NCBI GenBank assembly: GCA_031213475.1
Contig: JARUPZ010000009.1
Span: forward strand, 6,605,601 to 6,669,600
Source: Nereocystis luetkeana
Lineage: Eukaryota; Sar; Phaeophyceae; Laminariales; Laminariaceae
Direction of reading: 5' to 3'
DNA: 64,000 bases
The number at the start of each line of letters is the position of its first letter. Positions within the stretch are counted from its first letter, which is position 1. The translations under genes were made by a program, and so were the position numbers. Of this stretch, positions 1 through 64,000 are shown one piece after another. Under the pieces are notes generated by a model, which was given only the letters and a program-made list of their open reading frames with translations, made no database searches and was not told the DNA's origin.

Positions 1-3000
1 CGCCAATCACCGGAGGGTAGACAGGCCGAGTCGGCATGCAAACATGTTGTTCTCCTGGCCGTGCGATTATCGTAAAGCCGTTCACGAAAGGTACTCTACA
101 AAAACTTGACATATTCCAAGATAGCATATGATAAACAGTGATCGGTGCAGATATTAATGTCTGGTCCGGGGGGGGGAGTCCTGCGGTTAGTGTGGAGTGT
201 ACACTCCAGGCGTAGTGAATATATTTGCTCGTTTCCATCCAGGTATATCACCGAGGGCATCGTTTGTTGGTGAAGGTATTCGTCGCGGTATATATTTCCA
301 TTTTGTAATGAAGCGGAGGCTTCTTCATGCCAACGAGAAAAATGCAACGGTACATACATATCGAGACACGTCGACGTTCTTTCGAAAGTGAGGATAAGCT
401 TGTGAAAATTCATCAACACAAAATTGCACTGGGGTTGCCTTGGTAAAAAGACGGACGGACACTCTGCAGAGTCAGACGGGCATGATACAATATCAATGAG
501 GGGAACGGTGAAAAGTGACACCATGGTTGAAGATTGCACGATGAGCGTTTTCATGCTTATCCGTCTGAGTTGTTGTGATCCCATTCGATGCAAATCAATG
601 TACTGCGTGGGTGCTGTTTTCTGTGGCGTGTGGTACGTGAATAGTCTGTGCCACGACGCTAGTCTATCCCATTGTGCCTTGGACAAGACATTACTCAGTT
701 ATTATCAACCAACCACGTTTCATGGAGAGGCTGTTGTCGTGATACATGCTGAAACTGGTATTGTAGCACTACTCTCATCTAAATGATTGATTCGTCAAAA
801 ATGTCATGATAACAGCTGCCGTTTCGACTCCCGGGCGCTACGAGCTCAAATTCGCTGGCTTTACCATATACCGACTATGTCGTCAGCCCCCGGTAATCCG
901 GGCAAGTAACTGAATGAGAGGTAAACAATTTTGCCTGTACATCATGGCAGTTTGCTTTGTTTCAATGTCTTGCCGGTTCCCGCGTCAAGTGCCTTAAAGG
1001 GCATTACACAGATCCCGTATAACGTAACGCATTGCTTTAGCCGAGTTAATGTTGAAAGTTAGGTTCAGGGCCTTGATCATTGCTATGCGCTGTATTCTGG
1101 GAGATGATTCGCCACGGGAAACTCACATTGTTCACTCTAGAGGGCTCACACCCGGAATTCCTATGAAGGTGTATTTTTTATACACTCCAGAAACCAGTTC
1201 AGTTATGTTAGCGAGTTTGTTTCCGGGAGTCTGGCCGTTCCCTCTATAATACTTTTATCCTAAAGTGTACTCTTTCCCCCTGGGGGATTTTCGTTCCAAA
1301 AAAAAACTCTGTCCTCAACAGGTTGGCGTCACCAAGACCTTGCCTTCGGGAGTGATTTTTTGTTTCGTTTGGAGAGTTCTTCGGTAATTAACCGATTTAT
1401 AAATCTCACACAATGCACATGAAGGTAAATCCTACCATGGGGGCGTCGCCCTTCCCTCTACAGAGACGCCATACGCGAGAGAAAAGGTAGCTGGTGTTGC
1501 TCGTATCGAATACACCTAGTGGGCTGCAGGCGGGTTATTCTTCCGTGCGGAAAATATATGGATCAAACGTTTGAGTCTAGAGCGGTGCCCATCGAGTTTC
1601 TCTAGACTATTGAAAACGCGTCACCCCCAATGGTGTCAAAACAACATGCTCTACAGGGTTGACACCACGGTAAAGCACGCTACTTAAATCTTCGGGAGTG
1701 AGAGGTTTTCTTCAGAAATGTGGTGTACGACCACCCTGAAGGATACTCCAGGAATATTTTGTTGAGGGTTCAGTACCTTCTAGAGTTTTCAAGCAAATTT
1801 CTAGATGATCAAGGGGGTGGGCGTTGATCATGTAATTGCGCACCCCGTGAGAGATCCTGGTTCGGGCTGAAACACCCGAGGCCTTCGTATCGAAGCGGAA
1901 GAGGTCAGTCACAAGTTAGTGATCGCATCCCGCCTTCGACCCACATGTAATCCGGGTGGCAGGGAATGGAAATGCATGGTTGCATTACTTACAGTTGTTT
2001 ATCAACTCGAATGAAACGTTTCTGAAGATGCATGCCCTTATTGCGATATGTGGGATGTCGATCCCGGTTCCGACAATCTTACAAGCTCCCCCTCGATTGC
2101 GGAAGTGGTAAATGTAGCCCCGCAAACGCCCATGGAGTCCCTTGCCAGTTTTACCTTCTCCTTATTCTTCTTCTTCTTCTTCTTTTTTCATTTTGTTTTT
2201 TTTACCGGCAGTCAACGATCGTATTTACAAAAAAAAACTATCAACCGACGATAGATTCACCCAGTTGAGCAAAAGCACGCAGTAACTAACTGCAGTCAGG
2301 TTAATACAAACCTGACACCCCCCCGCACGTGTTTTCTCAACAAACACTAACTAATAGTACTCGCAACCTGGAATTTTAACGGCGCGTTTTTACCTATCAT
2401 GTTTCCAGAGATTATTTCGAAACCAGGTATCACGTTTCGGCAGACTCCGAACACACGGCCATTTGTGAGCCAGCAAACCTTGGCCCTGGTTGCCGCGTTT
2501 TTCACGACCTCCTCCTAGAAACACAAACCCTAACCGAGGCAATCCGTCTAGAAACCTCACCGAATCAGATCGGGCCGCCCCACCGAACACGTGTTTATGG
2601 GTGGATTGACCTGCGGTGCGTGATACGGTGAAGAGAACACTAGTTCTTGGTGAGATTCCTCTGATGAGGACAACTACATCTCGCCTAAAGACCGTCTATG
2701 ACACCCTTTGGGAGCCATCCCCGCTATACACCTCAATATGCTAGGCGCTCCACAACCGTGATGATGAAAACATCTATATCAGGTTGAAACTTGCGTGCGC
2801 AAACGTCCATATCTAACCGTACGACGCTTTCCGTAAAATGCTTGATAACACCCCCACGTCCGCGAAGGTGGCTAGCCTAGTAGGAACGAGCTAAAGAAAC
2901 TGCTCGAATACGTCCTACCACGTGTGTTAGTGCTAATTCGAACCCTAAACGTGAATTATTGAACCCATTCATAACACCGAACTCTTCCGTGGGTGCAAAC

Positions 3001-6000
3001 ATGCATACATACTATGTATTGCATGGTGTGCATAGGCCCCCCACCGAGTCTCCGCCCTTTCTAAATCTCAACGAAACACGAGTCCTTCTATCATATGACC
3101 TCCGGAAAGGAAATTACGTCTATCGAATGGGAAAGTTAGCGCATAGCCCACACCTAAAGCACCGGGCTGCTGTGACACGTCATGCGCCGCAATGGCAATG
3201 GAACCGTACTACAGTACGACGCACGCCAACCATGGCTATCCGTGTGACCTTGCGTTCTGTGCATCAGTCCACGGCAGGTAATTCGTGCCATCGGCTTAGT
3301 GCCGCCTTCCTGCTATAGATAGAACCGGTCGTCAACGTATAGCCATCAGCCAATTCATTCTGATTTCGACCATCCGCCATTGGGGCGGGGAGGCCCTTTC
3401 TAGTCCGTAAGTTGCACCCTTACCTACTTACATACATACACACAATATGCAAGCCGTACTGAATCTGATATTCGATCCGACATGCCACAAAACATTTTTC
3501 AAAGATTCCGTAAACCTCCCGTGGTGCCAACCGCGGTTACCGAGAATACAACGCACACTCCCCGAACTCCTACCGTCATATCGAACGGGTGTTCGGGGTC
3601 ATCACTCGGCCGCACATACGACACACGGCGTTTGGCGGAATACGTCTATGGCATAGGCCGTGCGTCCGCGGAAATACGCGCACAATATACAGAACACATT
3701 AGTGTGTCGCCCATCACCCAGTATATACGTCACTGATAACATTATGTTCTACCTTGGCCGCGGAGGGGCATCTTGGCTTCAGGCTTCACCGAGATGTAGA
3801 TGCAGGTGAAGTCGCGGACGGCGAGCTACAGCTTGCCGGCCTAGTGGCACACATTACACCATCTTGAACCTTTTGAGGGGCGTCCCTGCTAAATGGATCA
3901 GCCTGCCATCCGATCGGGCAGGAAGGCGTTTGTTCATCCGCCAGGAGCACTGTGCAGATTAGATTACTTGACACGCGATGATCTGTCTGAAGCCCAAACT
4001 AATTCGCACGTTCGGGTCTGTATGGCAACGTACCCGAAGCAAGCGACCGTCCCAGCTCAAACCGATATGCCATTTCACACATTCAAGACTTCAACGTTCG
4101 TGTGCCCTTACGGTTCGTTTTCAGACCAAAATGCGCAAATAATGTTCCTCCCGTGTTCGTCCGGTACTCAGAGGCCCACGGTGTGCTCTCAGGGATACAT
4201 TTCCTATACCCGGTCGGACGTTTGTGCCGCACGGATTGAATTATCGAGTACATGATGCAACGGTTCGTTCGTCAGGTGTATACGTGTTCTACGGTAGTCG
4301 ATGTTCGTGACAGGCACTCTCGCCGCAACGTCGCCCCGACCACTATTGGGTACGAGCGTTACGAACCTCACGCATCGCTCTCCCACCCGCGTTCGCTCTC
4401 GTCGCGGAAATCCGAGCACCGAGAACGACCCCACGATAGGGAGCCCTCGCTGTCATCCCATCCATGGAATGTCAAATCAAGAACAGGCCTGGGAAGAAAA
4501 ATAAGTAGGCAACCGGTAACGGAGGGCGACACAATTCAGGGGACGGTAACTTTGTTACCAGTGAGGAGCAATAGGTAAGCGCCGTGCAAACAAAAAACAC
4601 AACCTACATGCATCAGCTTCGAAGCTTGCTCATCGCTTCTACCTATATCTCTATCCCATGGCGCGTGTGCGGGGGAACTATGCAACCGTGAAGCCCCCTC
4701 GAAGCGAAGATGTGGTAGGTCGTTTGGACCATGTGTGCCTGCCAGGGAATGTGAGTGCCCCCCCCCCCGTCCCCGCGACGATATCTGCGTCGTCGGCGAA
4801 ATTTCGACGTACTCCGTCCTGGCAATGTGTGAATGCTAGGGTGTTACTGCCATACGACTACCGCCGTTCACGACAATGAGTATTCCCTCCCACCCACCCC
4901 GCCGCCACGGGGGTAGAGCCTCACACAGTCAAGGCAGCAGTTTAGAAGAGAATGTCAGAGACTGGAAGTTTACGTGAAATGAAAACGCTTCAGAAGCAAA
5001 TGAGCGAACAAACGTTCGAGGGGGGGGGGGTTAGGAGCTGGTCTAGTTATGGGCGATTCAAGAATATTCAAGTATGCTGAGGCCTTAAGCTGCGGAGGAT
5101 AGTTATCGAGGCTTCTCGTCTCCTCATGTTTTTTCAGAACGTAAAATCTGGTCGCATTTAATACACGCCGTCATTTAACGTTCTGCTAGTTCGTCCCAGG
5201 GTAGAGAGCGATTCAGCCAAAGTTGATATATCCTTTACAGCAGCTTGTGATTCTGTTCAGACAGCCCTAGTAGTAGTGTGCTTCCTCGACCGAGGCGGAA
5301 AAAGCGACTCTGAGAAGATATAGTGGTCGACAAAATTATTGGCCTGTGCACAAGGACTCAAGAAAATATCAACACCACTTGATTGAGCGTTTGCAATTCA
5401 CTTGTTGTGGCATGGAGCTGCATGCACAATACTACTAGGCGGTTCCAGGTTAACGATGAAACTCCACCTTCCGGCGAAAATAAACGGAGTACGCCGAACG
5501 TTCCCGACAGAAAAAAAATGCACATACATGACAGCATGAACACGATGAGCACATCGGTGAAGAGAGGTCTTCTTCTCGAGCTGCATTTCGTGGAAGAGAG
5601 GCACTGCTCGTATTACTTGGGGAGGCACAACTCAGCCCGGGATGTTACACTGTGTGATAAAATCCATACTCTGTGTTTTCAGGCCATTGATCGCTCCACA
5701 CGGTAAATTCTTCGACACATACTTGATGTGTTGACATGGTCGCACGAACAAAAGGAATACGCCCATGACACTTCTTCTTCACTGCGAGTCGTCCAAGACT
5801 GTTCCAAGAAGCCTCTGCCAAATTACTTGAACAATAATGGGTTTTTTTCGGAAACCTCGGAGGAAAATATCTCCTCACGGGGATTGCTTTTGCGCCTTCA
5901 TTTTGGAGAGTTGAAAAGCGAGATCTGCCGGGGGGTTGTGCTTCACAACAATATAACAGAAATCACAGCTGGACGTGTTTTTAAAATAACCTTTTTCGTC

Positions 6001-6233
6001 CACCAGCAAACGTCAAAGCCCCCCGAACCATCTAGGGAACACTGCTACAGACGACTTCCTCCTTCTCCTATTATAATCGCCCAAGTGTTAGTCCGTGCGC
6101 ATTGAGATGACGCACAAATCCACCAACGTCGTACCTTAGTGACCGAAAACGTCGAGGAAAACGTTCGAAGTAAGAATGGGATATCTGTTACTAGAACAGC
6201 CTCAAGGCGATAGACTGTGAATATCACTGCTGA
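1..6233. other. No recognised gene; spacer sequence
   Basis: I see no family I recognise on either strand. The longest open frame (196 codons, minus, 96-686) is within what chance gives in a window this size, and a 120-codon plus-strand frame overlaps it. Near 3786-3974 a short minus-strand stretch has coding-like composition, but its frames switch and it stays unassigned. A T-rich CTT run lies near 2160-2200. Confidence 0.5.
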
Positions 6234-6466
6234 GGTGTTTTACGGCAGAGATACCACATTTCCGCTAAAATGTTTAGTAAATGACGGGGTTCCTTCGCCC
6301 GAAATCGTCGGAAGGCCAAACTTGTTTGAAAACATGACCTGTTAGTATACTTGGGCCATGGGATTATTCATCGGGATGCACTCTGATTTTCGCCCAAGCC
6401 AGTTGTCGGGTTAGGCATGGAGCTCCTTACGTGACGAGCCTCAGAAACAATTGGGTAAACCTCTTA
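6234..6466 (+). mobile_element. MITE family A, copy 1 (degenerate)
   Basis: This is one of six copies in the window of a non-autonomous element of about 250 bp. The left end reads like GTTTTACGGCAGAGATACCAC, followed by ACATTTCCGCT. The interior carries GGGTTCCTTCGCCCGAAATCGTCGG and the words for 'GGGCCATGGGATTATTCATCGGGATG'-type sequence in broken form. The right end contains GGAGCTCC, then GAGCCTCAGAAACAATT and a degraded terminal repeat CCTCTTA. Alignment by eye to the copies at 16.1, 20.9, 41.4, 43.1 and 61.7 kb supports the call. No coding capacity is visible, so it must have been moved by an enzyme encoded elsewhere. Confidence 0.75.
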
Positions 6467-9247
6467 ACCCAGCCCACCGCTGCTGTATAAGTAAGAGGGT
6501 AGGAATGAGGAGAGTGACAAACGTCTCCAAGTGGGCAAGCTTCCAGCTAGAGGGTTGGCGTATTTTAGACTGAACGCAACACACAGTTGCATATTTTGAG
6601 CTTTCTTTACCAGTTTTGATCCTAGGCCATGCTTCCCATTCCCTTCGTTCCTGTAGTGACGTATATATTTTTGCGTCTACGTTTTTGAGAAGAAAAAAAA
6701 GTGGAAGTACGGTAGTGCGGAACAGAAACGAACACCCGTAATATTCTCACCTTGGGCCAACCACAAGAAACACCAACTAACTGAAGCATCAATTTGAATG
6801 AACTAAGAACATAAAATGACCCACCGTAAGCCAAAGAACTTGGCATGAGTGTCAGACAGCAAAAACGCACGAAGTATTTACACTACACAGTAAACCACAA
6901 GAAATATATGAAAAGGTGGCAGCCGAACACAAACCGAGGGACAGGGATCTCTGGACAATTTTAGCTTGTGTTTCATGCACAGATACTATAATTGGTTTAA
7001 AGGTATCCATCTCGAAGGTTACCTCCTCTCTGGGCGAAACCGAGGCTAGCTAGGCTAGGTAGGGTGTTGGATTTGGTTTGAGACTAGTGTGTTGAAGCCA
7101 ATGCATTCAGTTGACCCTACGTACAATGTAAAACATTGAGGTAGCTTTGGAATAGTCTGGAGTTATTGCTCAGATGGAGTTGCGACGCGCATCACCACAT
7201 AAACCGTTCCAATCGTGATTTTAAAGAACGAAAGCAACACCCAGCAAAGCCTAGATGCCGATCACGGAACCAGCAACCCGAAGCAGCAGCCACAACCACA
7301 ACCACCTATACCACCACGACAACCGCCGGCAAGCTTTCGCTGCTTCCTCTTGGTAGTCAATGGCGGTAGTGGTAGTCGTGGTAGTCGTGATTGCGGCGGT
7401 TTTGGTGGTGGTGGTGGTTGTGGAGGTGGTGGTGTAGCTTGACGCCAGGACGGTTATTGACGGGAGGTCTTTGTCACCTTCTGCAGACTGGTGAATAATT
7501 CGCGTAATATGCTTTGGCTTGGCAAGACCGCCCATTGAGCTCGGAAAAGGGGGCATCCAATGTGATTAAGCTTCGACAACTCAGGAGGGCTTTGAGCACG
7601 CACGAGTAACGGAGAATATGTATACTACATACCAGGTGGGGGACTTCGGAGACACCGCCCGTTTCACATCGGTGATGCGTTCGTCACGCACGGTTACAGA
7701 ATGCGATCTCCGAATTATGGGAGATACGAGTATCAGAGCGACGAAAAAGCGACACAGTTTCAGCAAGTTATCGACCGCACTGCTGCTCTAGAGCAGCCGC
7801 GAACGGTTGCGACGTCGAGCACGCCATTAATCTCGAGCTCTACATCTACAGTAACCCAACCTGCGACAGGAGAAGACGGCGGCGGCCGTGCCATCTTCGG
7901 TCAAGCCGGGCTTGCCGAAAGCGTGTGGAAGAATAACTGTACCTGACGATCCGTTGCGTCACTCCAGTTGGTATGACGGATTATGCATCAAATATCACTT
8001 GGTTGAAGTACTGTCGTTCGGGTGTAGTCAGAAGAACTGTAAAAAACAAATTGTTTACACTACGTGGGTTGTTCGTTTTCAAAATATGTTTGCTCCGGGT
8101 TCTGTTAGCTATGATGTGTTAAATGGCGAGGACAGCTTGACAGCTTGACAGCACCAAGGCCGAGTTATACGTGGTCTAAGCGCAAACGGCCCGCATTGCA
8201 CGCAGTACCGTCGGACGGCTATTCCTTCGCACGAGAGTTGCCGCCAACAAAAATCGTACTCCGTCATGGATTCCTCTGTGTTGATGGAAACCACAATTCG
8301 ACGTAGCCTTGGCTGCGGCGGAACCACCTGGCACCACCATGCACCGATTGAAGGAAGCATGTGGGTGCCCGAGGCCCACTGTTATGTAGGTCGTACCGTC
8401 AAGAGCTCGACGCGAGACCCACATACGGAACCACCGCTGCCCCAGAGACATTTCCAAACTGCTATAAGGCAACAGAACTTTTCTCTCGACTCTTGGTAAA
8501 ACTACTGAGTTAGGACGCTCCACGCCCTGAAAAACTATATCACGTAGAGTCAAACACAATTCGTCCTTGCGACAGACATCTCCGTGTGTGTGGGCGGCCT
8601 TGAGCGGTGCTCTATCAGGACAGGTGAGCGTAAGAGGGGCGTTGCTGAGCATGACAATCAATATATTGACGCCCCAGGCATACTACGGGTAAAGGCCCAA
8701 CCGAGTTTATCTTCGCTTTGCTCTGATGGTTTGAGGAAAACAATATGCGTTGTGATGAAACTATCGAATGCGTCGTGAGTAGAACCGGCAACGACGTTTG
8801 GCTCGCGTGTGCGAACTTTAAATTTAAAATCGACTGTACTTCAAGACGATAGCGGTGTGTCAAACCAAGATTAACATGTTTTGGATTTAAAGCAACGGAG
8901 AACCCGCGCGGGCCACATAGGGGAAAAAAACACTCAGGGTGCGTCGAGACTTGACATCGTGTTCGCATTTCACCCCATTCACTAAAACAACGACTGAAAA
9001 CAGCTCCGTGGTTCAAGACCCACCTTTCGATTTGTTTCGTTTTATATTGATTTTGTAGCGTGGGGGTTGTAGGATGGCTTTGCGTTGGGTTTCGATTATT
9101 TTGGGTGGCATTTTAGTGGTGTGACAAAAGGAAAAAGGAAAATGGAAGTCATTCGCACTGCCGCTAATCGTAAGTCGGTTTGTGGGTGGCTGCATTGTCA
9201 GTTGAAATATAGCACACGTATTGCTTCACTGCTGTACATGCCGGGTT
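6467..9247. other. No recognised gene; spacer with trinucleotide repeats
   Basis: Nothing here matches a family I know. A 161-codon minus-strand frame (8176-8661) is the longest open frame; its residues suggest no domain with confidence. A GACAGCTT unit is repeated near 8138-8150. The CCA/GGT-rich tract at 7283-7437 is listed separately. Confidence 0.45.
7283..7437. repeat. ACC/GGT trinucleotide-rich tract in inverted halves
   Basis: The left part is rich in CAA/CCA triplets on the plus strand. The right part is rich in GGT/GGC triplets. The two halves are complementary in composition and could fold back on each other across a spacer of about 50 bases. The open frames here encode only Thr- or Gly-rich low complexity. 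Confidence 0.6.
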
Positions 9248-9372
9248 GATGTCGTGTGTGCGCGGGTGTGTGGGTGTGTGTGGTCTGTTAGATGTGTGGA
9301 TGGGTGGATAGCTGGATACGCAGGTGGGTGGGTCGGTGGGTTAGTGGATGGGTAGGTTTGTGGGTGGGTATA
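9248..9372. repeat. GTGTGG/GGTGGGTGGAT simple-sequence tract
   Basis: The plus strand is an almost pure G/T tract with repeated GGTGGGT and GGATGGGT words, a degenerate microsatellite. The 60-codon frame over it (Trp/Val/Gly-rich) is a composition artefact. Confidence 0.7.
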
Positions 9373-11084
9373 ATATTTGCCCCGCCGGTGGGTTCCACCA
9401 CATTATTTTCCGTTTCGTGGTTGTTTCGGCGTAAGGATATTGTCAACGCCCCGGTTTTTGTTTCGATTCCATAGAATACAGAAGTACGTTGAAACTTCCA
9501 CCAATGGTTGGAAGTTTAAACGCTTCCACTGACTTCTACTACCTCCACCAAGTTGCATAGACTTCGCTACTTCAATGCAAGTAACACGTGGAACAATCAA
9601 CGTGAGGTTTGAGATTTGATCGAAAGTTTCTTCACTCTCATGGAAGTATTTTCACTTCCACAAGGAAGGGCAAAAGAGATGTCTCCCTGACAGTAAATGG
9701 ACCACTGCAATGGGCGTATGTCTTACTAAAATCCACATACTTTTTCTTGCTTCACTGTAAGCGTTTTAACTTCCATGGACCAAATAATTACCTACTGAAT
9801 TTAGTCTCACTTTCAAAGAAAAATGGTTACATCCACGAGTCTCTGATCGGTGTCATTGGTGGACCCCCGGTTGATTTGGGGGGTGGCTTTTGTTTTTAAC
9901 GCGCAGTTGTGGCTAGTAGTTGTGTCCCAAGTATTAGGCCTTCACTGCGGGGTCAAGGTACTGGGCGGGACCATGGCAGAAGGAATTTTCTATGAAAGCT
10001 CAGTCAACGTCCATTGAAGCAAATCTTAACTTGGTTTTGAACGTACACGTGCCTTCCTGGAAGTTTATCTTCCAGGGCATTTGCTGGACGGGTTCGATGT
10101 AATATATGTTTACTCATTTCCTAGAGGAAGCGGAATCCATCTACATGTAAGTCAACGTTACTGTCATTGAGGGGAAACAAGTCCCATCGGGAAGGATTGC
10201 GTACTTCCATGCAACTTGTCATACAATTAGACTCAAAAGCAAAATATCTCGGGAGATCGCGCCGGCGTGGCGGCGATAGTACAACTACTTATTGTAGTTT
10301 GAAATAGGTTTGGTTAATACCTGTGGGATGGAAGTTTCATGGCAGGTTTGAAATGTTTGCCATACCTTCGATTGTAGTCGTGTGATATGTTACAAGCACT
10401 ACCACATAAGAAGCTCGCTGGAGCTGTGGAAATAGCAATGATGGACTGGGAAATGTCTGCCGGTGTACTGCTAATCAGGGTGCACACCCAACACGTCGAG
10501 CCAAGAGACAGTGAGCAGAGTTTGTAGCAACAAGTCACAGAGGGCAACATGCTGTGCCACGTATGACCTACAAAAACATTCAGCGATACTACAACCACAT
10601 AGTTCGCATCGTACCTGGTATGGAGACAAATATGTCTACTGAGAATACATGACTTCTTCTGATGTTCGCTGAAATACACACTCTTTGGAACCGTTGTGTT
10701 TTGTGGTGATACACGTTTTCCAATAATGGGGTGTATTAAACGAAGGGAACCTCGAGCGTATGTACGGCACACACTGTATTTTGCGTTGCTACCTCGCTGT
10801 ACATTCCCACGAACATAACTGCCTCGGATTGCCGACAAGAACTCATTTCTCCAGAAGATTGCTAGCGCTAGGAGGATGATAACAGCAGCAGTAGTGGTCC
10901 CGTGACATGTATCATAGACACGCAACCAAGAAACTTATTTGTGGACAGGGTGGATATCTCTCTTAAAACCGATTTCTCGAATATTTACAGCTTGCGGTGT
11001 TGGGGCAATTTTGCAAGCATTAAAAATTCCGGCATCTTGTCTTTTAGAGTGGGAAAAGCTTCACACATAGGACAAATCATATAT
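9373..11084. other. Spacer with clustered ACTTCCA/TGGAAGT words
   Basis: Between about 9490 and 10340 the words ACTTCCA, CTTCCA and TGGAAGT recur about ten times in both orientations, far more often than elsewhere in the window. Each sits in otherwise different sequence. A 203-codon minus-strand frame (10314-10925) starts with a hydrophobic stretch near residues 11-25. Its composition (Cys, Ser and Tyr rich) does not look like a known family, and I regard it as probable chance. One exact TACCTGGTA palindrome lies at 10612-10620. Confidence 0.45.
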
Positions 11085-11632
11085 ATCCTATTTCTGGGAT
11101 CTAGATATTTTGGGGCAGATAGATACCTGATCTAAAGGGATCTGCGGGATCTAGATCATGTTCGCTGTATAGGAGCTGTGCGATCTAGATCCTATGCACA
11201 CGTTTTCCTGGGTGGGATCTGTATGATTTAGATCTTACGTACATATTTCTGTTTGTGGGATCTATGTGATCTAGATCTTACACACACGTTTGCCCGGGCA
11301 TGATCTGTGTGATCTACCTGATCTACACAGGTTTGACTGGTGAGGTACATATGATCCGCGTGATCTAGATCACATATGCCTGGAGGGATCTGCATGATCT
11401 AGATCTTACATGCATGTTTCGGTAGGTGGGATCTGCATGACCTAGGTCATACATACAATGACATGTTTCGCCAGGTGGGATCTGCAGATTTACATGTTTG
11501 ATAAAGTGGGATCTGTATGACCTAGATCTTACATACATTTTTCGCCAGGTGGGATCTGTATGATCCGGGTGATCTGCACACACATGTTTGCCAGGTGGGA
11601 TCTGTATGATCCGCATGATCTGCCACATTGTA
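11085..11632. repeat. GATC-rich minisatellite, block 1
   Basis: Degenerate units of about 40-58 bp follow the plan GGTGGGATCTGTATGATC, TAGATCTTACATACA, TGTTTGCCA. Most units carry the perfect 10-bp palindrome GATCTAGATC or a one-base variant (for example at 11148-11157). Unit length and sequence vary, so this is an old array. The reverse-strand frames over it show only His/Asp/Pro repeat artefacts. Confidence 0.85.
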
Positions 11633-11954
11633 CTCGTAGATGAAGATGTACAAGTTAAGGTTTGCTCGCGGGTGGTTATATGCGTTGGCTCGTGTAAACC
11701 GAAACCGCTGTATAAGAGATCTCACATACATTGACGACATCGCAGCCCACGGTCGTGGAGGCGGATAGCAGCTTTGGCTCCCCCCCATCAACAACACAGA
11801 CACAGCTGCATAAGCACGCCGTCGCTTACAAACCACGTACGGCGTGACAACTGTCGGGAGCGGATTCTGACAGTGGCACTGGGGCAGCAGATGATGTCGG
11901 CAGCGGCCCGGAAGCGGGTACTCCGGCGGATCCCGGAGGCGAACCGATCGAGTT
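11633..11954. other. Unique island inside the GATC minisatellite
   Basis: About 320 bases with none of the repeat words split the array in two. It is GC-richer than the repeat and open on the minus strand as part of a 149-codon frame that extends into the repeat on both sides. I recognise no family. It could be an insertion or a captured flank. Confidence 0.5.
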
Positions 11955-12545
11955 GGATCTTGCACACACATTTGGCCGTGTGCGATCTGTATGATCTAGA
12001 TCGTACGCACACGTTTGCCCGGGTGGGATCCGTATCATGAAGATCTTACATACATGTTTCGCAGGTATTGGGATCTGCATTATCTGCGTGATCTGCACAT
12101 GTTAGCCAGGTGGGATCTGCATGACCTGCGTGATCTGCACATGTTTCACCAGATAGATGAGATATGTATGATCTAGATATTGCATACAGGTTTGCCCGGG
12201 TATGATATGTGTGATCTCCCTGATCTGCACATGTTTGCCTGGTGGAAAATTTATGATCTGCGAGATCTGGATCATATACGAGTATGCCCGGAGGGATCGG
12301 TATGATCTAGATCCTACATACATGTCTCGGTGGGTGGGATCTGTATGATGTAGATCATACGTATATGTTTGGCCAGGTAGGATCTGTAGATCTGCGTGAT
12401 CTGCACATGTTTGACGGATGGGATCTGTGTGATCTGCATGATCTGCGCATTCTTCGCCGGGTGGGATCTGTATGATCTAGATCTTGTTCACACTTTTTAC
12501 GTGGCTGTGAAAAAAAATCTACGTGATCGAGATCGTAGTCTGTCC
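11955..12545. repeat. GATC-rich minisatellite, block 2
   Basis: This continues the array seen at 11085-11632 with the same unit plan. Further GATCTAGATC palindromes lie near 11994, 12305 and 12474. Many units end in TTTGCCAGGTGGGATCTG. The array stops near 12545, about 500 bases downstream of the 3' side of the minus-strand gene at 13.0-13.6 kb. Confidence 0.85.
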
Positions 12546-13026
12546 TAGGTGTGAAAAGCTTTCGCTGCATCTGGAAACGTGTGCGGCGAGGTGATGAGGC
12601 CCGCCCATGAATCGGCAGGTTCTGTTGTAAACAACTGACGGCTCGGCGGCCGTCAAGAGCATCGGTGCACCGCGAGGCTGTCGGGGAATAATCAAATATC
12701 CACACTACTTCTTCTTGCTCATTGCGGCGAAAAATAGAAAACATGCATTATTTTCAAAAACTTTCCGATAATTTGGGCATCCATAAATCTATTTCACGAT
12801 GGGTCGCGTTTACCGGCGATTATTACAATAGGAAGGTGTGCGATTCTTTACGCGTGTGTACCGTGAAAGGCCACACGTTCCTAGGCTAGTCCACTACCCC
12901 CAGTCAGTACGAAGACGTTATAGATACATTTGCTCATATCACAAGCTCACGGTGTGGATGTTTGGTAAAGAGAAATAAATAGAGAGAGTGACAACACAAA
13001 TTTACCATTTCGCACGCAGCACTCAC
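12546..13026. other. Possible downstream intron and exon sequence of the 13.0-13.6 kb gene
   Basis: On the minus strand a GTGAGT donor at 13030-13025 is followed by pyrimidine-rich sequence (CACTCTCTCTATTTATTTCTC) suited to a short intron. Further down, the frame over 12546-12744 reads like plausible protein before it runs into the minisatellite. I cannot place an acceptor or a true C-terminus. Confidence 0.3.
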
Positions 13027-13644
13027 TCACCCGCTCGGCATTCTGTCGGACAAAGTGTTGTAAGGTTCGATGTTGGTGTCCAATGCCCTCAGTGTAAAGC
13101 TCTTCTTCGCTCGAGATTTTCCAGCGGAGTAGACCTTGTTCTTGTACAGCTGCCACTTCCCGCTCCCGTTCTGGAAGTAGGCTAGGACTCGCAGCTCATC
13201 ACAGTCTGCCGGGAACGGGACCTTTGTCGCCGGACTCTTACCCAGCGGCCCCATACGGTGGTCCTTCATCCAGAAATACCCCACGTCCTCCATCTTCGTG
13301 ATCTCTTCCATCTCTCTCCGGATGCAGGCACGCAAGCCTACACCCGGGTTTCCGGCTGCCAGGGTCAAGCCCGTGACGTTGGTCGTCCGTTCGGTGTGTT
13401 CGGTTGTCCTCATCTTGTTTTCTTCGATGACCGAGTAAGAGACGGTGTATATGCTATCGTTGGCAAACACGAGTTGCGGTGTCTTCCCCCGAGGCGTGAT
13501 GTCGGTTATAGAAGAAAGCGCACGCCGACGAGAAACATCATCGTCACCCATGCGGGCCATCGCGTCTGTGAAGATTGTTGTTAGCCGCTGCGGTTGTTTG
13601 GGAGACTTCGGCTTGAAACCCGTCCTGCTGCTAGACACGCCCAT
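13027..13644 (-). CDS. Predicted N-myristoylated protein of unknown function (first exon)
   Basis: The 205-codon minus-strand frame starts with an ATG whose product begins MGVSSS, a good N-myristoylation signal (Gly2, Ser at positions 5-6). A Lys/Pro-rich basic stretch at residues 11-20 would support membrane association. The rest (residues 25-205) has no low complexity and mixed charge, with G/C-ending codons, and reads like a folded domain. I recognise no family. The frame closes at TGA exactly inside GGGTGAGTGAG, so the stop is probably intronic: the consensus 5' splice donor GTGAGT lies at 13030-13025 and translation likely continues into later exons. A pyrimidine-rich tract lies about 120-200 bases upstream of the ATG. 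This is the best candidate live gene in the window. Confidence 0.65.
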   Translation of the reverse strand: MGVSSSRTGFKPKSPKQPQRLTTIFTDAMARMGDDDVSRRRALSSITDITPRGKTPQLVFANDSIYTVSYSVIEENKMRTTEHTERTTNVTGLTLAAGNPGVGLRACIRREMEEITKMEDVGYFWMKDHRMGPLGKSPATKVPFPADCDELRVLAYFQNGSGKWQLYKNKVYSAGKSRAKKSFTLRALDTNIEPYNTLSDRMPSG

Positions 13645-14650
13645 CGCGGCAGTTTAGGGTGGATGTTGGCCGTGCACTTCTGTGACAGCCGGGTGCTGGG
13701 TGATGGCTCGACTGGCCAGGCGTTCAGAACAAATCATGGCTACGTACGCCCATCACTCGCCCACCAGAAAAGAAAAGGAGAACAAAGAAGAACAGGGTAA
13801 AAAAGAAATATAGAAAAGAGAACTAAAAAACTCTTGAGCATTTTGAGCTAATTTTTTCACAATCTCGCGCAGTCCGGCTTAATGCGACCCTGCCCGACCG
13901 AGGAACAGCCGAGCAAGGAAGATATGTGGCCATTGTGGCGTTTGTACTGCTTGTTTCAAATGTGAGGCATGGCGACGATCAGCTGGACTTCGCTCTCACA
14001 GTGACCCCACAGCACCGACTTCAACCGAAGCAATTTGCGTAGACTCCGGAAAATCATTCGATTATTTCCAGCCTGTGACATCTCGGAACGCAATAAATTT
14101 ATGATAAATTACGAGCTGATCTTATAGTAGTTCCCCCGCAACGCAGTTCACGACGCATTCTCACCTATCTACCCACAAAGTTGAAGTTGTACTGCTGTGT
14201 ACGGAGACCCTGGCATACGAGTAGCCGCGTGCTGTCGGTCATACAGAACGAAATGCGCCCCACATATACGCCTCGTATCATAGGCACGCATGAGCAGGCC
14301 GATCTTTGTCGTTCCGGCGACTTCGCCTTCGTGGGTGGTGTGTTGTCAAGCCGACCCTGCTATTATTCCCGACGAGAGAACGGAATAGCTCTGCCGTAGA
14401 TATCATGTCATACAGCAGCAGTAGCAGGAGTTGCACCCTTTACTGTTGTACGCGGATTATTAATAATAGTACAGCAGTGAGTAGTTTATTCTGTTGGGCA
14501 TCGGTGCAGATTCTTCGTCTTCAAATAATGACGAATTTGATGAGGAAGCTCGACAACCAGAAACACACAACCAAACCGAGGTACGTGTGTAGAAAGGGTT
14601 CAGGGTTAGACCGCTAGCCAGGCGTACGGCGACGCTGGATCAGGCCTCTT

Positions 14651-14820
14651 GTCGACCACTGCTGCTGCTGCTGCTGCTGCGGCTGATATTGACGCTTCTA
14701 CTGCTTGCTGCTGCCACTGCTACTGACGCTTCTACTGCTGCTGCCGCTGCTACTGCTGCTGCATCAAATAAATACTGATGTTTTATAACATTTTTTTCCC
14801 TGCCGCTGCTGCTGCTGCCA
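14651..14820. repeat. CTG/CAG trinucleotide repeats
   Basis: Interrupted (CTG)n runs lie at 14658-14680, 14700-14762 and 14800-14820 on the plus strand. They are separated by CTTCTACTG variants and one unique stretch. Minus-strand translation gives Ala/Ser-rich low complexity only. Confidence 0.8.
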
Positions 14821-15080
14821 AGCTGATGACCTTTTTTTTCGTAGATGGATGTTCGTTCCGTTCGTATCGAGGTTTTGAAATTCGACTCAACAAGCTGTAT
14901 TCGCCCAGGACGATGCGTCGCAGATTTGAGTACCACAGACACTGAGGTCACTCCTTGCTAACATCAGTGACTGGTACCGCGTGGCTCAACTGCTGCTGCA
15001 ACTCTGTGGCTCGTTTCCATGTGTATCCTAAACACAAGAAGTCGGGTTGAGGTGAAACTTCTCGAATTTGAGGGAGTTGG

Positions 15081-15103
15081 CCCCCATAACGGGACTGCAG
15101 TCC
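15081..15103. mobile_element. Single arm of hairpin family B (relic)
   Basis: CCCCCATAACGGGACTGCAG matches one arm of the hairpin elements at 49.6, 56.0 and 61.9 kb (arm core GTCCCCAAAACGGGACTGCAG). No partner arm is found nearby, so this is a remnant or a chance match. Confidence 0.4.
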
Positions 15104-16069
15104 TCCTGTAGAAGGTCCAAAAGGGGAATCCTTTCTTGTTGCGGGGTACTCTCAACTCGGGGTACACACTGTTGTATCTGCTGTACGGTTGAGTAGTAAT
15201 CGCCTTTCGCCAGGTGGTTTATGGCATGCGTCCCAGATATGTACGTACGTCCCACACACTTGTAGGAGTACCACTGCTGTACGCACATTCTTGTACGAGT
15301 AATAATAACGCTATACTCATACGCGTATATTTTTCTATTCTGATACTGCGGATAAAACCGGCATGCTTCCTGTGGGAAATGGATCGGGCGATATTATACC
15401 CGTAAAGATTCGGATCATATCCTTTTGAAACGGTTTATCTTTGCCCAAGGGGATACCAGGTATACCAACACGTGACAGAGCGAACGTAAGATACGTATAC
15501 CGTGCAAGAGGGCAAACTCGATCCCAGTGGTCGTATGGTCGAGTAGTCGAACTTTTGTGCAGCACAGACAGCCACCAGCCTCCCTCCTGGCGAAGCCACG
15601 GCACAGACAGGACCACAAATTTGCGAACAGGTGCGCACACACGTGTGGAGCAGGGGTAAAAGAGATGATAGGGTACCTGGTATCATGGTCTACTACTGCA
15701 TGCTGGATTGGTTTAAGGCAGGCGTGAGCGTTCCATGAAGAACCATCCAGTGCAGAAATACTGTTTTTTTGTTTCAGGTGAATCTTGACGTTCATTATTC
15801 TGCGCTCTGCATCTGATCCATCCAGGATTTAAGATTTGGCTACGTGCACAGACTGCCGTGGGATGCACACCCTTGCAGGGAACATGCCAGGTACCTGTTG
15901 CCACTTTGTTGGGCCACAATGGAGCGACGACTGACATATTGCATATACGCACCGACTATTTCGTAGGGATGGATCTTACCATGCAGCACCAGGATTGAAG
16001 ACAGTTACATTCACCCAGTTGCGCATGTTCCGAGCGACAGATATCCTACAATTTTGGGTTCACGTTTGA

Positions 16070-16323
16070 GGCGTGCTACGATTGAGGTTCCCCCTTATTT
16101 ATCGGGGGCTCCTAACTTAAGGGGCTCCATATCTCATCCGAAAGCTGACTTGATCAAAAATCAGCTTGCATACCGATTACTAATCCCATGACCGAAGTCT
16201 CCGACAACGTCATCTTTCGAAACAAGATTTGCATTCCGACGATTTTACGTTGAGGAACGCCGTCATCCAGAATAAGAAATATTATTAATAGCGGAAATGT
16301 GCTACTTCTATCGTAGAACGCGT
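16070..16323 (-). mobile_element. MITE family A, copy 2
   Basis: This is one of the best copies, in reverse orientation, with both ends visible. The left end is GGCGTGCTACGATTGAGGTTC and the right end GCTACTTCTATCGTAGAACGC, which are inverted repeats of each other with consensus GCGTTCTACGATAGAGGT. The interior shares GGCTCC, TAACTTAAGG, GGCTCC and AACAAGATTTGCATTCCGACG with the other copies. It is 254 bp long with no coding capacity. Confidence 0.8.
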
Positions 16324-16672
16324 CGTTTGCGGTAACCTTCTGTGCCGATAACAACCGGAAGTGATGGGACCTACCTTACCAGCAACAGTGCGGTTTCGTG
16401 GAAACATGGTAAAAACCAATTAGAGCAACGATATATATATATATTTCTTTTTGCTCATCCCATTTATTATCTTCGCACATCTTCTCCTCTCTCTCCTCCC
16501 AAGCCGTAACTCAGATCCGGGGTCACATGGCAGGCTCTTCTACCCCCTTCCCACTACGGTACGTGCCTTCATTTTTATCGCGAGAAATTTTCAGCCTTTT
16601 CTTCCCTCGTCGACTCGCATCGAATTGTGCCTACCATCGCTGCAAGGCGCTCTCAACAATTGAATCCTTGTC

Positions 16673-16781
16673 TTTTTTTTTTTTGCAAATAAAGTCAAAT
16701 GTCCGACCCACCTGGGGCTCGAACCCAGGACTCAAGCACAAGTAGAATTCGAGGTTAACCACTTGAACCACCGGGGCGACC
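16673..16781 (-). ncRNA. tRNA-like sequence with poly-A tail (SINE-like)
   Basis: On the minus strand a D-arm-like GGTTCAAGTGGTTAACC (box A position) is followed by a good T-arm CTGGG-TTCGAGC-CCCAG (box B). The anticodon stem can pair (CTCGA/TTGAG) but its loop is 13 instead of 7 bases, and the acceptor stem has two mismatches. A functional tRNA is therefore unlikely. About 20 bases beyond the tRNA-like part comes a run of 12 A, as in a tRNA-derived SINE or a retroposed tRNA pseudogene. No target-site duplication is clear. Confidence 0.5.
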
Positions 16782-17090
16782 GGCCTACAACCACCTTTGT
16801 GTTTGTAGAAAACTCCCATCAGCACGTTCGCCGTGACCCCCTCCATATCCAACATGAAAGGCGCCTTTCCTTCTCCCACTGCATCCCTCCGGTCTCCCTC
16901 CCTCCTCCTGCGTTACCCCAAACCTGATGCTTTCAATTCAGACGAGCTCCATACAAACCCGACAGAGCAACCAAGCCCCACCGAGTGATGTAAATAGGTC
17001 AGGGCAGATACGTTCCGCCATTGTTTTTATCTCACTCGTTTTCAACCGGGTAGAAGCCGTGTAACCTGCACCGCCCAGAAAATGATTCCT

Positions 17091-17146
17091 GTAGGTTGGA
17101 TTCGATCTTGCACAACGCGTCCTAACCGCTAGGTTTTGCCCAGGAC
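17091..17146 (-). ncRNA. Second tRNA-like head (degenerate)
   Basis: On the minus strand AACCTAGCGGTTAGGACGCG resembles box A and its D arm, and AAGATCGAATCC resembles box B (consensus GGTTCGANTCC). The spacing between the boxes is short and no full cloverleaf can be drawn. It lies 310 bases from the tRNA-like element at 16.7 kb and may belong to the same class of relics. Confidence 0.35.
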
Positions 17147-20100
17147 AATCATGATCGTGGACTCGCACTGCGATATCACCGTTCGGGTCATCGCTAATTT
17201 TTTCTTTATTATTATGTATAACATGGCGGGTTCCACCGGGCTCGCAATCTTACTTTTCTAAAGGCCAGATTTTGGGCGGGGTTTGCCGTCGAGCTTCTTA
17301 GGTCACGAGGCTTAGAATATTGTACGTGCGCGGTTGTTGCAGCCCCCATCCGCAACCTGTCCAGTGCCCGCAGCGTTCAACAACGCCATCGGAATAACTA
17401 GAGATCGTGTTACGTTCGGCCGCAGATGGTAAATACATACCAGGTATGGATGCACCCTGCCCACCGGCGCCAACCTCACTGGCGGACGCAGACCCCACTC
17501 AGGGAACTTAGACCGTTCTCTCAGCAACGGTATGCTGCTTAGCCGCCCACCCCGCTCGAGCTCGGCAAACCTCGGCACGATATATACGTGGCCAGTGGGG
17601 GGTGCCATCGGTATTGGTGCTAGTGGTATTTGAGTCAGTTCTCTTGTGAGACTCATATTCACATGCTTCTTGCTCTTTGCCATTTCACTGTTGATGTTGC
17701 AGCGGTCAACTCTGCAACCTTGTGGCAAGCTAAGGGGTCTTGAACATTTTTCTCCGAGGGGGATCGAGTCAGCCAATTACCCACGCACTCGCCTATTCTT
17801 TCATGGGGTCCCTATCTTTTGAGGGGGGGATTGATTAACATAATATATGATTGACTTGCACTAGTGTGAATCATTCAGTACTAACAATGCAGAGAGACGA
17901 TGCCAATTGCCCGCAATGTCAATCTCCCACCTTGTGTCCTGTACAATGTGGCGCCGGTCGACCAACAACAGTAGCATCCTACGGTCTGTAAAATGTCGAA
18001 ATGTTAATATCGTGGTGTCAACCTTGGGCATCATTCCTCAGGCGCAATCGGATGCTCGCTGAGCCGCCTTATAGTGCTCGCCCTTATCCAAGGTCCCTTC
18101 AAGAAATATATCTTCGCGTCGCCCAATCCTCAAGCGTTGCGTTCTGTGTAAGGGATTTTATGTTCGTGGGCGCATACCGCACTTCATATTGTGCTGGTGT
18201 ACAGCCCGGCTCGTACTTGATGCCACTTCGTTTCAAGAAGGGTATATATAGCCGTTCCAGCACCGCCGACGGGCGTCTCCATCTTCGGATTTGACGGCAA
18301 AGATTAAGGAAACGTTCATAGAGTTTCGCATAACCCTTTTTTTTATCTTTACGCTGGTTAATGACTCGGTACCCCTCTTGGCGAAGATGTCGCGGTGGGT
18401 TGACTCTATATCTATGTTTGCCTCGTCGTGTTGTCCGTGATATTTGCTTGCTTTAATACAGACTGCTGGAAAGCCCCCGAAAGCATGGCAATGGAAAGAG
18501 CCGGTCGTTCCTGGAGACTCCAGGTAAGCGCCCGGATTAAGGGGCAGTGTTGGTGATGTCATACATGGTGTTCAGTCGCGAGTGGCAGGGATCGGAAACT
18601 CGCGGGGCATACAAACCCTAGGCCACATGTGGCAGCAGACTGTTGCAGATTCAGGTAGTATTCGAATTGAACAATATAGCACTAAAGAGACATCATAATG
18701 ACTTCAGCTTGGTGTAGTAGCCACCGTGAACGTGTCCAACACCTGCGTCTGGCGCGATGTTAAGGGGGAGTCACTTTTGGTCCCTTTGCTTCTCAGATGC
18801 CCCGCGCCACTCGCACAAGTGACGTGTCTATTACTTCGCAGACTTAGTGAGTATTGAAACTTCTGTGTTCGGAGGTATGTATTACTATGATCAGAACTGT
18901 TCTTACCACGAGCTGCGATACCAAACTAGTCCCATGTCGAATTTTAAGTGAGATACAGAGCCTCGCCCTAGTAGCCTAGACGCGGGAAACATATATGGGG
19001 GCTAACCCCCTCTACCCTTGAACAAGCCGCGCAGAACATGCATGCCGATTTCCGAACCTGCCACGTCAGAAGGCGTTCATTGTGTTTGGGGCTGTTGCCG
19101 TCGGTGACCTGACCCATCAGCGGATGCAGAGGATAATATTATGCCGTACGATTTGCTGTTGGTATGTTGTTGTTGCTCTTACTGTTCGGCGCGCTTCCTC
19201 TTGTTACGACTGCATCATGCTTCAGGTTGAAGCCTTCAGCAGTTGTACAGCACAAACGATAGGATAGTCCTGTTCTGACAGCGGTTGAGGCGTGTCATCA
19301 TTGACCTCAATCAGTTTAGGCGGTACCCTTTTCGCGAAAAACGCCTGATTTCGATCAAGGCTGGTTCCCATAAGTACAACACGATGGATGTATATATGTC
19401 TCATTGTCGCGTCGCAGTCAGTGCACGAGGGTGAGTTACAAAGCTCCATGCCACTCGAAGGGGATCATGCTGCGGTAGCCGGGGTACCCGGTTTAGCTCA
19501 TGCCGCCGAGGATTAGCCGATCTAAACCTCGCCCCCACACGGGTGTTCCATAGAGACAGTTGTACGTGCCCCATCAACATAGAAACTAGACGTAAAACAC
19601 GCAGAGGGTGTAGAGGATTGCCCAATACATTTTCGATCGATGGGGAAGACCAAAGCTACTCCCACCGTCTACCTTCTCATGGCTCGCGAGCAGTGAAAAG
19701 GCCGGATCCTCAGCCCGCTTTAGAGCGCCCGGGAAGGGCACACAACTGTCGGCAAGGCTTGTCGAGGCACGGAGTCGTTCTGTCACACATCGAGAAGTTC
19801 ACGGGACGGAAACAGATGAGGAATGGTATATAAGTTCACATATTTATTTGTGAAAATAAATGGTAAAGTAGTGAAGACATAGCAAATCGCGCAAAAACCA
19901 CCGCGCCTCAAATCTAGATGTTCTGAGCAATAAATACACCATATGATAGCAACGGCCCTCAATTTACCGTATCACGAGTCTTCGTTTAGTACCTATTCGA
20001 GGCGGGGGTTAGTTACATTAATGGGTTTCCGAGTGGAACGGCCGGAACCGCACCCCGACACGTGATAGTCTCGGCACATTGTTAATCGATTATCATGATC

Positions 20101-20861
20101 TCAGAAAGCCAGGCGACTGGCTTTTTCGAACCAAGCAGGACGCGATATATTCGTTGATCTGCTGTTGGGGAGGCAACATTCGCATCGAAATGGAACGTAT
20201 ACGCCACACGCGCCGAAGGCGTTGGGCGACTTGCCACAAGAAGCATTTTGAACGACGAAACTCGATTTGTCCCAAGTAACAAGTTTGATGTGCTTGAGAG
20301 GTTTTCGCACTGAAAACGGGAGGGAAAGTTTCCATTCGTCAATCACATCGGTAGACCCAAGAAATTGTTCGTTCTGTTTTTGTGGCCCTGGGAGAAGACT
20401 CTACATCTCTAAATTTTGCGCTTGGGAACGCGATGGGAACAAACTGAGACAATTTTACATTTTTTTTCGGTGTTCTTCGATATTTACGCAACTGAGGTAT
20501 ACAGAACGAAGATTCATCTAGCGTAGGGGTGCGTCCCAAGTACAAGTTGACGCCTTTCTCTTGTCGAGATACCTTAAACAGTGCTACGGCAGTAGTAAAG
20601 TCGGGGTCGACGCAACGCGCAGACAGCGATTGCCAAGAGGTGACAAAACAAGGCACTGCCTAAAACCGCTATGGAGCGTGAGTGCACACTGGAAAGCTTA
20701 GCACACTCTTGTTTGGAACCTCACAGCCAGAGAACAAACGCTGTGGTATGAATTTTGAAGATTGACTACGAACGTGTAACCCACGTTTTCCCGAACTTCA
20801 CGTCTGTTGGGGCAGACTGCCCCCCCCTTCTGTTGAGCGGACTCCGCAGCCTACAAAGGAC
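17147..20861. other. No recognised gene; spacer
   Basis: A 154-codon minus-strand frame (17312-17776) and a 109-codon one (18233-18562) have mixed composition, but I recognise neither. The first contains an exact TACCAGGTA palindrome (17438-17446, plus strand). I see no RNA gene or repeat family here. Confidence 0.4.
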
Positions 20862-21111
20862 TTGTTCTACGACAGGGGTACCACCTTTCCGGTAATTTGT
20901 TTTTCTGAATGATCGGGTTTCTTCACCCAAAATCGCCCGAATGTCAATCTTGTTTCGATAAATTTAATGACGTTTTAGTAGACTTAGGCCATGGCCTTTA
21001 TTCATCGGTATGAATTTTGGATTTCGCTCAAGTCAGTTTTCTGGTTAGGTATGAAGCTCCTCATGTGAGCAGCCTCAGAAACAATTAGGGCAAACCTCTA
21101 TCGCAGAACAC
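20862..21111 (+). mobile_element. MITE family A, copy 3
   Basis: This forward copy has both ends. The left end is TTGTTCTACGACAGGGGTACC and the right end CCTCTATCGCAGAACACA. The interior shares GGGTTTCTTCACCCAAAATCG, CTTAGGCCATGG, TTCATCGG, GCTCAAGTCAGTTTTC and AGCCTCAGAAACAATTAGGG with the other copies. About 250 bp, non-coding. Confidence 0.8.
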
Positions 21112-24100
21112 ATCACAGTTCGATACGGACCTAGCATCATGAAAAACCATCAATTAAGTTCAAATGGCTGCTGAGGCAGCGAAAACGTTGCGGTGGATAA
21201 TATGAAAGAGTCAGGGATGTAGTGGAGGAGGGAGGAAGACTCGGGCATCAGCTGATCACTATTTCGGCCTGTCGCGGCAGGGGAATGACTCAGTCTGATC
21301 ATAAGCGTTTGCTCAGGCTACGCCTTCATACTTGTGGTGGCTAAAAGTTGGAATGAGGAACGTCTTATCGATAGCCAACAGGATTGAGGAGGGAAGGTGT
21401 TTTTCCTCAAGTCAATATTTATCGACTATAGTCCCAGGTATGTTGGTACATAAGATAGTGCTTTCCGGTCGGAGCCATCCCACGGTAAGGGTACACCAGA
21501 AAGTCCTGAGCCCTCACATTAGAAGCTCTATATCTTACCCGATACAGTACTTGAAAGGGTACTGTTCGCGCCACACGAGCGGCACTTCTATGGGCTAGTC
21601 CTAAAACGAATATACGAGTAACGTTTTCATCCCTACTGCTGGTTCCTCACTAAGGGAACTCAGTCGGTCAGAAAACTTTGACCGAAAACGCGCAACTCTT
21701 ACGGTGGGGTGACTCGTCCGAGTCTGCGCAGCAATCGCGGGTCACTGCGGTGGCTAGTGGAATGATCCAAGTCGGAAATGAGAGCATGGAACAATAAACA
21801 AACGTAAGATAGTTTACGACAACAGCTGTTGCCCTTGCAGCGGGGTCCCGGAACGAGCGACGGTGCCTTCACGAGGACGTGCGAATAAGTGGACATGCTA
21901 TATTCTTCGTTTCTCCACTATCATGTGGCCTTTGCCGCGTGCATGTCATGGTACATTAGACGTAAACAGAGTTGGGTGAGACCACCGTCTTCAGTCTAGT
22001 GGGAAATGGAGCGTGCAGAAACACAACGACGCACGTGTAGGCCAATCGGCTGAGGACATATGTCTCGAGTATTTAATTACGTACTTTACGTGGTCGGGCA
22101 AGACGAAACCGAGTTCCACCGGTAGAACGAAATCGATGTAATAGGAGATATTGAATGCGATAAGGGTGGGTTTCATGGGTTAAACCCTAGAAACACTAGA
22201 CGTTTGAGCACCAACCAGATAATTGGGAATTTCATTTACCAACCCAAACCCAAGGAACAGACGTTGTAAGGGGAACACTGACTAGCGCATCCACCCAGCC
22301 TACGCGTGCAGTGGTGTTAGGTTTAGCAACACTTCCAGATAGGAACATGCTTGCAGTAAAGTTCACTACTCGGCCCTAGCTCAGCGCAGAAGCACTGGGT
22401 AGGTATTCATTTAGATGGATTCGGGAATGGAAGAAGTTGTGGGTTACAACATGTTCGAGCTAGTGTGAAATAACGTACGGGAGCCTTGAGGATGGTCTGG
22501 GATGCCTTTCGTACGCACGACAAAAGAAACTAACAGGAGAGAGTGCTTCTGAGAATGACGAATGAATAAAACATCCAGACCACCTCCCCCCCTTTCAATA
22601 CGTTGCATAGTTTATGTCCCGTGATTTCATGTCCAGGATTTGCGCCGAACTGAAGGATCCTCGCGAATGTGTGTCGGTTGTGAAGCCCCCCTTCTTTGTG
22701 GAAGGAGGCCTCCCCCAGTGAAATACTTCCTCTCAAGCGTGAACGAAGGCGGGAAAAAAATGCTAACAAATTTAAAAAGAGGGGCCATCCTACCAAAATT
22801 CAGGTTTAGGTGAAAATACCATGGTGTACCATTTGAAAGGAGCAATCTTCGTACCATTATACCGTATGACCTTTGAAAATCTTGTGCTGGAATGTGCTCT
22901 GTTAGGTTTGTTTGGTTTGCTGCTCGGCGGCACAGCCGCACATCGCACAATTATTCACTGTTGCAGCACTCCATGGCCACACCCATCCAGCGGAGGAGGG
23001 CACCCTCCCTGTGAGGAGGGTGGTTGCCAGTATTCCCCCTTTCCCACTGGTGAGTGTTGTTGCTACGAGCGAAATGCTGCGGCGTTGAATGGCGCAGATT
23101 TCTAAGAAGCGTTTTGGCATTAGAAAGCGTGATTTACCAAATTGGGGCATTCAGGCGTGAATTGCATGCTTTACAGCTGCTGCCGCAACAGTGAAATTTG
23201 TTATCTGTAATGCGAAACGCAGTAGCTTAGCTAGCAGGGGCGATATAGTGAGAGTTATAGCTAAGGTCGTAGTTTGTTCCGTTTGTTTCGCGGGGAGGAG
23301 CAGGCTTTACGCAAAGAGCCTCCTAGTAAATGCACCTGTCGTTTCGGAGCAAACCGGTTCTGATTATTACGATTGGCACCCGCATGTTCGCTATGATCTG
23401 GCTCTCGCAAACTGTTTAGCCTATCCCAAAGGGTAGGGTTGAGCGATTGCTCCCGGAGTATTGGAACAAATAATCATTGTCGCTAGTGTATTACATCGGT
23501 GGGAACTGCGGAGAAGGGTGAGCCCCCGGCGGCCTTTAACCCGCACGACCGGGGGTCCTGCAGGGGGTGCTGGGGGGTGCGCAACACGCGCTCGCAAATA
23601 ACATTCGTGCTACATGTAAGTAGAGATACCTCAAGTTGAGGAATCACTTGTTTTTGCGCGCTTCACAATATTGTACGTTCCAGATGAAGACTCTTCGTCC
23701 TATTTTGAAATATTTCGGCAGGACCTAGGACGATGCAGCGAATGATATTCTCTCGATTTTCAAGTGTACCCTAACCGTTTCATCTTTCTGTCGTTTATAC
23801 ATTTGTTGTCGATCTAGATGGCGACGCGGCTGCGGCTAACAAGGGTGGGTTGGATAGGGTTTTCGCTGCCGATCGTCTGTCCGGCCGGTGCGCCTTCCGT
23901 ACGTGTGACGGCCGGCCATATGGACTGGGGACACCATGTAATAAGATCGTGCTCCGTGCACGACCTGTTGCCGCTGCCGTGCGAGAGCGACAAGTCATCG
24001 GAGTGGTCCGACAGTTATGTGGTCGAACTCCCTTACAATTGCACCTGCGCGGCATTGAAGGGTAGACGAGAGAACACTGCATGACTTGACCTAGACCTTA

Positions 24101-26675
24101 AAAGAAGCTTTGGGTTCAGACACACGTCAGGAGTATGCGTATATTTTTACAGACACAGAGCTTTCCAATTTCTTCAAGAGACCCGAACGTACGGTGTTCC
24201 ATTGGGGGTACCAATCAAACTCCCACCTTTGCGTGCAATCTACACTCCAACATTGGAGCCTCCGATGAAACAGTGAGGTTTAAGGTCCGGTACCCATGCA
24301 TGCATGCAATTGCGCATCGGTTTTCTGGATTACAATGATCCTGTAATTAGGTTAGTTTTCCTTATTGGGGTTGGGTTAGGATTTTTACGCGTGTTCGCGT
24401 CAAGTCTCTTGCTACAAGTTCGTTAGACAGAATGTCGGGAACCTGTAACCAGAATTTGTGTGGACAACCCAATAACCGTTGGTTGGCGTTGTCTGTCTTG
24501 ACCAGGTATACATGTTCAACCCAAGACAGTCCAGCATACCCTAAATGGGAACCACGGGCTGTGAACCAAGGCTTGTGCAGAAGCACGACAGTATTGGACA
24601 CGAGAGGAGGGCCATTTCCGTCGAATTTCAAGACTCTCGTTCATGGCAACTCTCACCTTCGTCAGGCAAGTCTTGGAAACAATTGTGTGGCTGACGTTCG
24701 GGGCACGGGTCCGACACCACATACATCGGAAACATAATTGATCCCCAAGTAATGGTCTACACGTTACGAAAGGCACAAAAATTCACCATAAATGTTAGTC
24801 AGCTCAGGTGGCTTGAGGAACGCTGTGATGTCCTCACAATCTAAAACGCGTTTCACGGGTTCTGGGATTTGCTACGAGACCGTGGACAGTCTCTCCATAG
24901 CAGCATGTTTGCATCGAGGCGTTCTACAGTCGTTACGTTTCGACGTACATTCGCTGCAGAGACGCTGCCAACGACTGTTGTTTTTTGTGCTATGCCCGTT
25001 CGTGCCGTGGTTAGTACGGTTGCCGGCCCAAAGAACCGAAAGCCCGTCAGAAAAAATGAACATTCCCCGACAAGCATCCCTGTCAACCGCCACCGCACTT
25101 CACCCATTCGCACAACCTGCTGGCAACGAAAATATCGACCTGCGGCGCGAGTGTTCCTATAGCAACCGCTCGTACACGTTTATGAAAAACCTGTTCTGTA
25201 CCGTTACCTTTTCGTGTGGCGCATTTCGCTCGACGTCACCACCCCCTCTCAACGATCCAAAGTCTTCCGGTCAGGGAACATGTATGACCTGTTGATGCAC
25301 CTGTTCGTGGAGGATACAGGACGGATGCTACGACACATACATGGGGTGGACCCGGTTTTTCAGCAGGATTCTCCTTTGCCGCAGATCGGGGCCTCACGCA
25401 GAAACTGATGATAAAATATATGATCCCCTCCTGAGGGCCTAAACCGGTACTCCACGAAACAAATACAAGCCGATACTGACGGTAGACGATTCCTCGTCCG
25501 TTAAGGACCCCACGAAGTGTGAGAACATGTTGAGCGACAGACTACTGTTAACCCCACGAACGATCGTAGCATGCGTCAAATGACAGGTCCAACTCGAAGG
25601 GGTCAGCTGCAGTCCGGGTCTAGTGTCAGTTGTGGTGGTCTGAGATGGCCGGTGCGGTTCCCTGAACGCAAGAGCTCGTCAACATTTCCAAGGACATACA
25701 TACCCTCGTCGAGTGATCCACGCAGTTTTCGTGCGTATTTACGACTTTTGTACGAATTTATTCTGCACAAAACCGATTCAAATTAGAGTATGTGACTTTT
25801 TCGCGAATCATATTGCTGATGTGAAATTTATCTTTTTTGTTACTCGACTCTTTCGTCGTTTTCGAGCCATAAAAACCAATTTATGTGGACCAAACATGAG
25901 TTTGAATTCCGTTTAGACAGTTTTTAGTTTTTTTCTGGATTTGTACAGGTGCGTTTCGAGTTGTTCTTTCCCAACTTTTCGTAATTATTTTTGAAATTTT
26001 GAATCTGGGTGGCAGGACTCCCCTTTCGATTGTGGAGTTGGGACAGTTACCTCTGTCACGTTTGATCGCCTTTCGATTCCAACTACTAATAGCGTTTATG
26101 AACTGAACACCACTTTTTGCTAGTGTCGGAACTTCGTTCGACGTTTTTTCAGGGGTGTATTTGATGTTAGTAGAGTGTTTGCGGTACCTTACCCGCCCGC
26201 TAGTAAGACACGTGTAAGTAAAAAACTCAGGCTCAAATTATAGAAACATTACGTGACGGCCCAGCCTCGGCGTCTGCCGCAATTTAAGAAAGAGCAACGC
26301 TACTCGTGGCGGCCCACCGTGCCCCTAGATGTGTGGGGTACATCCCTCTCATTTTTCTGTACCACACTGGCTGTGTCGCAGTGTTGTCAGTCCTAAGGTA
26401 CGAATGAGTTGTGGCTTGGATGACGAATCCAGTATTTCACAAAACGAAATCCTGGCAGAGCGGGGGTTACGCGTTTGACAGTCACACAAAATCGCCAACC
26501 GTATGTAGTTGAACACCAGTCAGGTGGCCCTGGCCTTAGAGGGTACCGCCCCGCCGTCATCTTCCGTGGTTCAGGAAAACGGCTCTTTGCAGTTGAGAGG
26601 GCGGCGTTGCACCCAGCTGTTGAAACCTACTGGCAAGGCTGCGCGGGGGCCGACTCGGCCTTCAGCGACTCCTGA
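21112..26675. other. No recognised gene; spacer
   Basis: Several overlapping frames of 80-167 codons (for example 24792-25295 plus, 23818-24084 plus) show no recognisable domain and no family match. A GC-rich patch with GAGGAGGG/CCCTCC inverted words lies near 22990-23035. Near-matches to the window's palindrome occur at 21433 and 24500. Confidence 0.4.
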
Positions 26676-27814
26676 GCGGGTCACCCCTTCCGCAAGGGCG
26701 TATCTAGCGCTTCCATGGAGGTACCCGAGAAACAGTCTACTTTTTTTGCCGACAACCTGCGCGGCCAGACCACCGACGAGTTCAAACGTGCGTTGAGCGA
26801 GAAGTGTAACACTCTGCTGTGGCTGTTGCCCCCGAACTGAACCGACGAAGTGCAACCTGTGGATTCCGGCTACGGGACGCTCTTCAACGTCTACGTTGGG
26901 CAGGCTCTGGACAAGTGGCTTCTTGACGGCGAAAACGTAAAAAAGTGGGAGTTCAACAAGCTGACGGCTGCGGATCGTCGGATCTTGATCACGCAATGGA
27001 GCGGAGAGGCAGCGAAGAAGATCGACAGTAACACTGCGTACCGCAAGCGCCTCTTCGACGAGACGGGGCTAGCGATGACAGCGGATGGCGGCGATGGCGA
27101 CCTCCCAAATCTCCAATGCGTAGAGCGGGGCACGTACTCCTTCATCGAGGTTGATACTACACCGGAACCGTTGGAAGACGTGCTACCGATCTCGCCTGTT
27201 CCCGCGGATGAGGGGAAGCCGACAAGTTCAAGCGACGAGAAGGAAGGTAACAGCGAGATGGGGCAAGAGGTTGACGAGAAGGCTGTGCTGAACATGGACG
27301 ACGACATCGCTAACGGTGAGGCCTTACTTCTGTTTGAAGTCTCTGACGGTTATTCTTTGGAAGCTCAGCACCTGCCGCCCTCACTCGGAATCGTGTTAAA
27401 CAAGAGATACTGCTTCGGCAGGGGATGGGTTGGTTCAGGGGGATCATCACACGAAAAGCCCAAGAACAGACACGCCATCGCTACGACTTCAGAGTGTTTC
27501 TCGAGACCGACCCCAGCACACGTAGCATGAGACTTCCACTAGCCAAGTACACGGTGGATGGGGCCACGGCAGAGGGATCGTGGGCGCTGCTATCGCGCTG
27601 CGCGGATAGGGACTCTACTGAGGACAGCGTGAGCGAGTTCGAGGAAGAGGAGGACGAGGAGGAGGACGAGGAGGAGGAGGAGGAGGAGGAGGAGGAGGAG
27701 GAGGAGGAGGAGGAGGAGGAGGAGGAGGAGGAGGAGGAGGAGGAGGAGGAGGAGGAGGAGGAGGAGGAGGAGGAGGAGGAGGAGGAGGAGGAGAAGGAGG
27801 ACGGAGAGGAGTAG
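26676..27814 (+). pseudogene. Decayed pogo-like (DDE) transposase, C-terminal half
   Basis: The plus-strand frame holds the second half of a DDE transposase. FADNLRGQTTDEF (second catalytic Asp) lies near 26750, LLWLLPPN near 26817, and then QPVDSGYG (third Asp) near 26853. These blocks, and the RLFDETGLAMTADG block near 27050, match pogo-like transposases I know from stramenopile genomes. A TGA at 26838-26840 sits between PPN and TDE, where the family has Cys. After residue block ALLLFEVSDG and a linker, a frame change near 27420 leads into GWFRGII...YDFRVFLE, a small chromo/Tudor-like module seen behind such transposases. It ends in a run of about 58 mostly Glu codons and a TAG at 27812. 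The 5' half, with the DNA-binding domain and first Asp, is missing. Non-functional. Confidence 0.7.
27641..27813 (+). repeat. GAG/GGA trinucleotide expansion
   Basis: About 173 bases are nearly pure GAG, with GAC or GAA interruptions at the ends. In the transposase frame they encode an acidic tail; the long uninterrupted centre looks like slippage expansion. The plus strand is purine-only, a potential triplex-forming tract. Confidence 0.9.
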
Positions 27815-27829
27815 GAGGACGTGGAGGAG

Positions 27830-28130
27830 TCAGGAGGCGGGAGGGGGGAGGGGGGGGGGTCGGTAGTACGATCGAGGGTTCGTCAGGGAGGGAGACGAGT
27901 CGCCTAAACGACATGAGCGACGTTCGGCCGATTCGCGCACGCGGTTAGAAGCGCATGCGCATTGAGCTCGAAGAGGAGTAGGAGGAGGAGGTGTCGGGAG
28001 AGGGAGGGAGGGTCGGAAGTACGATCGAGAGTTCGCCGGGGGGAGGAGGGGGTAGCCTGAAAGAGATAAGCGACGTCGGGCCGATTCGCGCAGGGGGTAG
28101 GAAGCGCACGACTATCTTGCGATTGCAGGA
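27830..28130. repeat. Tandem duplication with period of about 153 bp
   Basis: CGGTAGTACGATCGAGGGTTC at 27861 recurs as CGGAAGTACGATCGAGAGTTC at 28014. The following GAGCGACGTTCGGCCGATTCGCGCA recurs as AAGCGACGTCGGGCCGATTCGCGCA. Each unit also includes GGA-rich sequence. It follows the transposase relic directly and may be its 3' non-coding tail. Confidence 0.7.
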
Positions 28131-29119
28131 CCACGAGTAGCATAATGGTTTATCGGGGTCATTGGGGCGTAGATGGAGACGTATACGCTATGATACTGAG
28201 AATAACGTGGCAAGAGAAGAGACGGATTAAAAATTGAGGAAGAAAACAGCATTGGACGTTGCTGGTTAAAAACGAAAGGAGCTCTTAAGAAAATAATGCT
28301 CATTTTCCCGGGGAAATATGGAAAGCGCATTGAAGAACACGATGCTCATGATCCCAGGAAAAAAAGAAACCCAGGCTCCGGGCGATTTTTAGTTTCTTAC
28401 AAGCGGCCCGGTACTGTGGATGTAGTAATATAAAACCGAGTACAGCACAAGTTTGTAAACAAGAAAGTACCGATATGCCTCTTTCCATGACTCCTCCGAC
28501 CCAAGAACGTTGTGCGCGTACCTATTTTTTTTTTTTTTTTCTGCTTCGGACTTTATAGAAGTATGGCATGGGGTTTTGAAGGGTCGGGACATAAGGAGGA
28601 CGAAGATTTCTGTGGCTTGTACTGGTTACTGTTGAAATGTCGAAAGATTCGAGTGGTATTGTGCTGACTTGGAGGGTTATGATATGTTGATTTTGTATTT
28701 TCGAATTTTTGAACGAGTTTAGGGCTTTCACAGCGGCGAGCCAGCTGTATACTTCTGTGATCGATTTGGAATTACTGTGATGTCATTCATAGCACTAATA
28801 CTGGTGGTGATACAACTCGAGGGTACATGTGCTAGATAGGTGTCGACCTACAATAGTACCGCATACGTGGGAAAATTAAAAAAAAAATTAAGAGTGTGCC
28901 GCGTTTAGGGAGGCTGTCGAATGAATGTGTTCTGCGTAGTCGCGACAAGATCTGGTGTAGCTTGATTGGCTGGCTTGTGTGAGTCATATAGCTGAAAACA
29001 TAAAATTGAGATGGTGAACAGAGTTATATCACGCCGGATGCGATGCATATAAACACACACATAAATATCATTAGTTATTACCAAGGTAGAAGAAAGAGCT
29101 AAAAAACAAAGGGGTCTCT
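28131..29119. other. No recognised gene; AT-rich spacer
   Basis: Homopolymers occur (T18 near 28524-28541 and A runs near 28875). I see no family, RNA or element boundary here. Confidence 0.4.
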
Positions 29120-29270
29120 TTGCCTGCTGTAGACAGGCCCAGTCTGCCTGCTGTAGAGTGCTGCGGACCGGCTCAATCTGCCTGCTGTGGGCAGGCACAG
29201 TCCGCCTGCTGTGGGCAGGCACAGTGTGCATGCTGTGGGCGGGCACAGTCTCCCTGTTGTTGGCAGGCAC
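29120..29270. repeat. 24-bp minisatellite (about six units)
   Basis: The unit is close to GCCTGCTGTGGGCAGGCACAGTC. The GCCTGC and GCAGGC parts are self-complementary, so each unit can form a small hairpin. Because 24 is a multiple of three, both strands stay open. The plus strand gives an 8-residue Cys/Ala/Gln repeat and the minus strand a VPAHSRxT-like repeat, within a 122-codon minus-strand frame (28905-29273). Confidence 0.85.
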
Positions 29271-31984
29271 CAAAAATAAACGTTACTATTTTGTCTTTCG
29301 ATAAAGGCCCAGCACAGACATGTGCCTACACACGTTGTCGCACCAAGCTCGACCAACTGTGAACGGATTTCCACCCCACCAGGACGAGAAGGTGTCCTGC
29401 GTGTGTGCGTGCACAGAGCCCACGGGGACTGGAGTTGGAGACGTGTGCGTCGAGCGCGGTGGTGAAAGGTGGACTAAAAAATGTTGAATCACACACAACA
29501 ACCCACACACATCACACACACATACAGACGAACTCAAAACAAGGCACCCTACCCTCGTATACGAGCCGCGAGTAAGATTTTTGTTTTTCCTTGGTTAAAC
29601 TAAGGAAAAAAAAACTCGCTTCGCTCGCGCGGCTCAAAATGATATTAATTGTAAAAAAATATTGTGTTTTGAATCGACGCAAATAGTATGGGCGCGCTTA
29701 CGGATGGCATGCGTTCACACCTACACATTTTACAGCTACTCTCAATCCTTTGGAATAATACCATGTATGTTTGAGGGAATGCTGCTGCAGGTACTTCGTA
29801 CACTCACTCGCAGTATTTCGAGGGTTTCGTACTCCAGATACTGCGAGCACTAGCAGTATTTTGATATTTTGTACCAATACTGAGGATCCATTGCGCATAC
29901 TTGCGCGCTCGCACATATTCGGGGTTCGCTACAGCTGCTGTCGTAGATGCACCCTGTTGGGCTTCAAGTACCGCGGCTCTGTGTACCGCGGGTACTGCCG
30001 GTACTATCTCGGGGGGGGGCTAGTTAAAAAGATCAAATATTCTGAGACAAAATGGTTTAAAATATAGGTTTTTGTTTATACCATAGGTCCTACCTGGTAT
30101 CATCTATGGTCCCCGGTAATAGTCTATCTAGCAGTACTTTTTCATCGCTTGGTACCGTTCGTATTGCTTCTTCTGCGAGCACTCGCAAAACCGAAATATC
30201 GTCTATATGCCTAGTATACTTTGAATATGAAAACTATTTTGAACGTCTCTGCACCGTGTCGACAGATTGTCCGGCTTATGGTTCGGCACAAATTTCTACC
30301 AAATTGTCCCACAAGTGGCAGTTGGAGCTATTTACTTTTGCTGGGGACAACCCGAGTACTTAGGGCAGCACTGGCAGTATTTACAACATATTATGCACTG
30401 CGAGGAATAGGGTTTCGATATTGCGGGAACGTTTTTGCCTGCGCTCCCGGGGTTCGGTACTGCTCATACTCTTATTACCCTTAGTGTTTGGGCCTTTTCA
30501 ATACCCGCAATATTTTGGTCGCCAGTACGTTGATACTCTCAATACTCGGACTCTGATTTGTTCTCGATATTATATACCTGGTATGTATGTGAAACCTTCA
30601 TGCTACCCTGTGCACCAACAAAAGCATATTTTGGGGGCATCTATACATTTCTTATTCGGTGTGTCTTGCTTAGCCGGGCACAAAGCATTATGGCGCAACC
30701 TCGACATCACGCAACACTTCTGTACTTTCGTTGACGCCGCAAACACTGAACTGATCGCCCGAGTCATCTGTTCAGGATCAATCATAACTTACCCGCACCA
30801 TTTTTTTATGTTATCCTAGTGTTGATCCGGTACTAATTCCGCAAACAGAACAGTCTGTCCTCAAATACATTCGTGTTCGTTGTTCACGTCAATGGTGGGT
30901 GGGTACAGCTACGACTACAAAGCAGGTGCGCATAAATTAACAAGAGTATAATTGCTCTAGGGCCATTCCCCTAGGCACCTCCCGCAAAGGAACCCTGTAT
31001 TATCATGATCAAAAACATATGTAATGTGCCTCCAAAACGGGACCGCGGTGATCAATACGCACAGCATTCGCATGATTGTTCATGTTTTGCACGTTGTGCT
31101 GAACAAACACCCCCTTCCACCGTCTGCGTTGAGTGGTAGGCATCAAAATGATTTATTTGGCTTGGTTTTTTATATTTTTCGTGAGCACAAGAATGTTTGA
31201 TCGTTATCGCGTACCAGGTATTCATTAGATCACGTTCAGACCCCCCCCCCCCCCCCCCCCGCCGTCCCGGACTTGAAACAATGTTATTTTAGACAATCCA
31301 AGTATTTTCGTTGATGTTTTTTGTTAGGACTACTAGTCTAATCCGTTGGAAGTTGCATCTAATCCGTCCGAAGTTGTTTGGGTATTTTTGGGAAGTGGTC
31401 AAAAAGGGGTACACCCCCCGCGCGTTTTAGCGATATTGCGGTATAGGCATTATAACGACCGCGCGAGATGTCCCCAGGTCCCTCAACCGTCTACGACTTC
31501 AATATTGATGCGCTGTCAAGGCGCGCGCAGCCCATGCCGAGCATGCCTGTCTTTTTTGTTTCATTTCGGGCACGTTTATGTGGCTCACGGCACAACCGCG
31601 CAAGGGGAGTAGCACTAATTCCTCGTTATGATAAAATGTTACGTGGGTATGCCCCCGCATATATATCTAGCGACTATATGTGATACCCTCGTGTGACCAT
31701 CATCTTAGCCCCCTTTGACCGAGTCACTACCTCGCGATGACCACTTATCACAGCCCCAGGCACATATCCGAATATATTGTACACGTCACTCTATACAGCA
31801 GCCCCAACATACCAAGGGCGAAACATCCATCGGCTGCGAGAGGTCTGATCGAAATAAGCGGCGAAACACACCTCACTATATTAAACACGTCCATGCAATG
31901 TAGGGACAAGCACCGAAAATACCAGTAGTAGTGAAGTGGCTGGTTGATTTATTTCGGAGAAGGGTGTTTGTCGTAGGTTTCCAT
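29271..31984. other. Spacer with a cryptically simple tract
   Basis: No gene is recognised. From about 29780 to 30560 the words GCAGTA, TACTGC, GTACTG, AATACT and AGTATT recur in many arrangements without a fixed period. Three exact palindromes TACCWGGTA fall here (30091-30099, 30575-30583, 31212-31220). A C20 tract lies at 31241-31260. Confidence 0.4.
30103..30120. mobile_element. Single arm of hairpin family C (relic)
   Basis: CTATGGTCCCCGGTAATAG matches the outer end of the hairpin element at 55346-55454 (ATGGTCCCCCGTAATA). The partner arm is not seen nearby. A similar fragment, GCGGGGGACCATATG, lies near 63190. Confidence 0.4.
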
Positions 31985-32500
31985 GAGAAGAGGGGGAATA
32001 GGAGGGGCAATATAGCCTGATTTTTTTCCTTTTGTTTTTTAGGGTGGAATACGTAAACATAGCAAGCTTTGCGGCGTGTACCAGATAACAATCAGAAGAA
32101 AACAATGCGATAGGTGGGTGTGTGGGGTCCGGTGGAAGTGCGTCCTGTGTACCAGGTCTATAATGAGACATTGACTGCTCTCAGCAGACAGCAACAACAG
32201 GCAAAAAACAAAGCAACACAGTGAACTCGAACACACGGCAACATCGAATAGTACACGCGTCCCCAGCGGTTTCAAGCGTGAACTGTTGCTGTCTGCTGAG
32301 AGCTGCCAGTGTCTGCTTATTGACCTGGTACACACAACCCACTCCCATCCCCGCCCCACCGACCCCCCCCCTTTTTTCCTCCGATTTTATTCGGTACCTG
32401 GTATGTGGGAAAAAGCGGTATGTTCATTTATTTTTTAATTATTGTTTTTTTTCAAGGCATTTGTCGTGCCGTGTGTGTTTTTCGGTAATATCAATGGAGA
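31985..32500. mobile_element. Long imperfect foldback (inverted repeat) element
   Basis: The arms, about 220 bases each (31985-32205 and 32280-32500), pair along their whole length with mismatches and small gaps. A 20-base perfect match lies at the inner edge (32177-32196 with 32284-32303). The loop is about 87 bases. Matching features on each arm include GTGTACCAGGTC (32147) with GACCTGGTACAC (32322-32333), and GTACCAGATA (32078) with TACCTGGTA (32395). Translations of the arms also show a shared LFSSD..YLV block, as expected for copies. It looks like a foldback transposon or an old head-to-head duplication. Confidence 0.75.
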
Positions 32501-35500
32501 CCACTAACAACTGCCGGATGTTTCGCCCTCGGGCTGTTCGGACTACTGTACAGGGTTACGTGTACATGTGCTTATAATATGTGGTCATGGGGCGGGGATG
32601 AGTGTTCATCGCCGTCTAGTAACTCGGTCAGAGGGGGACAGATTATGGTCACGCGGGAGTGATACTTAAATAAATTTGAAATAAATGGAGTTGCGGGGGC
32701 ATTTCTGCGCGACATCAAATAAAAAAGGGCAGATTGTGTTACCCCTCCTGCGCCGCGGTGCCAATAGCCCCCACAACGTTCCCGGAAACAACAACGTCAA
32801 TGTGGGCGCGCTGGGCATGGGGTGCGGTCACCTTTCCAACGCGCCCAGATTGAATTCATAGCCGTTTGAGACACACGGGAACGCCTCTCGTAGGTGTGTA
32901 TACTTCGTATATGCTTAAAAAGCCCGGGGGTAGGTATACCCCCCTTCCACCACTTCCTCTTTTAGTCGTACTGACCTGATTGGTTTTAAACGTGTTGCTA
33001 CACATCCCCTCCCTGACAGGTTTTGGTAATATTGGTATACGTAACACTGCCCAAAGTACGGTCACGTAAGCGGGAAAAAGGACGGGGTTGGTACAACTGT
33101 CCTTTCTCGTACCCTCGTTATTGCTGATTATTCTCTTACTTTCAGTTGTCAATATGGAATTGGTTATCCTAGTGGCTGGTTTAGCTGAAAGACATCTCTT
33201 TTGTTAGCAGTACTGCTCACTGATGAAACGCATATAGCTTCGGGTTGTATTTCTATAGCTAGGAGAGGTGTATGATATTTTATACTTGTTGGAGGATTCA
33301 GAATGAGCTGTACTTCACAGCACCGAGGCGCTGTTTGGTTGCATGATGCCATTTTGTTTTTTTCTCTGTTTGGGTTGCTAGCACTGCTACTTGTATGGTC
33401 ATTCATATAGGTCGTACGTGTCAGATTACGGACTTACATGTGATACCGCCCAAGCACTATCAGCGTGACAGTGTGACCGCGGCTAGGGAGGAGGTGAAAC
33501 ATAGCCGTTGACCCTAGTCACGCCATTGTCTGATGACGTTATCTGTTCGGTTCATTGGTGTGATACATCTCGCCGCAGTTCGTATATATCAACCGCAGAT
33601 AGAGTTAAGTCTCAAGTTAAAGAAGACGAGATGCACGACATGGGCGTTGCATGATGATCCTCGCCTTGAATATTTTTGGGGGAATCATTGTCCTGACCGG
33701 ACTTGCACGGTTTGGGCGAAAACCGATCCGGGTGGCAAGGGGCTCCTTAGCCGGGGGAATCTCAGGGATGTTATTTGTGCTTAAGCTTTGGCTTGTCCGG
33801 TTGTAATATACCGCTGTTCAAGGTGCTGTTTACGTTACTTTAAATATCACCTCGTTCGCACAGACTCAGAAAAATACAGGTGCGCCCGTATAGTGGACTT
33901 TGTGAGCATGGACTGAACACTTTTTGATTAGGTTGGAACATGTTACATTTGGAGTGCGGTAGTGTACAGTTGGCGGTTTACATAAAATCTGGGTCTCCAG
34001 TGCCGTAGTCGGCACAAACACCAAAGTTCCTATTGCCGGTGACGCATGTCGTCACCCTGCGCATTTCATATAATTCTTGTCCTGTACAGCTTGTGAACAC
34101 GAGCTATCATCAGAGCCAGCAACTAGAACGGTATTTCGCTCTCTGGCCACAATCAAGTGAACCAGCTCGTGAACGAGCTCTATTTCTCAACGCGAGGTTG
34201 GGCCACGAATTGTCGTCATCAAGGTGATACCTTGTGTAAAACCTCCTCTTGGATTAGGTACGACATGCTGTATCCTTGAGAAGGCGTTGTTTCATTGTTT
34301 CATACTTCGGGGGGCATTAATCATGAACCTTTGTGGAAGATACAAGGCTCCCTTCGTAGGCCATACCTCGGTCTAAGTCATCGATTCGATCGCCGAGAGA
34401 CGTTTTGAAACGATTGCGCGATCGAGATGAAGACGTCCATGAGGCCGTTTTTTGGCAGAGTCGTCAGGGGTTGTACACGGCGGGTGAAACACACATTTTA
34501 CATCTGTGGACACCGTAAATAAACCAGTGTTATTGTTCACATACGAGGCATATCTTGTTGTGCGCACTGGTTTAGCGTCGTCTGGGTTTGGCCACTCCCA
34601 GACCCCGTCTTACGTAAATATATGAAGAATATGAAAGGAGGTCCATGTTTGGGGCATGAATGTTATTTCGTGTCAAGGTGTAAGGCTTGACGAACTTTCA
34701 AAATATTATAACCGGTTACATGTGCCCTTAAACTATCGTACCTATTTTACAATGACGAGACGTGAGTATCTCTTGTTGTTCGTACGAGCAGCGCCGAATC
34801 CCATGTTGTTCGCAAACACTAAAATAATCCGGTGGACACATATATATTTGGATGGGTAAGGTATCGCTCGTTGTCGTGGGGTTGGCTCTTAGATAGACGG
34901 AAGCGCCGAGCACATTGCTCACTACTGTAGACACGGTTCACCACATAGGCAACAAAAATAGGCCGTACTTGGCTGCCCGTGAAAAAAACTATTCAGTCCA
35001 CCGGTGTTGTAGCGCTCAGGACCGCGTAACGCCCGGGGGATTTCCCGATTACCGTGTTAACTTGACATCGTCGTACAAAATACCTTTCAACAAAATACCT
35101 CAATATCCTACGATTAATAGGCTTCCATCAATCGAGTTGTACGAGCTGGGTAGTCTTCAGAAAATCGACACACTATTACACCTCGCAATACGAAAGCACT
35201 GAAACTCAAACCTTGAGACGATGTCGCATCAGCAGGTTACCGAGGTGCCTTGTTGTGTTGTCTTACGAGGGCTGCCGTTCGTCCGATCTGGCCTCCACGT
35301 TGACACTGCCTGAACCTCATACTTTCATGTATCTTCTGTTCAGATTGTAGAGGCAATGATTTTCATGTTTACGGGCACGATGGCGTCTAAACGCGTCACC
35401 GTCGGCTCCCCTGGAGCGTATACGGAGGTCGCCGGTGGTACGCAGTGCCGCGCGTGTTCGAGCACCCAACCGGCTGAGCGTTTGACTAGCTTGGAGCGAG

Positions 35501-36454
35501 GTCTTGTGAAACATCAGTGCATTACCGGAAGTGCCGACTGCAGGTATTCAGTACCAGAGCTATGTCTACGATATCGTGAATACCACTTTATGTGACCAAC
35601 AAAACGTTTGAGCTGGTTGGTCCTTGAACGTTTTATAGTTTATACCACGTCCACCTTTCAACCCAAGCTACGGCGTGTGCTTCGTTTTGGGTTTTGTTTA
35701 AGACATATCTGGTCGCTCTGATTGTTGGTCTATACATTTTGCCCTAACGTAGTTCCTTATGCCCTCTGAAATCACAGAGTATAACTGCGCGTCGTTGACG
35801 GGTCGACGGAGGCTCACAAAACACGCGCGTACTATGTCAGGATCGAGCTGTCATTTAACCCGCGAACACGTTGACGTCTGCGTCGGAGACGTTCATAGTT
35901 GGTGTATGCTTGGCAGCTACTTGATGTAGTGGATGGTCTTGATTCAGCACACATATTACTTGCTATTCGTCCAACGAAGTCCACCAGTCGAATATTTGGG
36001 TGAAATCACTTAGCTACACGCGTCAGAGTATCTTTAACCCGTTTGTTGAGAACAATGGATGAAAAATGCCTAGTGTTCGTACCTAATGTTTGGCTGACTG
36101 TTACTGACATTTATGTAGGCCCCGGGGTCGGTCAATTTACATTTTCGGTGCTAGCGCTACGTCTGGAACCTCGGCCGCCGTTCTTCGAGGTCGGTATGCT
36201 CAAACGTATGTGGCATTGGTGTAGTTGTGGCAAGGGGGCATCGTGGCTGATGCCACTATAATTCGTTTACCGTTGACTAGCTCGTGCCTAATACGGAAGT
36301 CTGAACCTGTTTTACGTGGCCAACGCAAGCATCTACGGTATGTGGATTGGTTTGTATTGCTCTGGTACAAACAACACATCCTTCACGTAATACCAGGTAT
36401 GTGACAGCTTTTTTGTAGCCACTATAGAAAGAACACTTCGGATGCGCAGAAGTA
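32501..36454. other. No recognised gene; spacer
   Basis: Frames up to about 100 codons show no recognisable product. One exact TACCAGGTA lies at 36391-36399. I see no RNA gene or repeat family. Confidence 0.4.
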
Positions 36455-36612
36455 GGGTATCTGATACCCAGCCTAATAATGCTAAATATTGGGCCGATTT
36501 GGATGATGACAAATATTAGGCCGATTTCAACACAGTCAAATGGAGGCGACACGCATGGGTTGAAAACATAAAGATGGTTCAATGTGCATTTTTTTTTTTT
36601 GGGGGGGGGGGG
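36455..36612. repeat. Palindrome, direct repeat and T12G12 tract
   Basis: GGGTATCTGATACCC (36455-36469) is a perfect 15-base palindrome around a central T. A 27-base direct repeat follows: AAATATTGGGCCGATTT near 36484, then AAATATTAGGCCGATTT near 36511. The stretch ends in T12 directly followed by G12 (36589-36612). It lies about 350 bases beyond the 3' end of the mariner-like relic and could include its decayed end, though no terminal repeat pair is clear. Confidence 0.6.
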
Positions 36613-36966
36613 TTGTAAAAAATCCCCGGGGTGGCCAGGGGATGCCTGGATACCATCGCCTGTTTTTTTCACTTTTCCCATAATTCCCGGCGCCATGAGG
36701 CGGTCATTCGAACAAAAATGGTGCAAAACTATTTTTCGTTAATTTTAAATTCCGCGTCACTCACGCGCCACCACACTCCCCACGGCACGACGTGGACACA
36801 CCAGCAACGTTTCAGCAGCAGCTGCACCATCTACAGCGGAGGCAAAAAGCCGAACACCACGCAACAGTGATGAAAACCACTGGGAGACACCCCTCTTCAA
36901 GTACAAGTACAGCAGTACCCCGCCGCGCCCCCCCCCTCCAACGGTGCCCCCCCCTCTCCCACGGTT

Positions 36967-38235
36967 TCACGAGTGAACCGCAATCCACACTTCGTCACTG
37001 CACGGGAGGGCACGCGAAATCGACGCCCCGCGGCGTGCGCTCGTCTCCTTGTGGAGGTGGGGCAACTTCAAGGTGTTGTCGCCTTTGGAGATCGTCATCT
37101 GCTCGAGGACGGCCTGGTAGGTCGTCCAGACCCTGCCAAAGGTGGCAGAGTCCTGCGCGTCGAACACCCTCTTCACCTCGACGATGAGCTCGTCCACCCT
37201 GTTGAGCGTAGTCCTGTCCTGGAGGGACTGGATCGAGTTGAAGAAGCCCAGGTTCAGGATGTTGGTGTCGGAGGCTACTTTCTAGGCTGTTTGAGGAGCC
37301 TGATGTCCCACCCAGCAGCTGTACCCGCAGCCACGATGTCCGGGTCATCGCCGATGTTGTGGGCCGGAGCATTGTCCTGCTGGACGATTACGCTTCCGGG
37401 CGGGGACGGCCACATGGCCTTGATGGCGGGGAAGACATAGTTCAGCATCTTCTCCTTGTAGACCTCCTTGTTCACCTCCATCATCTGCGTCACCATCGTA
37501 CCCGCAGCCCTGTGCCTGCTGTTTTGTTGGGCCTGCACCTGCCTGGTGAACGGGAAGATGCCGAACTTCCCACTGAAGTTGCGGTTGTTGTGGGCGCCCG
37601 ACGACTGCCAGGAACACCACCTTCTCAATGTGTGACTTGTGCTGAAGTTTGTGCACGGGCGGGTCTTCGCCGTCAGCCAGGATGTACCTCTGGCCCTGCT
37701 TCGGGATGGAAAACCACTTATCATCCACCATGACCACGTTGCCCATCGTATCGAAAGTCCGGGTGCCACCATGACAGTCGCGCACCCAACGCAGCGCCCA
37801 AGCCAACCTCCGAGATTTGGCCTGTTCCGTGAGGCCGGGCTCGACGAAGCGAGACGAAGCACGCATCCCAAGCCTCTTGAGATTTTTGCAGAGCTTTGAT
37901 TGGTGGATGCCCAGTTGTTACGCAGCAGCGCGTTGGGTGGTGCGGTTCTTCAGAGGCACCTCCAGCAGTGCCTCGTTCATCTTCGCAATGTCGATGCCCT
38001 TTCGACCAGATCGGCCATGACGCTTGTTGTGCACGTCGATGTCGGCCACACCATCAGCCTTCTGCAGCTGCTAGCGTTTCCACACCCCCGAAACTTGCTT
38101 CACCAAGCACGCATAGGCCTGTGCAGCATGTTTGATAGCGCCATGCTAAAGTTTGCCGTTTAGGCTGCCTGCGAGAAGGTCCTCGATCAATCGATGCCTC
38201 TGATGTTTGGGCAGATTGTTTCGGGAGACCTTCTC
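36967..38235 (-). pseudogene. Dead Tc1/mariner-like transposase
   Basis: Read on the minus strand, all parts of a mariner-type transposase are present but in several frames. The N-terminal helix-turn-helix includes LPKHQRHRLIEDLL (about 38210) and GAIKHAAQ (about 38140). VVMVDDKWFSIP follows at 37715-37730 with the first catalytic Asp. Then come GTMVTQMMEVNKE..Y, VQQDNAPAH at 37360-37390 (second Asp) and SDTNILNLGFF at 37244-37272 (third Asp). It ends with a GDNTLKLPHLHKE tail. Breaks: TAG at 38146-38148, TAG at 38071-38073, TAA at 37918-37920, a frame change near 37590, and a stop plus frame change near 37280. The closest relatives I can recall are stramenopile mariner-like elements. No terminal inverted repeats or TA duplications were found with confidence. 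Confidence 0.85.
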
Positions 38236-39213
38236 GCGAGCACTTGCTGAAGGTAGCATCGAGATCAGAATATGCCAAGGCCTTTACCCGGTGGCTGCCG
38301 CGCGGGAGATCAGACTGCTGGTTGGTGGGGTGGCAGGAGAGAGGGCCAAACTTTGTGATTTTCGAAAACACCTCGAGTTCCACTGATAATGACGAATCCG
38401 ATGTGAAAAACGGAGTTGTAAAAACCGTAAAACAGCACAAGTTACGCCGCAAAACGTCCAAATCGGCCCTATATTTTGCGTGCCATTGGTAGTCCGCCGA
38501 AATTGCTACGTGCTACGGTGTACGCAAAGGACAGGTGACCCTTAGATCACCGCAGAAGTTTGCGTAACGGTTCCGCGTCATTGCCTCAATAAGGCTATAA
38601 ATACCTGCATATCGGTAGGGAGGTGGCGAGGACGGTCATGGACGTCCCGGACGCGTCAGTGGGTGTAACGGGGATTAGAGGCACCTGATGCGAACCTATG
38701 GCAAATATGCCTACACATGTTATTTGTTTTCTACTACTGTACGATTGTTGTCCAACAAGGGTGCGATCTGCCTCTCTGACGACGCAGATGCTTGTCATCC
38801 TCGCAAAATAGTGAGGTTGAATGGGTAATGGTCATCCCCGCTGAACGGGGACACTGGAGGGGTTAATAAGGCCGTGCTAGAATGCCTCTCGAAAAAAAAA
38901 ACAACTACTAAACCCAAGTGAAACTCCCATTGTTTTCGTCTGTAGCTTGTATGTGCTCAATCGCGCGTATGGTGTTTGAGCGAGGCGACGGTTCAATGCA
39001 TCGACGTTTTTTCACGTATACACGGGCCTTGCGTATACTCCTAAGTCGTCGGTTGTGCAGTCGGGCATTGACTTCGTGGCCGTCGAGTTATTTTGACAGA
39101 TATGTACGTGTTCTATTACATATATGCTACGTAGAAGCTGTAGACTGCTTGGGCCTCCTCACAGCGGTCAACTAGGTAAAAACCAAAACATAGTTGGCTA
39201 TTAAATCGTATGT
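38236..39213. other. Spacer upstream of the PC-esterase pseudogene
   Basis: GCGAGAAGGTC at about 38170 and GACCTTCTCGCG at about 38229 form a short inverted repeat across the transposase N-terminus. Beyond it I see no recognised gene. An 85-codon frame (38918-39175) is unassigned. Confidence 0.4.
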
Positions 39214-39946
39214 TTGGAAGTTTCGAGCCATCGATCGGATGTTCATGCGGTCATGCGGCAACAACCGCGATCTGCCCTCTATACCCCCTGGCCTCCTAGT
39301 GGTTGTCTTGCGCTTATACCGGATGAGGCGTCTCGACATATCGATGGTCCAAACGGTACGTTACGGCCTACAATATTTCGATATTTCTCAACGTTCGACT
39401 CAATTGCGATACAGATGTGTTCCCAAAAGCGAAAATACGGCCCACGATTTCCCCCACCCTTGCCTAGGTGTGACGACGACAAGAGCGAATACGTCTTTGA
39501 AAATGGAGCGGTTTTGGACTTCACCTATTCGGGCTCACACGTCAAAACATTTCAGGATGCGGCAAGCGACCACGGTGCGAAGCCACCGTCCTCATACGAC
39601 GCCGTGTATATGAACGCAGGAACTAAGATAACATTGACAACCGAGGAGGCAATCGCGTTAGCCATCCACGCTCCAGGAGAAGGAACTCCTTTCTTTTATC
39701 TCAGCACCTACGACAGGGGTGGGTCGTGCCTCAGAAAGGAGCCTGGACCAAAGCACACGCTTCTTCGGGTCTGGGGCGAGACACGTAGACATCCACTCGA
39801 TGGTGCGGGCCACGGAAGCGTGGACGAGAGGTGCTGTTGAAGGGATCAACGATCCTCACTTCCGCTTGCCGGGTGCGACGAACTAGATTGCCGTTTTGCT
39901 ATTAAAGATGATATGGGCGGTATACGAAGAGATCAAGGGTATGTAA
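39214..39946 (+). pseudogene. Decayed PC-esterase / SGNH-hydrolase-like domain
   Basis: SGNH (PC-esterase, Pmr5/Cas1p type) enzymes acylate or deacylate polysaccharides or glycans in the secretory pathway. The plus-strand frame shows the family's blocks in order. IPDEASRH at 39316-39339 stands where GDSxSRH is expected, so the Gly and the catalytic Ser are lost. YDAVYMNAG near 39595 is block III-like. TPFFYLSTYDRGG lies near 39690. After a frame change near 39830 comes INDPHFRLPG at 39845-39874, the Asp/His dyad block, followed by IAVLLLKMIW and a TAA at 39944-39946. A TAG at 39884 interrupts the last block. Codon use still looks protein-like, so decay is probably not ancient. The N-terminal limit and any upstream exons are unclear. 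Confidence 0.55.
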
Positions 39947-41042
39947 TGAGGGCCGCCAAGTTATCAGCAATTTGTGCCCAGTCGAATATGGGTGGGATGT
40001 GTATTGACGTGTTTAGAAAACGGATCGTCTAGGCATGATCACTCGGATTCAATGCCACGGCGCATGTGATATTCGAGCAGTGAGACCTGTATACAGGACT
40101 CTGAGGGACGCAATACCAGAAATCGGGCACGTACGAGAATATGCGGAACAACACGGGTTGTCAGCATGATAGGTGTGTACGAAGTTGTGGTACAGCAGAC
40201 GGGTTGATCATTGATGTGCTTTTTGAAGAAACGTTTTCAATTACCGACAGCCTGTTGTGTGACAAGTTTCACCTACAAATCGAGGGATTTGTTGGCTGGC
40301 CATAGTGTCCGCACCGTTACTCGTTGTTTATATATATATATATATATGTTGGGTGTTCCTGGGACGGGGAAACGGGCATCATAGATCGATTTGTCCCTGT
40401 CCTTCTCGCTCTTGTCGATGCCCTCACAGTTCGTCCGTCTGATCCCCAGGTAAAAGCCAAATCTACCTGGTCGGTAGAAACTCTGCTTACTCCGACGCGG
40501 TATTGTAGGGATGCTACGCTGGTCAAATTAATAGGGCCATGCAACACTTGCGTACCCCCTTTCCCGACCCCGACCCCCATCATGACAAATAAGGTACATT
40601 ACTATGACATGTATCGAAAAAAAATGGATACGAAAAATGTCTTACAGACTTCACCCACCCCCTTGGCAGCCCACCAATGAGTCCCGTTTGTACTAAAAAA
40701 TCTAACAATAAGGAGCATGGCAGATATGAAAAGCAAAATTAAAACCGTCACACCTCAAGCCGCTGAACAGAGCACAAAGGCTGGCGGACAACCGTTGCTG
40801 ATACATCTCTTTCCCAGTAGAAAACACCTTTTCCGTGTCTAGGTTTCGTCTACGGGGAGTCGGGTGCTTCCTGACCTCTATCGGACGTCGACATTATCCA
40901 ACGAAAGAGGAATCTCGAACGGTGAATCAAATGGACACCAGGATACTAACACGTTTAAAATTTCGGTACCGTCAGCCTAGCAAGGTTGATGTTGGGCTAC
41001 CGCTCACGGGTCTAACGGCGGGTTTGGCTTCGGACACCAACC
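39947..41042. other. No recognised gene; spacer
   Basis: A (TA)9 microsatellite lies at 40329-40346. TACCTGGTC, one base off the window's palindrome, lies at 40473. A 118-codon plus-strand frame (40324-40680) starts in the TA repeat and is probably chance. Confidence 0.4.
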
Positions 41043-41363
41043 TTGGTCATGCTAGGCACCTGGACGATTGGAGTCGTGCGGGGTGTGAGTGAGCTCCGTA
41101 TGCTCGAAAGTCTCGATCGCACATCGGCAGTGTTTGCAGACAAAAACTGGGTCAAACGGAGCCAGGCCCAACGCATCGAACAGGCAGATGTCTTCACAAA
41201 CGTGGCCGACGACGCCGCATCTTTCAGGGTACAGGCAACGTTCAAGACGATTGGTGCCAAACGACAAACCCTAGCCCGCGTCCGAGGGTATGGCTCGGGA
41301 AAATCCTTGATAAATGCGTTGGCAAGGGCGCTCAGAGCTGCTTGCTTGAGAGCCAGCTGTTAG
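41043..41363 (+). CDS. Coding-like exon, weak dsRNA-binding-domain resemblance, cut by a MITE
   Basis: The frame encodes about 106 residues with mixed charge and protein-like codons. The last 45 residues (FRVQATFKTIG, then GYGSGKSLINALARAL) loosely fit the second half of a double-stranded RNA-binding domain: a strand ending in Gly, a G-x-G-x-S turn, then an Ala-rich helix. The true start is not known and an upstream splice acceptor is possible. The stop codon TAG (41361-41363) is formed at the first bases of the MITE that follows, so the original gene probably continued. An overlapping minus-strand frame is Cys-rich and could be the alternative reading. Confidence 0.3.
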   Translation: MVMLGTWTIGVVRGVSELRMLESLDRTSAVFADKNWVKRSQAQRIEQADVFTNVADDAASFRVQATFKTIGAKRQTLARVRGYGSGKSLINALARALRAACLRASC

Positions 41364-41592
41364 GCGTTCTTACGATAGAGGTTCCTTTTTTCTGAGGCTC
41401 TCAACTTAAGGAGCTCCACCCCTCACCCAAACCCTGGCTTGAGCTGAAAGCAAATTGCATCCCGAAGAATAACCCCATAGCCCGAGTAGACTAAAATATC
41501 AAGTTTCGATACATGATTGGCGTTTCGACGATTCTGGGTTAAAGAGCCCCGTCCTTCAGAGGCATCTAAGCGGAAATGTGCTACCCGTAATG
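41362..41592 (-). mobile_element. MITE family A, copy 4
   Basis: Reverse orientation. It starts with AGGCGTTCTTACGATAGAGGTTCC (family terminal repeat), then TGAGGCTCTCAACTTAAGGAGCTCC, TTGAGCTGAAAGCAAATTGCATCCCGA and CGACGATTCTGGGTTAAAGAGCCCCGTC. It ends in GCGGAAATGTGCTACC without a clear outer terminal repeat. Its left border coincides with the stop codon of the coding-like frame at 41043-41363. Confidence 0.75.
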
Positions 41593-41921
41593 TAAAACTC
41601 GTCTGTTGCTGCGAGTTTGGCTCAACGTTCGCCATTTCAGTGGTTTCCGCTCTACGTGAAACCTGTGGCTTTCAAACGTATCAAGATCAGACGCATATGT
41701 CATTGCGGTGATGCCCGTGCCAGTATTTTGTCACGTGGCGACCCGTAGCTCCCGATCACCGTCCTGACAATGCTTCACCCCGGGGTGGGCACTGACCGTA
41801 GACTGGAGCCGTTTTATATTTCGTGTAGCCAAGTAGACGTTGCGTTGATCGTTTCTGCTGACCCGCAACAGCCTCACAAAAAAATGAACTCTCATGAAAT
41901 TTACAACGAAACTACAAAATA

Positions 41922-41955
41922 GCGGAAATAATGTGCTTCATCTATCTTAGAACAG
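41922..41955. mobile_element. MITE family A, solo end
   Basis: AATAGCGGAAATAATGTGCTTCATC, then TATCTTAGAAC, matches the family end GCGGAAATGTGCTACCTCTATCGTAGAAC. It may be the displaced right end of the copy at 41.4 kb or a separate relic. Confidence 0.5.
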
Positions 41956-43085
41956 GTCAGAAACCAATTGAACTCCATATCCTGACGAAACGAAAACACT
42001 CTCTAAGGAAAAAAGACATGAAGAAGACGTTTTGAGCTTAAACCGCTGGAGCTGATATTATACCACAAGAAGGGTTCAATTCACGACGATACGACGTCTG
42101 TAAATACCTGCTGTACGTAGTCCGTTAAGTAGTTCAATATCGCCTGAAGCCAATGAGAAAGCGTTGTCTAGCCGAAGCCCTCTGATGCAACAAGCTCGGA
42201 GCGAAACAGTGATCGCCCCCCCTCCACCCGATTAACACAGCGAAAAGTAGCCAAGAAGGACATGTAATAATCACGAGGGAGGTATGATATACCCACCAAA
42301 CAACACTATTTCTCCCCAACAACGCCGACAAGTATCCAAGAAACAGCACAGCCGGAACGGACCGAAGTCTCGTACTCCTTACTGCCTCAGATGAATACCT
42401 TCAAACTGCATCAGGAACCTCACGTACTATTCAGTGCACCGCCCAATTCGTTCAAAACTCGACAATGTCATCGATGCATTCTAGTGGCTTCGGTGTGATG
42501 GACTAACGTTCAATCGGTTGTGTTGGCATCTGATCGGGTAAATTCGTGATTTTCTATGTTGAACGCGACGTCGTTAACACCTGCGTATGCTTCACAGCCG
42601 TTTACGTCGTACAGTAATCGTGCATCGCTTCAGATGCCGGAGGAAATACTCTCCTCGGTCCGTGGGGCACGTGAAGGCCCCACCTCGTGTGATCATGAGT
42701 CGGGGTTGATGCGATTGGACTCAACACAAAGAAAGAATGACGCAGGTGTAGGAACGGTCAGGAGTTCAGCCGAAACTGCTGGTATCGCAGGTGTCCAGTT
42801 CACTCGGTCGGCGGATTCGTCTAAAAAAAAGAGCCGTGACGTTAGGGCAAGTCTTAGGTGAACCTTTACCTGTCAACGGGGTGAACCGCGATAGATTTTA
42901 ACCTGGGCTGAACATTGGGGTAGCTTTACCTCATGGATGGCGTTTAAAGATGGGGGATAAAAGCGTCCGAATTTTTCGAAACATTCAGCATACGCATGCT
43001 CTTGGCGACCAGAGTATGGAACGGTGCTTTGCGTGACGTACCACGGGTGCGGTTGGAAGAGTCGGCGGCGTATCCCATCCTTGAC
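41956..43085. other. No recognised gene; spacer
   Basis: A 101-codon plus-strand frame (42556-42861) has Ser/Thr-rich composition and no family match. Nothing else stands out. Confidence 0.4.
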
Positions 43086-43272
43086 ACGTTCTACGATAGA
43101 GGTAGCACTTTTCCGCTCAAATGGTTTCTGCATGAAGGGGTTCTTCAACCCAAAAAATCGTCGGAATGTCTATCTTGTTTTGAACAATTACCTTTTCGTA
43201 TACTCGGGCCATTGGAGTATTCATCGGGATTAAATTTGATTTTTGCTCAAGACGGTTTTCGGGCGAGTAAGC
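43086..43272 (+). mobile_element. MITE family A, copy 5 (3' truncated)
   Basis: Forward copy starting ACGTTCTACGATAGAGGTAGCAC, then TTTTCCGCTCAAATG, GGGGTTCTTCAACCC, AAAAAATCGTCGGAATG, TCTTGTTTTGAACAAT, CGGGCCATTGGAGTATTCATCGG and GCTCAAGACGGTTTTCGGG. The family's last 50 bases, including GGAGCTCC and the right terminal repeat, are missing. Confidence 0.75.
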
Positions 43273-45798
43273 TCACGACATTGTTTAGTTTCCCTGCTGG
43301 GGAGTACAACCTGAATAGCCAGACGTCCACAGACCATTTGTGCTGCTGTTGGGAGTCCCCATTGTAGTTGCAACAACGAGTTTGCGCCTGCCTTGCGAGT
43401 GGGTCTATACCTCACTCAACAAAAAACGAAAAAAACAATCGGCAAACGCAAGGGGATACAAAACAATATCATGGCGATGCTTGTCGCAACCAAGGTTAGG
43501 GACCGCGACGAATTTAGAGCAGTCACCTGGTCGAGTACGGTTCGCCGGCTGAAACGATAATACAGCGTAGCGACCATGCTACTGCAGTATGCCAATCAGG
43601 TGCTATGCTTAAAATCAAGTGAAATGTGACAAATATTTGGATGGTACCTGATTTGGCGCTATGTCTCGCAACCTGCTCGGCTGGCACAACCGGGGCTCCA
43701 GCGTCGAGCTTGGTGAAACGGGACGGGGTTGTGTAATGTTACCCGGTAGCGTTGTGGGTCGAACGAATTCATATCATCCACGTGCAAAGACCCCAGCTAC
43801 GATTGAGGCATCATTTCAGTCGTCGAAAAAAAGTCTGACTGCGGGGGCCCCATGAGGGCACTGGCCAACTACTTGGCACCAATTTCGCGGCCACAATTGT
43901 TTTCGCTACATGCTTCGTTGTCCACCTGGTCTTTGAGAGTGTGACACAAACACTTTGTTTTGAGCTAGAGGGCGCCACCTAAGAAGATCCCATGGAAACA
44001 ATTGGAGATACGCTCATCCTACAACACGTCATCACCTTATTATGGGATCGACAACGTCGAGGCCGGAACGTACCTCCTTAGGGGAATATGTCCTATTGGC
44101 CGCGCGTTGCGTTGACCGTGTGCGCTGCACGGCCGCGTTGTCGGTTAGACCAACTTTCAACGGGGGGGCAACGTATTTTTTCAGCCCTGTGATTGCTGTG
44201 TTGGTCCGTCTCACGTTTATAGCTCTTGAGGTAATTTTCTCAACTTCTGCCTTGGAGCGTTGTCGCATGTGAATTATAAGCAGCCACAGACAGAGACCCC
44301 TGCAGACACACGATATACCCGTAGGGTAAGCCCGAATAATTCAGCTGTCATACTACTTTACGAGAAGCGAAAATGATGTGGTGGATTGAGAGACTAGACG
44401 TCGCTAACAACAAAACAATTCAAACATGCACCTTTTCAAGCGCGGAGATGTGTCTCCCCGACCTCTCGTCGGAATCAAGCGCGTTGCGCTATGTAGTACA
44501 TTCGTCAAAGCAGACCACAGATGAAACGTACACGTGTTCCGCGAACCTTGGTGGCTTATGAGACCCGCGCGCCTCGATACGGGATGCAGTACTTTGTCTT
44601 CACGTCTCTGCTTCTCTCCCACCACATACTTTCCTCTACAAGTCGAGCTCTGGAAGCTTTTAATGCTCGCTTTTCCGTGGCCCCCAAAGCCTGCTTTTGA
44701 GCGGTCTGGTACGTGGGTGGCAATGTGTTAGTTTGTCGAGATGCAGATACTCTGTTTCTAAAGCCCAGCTGGAAAAGGTGCCGGGAAAAGGTGCCGGGAA
44801 AACCACAAGCATGATACGGCACAAAATAAAAAAATGTAAGCCGATGAAAAGACCCTATTTCCTCCGCAAATAAAAGCAAAACCGATCGGTAGTCCAAGCG
44901 AAATCGGGCAGTTACATGGAGTGGTTCCCTAGTCATATATATACAATTGGGCAGGACTTAGCTGCGCCTAATGCAGCAGGTGACAGTGTTATGGTTCGCC
45001 TCGACGAGGTTCAGTGCAAGCGTGGAATCGAGGATATATCCGTATGCAAATGGCCTCGCAGGTTACAGACTGTACACCAAGAACGCAGGACTTATCTCCA
45101 AGTAGCCCGACAGGTTTTAATGATAGCAACACTTCGTCTGGCCTGCCGGCCTTTTCCGAAGCAGATTGTACGGTGTCCGAGGACAGGGGAAACGGTGAAC
45201 GTGATGCGTCTGCGAGGTCCGGAGGAAGAACGCAGGACTTCACCGGTCCTCTTTGACGCAGAAACCTTCCTGGGAAAGAGTGGGCGTGATGTCGCCACTA
45301 CTGTAGGCGTCGGGTTCGTCACGCAGGTTTTTGATCACCCTGATTATTTTTCTTCCCGGCGTTGTCTCTCATTTATAGAGCAACTCCTCCACTTCGTGCG
45401 ATACCCATGTTTCATATTCTATATTGCAGCAACTTTTCCTTGTCGTGCAGTCCCCAATAGTCTTGCATGTGTATTTAGTCAACTAGCTCTTTCTCTCGTT
45501 TGCGTTTTCCTTCTTACTGCATACAGCTACCATAAACATCGATTTACATAGCTATTTCTACCAAATACGAATATACTATTGCCGGGCACTCGGAGGAACC
45601 CGGAATAGGCACTAAGAATTCGGTGATAAAAAAATCGAACGGTTAAGGTGCTCATGTACAGGATGTGGTGGTACGATGAGCGTTTTGACTACATAATAAT
45701 AATATGCATTCAGTCGAACGGGAGCCTCGTTGCGATGCATCAGAGTTGACTGTTTTGGTGTGTACGTGACGGACTTGTTCGAATCAGGTCTCACTCAC
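43273..45798. other. No recognised gene; spacer
   Basis: A 211-codon plus-strand frame (44916-45551) is the second longest in the window, but its reading resembles no family and a competing frame overlaps it. I treat it as unproven. A short frame at 44042-44272 begins MGSTTSR and ends hydrophobic, also unassigned. A 14-bp duplication (GGAAAAGGTGCCGG) lies near 44771-44800. Confidence 0.35.
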
Positions 45799-46077
45799 TT
45801 CTGCAGCAATACTGCCCCTGGTTGAGTTAGACCGACTGCCCGTGGGATTTCTCCTCCCTGACAAGCTTTCTGCTAACGGTTTTGCCATGCTGGCGCATCT
45901 GAGGTGCAAATGCACCCTACTCTTTCTGGGCGGACCTGTCTGGTGAGGTGTGGTCTGGCTACCATCTACACAGCCAGGTGAGGCATTCACGACGGCTGTG
46001 CCAATCATGATTCGTCTATAGTTTTTTTTTGTGTCCGACACGTCCTGGTCACCATCTCCGTCCCGGCTACCCCACAT
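45799..46077 (-). CDS. Possible first exon of an unknown gene
   Basis: The minus-strand frame begins with an ATG at 46077 and runs about 93 codons with even, protein-like codon use: an acidic DGDGDQD start, a Pro/Thr middle and a Ser/Arg-rich end. It then meets GAAGTGAGTGAG, a consensus 5' splice donor (GTGAGT at 45798-45793), just before the frame closes. The same arrangement is seen at the 13.0-13.6 kb gene. I recognise no domain and no acceptor can be fixed. Confidence 0.25.
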
Positions 46078-47189
46078 GATATTGTGATGGTATATTCAGC
46101 TTATGGGTACGTATTGGATCCAAACAAGATCTAGACTGTAATTGGAACCAAAATATGTTCGTCACAAAGAAAGTATTGGTGTGCAACTGACTACAACGGA
46201 ATAGTTTGATCGTACGTCGCTTACTCGTTCAGGATTTACGCGTGGAGTGATATCTCACACACTACTAGCACACTTGCAGAATGCTGGGTAGGTTGTCGTA
46301 TGCGGTTTGGTGTACTGTAGAAACGACAGCCAAGTAAGAAACGAACGGTGTGTTTAACGTACGTGCGACGCACAGTTGATGTGCCCGTACGTACAAAAAA
46401 TATCGCACAAGACCTATCACGGTTGTTGCGTTAACACACGTATTCTGTCGGGCGTGGTGTCGGGGATGAGATCATTAAGAGCATCACCAGAACTTGAGCG
46501 TTTGCACCCTCACTTGATCACTTTGCATTTGAATTGGCAACAAATCCTCGAGACAAACTGACGGCGAATCGAATAACTGTTTTTTTTTTTATAAATACGG
46601 AGTCGCAGGAAGTTTGGCATGACGACGAGATTTTACCGTCGGATATGGTTGTCGAAATCCCGTGATAAAAGTCCCGTCGTCCTTCCACCCTTCCCACTTC
46701 GCACAAAACATCAACACCGTAATTGCATTCGTCGTGTATTTGTTTTCGGCATGGTGCCCTGTTCTTGTTTTCTCCTCGTTCCCCAATATGTTATGATTGA
46801 TTCACCGCGAATCCACAGTCCGCGGGATAAACTCCGAGGAAGGCCCTATTTTGGCGACATATTCGTACTGCTTTTCGAAAACAAAAATCAGAAAAACGAC
46901 AACTTCTGTACTCGCGATGGTGTGCGCGACGATGGTGGGTCTCCGTCTGCCGCCCTGTTTCCGTTGACAATGGCATTCTCATTATTCTAACCAATTCAGC
47001 CTTCTCCTTCGTAGATGCTTCCGATGCAACCCCATCCAGTCGGTTCCCATTCGCGATAGTCCGGAAACCCGAATGCTCCTCGTACTTGCGGTTCTGATCT
47101 AAAACCTAAACAGATAGGGCATTGGAAGTTCAATCCGTCTCTTTTCCTCTTTTTATCGCTCTCTCTCTCTTCGTCAGTCGGCGAACCCA
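46078..47189. other. No recognised gene; spacer
   Basis: Frames of 60-120 codons overlap on both strands without a recognisable product. An A/T homopolymer lies near 46580-46590. No repeat family seen. Confidence 0.4.
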
Positions 47190-47400
47190 GCCTTTACTTG
47201 ACGCAGTTAGACTGCGCCGTCGTTTACCCTGAGGTGGCGTCTGCCTCCAAGCACGCCATCTCGATTAAGCATTGCTTCTTTGCCGCTGCTGCCTAAAACA
47301 TATCCGCGAACAGTAGGTGTCCGTCCTTGACGCACAACGTACGGCCCAACTATACAGCTACAAACAAGCTTAGAGGCGACACGCAGGAGGGTAAATGGTA
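47190..47400. repeat. Dispersed repeat family D, copy 1
   Basis: About 200 bases match 63600-63800 in the same orientation. Shared words include GTTAGACTG(C/T)GCCG, CTGCCTCC, GATTAAGCATTGCTTC against GATTGAGCATTGCTGC, TGCTGCCT, TGACGCAC-ACGTACG and the trailing GGGTAAA. Identity is moderate, with indels. Both copies are open on the minus strand with a shared SYVVRQ/PYVVRQ-like start, so the family may be a fragment of a longer element with coding capacity. Confidence 0.6.
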
Positions 47401-47672
47401 TCACCCGTCGATGGGCGAGTCAGGCCCTACATCCGCCAGAACGATCTACCCCACTCATAGCTCGACCTACCGAGTCAGCGAGGGAAAACGGAAATACAAC
47501 ATACATACTACGTATCAGGTATATAGGAGTGATACCCGTAGGTTGTTGTTAGTGGCGGTGTTGTTCTCCAGCAAACAAATGCCCAATATATTGATTCCGT
47601 GGCCCCACAACAGGCTTGAAAAACTGGAACGGTAGATGAACATAGGAACCTTTTCACCAGGTGTATTCTAAC

Positions 47673-48078
47673 AGAGAACGCAGAAAACACAAAATAGAAG
47701 ACAGACTCAGAAAGGCTACATGGGTGAAGGACCTGGTACACCTCAAACTCCAGAATTCAAAATCCATGTACGATTTGCAACCAACTTCAAGAGGGCCTCA
47801 TACGAAACACAAACGAAGCTGAAAATAATGGACCACCTTACAGATATATTTTCCCTGAGCGTGCTTAGTTGCCCACTCTCTGGCATGTCAGAGCACCCGC
47901 GTGGACGCCGCTCCATACTGTTACAAGCCGGTGAGCGCTTTTTTTTTCACTTTTCCTTTCTTGACTGTTTCCTTTCTTTTTGTTTTCAGAATTGTTCTGT
48001 GTTCATGCATGTACCAGATCACGTAACCCCGGGCGAGCCAGGCCCCCCTCACCGACTCTTTCAATTGGGGGCGGGTAA
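47673..48078 (+). CDS. Candidate two-exon gene with a 59-bp intron
   Basis: An open frame from 47673 (first ATG at 47720) reads like protein (FKIHVRFATNFKRASYET). It reaches CCG-GTGAGC at 47930/47931, followed by an almost pure pyrimidine tract and TTTTGTTTTCAG ending at 47989. These are textbook intron features; a TTGAC branch-like site lies at about 47961. Joining 47930 to 47990 leads to a stop at 48076-48078. The unspliced frame also stays open to 48178, so expression evidence is needed. I recognise no domain. Confidence 0.3.
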
Positions 48079-49617
48079 AGGGGAGTTCACACGGAGCCCC
48101 GTCGACGCTTTTGTGACTACCGGGCCGGTCTGCCTCGAGATACGAGGGAAGCATGGTTGGGCTTTGCGTGGTGTCTAGTTCAGGGGTTAGACATAACATG
48201 TACGCGTCATTCGGGGTTGTTTTTATCCACACTATAAGATTGAAGCGGTACATATTTTTGCGGGGATGCCGAGCTTAACAACGAACGTTTTGCGGTCAAA
48301 TCACCGACAATTCCCCAGCTGGCCAACGAGGGCCACGGTGAGCGCCCGGCTCCACGCTAGGGAGGCGACAGGGTTTACCGTAGCAAAGAGCAGGGAAATA
48401 TTTGCCCTGAAGAAGTCGGTGGTGAGTTGGTCGCCAGTGGAACGTGCAGTATACGGGGCTGAGAGATACTCCGTTGTTGTGGCTTATTTTCAGACGTCGC
48501 AAGGATATTCGAACGAGGCGCCAATTAAGTATCTCAGACGGAAATAGATGGTTTTCGCCTTTTCAATTCCCTATTTTTCGGTAAATAAATGCTGATCGTC
48601 TTTACGGTGCGGTGCCGTTTGATGTGGTCTCTTTCTTGTACACACAAAAAAGGGAGAGAGGAATGTGCGCAAATGCATGGTTTCTCTGGGTTGTTTATCT
48701 TGACGAGCCATGGAGATCTTGCAACTTGCAAGTCTCCGGTTGAGGCAATCTGAGCACTTTCAATTGTTCCTCGTGAGCGAGCGGAACCACCCTCTTGGCG
48801 TTGCGCCTTGTATCTACTACGTACAAAGGTACCACGCGAGAAACCATGTACGAGTCAGAAACCTTAACTGCGAACACTTTAGGACATTATTGTCGGAGAT
48901 CTGAGAAGATTACACAAGATCGCATGACGTTTATTGGACGGACTAATAATATTAAGTATGAAAACTTTCAATATAATTATTGCTATGACACGTGGAACAA
49001 TCTTACTTCGGTACGAGCTGGGCCAGACATACCTAGTTCTTGCATTCGTCCTGCGCTTCCGCAGCCACTTGGAACTATTCTGCCCCTTAAATTGAGAATG
49101 GAACTAGTATGACAGGCCAGAAGCGTATCTGCCGACGCCATATGTTTTGGAGTACGACTTGATTCCGTAGAGAAATTTGAATTTTAAAAGAACTACACTT
49201 GTTTCGGTCCATTTCCGTCAAAAAATGTCAACACTATATTAATTTTTTGGACGAAAGTACGATCGCCGATGCCGCTGGTACTCGGTGTGAACCTTACCCG
49301 AGGCACACCCCAAGACATCAGCCTTTACAATAGCTTCAAAAAACAATTTTCATCGAGAGAGATGGCGTGTGTGCGATCTCATGCAAACTTAAGATATATA
49401 TGGATGAGATCCACCAAAGCTGCGATTTTCACAGTAAGTAGTGTTTCGTTTTTTTGTTTTTGCTGGATTTTTGTACCGGCCTTCTTTACGGACAAGACAA
49501 AGGGATTAATTACTGACAAAGGGATTAATTACTGCATCAGTTTTGTTTCAAGTCCGCTTTGGTCATCATACACATATTTCGGGGTGTTTTTGTATCGTGA
49601 TTTCACCCTTCCTTCTA
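48079..49617. other. No recognised gene; spacer
   Basis: A 93-codon frame (48266-48547) is unassigned. A GTAAGT donor-like site lies at 49433. An exact 19-bp tandem duplication (GACAAAGGGATTAATTACT) lies at 49496-49533. Confidence 0.4.
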
Positions 49618-49702
49618 GAACTGCCGTCTCATATTGGGCACAGACCACTCAAGTTTCAAGTAAGTCCTACTTCACATGTCCCAAAAACGAGACTGCGGTC
49701 CC
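49618..49702. mobile_element. Hairpin family B, divergent copy
   Basis: GAACTGCCGTCTCATATTGGGCA pairs with TGTCCCAAAAACGAGACTGCGGTCC across a loop of about 35 bases. The arms match those at 56.05 and 61.94 kb with several substitutions. Confidence 0.6.
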
Positions 49703-50700
49703 AAACGAGGCTTAGCCCCCGAAGAGGAAAAAAACAAGCGGAGCAGGAAGGTATCCTTCGGATAGACTGTGATAAAGCACGTGATAACTGTTCTGATCAA
49801 AGAGCGGACGAACGGAATGAAAACGTGCCTGACACCGTACACAACTAACTGCTGACTGGTCTTGGCTGGCCCACATATACTTTTTCTATATAGTTAGAAA
49901 AGAAGGCAAAATTTCGATCGTGTTTAAAGCCAGTGCCGCTCTCACAATCATTGACCGTACGCACGCTAAAACGTTCAAAATAGGGTATGAGCGCGTCGTG
50001 CGTTTCAACATGTTTCCGACAAAACGTGACATAATAAGGTAATTCGTATGTGCGAGGTGAACCGTGGTAGTATATATAACTAGAAAGGATGCGATATGTA
50101 GGTTTACGTTGTGTGTCCATGACTGTTGTTGATGCTGTTAGTAGTACTCCGGTCCTCAGCAGTCTTGCAATATACTCCTCACGTTCGGGTGTTGAAGGAA
50201 AGAGCTACAGCACTATCAAGTCGTACAACAATGAATGCGTAGGGTTTGATATAAACCCGAACACGTACCGGGCTCCCGGGTAATATGACAAAGGTATATA
50301 CCTACAACCCGGGGTGTGTGGAAACACCTTACACAAATTGCTGACATTCCAAGTACGGTTCTAGAAGTGTCAGTTAAGTCGCATATCGTCGGGGGATGGG
50401 GAGCGGTAGCACAAGCGTCCAGAAGAGACAGGCGTTTCGGGAAGGCATATTGGCATTGCATACGTACCCAGGGTATCACCCACTGTATTTTGGAGCCGGC
50501 AAATTGAAGCTTCAGAAGCACCCGGCATGTACGCGTATTAATGCCATAAAATACTAAATAGTTGGCAAAAACTCTCGCTGGACAAAGAGTGTACTTGGTC
50601 AAACTCCGCTCGTACTTTTAATACGTATGTATGGAGTGTAGACTACAAGCAAGACGGGTTTAGAGTGTATTGTAAAGACGAAAGTAGTGGTGTTGTTAAT

Positions 50701-51452
50701 TTAGATGTGAGGCGGCGGTGTGGTGTAATTATATTGTTTTTTATCCTTGGCAGGGGAGGTGGAACTGCCCACTCCACAACCCACGCTACTTGAAAAGACC
50801 CAACAAAGACAGAGGACACATACATATCTATTTGGATTTCGACCACACCTTCTCGAGATTTCCCCGGCCGAGCTTTGGCCGATGATGAAGTTATCTTCCT
50901 CTGGCTTGTCCCTGGCTGGGCGCCGCCCCCTGCCCCTGTGTCCCTCCTTGGCAATCATCTGATTATGACGAGTACTCCATCCAATCGCCCAACCGTAAAT
51001 TGTCTGGCTCCTGCTGCTTACGTCTACAGCTTCAACTCCTTCCTCTTCTCCTTCTTCTTCTACTTCTTCGTTCTCCTTGCACTCCTCATTTTCCTTCTCT
51101 TGTACCTTTTCTTGATCCCATTCATCAAATACGTCTTCCTCGTCGTCCTCCGCCTCGTCCTCCTCTTCTTCGCTCTTGATGCCGCTGCCAAATTTAACTA
51201 TCAGATTCGCTGATATTGCTGACGTGGCCCCCAGAGTCTTTGATAACTTTCTTGTCTTTGTGTTGAGGTTCCTCCCGTCTTTTCACCACGACGAGCTGAT
51301 AATACCTGCTGGAGCTCTTCGTACACCAACTGCTCCACCACGTCGTTAAAAATCATTTTCTGGCAACAAACAATGCGTTCAGAAAGTTTTTTGCGAATTC
51401 GTTGACAACAATGATCACAAGAAACGGTTGACCGTCCGAGGCCTTCCTCTCC
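50701..51452 (-). pseudogene. Frameshifted acidic-domain gene remnant, unknown family
   Basis: Two overlapping minus-strand frames without a clear ATG look coding. The first (51452-51204, 83 codons) carries CDHCCQRIRKKLSERIVCC and an amphipathic VVEQLVYEELQQVL helix. The second (51282-50701, 194 codons) has KLSKTLGATSAISANLIVKF, then about 45 residues dominated by Glu/Asp, and a basic RGRGRRPAR patch. The join needs a frame change near 51204-51282. The acidic stretch uses both GAA and GAG plus other residues, so it is not a plain microsatellite. I recognise no family. It could also be exons of one gene or a chance product of the purine-rich strand. Confidence 0.3.
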
Positions 51453-54126
51453 TCAGCTTCGTGGTGGCTGTGACGTGCTAGGTGTCAGCGTGACTCTTCA
51501 TCGAGTACATTCACTCACACATTTCAGGACAGAGTAGGCACTTCAGCGGCGCTTCTGTACACGGTGACCTCCAAGAAGGTGACTGTGGTGTACTAAGCTC
51601 ACGTTCCCTGCGTTACTCGTGTGGGCACAGACTGCCGGATCGTCCAGTCTATCAATATAAAACTTGAAATGTAAATGAGTAAGTGTTGCATCGTTGTGTT
51701 TATAGGATTAAAAAAAAGTCACATGGTTATTTTTAAAGATGTAATATGCCACAAGAACCCCCCCCCCCCCCCCCCCCCTGGCGGGCTCACAGTGATCGAA
51801 AAGGTGTGTGGGTCGAGGAATATTGTTTTTGCCTACCCTTAGTTTTCCCAGTATAGAAGTATACATATTCTCGGGTTTGCGGAGCATCACCGGCAATTGG
51901 AGGGGGGAGACGATATAATGTACAACGTATTTCACACTCTACAAAGAAGTAAAACCAGACTCGTGTAAGTATCAATTTCCTCCGCCGCTCGGGTTTTCAC
52001 AGAGATTTGGAGGGAATATTTGTAATTATCGTAAGGGACAGGGGTCAAATATCGTGTCAGGTAGGAAAGCTCGTGACGGACCGGCGTCACGGTCATACTG
52101 GTGTGACGTTTGGCAACCGCTAGACAGCTGTTACAATCGCGACGACGAGCGCACACCTCATATGCAATCTCAAAGTCCCAAAGGTCCAAGTTTATTGAGT
52201 GAAAACCAATACTGGTACATCATTACTTGAATATAAAGCAGTAGTCTAGGTCGGAACGTGCATGTAGTGTATGTGATACAGGGCCCTAGAATATACACGA
52301 AGAGCGTACTGTCGCTTAATATTCCTCGGAGATACTATGATAAACGCCAGGAACCAAAGTCAGAGTTTCAATTCAAGATACCGAAGAGTTACTGCAAACC
52401 TCTTCTTTTTTGTTCAGTATACGGTGTTTTGGACAACCGCTGCCATTCCAAGCCGAGTTCATAACTCTACAGAACGACACAAGTTTCCAGGAAAACTCGT
52501 TCGCATTGTATATGTATGCTTCTACGTACCCCTTCTGCGACAGTCACTGTTATAAACCGTAAAAAAAACAACATGGAGGTAATGGGTGCTTCGGGCTGTG
52601 ACACACCAAGGTGGCTCCGCGGTCCATGGTGCCTAGCACCACGATTTTGGTGCTTGGGTCCATCCCCGGGTTGGGACAGTAACTGTTTTCATCCGAAGAT
52701 TTCTGACCGTTTACGTATCGCGTTCCGCGCTTACTGTCTCTGGCGGCTCCTCCTGTGGACGGATAGTAGTTTTGTTCCTGCACTTTGTGGGAAGGAGCAG
52801 CGTGCCACAGGGAGTCACATCCGGTTGGACTCAGGTCGAGGTTGAACTATCCATAGTATGGCGAAGCAGCGGCTTCGTTTGATTCTCCCCCTTTTTTTGG
52901 ATAATATTTAGGGTACATGTCTTCATTTTTTTTTAAACTCTAGAAACTCTGAAAAAAAAATGCTCTCCGATAAAAATGAGCCCAATATATATGCCAATAT
53001 ATATTTATAGCATGGAAAACTCTATCTACTCGGGTGGGCAAGAGAAGTGGGATGTTGAATCAGGGGGAATTCGAATCAGCAGATAGTTTGGTGGCGAGGC
53101 GGTACATGGGCAAGGTGTAGAGAGGAGCTGGGTGCGCCACAGAACTCACGACACACACCGAGCGCGGCGAGAAGGGGAGCGAAATGGAGACAACAGTCGG
53201 GCGGGGGAAGGCTCTACAGCTGCCAGCGAATGAATAAATACACCGAAATGATTGATCGGGTAGCCGGTATTGGTGAAACCGGCATTGGAATCCTAGTAGT
53301 GTAGGTTTTGTTTGTTCCTTGATGACAAGGTGAATACGGTGGCGCTTGATGACGTCGACAGCGGTACGGACACCCGACGCAACTTTTGGCGAGATGCCAA
53401 TGAAACGGTGACCGCACAGGATGTGGCAAGGTAACCAGATCGGCTTTGCGGAGCGGAAACCGGAACCAACAAAACTATCGTCACCGTCTCAAGCACGATT
53501 TTGTCTGTTTTTCTGTGACCTATCTTCAACTTTTCCTCTCCCTTTTTTCACCTCGTTATTTTATCCCCCCACCCCGTTGTCCATGTATGTGCCGGTATTA
53601 ACCCGGATTGTTTTTCTTTTGCCGCCTTTCTGTCCTCCTGGCGTCATTCGTTTCCATTTTTTTTTGCAGTTTTGTTTTCCGCTGTGTTCTGGATCGGTTT
53701 TTCTGTGCTGGGTTGATATTTCGCGGTGTTGCGTTCTCGTCACTACCACTGTTGTTGTTGCGTACGTTGACATTTCACTTTCTTGCAATAATACAGATTG
53801 GTACGTTTTTTATTATTTGTTCCCTGTGTCATGGTCTCTGATCACACAAAAATTAATATCTCTCGCAACATGATTATGAGATATTAATAGTATCAGTGCG
53901 CAGAATGATTATTATGTGAATTGTCCTCTTGACCCGGGCAGCATCCAGGGGAGTCACTGGCCAATATCCTTGACAAGGAAATACATATATATAGAAAACG
54001 CGCGAACGGCTAAATAATCATAAAATTTGAAAATTCAGTAAAAATGGGATATAGACGACACATACTACGCAGCTTGCAAAGTTGAGCATCAACTAGTTAG
54101 TTGTAAATAATCAGTCGAACTCACAG
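51453..54126. other. No recognised gene; spacer
   Basis: A C21 tract lies at 51758-51778. CCAATATATATG is doubled near 52981-53010. A stretch at 53321-53443 (plus) reads DDKVNTVALDDVDSG and might be an exon relic. The T-rich tract 53490-53880 makes hydrophobic frames that I regard as artefacts. Confidence 0.35.
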
Positions 54127-54935
54127 CTGACGTGTTTCATAATTTTATAAAATAACGGTGGACCTTTCTCGTACTCGCTCCCGTCGGGAAGTTCGAAAGT
54201 GGTCCCAGTACTTTTTTCCGACGCCGTCGAAATTACACCCTAAATAAACTTCCCTGATTTTTCCCTTTCATTCGCTTAGGCACAGGGCCAAATATCCGAC
54301 GATATCAGTCCCAACGTACATGCGAACCAATCGATCGAAGAGGTGTGGTAGCTTTCTACTGCTGTATGTGCATACGCCTGCGGACGCGATACAGCAGTAC
54401 CTGGTACCTGGTATGTTTTAGCGGGAAATCGCTTGTGCTCATAGCGTGTCTACATATATATACTTCGAAGCGTATACGTAAGTGTGCAGGTACATCTTTT
54501 GCACACAATAATATGTACGAGGGGCAATAACATTGATATTGTGACGTATTTCATAATTCTTTAAATTAACGGTGGACCTTTCTCGTACTCGTTCCCATCG
54601 GGAAGTTCGAAAGCGGTCCCAGTTTTGTTATTGGCGCCGTCGAAATTACACCCTGATGGTTCTTCTCTGATATTTCCCTTGCATTCGCCTAGGCACAGGG
54701 CCAAATACCCTAGCACAGCAGTCCCAACGTACGCGAACCAATCCATAAAAGAGATACGGTAGCTTCTTATACTATACGTGCATACGCCTGCGGACGCGAT
54801 ACAGTAGTACCTGGTATGTGTTCGCGGAAAATCGCTTGTTCTAACAGCGTGTCTTCATATAACCTTCGAAGTATAAATGTAAGTGTGCAGGTACATCGTA
54901 TGCTCACAATATATATGTACAAGGGGCAATAATAC
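54127..54935. repeat. Tandem duplication, two diverged copies of about 410 bp
   Basis: 54127-54540 and 54541-54935 align along their length. Shared blocks include ACGGTGGACCTTTCTCGTACTCG, GGGAAGTTCGAAAG, GCCGTCGAAATTACACCCT, CATACGCCTGCGGACGCGAT and GTAAGTGTGCAGGTACATC. Copy 1 has TACCTGGTACCTGGTA (a 7-base duplication of the window's palindrome) where copy 2 has a single TACCTGGTA. Confidence 0.85.
54561..54746 (-). CDS. Possible small membrane or secreted peptide, intact in copy 2 only
   Basis: The minus-strand ATG frame of 61 codons begins with a hydrophobic stretch (YVGTAVLGYLALCLG, residues 6-20), then two Cys (ECKGN, GCNFDG) and an acidic tail. That would fit a signal peptide or anchor followed by a short domain. 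The homologous frame in copy 1 (54140-54330) has a TGA after the hydrophobic stretch and a one-base length change after GCNFDG, so it is broken. Whether copy 2 is expressed is unknown. Confidence 0.25.
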   Translation of the reverse strand: MDWFAYVGTAVLGYLALCLGECKGNIREEPSGCNFDGANNKTGTAFELPDGNEYEKGPPLI

Positions 54936-55345
54936 TCTAAATAGTGGTATGGTGAGGGTTTCATATATATGGGCAGCCGTAGCAGGCACGCACAGCACCG
55001 ACCACTGCAGCCAGAGACTTCGTGGAGTGGCGGAAACCAGGGGGTAGATCATACCCTGCAAACCAAAGGCGCGGTAAGCTGGACATCGCGGCAACGGCAT
55101 TGACCATCCTCTCCTTAACCCCCACGAGGTGAAGACTGGGTCGTGCGATTCCCAGGTATCTTGAGCCGCACGTAGTAGATCAGACACTATTATTGATAGT
55201 AAAAAGAAATCGCTATGATTCGCACTCTATCGCCACGTACGTGCCAACACAGTTAGCGACAGCCAGTCGTACACGAAAACTCCACTTTGCCACAGACCTG
55301 AGTAGCTAGAATTAGTACAGAAGATCATGCATGTATCGTAGCACG
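54936..55345. other. No recognised gene; spacer
   Basis: A 110-codon minus-strand frame (54855-55187) overlaps the duplication edge and is unassigned. Nothing else stands out. Confidence 0.4.
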
Positions 55346-55454
55346 TATTACGGGGGACCATAGTTAATAGGACCTGTGGTTCACATAAAAACCTATATAT
55401 TTACCCATTTTTACTAACAATATTTGGTCCTATTAACAATGGTCCCCCGTAATA
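55346..55454. mobile_element. Hairpin family C, near-perfect MITE
   Basis: Two 29-base arms (55346-55374 and 55426-55454) pair at 28 of 29 positions. The outer end is TATTACGGGGGACCAT and the inner end AATAGGACC. The loop is 51 bases. The TA/TTA at each outer end could be the target duplication of a TA-specific element. Single-arm relics lie near 30103 and 63190. Confidence 0.85.
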
Positions 55455-56044
55455 GCATGACGACTCAGAACGTCTGAATAATAATAGTACACGTGGTGAG
55501 AATGGTGCTGCTCTACGCAGGTTCTCCGGGGATCCGTGTCTTCTTATTCTACCACTTCGCGCCACAGAGTACTACTGCTGAAGGTGGCGACCACCTACTA
55601 CGACAGAATTGGAGTGTCTGGTCTACCGACGCCGTGTCTTCTGGTTTTTGTTCTGAACAACAACAACAGGACTGTTTTCCCATCCTACCTACTAACTTCG
55701 CCCTTACACTCCTGCCTCCGTCAAGCAATAGTCGTGACTCGTCATAGTATATATATACGTAAATGGGTTCACAAAGTAGTTTCTTCTTCCCCCCTCCCTC
55801 TAAAGCAGTTAGTTGTTACTGCTGTAGCACGCGACACGTATTGTTCATTCCACACTTAAAAATTGGAGGTATAATGTACCAGGGTCTTTCAATTTTGAGT
55901 AAAATACCGCAAGCAGTAGCAATCGCAAAAGCACCTAAGGACACTATAAATAGTCTAGATCTTGCAGAATAGAGCCTGTGCTCAAACGTTGACATCACAA
56001 TATATCACAACCCTTCAGCCAAAACAAAAAACTATCAACCCCGT

Positions 56045-56123
56045 TAGTACTGCAGTCCCGACTTGGGGACAAACTAGTCTAATTCCCCAAGTGTTTCGTC
56101 CCAAAAACGGGGCTGCAGTACTA
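56045..56123. mobile_element. Hairpin family B, copy 2
   Basis: TAGTACTGCAGTCCCGACTTGGGGAC (arm at 56045-56070) pairs with GTCCCAAAAACGGGGCTGCAGTACTA (56098-56123) across a 27-base loop. The outer TAGTAC/GTACTA are also complementary. It shares its arm sequence with the elements at 49.6 and 61.9 kb. Confidence 0.8.
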
Positions 56124-58269
56124 AGACTACGGCTGTACAGCTGTGATACAACATGGGGTATGAATGTGCCTTGTTTTGTTCTGGAGGAGAGAAAATCCCC
56201 TTTTGGCGTGTAGTTGCGGTACCTCTAGCAGTTTAAATCTCCATGCATGATCACCATGTTGCACATATTTTCAGAGTAGAAATGAGTAAGCGCCGACTTG
56301 CGCGAGACTTCGAAGTGGATGACCTGGTTACGCCGTGACTTGGTGAGGCACTTATTCATAGGCAACCGATAAACCCTTTTAGCGCAATCTACAGTAGTAT
56401 GTAGTTGCACTTCTGTTTCATCTGTGCGCAGAGTTCCATATGTGTTACTGTGGTACTAGGCTCATTGTTATCGGTGAGCTTTTTTCCAAAATTTCCAAAG
56501 TTTGGAAAAATTGGGAGATACCTACCGATATACGGAGGCGTTCTGTCACAATTCGTGAAATTCTCCGGAAGCAACAATATCAAGTTCGTTGACATTCCAA
56601 TATTTGGAAGAAAAAAAATACAGGAAAATATGGAAGATGGAAAAATTGCGCAAAAACAATGTCAAAAAATTGGGGAAAAAAAACCTTTCCGATAAGAATG
56701 AATGACCCTCAGTCTTGCGGAGATACTCATTCACAAACTAACTGTCAACGTTGAAGTTCATGCTACACCGTCATTGTCGGGTGGTGAGCCCATAATTACA
56801 GCGATGGAAGTATATACTGGTATGTACGTATGCCTTGTCTTCCATACCAGGTATACACAGACTGCAGTTTACCTGCATGAAGCCAAATGAAACCCGTACT
56901 CGTATTATTAAGGGTAGTACGCTATATCGAGGTATGATGCGTTTCGACGGACTCTTCGATTTCCCAGATAGATGCTTGTTCATTGGGTTTATATATGTAC
57001 GGACTTGCCGCTAGGAGCTCGCGCAGTGGGATATTGGTAGTATTTGTAGCAATGGGTGTGCTTTGGTTCATTGGGTGAATATTATATGAAGGCCACGCGC
57101 CGATAGACACGTAACATACTTTTAACACACACGTGCCGCGTACCGGTGTATACGTAAAAACCAGAGACTACAGTTGATGACCGGCAAAAAGATGAAAGAA
57201 CCGGTAACTGAAGTAGGAGGTGCGTATTTCTGGAAGATCAGTTGACGATGTTTCCGTCAATCCCTGTTGCGGTCAAGACGAACGAAAGGGCCTTCGCGAA
57301 CCAGATCACAAATGTTCAGGTCTCTGATGATGTGTGATATTATTGTTGAAAATCTCGAGGGTGGCACCGATTTAACGCAGACGATTGCATGGGGTTGATC
57401 GCCCGATGTTCTCGTAGTGCTCCATTCATGGATCACAAAATCACAAAGAAGACAAGGATGTTGAGTGTTGATAGGAAAACAAGGTGCACGAGTTGACGGC
57501 CGACAGGTATTTCCACAATATCGCACGCAAGAGGGACCGAGCGTGCTCCGCCCCCAACAGTAGTGCAGAAAGTACCGAATAATACGAGAGACAGGTTTGA
57601 AAATCTAGAGTCTAAAGCGATGGCAGTAGACATTCATCGTGCGAAGAGAGAGCTATGACTACTTAGCTCTTACCTATGAAGGTTTTGCGAGTCGCCCGGC
57701 AACACACATAGAGCAGTCGTGCGTGACTTTTAAATATATTATGGTAAATACGTTTGTACGAGGTACATACATGAGTATTCTTGATTGTGAGCGGTAGTAT
57801 GTCTCGGGCCTCCGATCCGAGGTACGCTATGTATCGAAAATTCAAAACAAAACAAAATACCGGTACAACAGGTAACGAGTAGTGTGAAGAGCTGCCATTC
57901 GAGCTACTACTACTGTAGAGCACGCGCCAGGTACGCAAGGTTGATTTTCGTAGCATTGTTATAGAATGCAAACCTGCACCCCCTGGGAGCACCTAGGCGG
58001 CATCTATGCGAATCTAAACGCCCCCTTTGTCATCCCTGGATGATATGGGTCATCCCCGGTGTAGGGGTCATCATTGTTACCTATTGGCAATGTTGGAATC
58101 GCGTATTCGCGGGAGGCAAAGGGTTCAGGTCAGGGTCAGTGACATCCCTTGTATAAACAGCGCATTTCACCCGTCGACTTCCAGCATCGCCTGGGCGATC
58201 CTGCCGATTCTTCATTTTTTGGGAACGCAAGTCCTATATGGGTCACGAAACTAAGACACAGAGATGCCA
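56124..58269. other. No recognised gene; spacer
   Basis: Frames up to 109 codons overlap on both strands; none is recognised. The 89-codon minus-strand frame at 57257-57526 is Cys/Pro-rich and unassigned. One exact TACCAGGTA lies at 56845-56853. Confidence 0.4.
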
Positions 58270-58325
58270 CACGGTAGCGTAGCGGGGAGAGTACGCGATT
58301 CGAGACCACGGGTACGATAATCACG
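58270..58325 (+). ncRNA. Third tRNA-like head (degenerate)
   Basis: GGTAGCGTAGCGGGGAGAG fits box A with its D arm, and CACGGGTACGATAATCACG fits box B with two changes. CGCGATTCGAGACC lies between, in the anticodon-arm position. A full acceptor stem is not visible. Together with the elements at 16.7 and 17.1 kb it suggests tRNA-derived SINEs in this genome. Confidence 0.4.
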
Positions 58326-59381
58326 ACAAACGCACAACAGCAAATTAAGGTGCATTGGATAAGAAAGGCGGGTATATTCGATAGACGTTCATAGGTAGAT
58401 GATGGTTCTAGTCCCATCGACTTACAGAACCATACCCGGGGTGCCTTTTTCGGGTTTTTTCTGTTGAAAAACTGATATATATGAGTTATTATGTACGGCA
58501 TTCATACCTGTACTTGAACTTCTGTAGATTCCGTGCGACATTCATCCGCGTACGTACGTACGTACCCGAAACTTCTTTTAAGTTCTGCGCGCTCCCGTGG
58601 TACGAGTACCTCGTTTTTGTTCCTACCCGGAACTTGTTGAATTATATACCGAATACCCGCACCCGCAACTTCTGAGACTTCTGTAAGACTGTTGCACAAT
58701 ATCCAGGGCAGGGGTCGTTTTTGTTGTTCTCGCATTTTTTTACTCTCAAACCAAGGAGTCCTTGGGCATCAAAACATGCTATTCTTAGAGCCGAAGAAAG
58801 ATCTGGAAAACCAGTAAATACACCAATTCGCCCGGGAAGTACGACGCTTCCGACCTTAAGATACACTTGACGAAAACAGGGCGAACATGAACTGAAGACA
58901 AAGTTCAAACAGACGTATTTCGCCTGCGGGTATCAGCTCAATCGACGGCATATTGTTCACCCCGTTCACACAATTTAACCAACTCGTGGCTAGTGTTTTT
59001 GGTGTGCTCAGAAACAGGATCCGCCGTAGATTGAGGAGGTCTATGCTAAGTAAGGATTGCGTTATTGGGATATTGAGGTATCGGGTTAATGTTCTAGCCT
59101 TTTGTTATTACTCGCCCTAGCTCCCTATCAGACCGACTCAACTAGACAACTGGTGAATACAGCAAGAAGAAATAACTAGTTGTTACTGTCCGGGGTCAAC
59201 CACGCCTTCCGGTGCCAGCTTCGTCATATACTTGGAGAGTAATATACACATGTGAATACTGTGTTTGTTGTATTGGTGAGTCCGACCACAGGTACCTCAT
59301 ATGGAAATCTCAGAGGGAAGGGTTCTGCGTCTTGAGGTCATACTAAGTATTCCATAACGAGGGTGCTGGCGTAAACAATGA
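58326..59381. other. No recognised gene; spacer
   Basis: ACCCGNAACTTCTG-like words recur between 58504 and 58680, along with a (GTAC)4 tract near 58550-58565. Nothing is assignable. Confidence 0.4.
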
Positions 59382-59893
59382 CAGTGTCGTCGAGAGCATG
59401 ACGTAAGAAATAAACTGCTCGAGCTACGGATACCGAGACACAAGCTTGAGGAAGAGGTCGCACTCGCCGTGGAAACCTTACGAACGCTGTTTTCAAGCGG
59501 TACGCGGCGTGACACATTTCGGTGATGGTGGGTGCCGATCGTGAACGAGAGAATTCAACTTATCTACGAGGAGCATGAAATTCAAACAGCGGTCATGAGG
59601 ACACAAGATCAACAAGTGTTGGCGTCAAAAGTGACGAAGAAGCAAATGAAGAGACATACCTGGTATATAACAAGGACGGGAGAGAAGGGAGATGCTGGCC
59701 CAACAGAAGCAGGACGGGAGAGAAGGGAGATGCTGGCCCAACAGAAGCAGCACGATCCCACCAAAGGCAAGTATGAGCCGCACCTTGGTTGATTCGCTTG
59801 ACACCGGTGTCCAATGCGTTGAAATCTAGCTGTTGCAGACGCAGGAGAACCTTCAGCAGCACCGCAAGCAACAACAGCATTCGGAGGGTTGAT
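59382..59893 (+). pseudogene. Broken gene for a helix-rich protein, unknown family
   Basis: The plus-strand reading is protein-like and strongly helical: NKLLELRIPRHKLEEEVALAVETL, a TGA at 59521-59523, IQLIYEEHEIQTAVMRTQDQQ, then ERREMLAQQKQHDPTKGKYEPHL. After a frame change near 59785 come VDSLDTGVQCVEI, a TAG, and a Gln-rich QTQENLQQHRKQQQ tail. An exact 38-bp tandem duplication (59675-59712 and 59713-59750) lies inside and shifts the frame. TACCTGGTA (59657-59665) lies just before it. The Leu/Glu/Gln periodicity suggests coiled coil. I cannot name the family. Confidence 0.4.
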
Positions 59894-61071
59894 GCGCTTG
59901 ACGCGACGACGCAGCGCAACTACTAACACTGCCGCTGTTATCATCACTGCCGCCACCCCAACCACTGCTGCCGCCGCCGCTATCATCACCACCAACGATG
60001 CCATGGTCATCGTCTCGGCCATTGCCGTCACGGTTACAACTGCAACGACCAAGCAAAGCCCGCCACGGGCTTGATTGGATCGGTGAGTGCGCTTCGTGCC
60101 TGCGGCACGTGAAGGAAACAAGGAACAAGAGAAACAAGGTCTAGCTGGTAGAGGCCGGACATAGATGAGACTGCAGCAGAGACGCTGAACGCGTTTTAGG
60201 ATACTACTGGAACACTACGCTCGCAGATGGTTGACGGGGGGGACCTTGCTCCGGAGCAAGGAGACCAAAGAGAGGCCGAGGAAGGGCGCTGAGAGAGTAG
60301 GCTACATCCTCTGTTCGGGATTGGCGAACGGGCGCAACCCGATGCTCTGTCCCAAGCGAGAGAGAGGGGAGGAAGACTGGCCAAGACGACGCTAGGGTGG
60401 TCTTAACGTCTTCTCCAGGCACGATTGACGTCGTTGATTGCTTACTGTTGGTGATCTACATTTTTTTTAAGGTTGACTTTGTCTTGAACTGAAAACTGTG
60501 AATACCATCCGCGCAATTTGGATTGGGCGTGATGAATGTTGGAGACGAAACAAAAAAGGAGGAATGACGCACGGACGTATACGTCAATAGCTCCTTCCAC
60601 TAAACGTATGCTGCGGGCGTGCTGTAGGACCCTTGCGTCAGCCTGTTTTGTGGCGGGCTAGTCAATCGCAAATTCTGGGCGTCAATCTGATCACGTCAAG
60701 TAAATCGTAGAAGTTGAACGTAGAATACATAATATCCCTTCCGAACGAAGTAGTTGAACTTCCTGCACCCTAACCTGTTCGGCTGTATCGTTTCAGTACA
60801 CCAGCCTAGCGATACTAAAGAGTACAGCACAGACAGGACAACAGAGTAGTCAGTTTAGAGACTTTGTGGAAGAAAACTGTCTAGACCGCAGAATACAACT
60901 ATCCCTTGTCCGGCATCCGTCGCGCCCGTAGTACTGCTGATGGCGGACCTTACGGTGTGGATTGAGTCAAGAGCTCACATAAACAATGTGCACAGTACAG
61001 TTGTGTGCTGCACCAAGGACGGGGTAGGAATATTGAGTGTAATACTACGTTCAAGTGCAGTAGTAGCTGCA
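59894..61071. other. No recognised gene; spacer
   Basis: ACC/GCC-rich low complexity at 59930-60050 makes Ala/Thr or Val/Ala-rich frames on both strands. GGAGCAAGGAGACC-type palindromic words lie near 60250. No family recognised. Confidence 0.4.
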
Positions 61072-61176
61072 TATAGTAGCGGAGTAATGCCCAGATACGA
61101 TGTGGTATCGTACGTATTCGGTATAATATATAGTAGCGGAGTAATCCCCAGATGCGATGTGGTATCGTACGTATCT
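61072..61176. repeat. 57-bp tandem duplication
   Basis: ATATAGTAGCGGAGTAATGCCC at 61072 and the following CAGATACGATGTGGTATCGTACGTATT recur at 61129 with two substitutions. The period of 57 keeps the reading frame of an 80-codon plus-strand frame (60940-61179), giving a repeated YSSGV-PR-DVVSYV block. GATACGATGTGGTATC within each unit is itself nearly palindromic. Confidence 0.85.
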
Positions 61177-61741
61177 TGATATCTTATATGGTCTTTAGAA
61201 AGTGCTTTCTAATTGTAGTTCACATTCGAGAATTTGAATTATACGGTGGTAAAGGAAGTGTTCAGGTTGCCAACGAAGGATAACGGATAAAAAACTCAAG
61301 TGCGACCTAATCGCTCGGTTACCCGACCCGCCCTTTGTTGTTTCGAGTCAATGCTGTGGAGGCGACATCTCATCTGTCCCAGGAGAAAACGCAGGAGGCC
61401 CAGAACTGCGTTGAGCCCATGAGACCGGAGGGAGAGGCAGCCGCGGCGGAGGAATCAGCACTGTAGTGTTTGCTGTATTGGGTCGTACTTCAACAAAACG
61501 TGGTTTCCTATTACTACGGGTGAACGATTTCATTGTGGCTTTGAATTGTGCCTCCTGTCTATTTTTTCTGTCTGAATTCGGGAGGGACAAAAATGACTCT
61601 ATTTTATGTACGAAATTTAATACGAAAGTTGGAATAATAATATTTTGAAGTGCGTGTTCTGGTCAGACTGCATCCCCGAAATTCAATCTGAACGTATGTA
61701 AAAGCAAGTTTCATACCTGGTATAACAAAGAAAACATAAGA

Positions 61742-62090
61742 GGCGTTCTACGCCAGAGGTTCACATTTTTTTTTCCGAGGCTCCCCATTCAAGGAGCTCC
61801 ATACCTCGCACGAAAACAGACTTCAGCAAAAAAAAACAAATTCCATCCCGATGAACAATTCCATAGCCAGCCCAAGTATGCGAAAACATCATTATTGTTC
61901 GAAACAAGGTTGGCATTCCGATGATTTAGGGGTGACCCAGAACTGCAGTCCCGTTTTGGGGACACCTGACTCAAATCCTCCAAGTATTTTGTCCCCAAAA
62001 CGGGACTGCGGTCCTAAAAGGATGAACGGATCCCGTCATTCAGGAAGTATATTTGCGGAAATGTGCTACCTCTATCGTAGAATGCGTTAC
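61742..62090 (-). mobile_element. MITE family A, copy 6, carrying a nested hairpin
   Basis: Reverse orientation with both ends. GGCGTTCTACGCCAGAGGTTCAC at the left and GTGCTACCTCTATCGTAGAATGC at the right are inverted repeats. The interior has CCGAGGCTCC, CAAGGAGCTCC, TTCCATCCCGATGAACAATTCC and GTTGGCATTCCGATGATTTAGGGG, as in the other copies. It is about 80 bases longer than the rest because a second hairpin element (61938-62016) lies inside. Confidence 0.85.
61938..62016. mobile_element. Hairpin family B, copy nested in MITE A
   Basis: AACTGCAGTCCCGTTTTGGGGAC (61941-61963) pairs with GTCCCCAAAACGGGACTGCGGTC (61991-62013) with two mismatches across a 27-base loop. Comparison with the five other family A copies shows this block is absent from all of them. 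GGGGTGA to the left and GGATGA to the right may retain a short target duplication. Confidence 0.85.
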
Positions 62091-63599
62091 AGTGCAAACG
62101 TTCCGCTTCGCGTCCACCCGCAGCAGGACAGCTTAGGTGGACCAAAATAACCAGGCGTTGACACATCAAATAAAGGTATTGCTACGACTATCGTATTTTT
62201 AGTTGAGTAGGTTTTACGATGTGTGAGATCGGATCTTTAAGGGGTGGTTTTTACTTCAACATTGAGCCGGAGCATAGCCAATCATATTTCCCCGGTGGCC
62301 TATGATCTTTAAGCTACGGATAAAATGAGTCGGAGGGATCGTTTTTTTATTGCCAGCAATATACATAGTACTGTACAAAGGGGGCGATTGTTTTGCGTTG
62401 ACAGAGTCGGTTGTTCAAAGGGCGCAAGCATTCTCAGTTTACGCGGCAGAACGACCAGGATTGGGGAGATTGTGAAACGTTTCGGGGCGCGTGATGTCCC
62501 TGTTGGAAACTTTTGTCCTCATCGAACGGGGTTTGACCTATCTATACTTGAATTATAAACAAAGATCGCATGTAGACGGCGTTTCTGTGGCTACGTTCGT
62601 CTAGTGTTAAATTTGAAGTCGTTCGTTCAGCTAGGCCCCGCAGTGGATACAAGAAGTTTCGGGGCAAGCTGGGTGGACTAGATTGTCGGTGTGGACGAAT
62701 AAATTCTCCAGATCCTTTCAGCGAGAAATGTTGTTTTCACTATATAACTTGCCAAAATTCAAGAACAATGCTGCTTTCACCCCGAATTATAATTGAAGAG
62801 TGTTATATGTTTCTAGCAAAGGAGGCTGGTAGTTTCACGATCAGGGTTTGGATTTGAATATTTATTGTAGTTTATGGAAGCAATAGGTTTACAGGGAGCA
62901 GACCTGATTTGATTCCTGAGTTTTCCAAGAAGTCTGATCTGAGTACATGACAGGAGGCTGTCTGGGGCGCTATCTGCAATAAATTACGTAGGAAATGCAC
63001 CTATGCCGAGAACTCAAAGAGTAATACCCCCGCTGCCTGGGGGGGTGTCAGAGTGACGACTCGCGGATACGCATAGAAATAAGATTAATCGAATCATCAA
63101 CCACCATGAAAATATCAACGTTTGCCACGCCTACCCTGCCAGTCAGACAAAAAAAAGAGATAATCGGTGATATGACGTCCCTGATGATTGCGGGGGACCA
63201 TATGAAAAGTATGCCACTCGCCAAAAAAAGAAAAAAAACGAGCGACGTAAATAAGAGTTACCTGGTACATGCTACTGCCTCGTGAAGCAAAACATATAAT
63301 ATACGAAAGCCACTGTTCCCGTGATTGAGCGCGCGCCGGTCGCGTATTTTTGTGTGCCGTCGTTCCCCTGTCCTTCATGGCCGTGTCATCGCCTTAGCCC
63401 CATCGGCTTCCTTTGCACAAGCTCTCGTTTGCACTGCCTTCTAGTCGGGTGGCCTTCGCTTCCGTCTCAAAAACTCAAAACACTTCTTGCGCTTTCGGTT
63501 CTGATATGAGATGAACCAGAAATTCTTCATCATCATGGTGAATTTAATCCTATTCTTCCCCGCTCCTCGATTATGAACCCCCCTCTTCCTTCGTCGTCT
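62091..63599. other. No recognised gene; spacer
   Basis: Frames up to 87 codons are unassigned. TACCTGGTA lies at 63259-63267, and a GCGGGGGACCATATG relic of hairpin family C near 63190. Confidence 0.4.
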
Positions 63600-63830
63600 A
63601 CTTTAGTTTCTTGTCGACGACGTTAGACTGTGCCGAGGTTTGACCCGGGGAGGGACCTGCCTCCGCGCACGGTAATAATTGTTGATTGAGCATTGCTGCT
63701 CTGCCGGTGCTGCCTGGAAAGACTCGCGAATCGTAAGACCCCGTGCCTGACGCACCACGTACGACCTAGCTCTACTGCACGCCTGAGACTCGCGGCCACA
63801 CCCAGCAGCACGGGGGTAAAACCCCTTCAA
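63600..63830. repeat. Dispersed repeat family D, copy 2
   Basis: Matches 47190-47400 in the same orientation (see there). The minus strand stays open as part of a 116-codon frame (63603-63953) and may be a fragment of a longer mobile element running to or past the window end. Confidence 0.55.
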
Positions 63831-64000
63831 TATGAGGCAGGACTTACACTCGATGAAGCTACATACCCCACTAGGTACGAGCCTGAGGAGGAATGCATCC
63901 CAGAATGTCTTGCTGAGGCATCGAAACAAACGGAGGCCCTTGTTGCAATACATATTCGGGCTAGACCCTCGGATTTGCCCAGGGGTGCACGCGGATCTGA

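Follow-up and report, generated by a model that had tools for sequence, protein, structure and literature searches.

The window analyzed here is a 64,000-bp stretch of contig JARUPZ010000009.1 from the brown alga Nereocystis luetkeana. It contains 16 exact copies of the palindrome TACCWGGTA, which consists of CCWGG with TA on either side. All 16 positions had been reported correctly in an earlier note on this DNA. Exact matches are located at 10612..10620, 15454..15462, 15674..15682, 17438..17446, 30575..30583, 31212..31220, 36391..36399, 56845..56853, 59657..59665, and 63259..63267. The site at 32395..32403 lies where an inverted-repeat (foldback) stretch, 32078-32397, ends on the right, and that at 61714..61722 lies 26 bp left of the start of a repeat alignment (about 61740). 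A double site, TACCTGGTACCTGGTA (54398 + 54405), occupies 54398..54413. Its duplicated copy at 54808..54816 is single, a 7-bp difference which could be slippage. As these sites sit within one tandem duplication, 14 loci remain in the window. The site at 30091..30099 is carried by a small TA-flanked inverted-repeat element, a MITE-like copy on the minus strand (30001..30125, limits approximate) with ends resembling TTACGGGGGACC. It differs from related copies by a 7-bp insertion. A related copy on the plus strand (55346..55455) has bare TAs and was used as the empty-site reference. The A/T center of the word indicates orientation only, since it is the sole difference between the word and its complement; random repair as the source of the two centers was rejected, the difference being one of strand.

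The expected number of TACCWGGTA words in the window was 0.38, 0.51, and 0.44 under first-, second-, and third-order Markov models, respectively, in agreement with the value of about 0.5 in the earlier note. Orders 4 and 5, which take up part of the word itself, gave 0.77 and 1.88. Order-3 simulation of the window gave 0.37 exact words compared to the 16 observed, and 11.8 ± 2.8 one-mismatch sites compared to 16 observed. One-base variants thus number 16 rather than the eight listed previously, and some of the coordinates given for them were wrong (40473 should be 40464, and 7629, 47514, and 47731 were off by one). The runner-up among W- or S-centered 9-mer palindromes occurred 4 times. Plain CCWGG occurs 126 times in the window rather than about 100 times. 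TA was found on both sides of 16 of these while every other flank pair occurred three times or fewer, which bears out the proposal that the enrichment lies in the flanking TA/TA. The clustering that had been suggested lacked statistical significance, with p = 0.13 for the largest gap and p = 0.28 for gaps <700 bp. The enrichment extends to the whole assembly, where a genome-wide count had been proposed as the check: 182,395 copies were present in 465,085,209 bp, or 1 per 2.55 kb, compared to 1,744 for the reversed word. The near-expected count named in the earlier note as refuting was therefore not observed. The window, at 1 per 4 kb, is under this genome average. Double (tandem) sites numbered 15,917 vs. 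2 genome-wide.

Repeat copies carrying the word were aligned to their relatives. Exactly 7 bp (CCWGG and one TA) were absent from the relative in 20 of 30 alignments. Other TA-N5-TA words showed such an absence in 6 of 427 alignments. Counted by site, the exact absence was seen at 4 of the 8 TACCWGGTA sites with paralogs and at 4 of 119 control sites (p = 4e-4); the other 4 sites had none. When the sample was enlarged by 50 kb the absence was found in 50 of 70 alignments and at 5 of 11 sites, with none at the remaining 6. Once the 7 bp were removed, W_30091 and L066_7056 each aligned without gaps across the junction in 11 of 12 paralog alignments. At L052_3808 the exact absence was seen in one of five alignments, in locally repetitive DNA. 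In repeat copies the word arises by insertion at TA with duplication of the TA, the clean cases (W_30091, L066_7056, and L073_212) all belonging to one MITE family and two TA positions, so that the events may not be independent. Of 23 copies of this MITE, four hold CCAGG, CCTGG, CCAG, or CC at one TA and two hold CCWGG at another. Neither position is filled in the other 17. More than one form and length of scar therefore occurs at the same TA, of which CC is doubtful, since a 4-bp tandem duplication (CCTA CCTA) would account for it as well.

The flanks of the word showed a target preference. With both strands pooled, 97 non-tandem sites of 115 favored R, Y, and A at positions -1, -2, and -3, respectively, A again at -6, and A/T at -7. 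The 14 window loci matched CAYATATRTG, the Tc1 target consensus (PMC9635669), better than random TAs (p = 0.0024), and the preferences of the 97 sites agree with it at -1 to -3. The earlier note had described the flanking sequences as mostly unrelated, and they did not form a single repeat family; those of the window did not align and flank information in the sample was 0.14 bit per position. One-mismatch words were in excess in the sample (133 compared to 65 under the Markov model and 48 for the reversed word). This corresponds to a divergence of about 6.5-8% per base, as for neutral scars.

Other words bounded by TA were also enriched in the sample, including TATTAATA (71 vs. 2) and TACGAGTA (45 vs. 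11). Among sites with paralogs, absence of the exact size was seen at 4 of 7 for the former and 2 of 3 for the latter. TACWGTA showed it at 2 of 9 such sites compared to 8 of 94 controls. TACAGYAGTA was enriched, yet none of its five sites with paralogs showed an exact-size absence. Shorter scars were not clearly enriched: TACCAGTA occurred 28 times against 10.4 expected, yet its reversed word occurred 21 times, and TACCTA was not enriched (109 vs. 125).

No parent element was found in 334 kb. Among 698 end pairs, inverted matches reached 11 of 15 nt at best, and no 8-mer occurred more than twice at the 135 TACCWGG ends in the 334 kb that are not followed by TA. Tc1-like remains at 36.5-38.5 kb were rejected as the parent, their inverted ends being GCTAAATATTGGGCCGATTTGG. 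The pair 32150/32330 was also rejected; its inverted repeat runs on beyond the TAs, unlike that of a clean element. An Rfam scan of the window gave no match. Of 39 protein relatives, just two were named, both of them brown-algal. A scan of IMG/VR with a 15-base version of the word returned 40 loci, and the best 25 of the 40 by density had at most two sites each. Protein P0001 had no relatives in viral contigs, the DDE-transposase alignment A1 had none in viral or prokaryote contigs, and window positions 36800-40000 had no match to phage records. No mention of TACCWGGTA was found in the open-licence papers searched.

TACCWGGTA is very probably the excision footprint of a TA-inserting cut-and-paste transposon of Tc1/mariner type, or of its MITEs. 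Among the meanings offered in the earlier note, the eroded end of a transposon and a favored insertion target came nearest; an excision scar was not listed. We infer the family of the transposon, its end sequence, the length and polarity of the overhang, and the mismatch step. The element would insert at TA and duplicate it, as IS630/Tc1/mariner elements do, and its ends may read 5'-CCAGG(G)...(C)CCTGG-3'. Excision would then leave 5-nt 3' overhangs of CCAGG on both flanks. Four of their five positions could pair, the middle one being an A:A mismatch. Rejoining would give TA-CCAGG-TA (TA-CCTGG-TA on the other strand). Such near-perfect pairing would explain the dominance of one scar form. Alternatively, the ends may be 5'-CCA...TGG-3' with a shorter overhang, rejoined with overlap.

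Sleeping Beauty leaves the footprint C(A/T)GTA at TA (PMC3878927 Table 1). This Tc1-mariner scar, TA-C(A/T)G-TA (PMC3878927, PMC7827188), shares with TACCWGGTA the TA duplication and an odd palindrome centered on W. Its origin from 3' overhangs is known for Sleeping Beauty and would be the same here. In contrast to the 3 nt of Sleeping Beauty the scar here has 5 nt (CCWGG), with 182,395 intact copies and no parent in 334 kb. Footprints in active-element assays are 0-4 nt (PMC7913693, PMC9976928), and the 5-nt scar exceeds these. Grass Stowaway scars combine as many as 4 nt from one end with 1-2 nt from the other (PMC1925063), so 5 nt falls within such combined fragments and may not lie outside the known range. 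Stowaway and Osmar footprints in grasses (PMC1925063, PMC4561436) likewise consist of a TA duplication around short terminal fragments, with differing fragments at one site; theirs are varied at single loci whereas here one form is spread through the genome. Excision products in rice vary far more than TACCWGGTA scars do (PMC4423477). In Ectocarpus, 17 Mariner-Tc1 families with almost 12,000 mostly non-autonomous copies are described (PMC12477816), sharing a brown-alga host and the superfamily with the proposed parent. The terms "footprint" and "excision" do not appear in the main text of that paper.

Other explanations were weighed against excision. The word could be the site of a homodimeric DNA-binding protein (a regulator, insulator, or origin factor), with selection maintaining it at many positions. 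The preferred bases beyond the palindrome, its retention in both copies of the 83%-identical duplication (54398/54808), and one-base variants without clear excess in the window alone would fit this. It is nevertheless improbable, given the arrival of the word in MITE copies by 7-bp insertion, the clear excess of one-base variants in larger samples, the like behavior of other TA-bounded words, and a copy number which in our judgement is very high for a regulator. Slightly less probable is a self-copying micro-element, a unit of 5-7 bp inserted at TA without any larger element excising. The frequent tandem doubling (15,917 cases) and the unseen parent in 334 kb are in its favor, but CCAG at the same TA resembles the trimmed end of something larger and we know of no mechanism that mobilizes 5 bp. 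Developmentally programmed loss of TA-bounded elements, like that of ciliate IESs, in an assembly from somatic tissue, would suit both TA-bounded excision and the count of 127 scars vs. 0 elements in 334 kb; the scars are decayed and varied, resembling old germline events, and we regard this reading as quite unlikely. Least likely is a HIP1-like iterated word, maintained by biased mutation, repair, or methylation at CCWGG with no insertion involved: cyanobacterial HIP1 (PMC4390886) is likewise a short palindrome of very high genome frequency and the CCWGG core is suggestive, but the enrichment here is bound to the TA flanks and the word is made in a eukaryote by 7-bp insertion at TA, which neither this nor the binding or methylation site of the earlier note explains.

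Excision footprints would be novel here in their uniformity and number. The cited studies handle transposon scars one locus at a time or by the tens. With 182,395 intact, dateable scars of apparently one element, it would be possible to measure directly how many jumps took place, along with their age, choice of target, and repair outcome. A further caution is that a palindrome in excess in a eukaryotic genome may mark scars instead of binding sites. More tentatively, a transposase that inserts at TA with a self-complementary stagger of 5 nt may have left hundreds of thousands of near-uniform scars in a brown alga, while nearly all of its elements disappeared. The genome would then preserve single jumps as a fossil record throughout its length or, on a bolder view, bear the mark of programmed TA-bounded removal. 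If true, a vanished element can shape a genome by its departures, which here amount to roughly one intact scar every 2.5 kb.

The earlier note described TACCWGGTA as a highly iterated palindrome, an observation that was upheld with small corrections to its counts and coordinates. Sixteen exact words were present in the window, where Markov models (orders 1 to 3) predict 0.4 to 0.5, and the runner-up among W- or S-centred palindromic 9-mers occurred four times. These 16 sites represent 14 loci because 54398/54405 and 54808 are one tandem duplication. The clustering of sites along the window, also proposed earlier, was not significant. The window (C9:6605601-6669600) belongs to an assembly of 465,085,209 bp in 1,987 contigs, which contains 182,395 words (1 per 2.55 kb) compared to 1,744 for the reversed word, used as a control. 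The doubled word with a common TA (TACCWGGTACCWGGTA) occurred 15,917 times in the genome compared to 2 for the control. Among the first 59 plus strand entries listed, classed by eye, 40 had the same centre (23 AA, 17 TT), 14 were A-T and 5 were T-A. Same-centre pairs were in excess among these entries (p = 0.009), so slippage may account for part of the doubling.

A first sample comprised the window and 20 stretches of 10 kb (264,000 bases including 2,500 N) and contained 93 sites. All 955 other TA-N5-TA words in the sample served as the control set and were compared with their own paralogs in the same way. Exactly 7 bp, CCWGG and one TA, were lacking in 20 of 30 paralog alignments of TACCWGGTA sites (2 present, 8 other) compared to 6 of 427 for the control words (277 present, 144 other). 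As alignments are not independent, the count by site is the fairer figure: 4/8 compared to 4/119 (p = 4e-4). Even so, two of the four sites share one MITE family, the absence at a third (window site 54398) could reflect slippage and the fourth, L052_3808 (site 3808 in sampled stretch L052), has 1 of 5 alignments. One control match, L055_9574, adjoins a genuine TACCWGGTA site. When the 7 bp were deleted and the two flanks brought together, window site 30091 and L066_7056 each had 11 gapless alignments over the junction out of 12 with paralogs. L055_9581 and L056_8093 gave one gapless alignment apiece and neither was an exact absence under a stricter comparison. A further 50 kb brought the sample to 115 sites, 11 with paralogs, and exact absence was found at 5 of these 11 (of 70 alignments, 50 lacked the 7 bp, 4 had them and 16 fell into neither class). 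The three clean cases (window site 30091, L066_7056 and L073_212) all lie within one MITE family. Judged by its paralogs, TACCWGGTA is an insertion.

The MITE carrying the clean cases has 105 bp between its TAs and ends in TTACGGGGGACC. Of its 23 copies in 314 kb, 17 had no insertion at either TA concerned. The TA of ACC-TA-TATATTT was followed by CCAGG+TA, CCTGG+TT, CCAG+TA and CC+TA in one copy each, and CCWGG+TA was present at the second TA in two copies, one being window site 30091. The CC+TA form may equally represent a tandem duplication of 4 bp. An insertion inherited from a common ancestor and excised separately later could also have produced these forms. Fragments of a single terminal sequence that differ in length but share a TA are what end-joining after transposon excision would produce.

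Target preference was assessed in 97 non-tandem sites of the 115, with both strands pooled and p values at half weight. The collapsed target favoured R at -1 (p = 6e-7), Y at -2 (1e-3), A at -3 (2e-2), A at -6 (2e-7) and A/T at -7 (5e-5). Positions -1 to -3 match the Tc1 target consensus CAYATATRTG (PMC9635669). The 14 window loci matched this consensus at 3.79 of 8 positions compared to 2.70 for all TAs (p = 0.0024).

According to PMC7827188, Sleeping Beauty is nicked three bases inside its ends, leaving 3-nt 3' overhangs to which the footprint is identical; the footprint is C(A/T)GTA in Table 1 of PMC3878927. By this logic, ends of 5'-CCAGG with 5-nt overhangs would give TA-CC(A/T)GG-TA. With four of five overhang bases paired, exact rejoining would be favoured and the scar would therefore be uniform. 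Among seven one-base-longer forms only TACCAGGGTA stood out (10 compared to 0.9 expected), the remaining six having counts of 0 to 2; the element end may therefore read 5'-CCAGGG. A search of 334 kb with 127 sites revealed no element whose ends match, the best of 698 end pairs agreeing at 11 of 15 bases, so the Tc1/mariner-type label is drawn from scar form and target choice and not from the element. No 8-mer was seen more than twice at the 135 TACCWGG ends without a following TA in the same 334 kb. Tc1-like remains at 36.5-38.5 kb were rejected as the parent as their ends differ. These degenerate remains (36481-38479) have 23-bp inverted ends, overlapping minus-strand ORFs in differing frames and a weak Pfam match to HTH_Tnp_Tc3_2 (E 0.003, below the cut-off).

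In 314 kb there were 115 exact words and no exact reversed word. One-mismatch words numbered 133 compared to 65 expected (Markov) and 48 for the reversed word; the window alone had no clear excess (16 compared to 11.8 ± 2.8). The excess implies a divergence of approximately 6.5 to 8% per base with about half of all scars intact, and therefore perhaps 350,000 scar-forming events overall.

Other TA-bounded words were enriched, with little conserved flanks. TATTAATA occurred 71 times compared to 2.1 (order-2 expectation; reversed word 4) and 55 compared to 5.5 (order 3, 264 kb). This is a 10- to 34-fold enrichment (order-3, order-2) in the 264-314 kb sample, with examples at L056 7096, L053 4568 and L059 6282. 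Order-2 expectations were also exceeded by TACGAGTA (45 compared to 10.9, reversed word 4) and TACAGTA (111 compared to 48, reversed word 44). Counts for TACAGCAGTA and TACAGTAGTA were 23 compared to 1.2 and 19 compared to 0.9, respectively. Exact-size absence was found at 4 of 7 TATTAATA sites with paralogs (controls 16/119, p = 0.012), resembling a 6-bp insertion (TTAA+TA) at TA, at 2 of 3 TACGAGTA/TACTCGTA sites with paralogs and at 2 of 9 TACWGTA sites (controls 8/94). The genome may thus carry scars from more than one TA-inserting family, although confidence in this is lower than in the main finding. At a guess, TATTAATA may be a scar left by the TTACGGGGGACC MITE. TACAGYAG/TACAGYAGTA (window 5236, 14411, 14470, 36908, 54390 and 18 others) was strongly enriched with unrelated flanks and no empty-site pattern in the window and L049-L068; exact-size absence of TACAGYAGTA was seen at 0 of 5 sites with paralogs. 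It resembles a Tc1-type end.

The window contains further repeats. A second MITE-like family of approximately 180-350 bp with ends near CGTTCTACGATAGAGG lies at 61740-62087, 16068-16324, 41362-41602, 43083-43267, 6238-6464 and 20865-21109. The copy at 61740 includes a nested inverted repeat of approximately 80 bp (ACTGCAGTCCCG...), also found at 56046. A satellite-like array (11172-12512) has units of approximately 43 bp rich in GATCTAGATC. ORF 26841-27527 is related to DDE_1 (PF03184) transposases, the domain being present in 14 of its 39 protein relatives; only two are named, from the brown algae Pylaiella littoralis and Ascophyllum nodosum. A GAG repeat (27641-27829) adjoins it in a different frame (region 26841-27829). 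ORF 39205-39837 matched an unnamed protein in ENA, from a 3,960-bp contig, with 99% identity and 92% coverage; it had no Pfam match.

Neither a paper containing the word nor one linking a brown alga, a footprint and transposon excision was found in the open-licence literature searched. Footprints in active-element assays were 0 to 4 nt (PMC7913693, PMC9976928); related systems are treated in PMC4561436, PMC12477816 and PMC4390886. In grasses, scars combine as many as 4 nt from one end with 1 to 2 from the other (PMC1925063), so 5 nt alone would not make a scar unprecedented. Of 94 putative excisions in rice, the majority were irregular (PMC4423477), which makes the uniformity of the TACCWGGTA scars notable. 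A 5-nt scar both uniform and self-complementary would be unheard of in such number.
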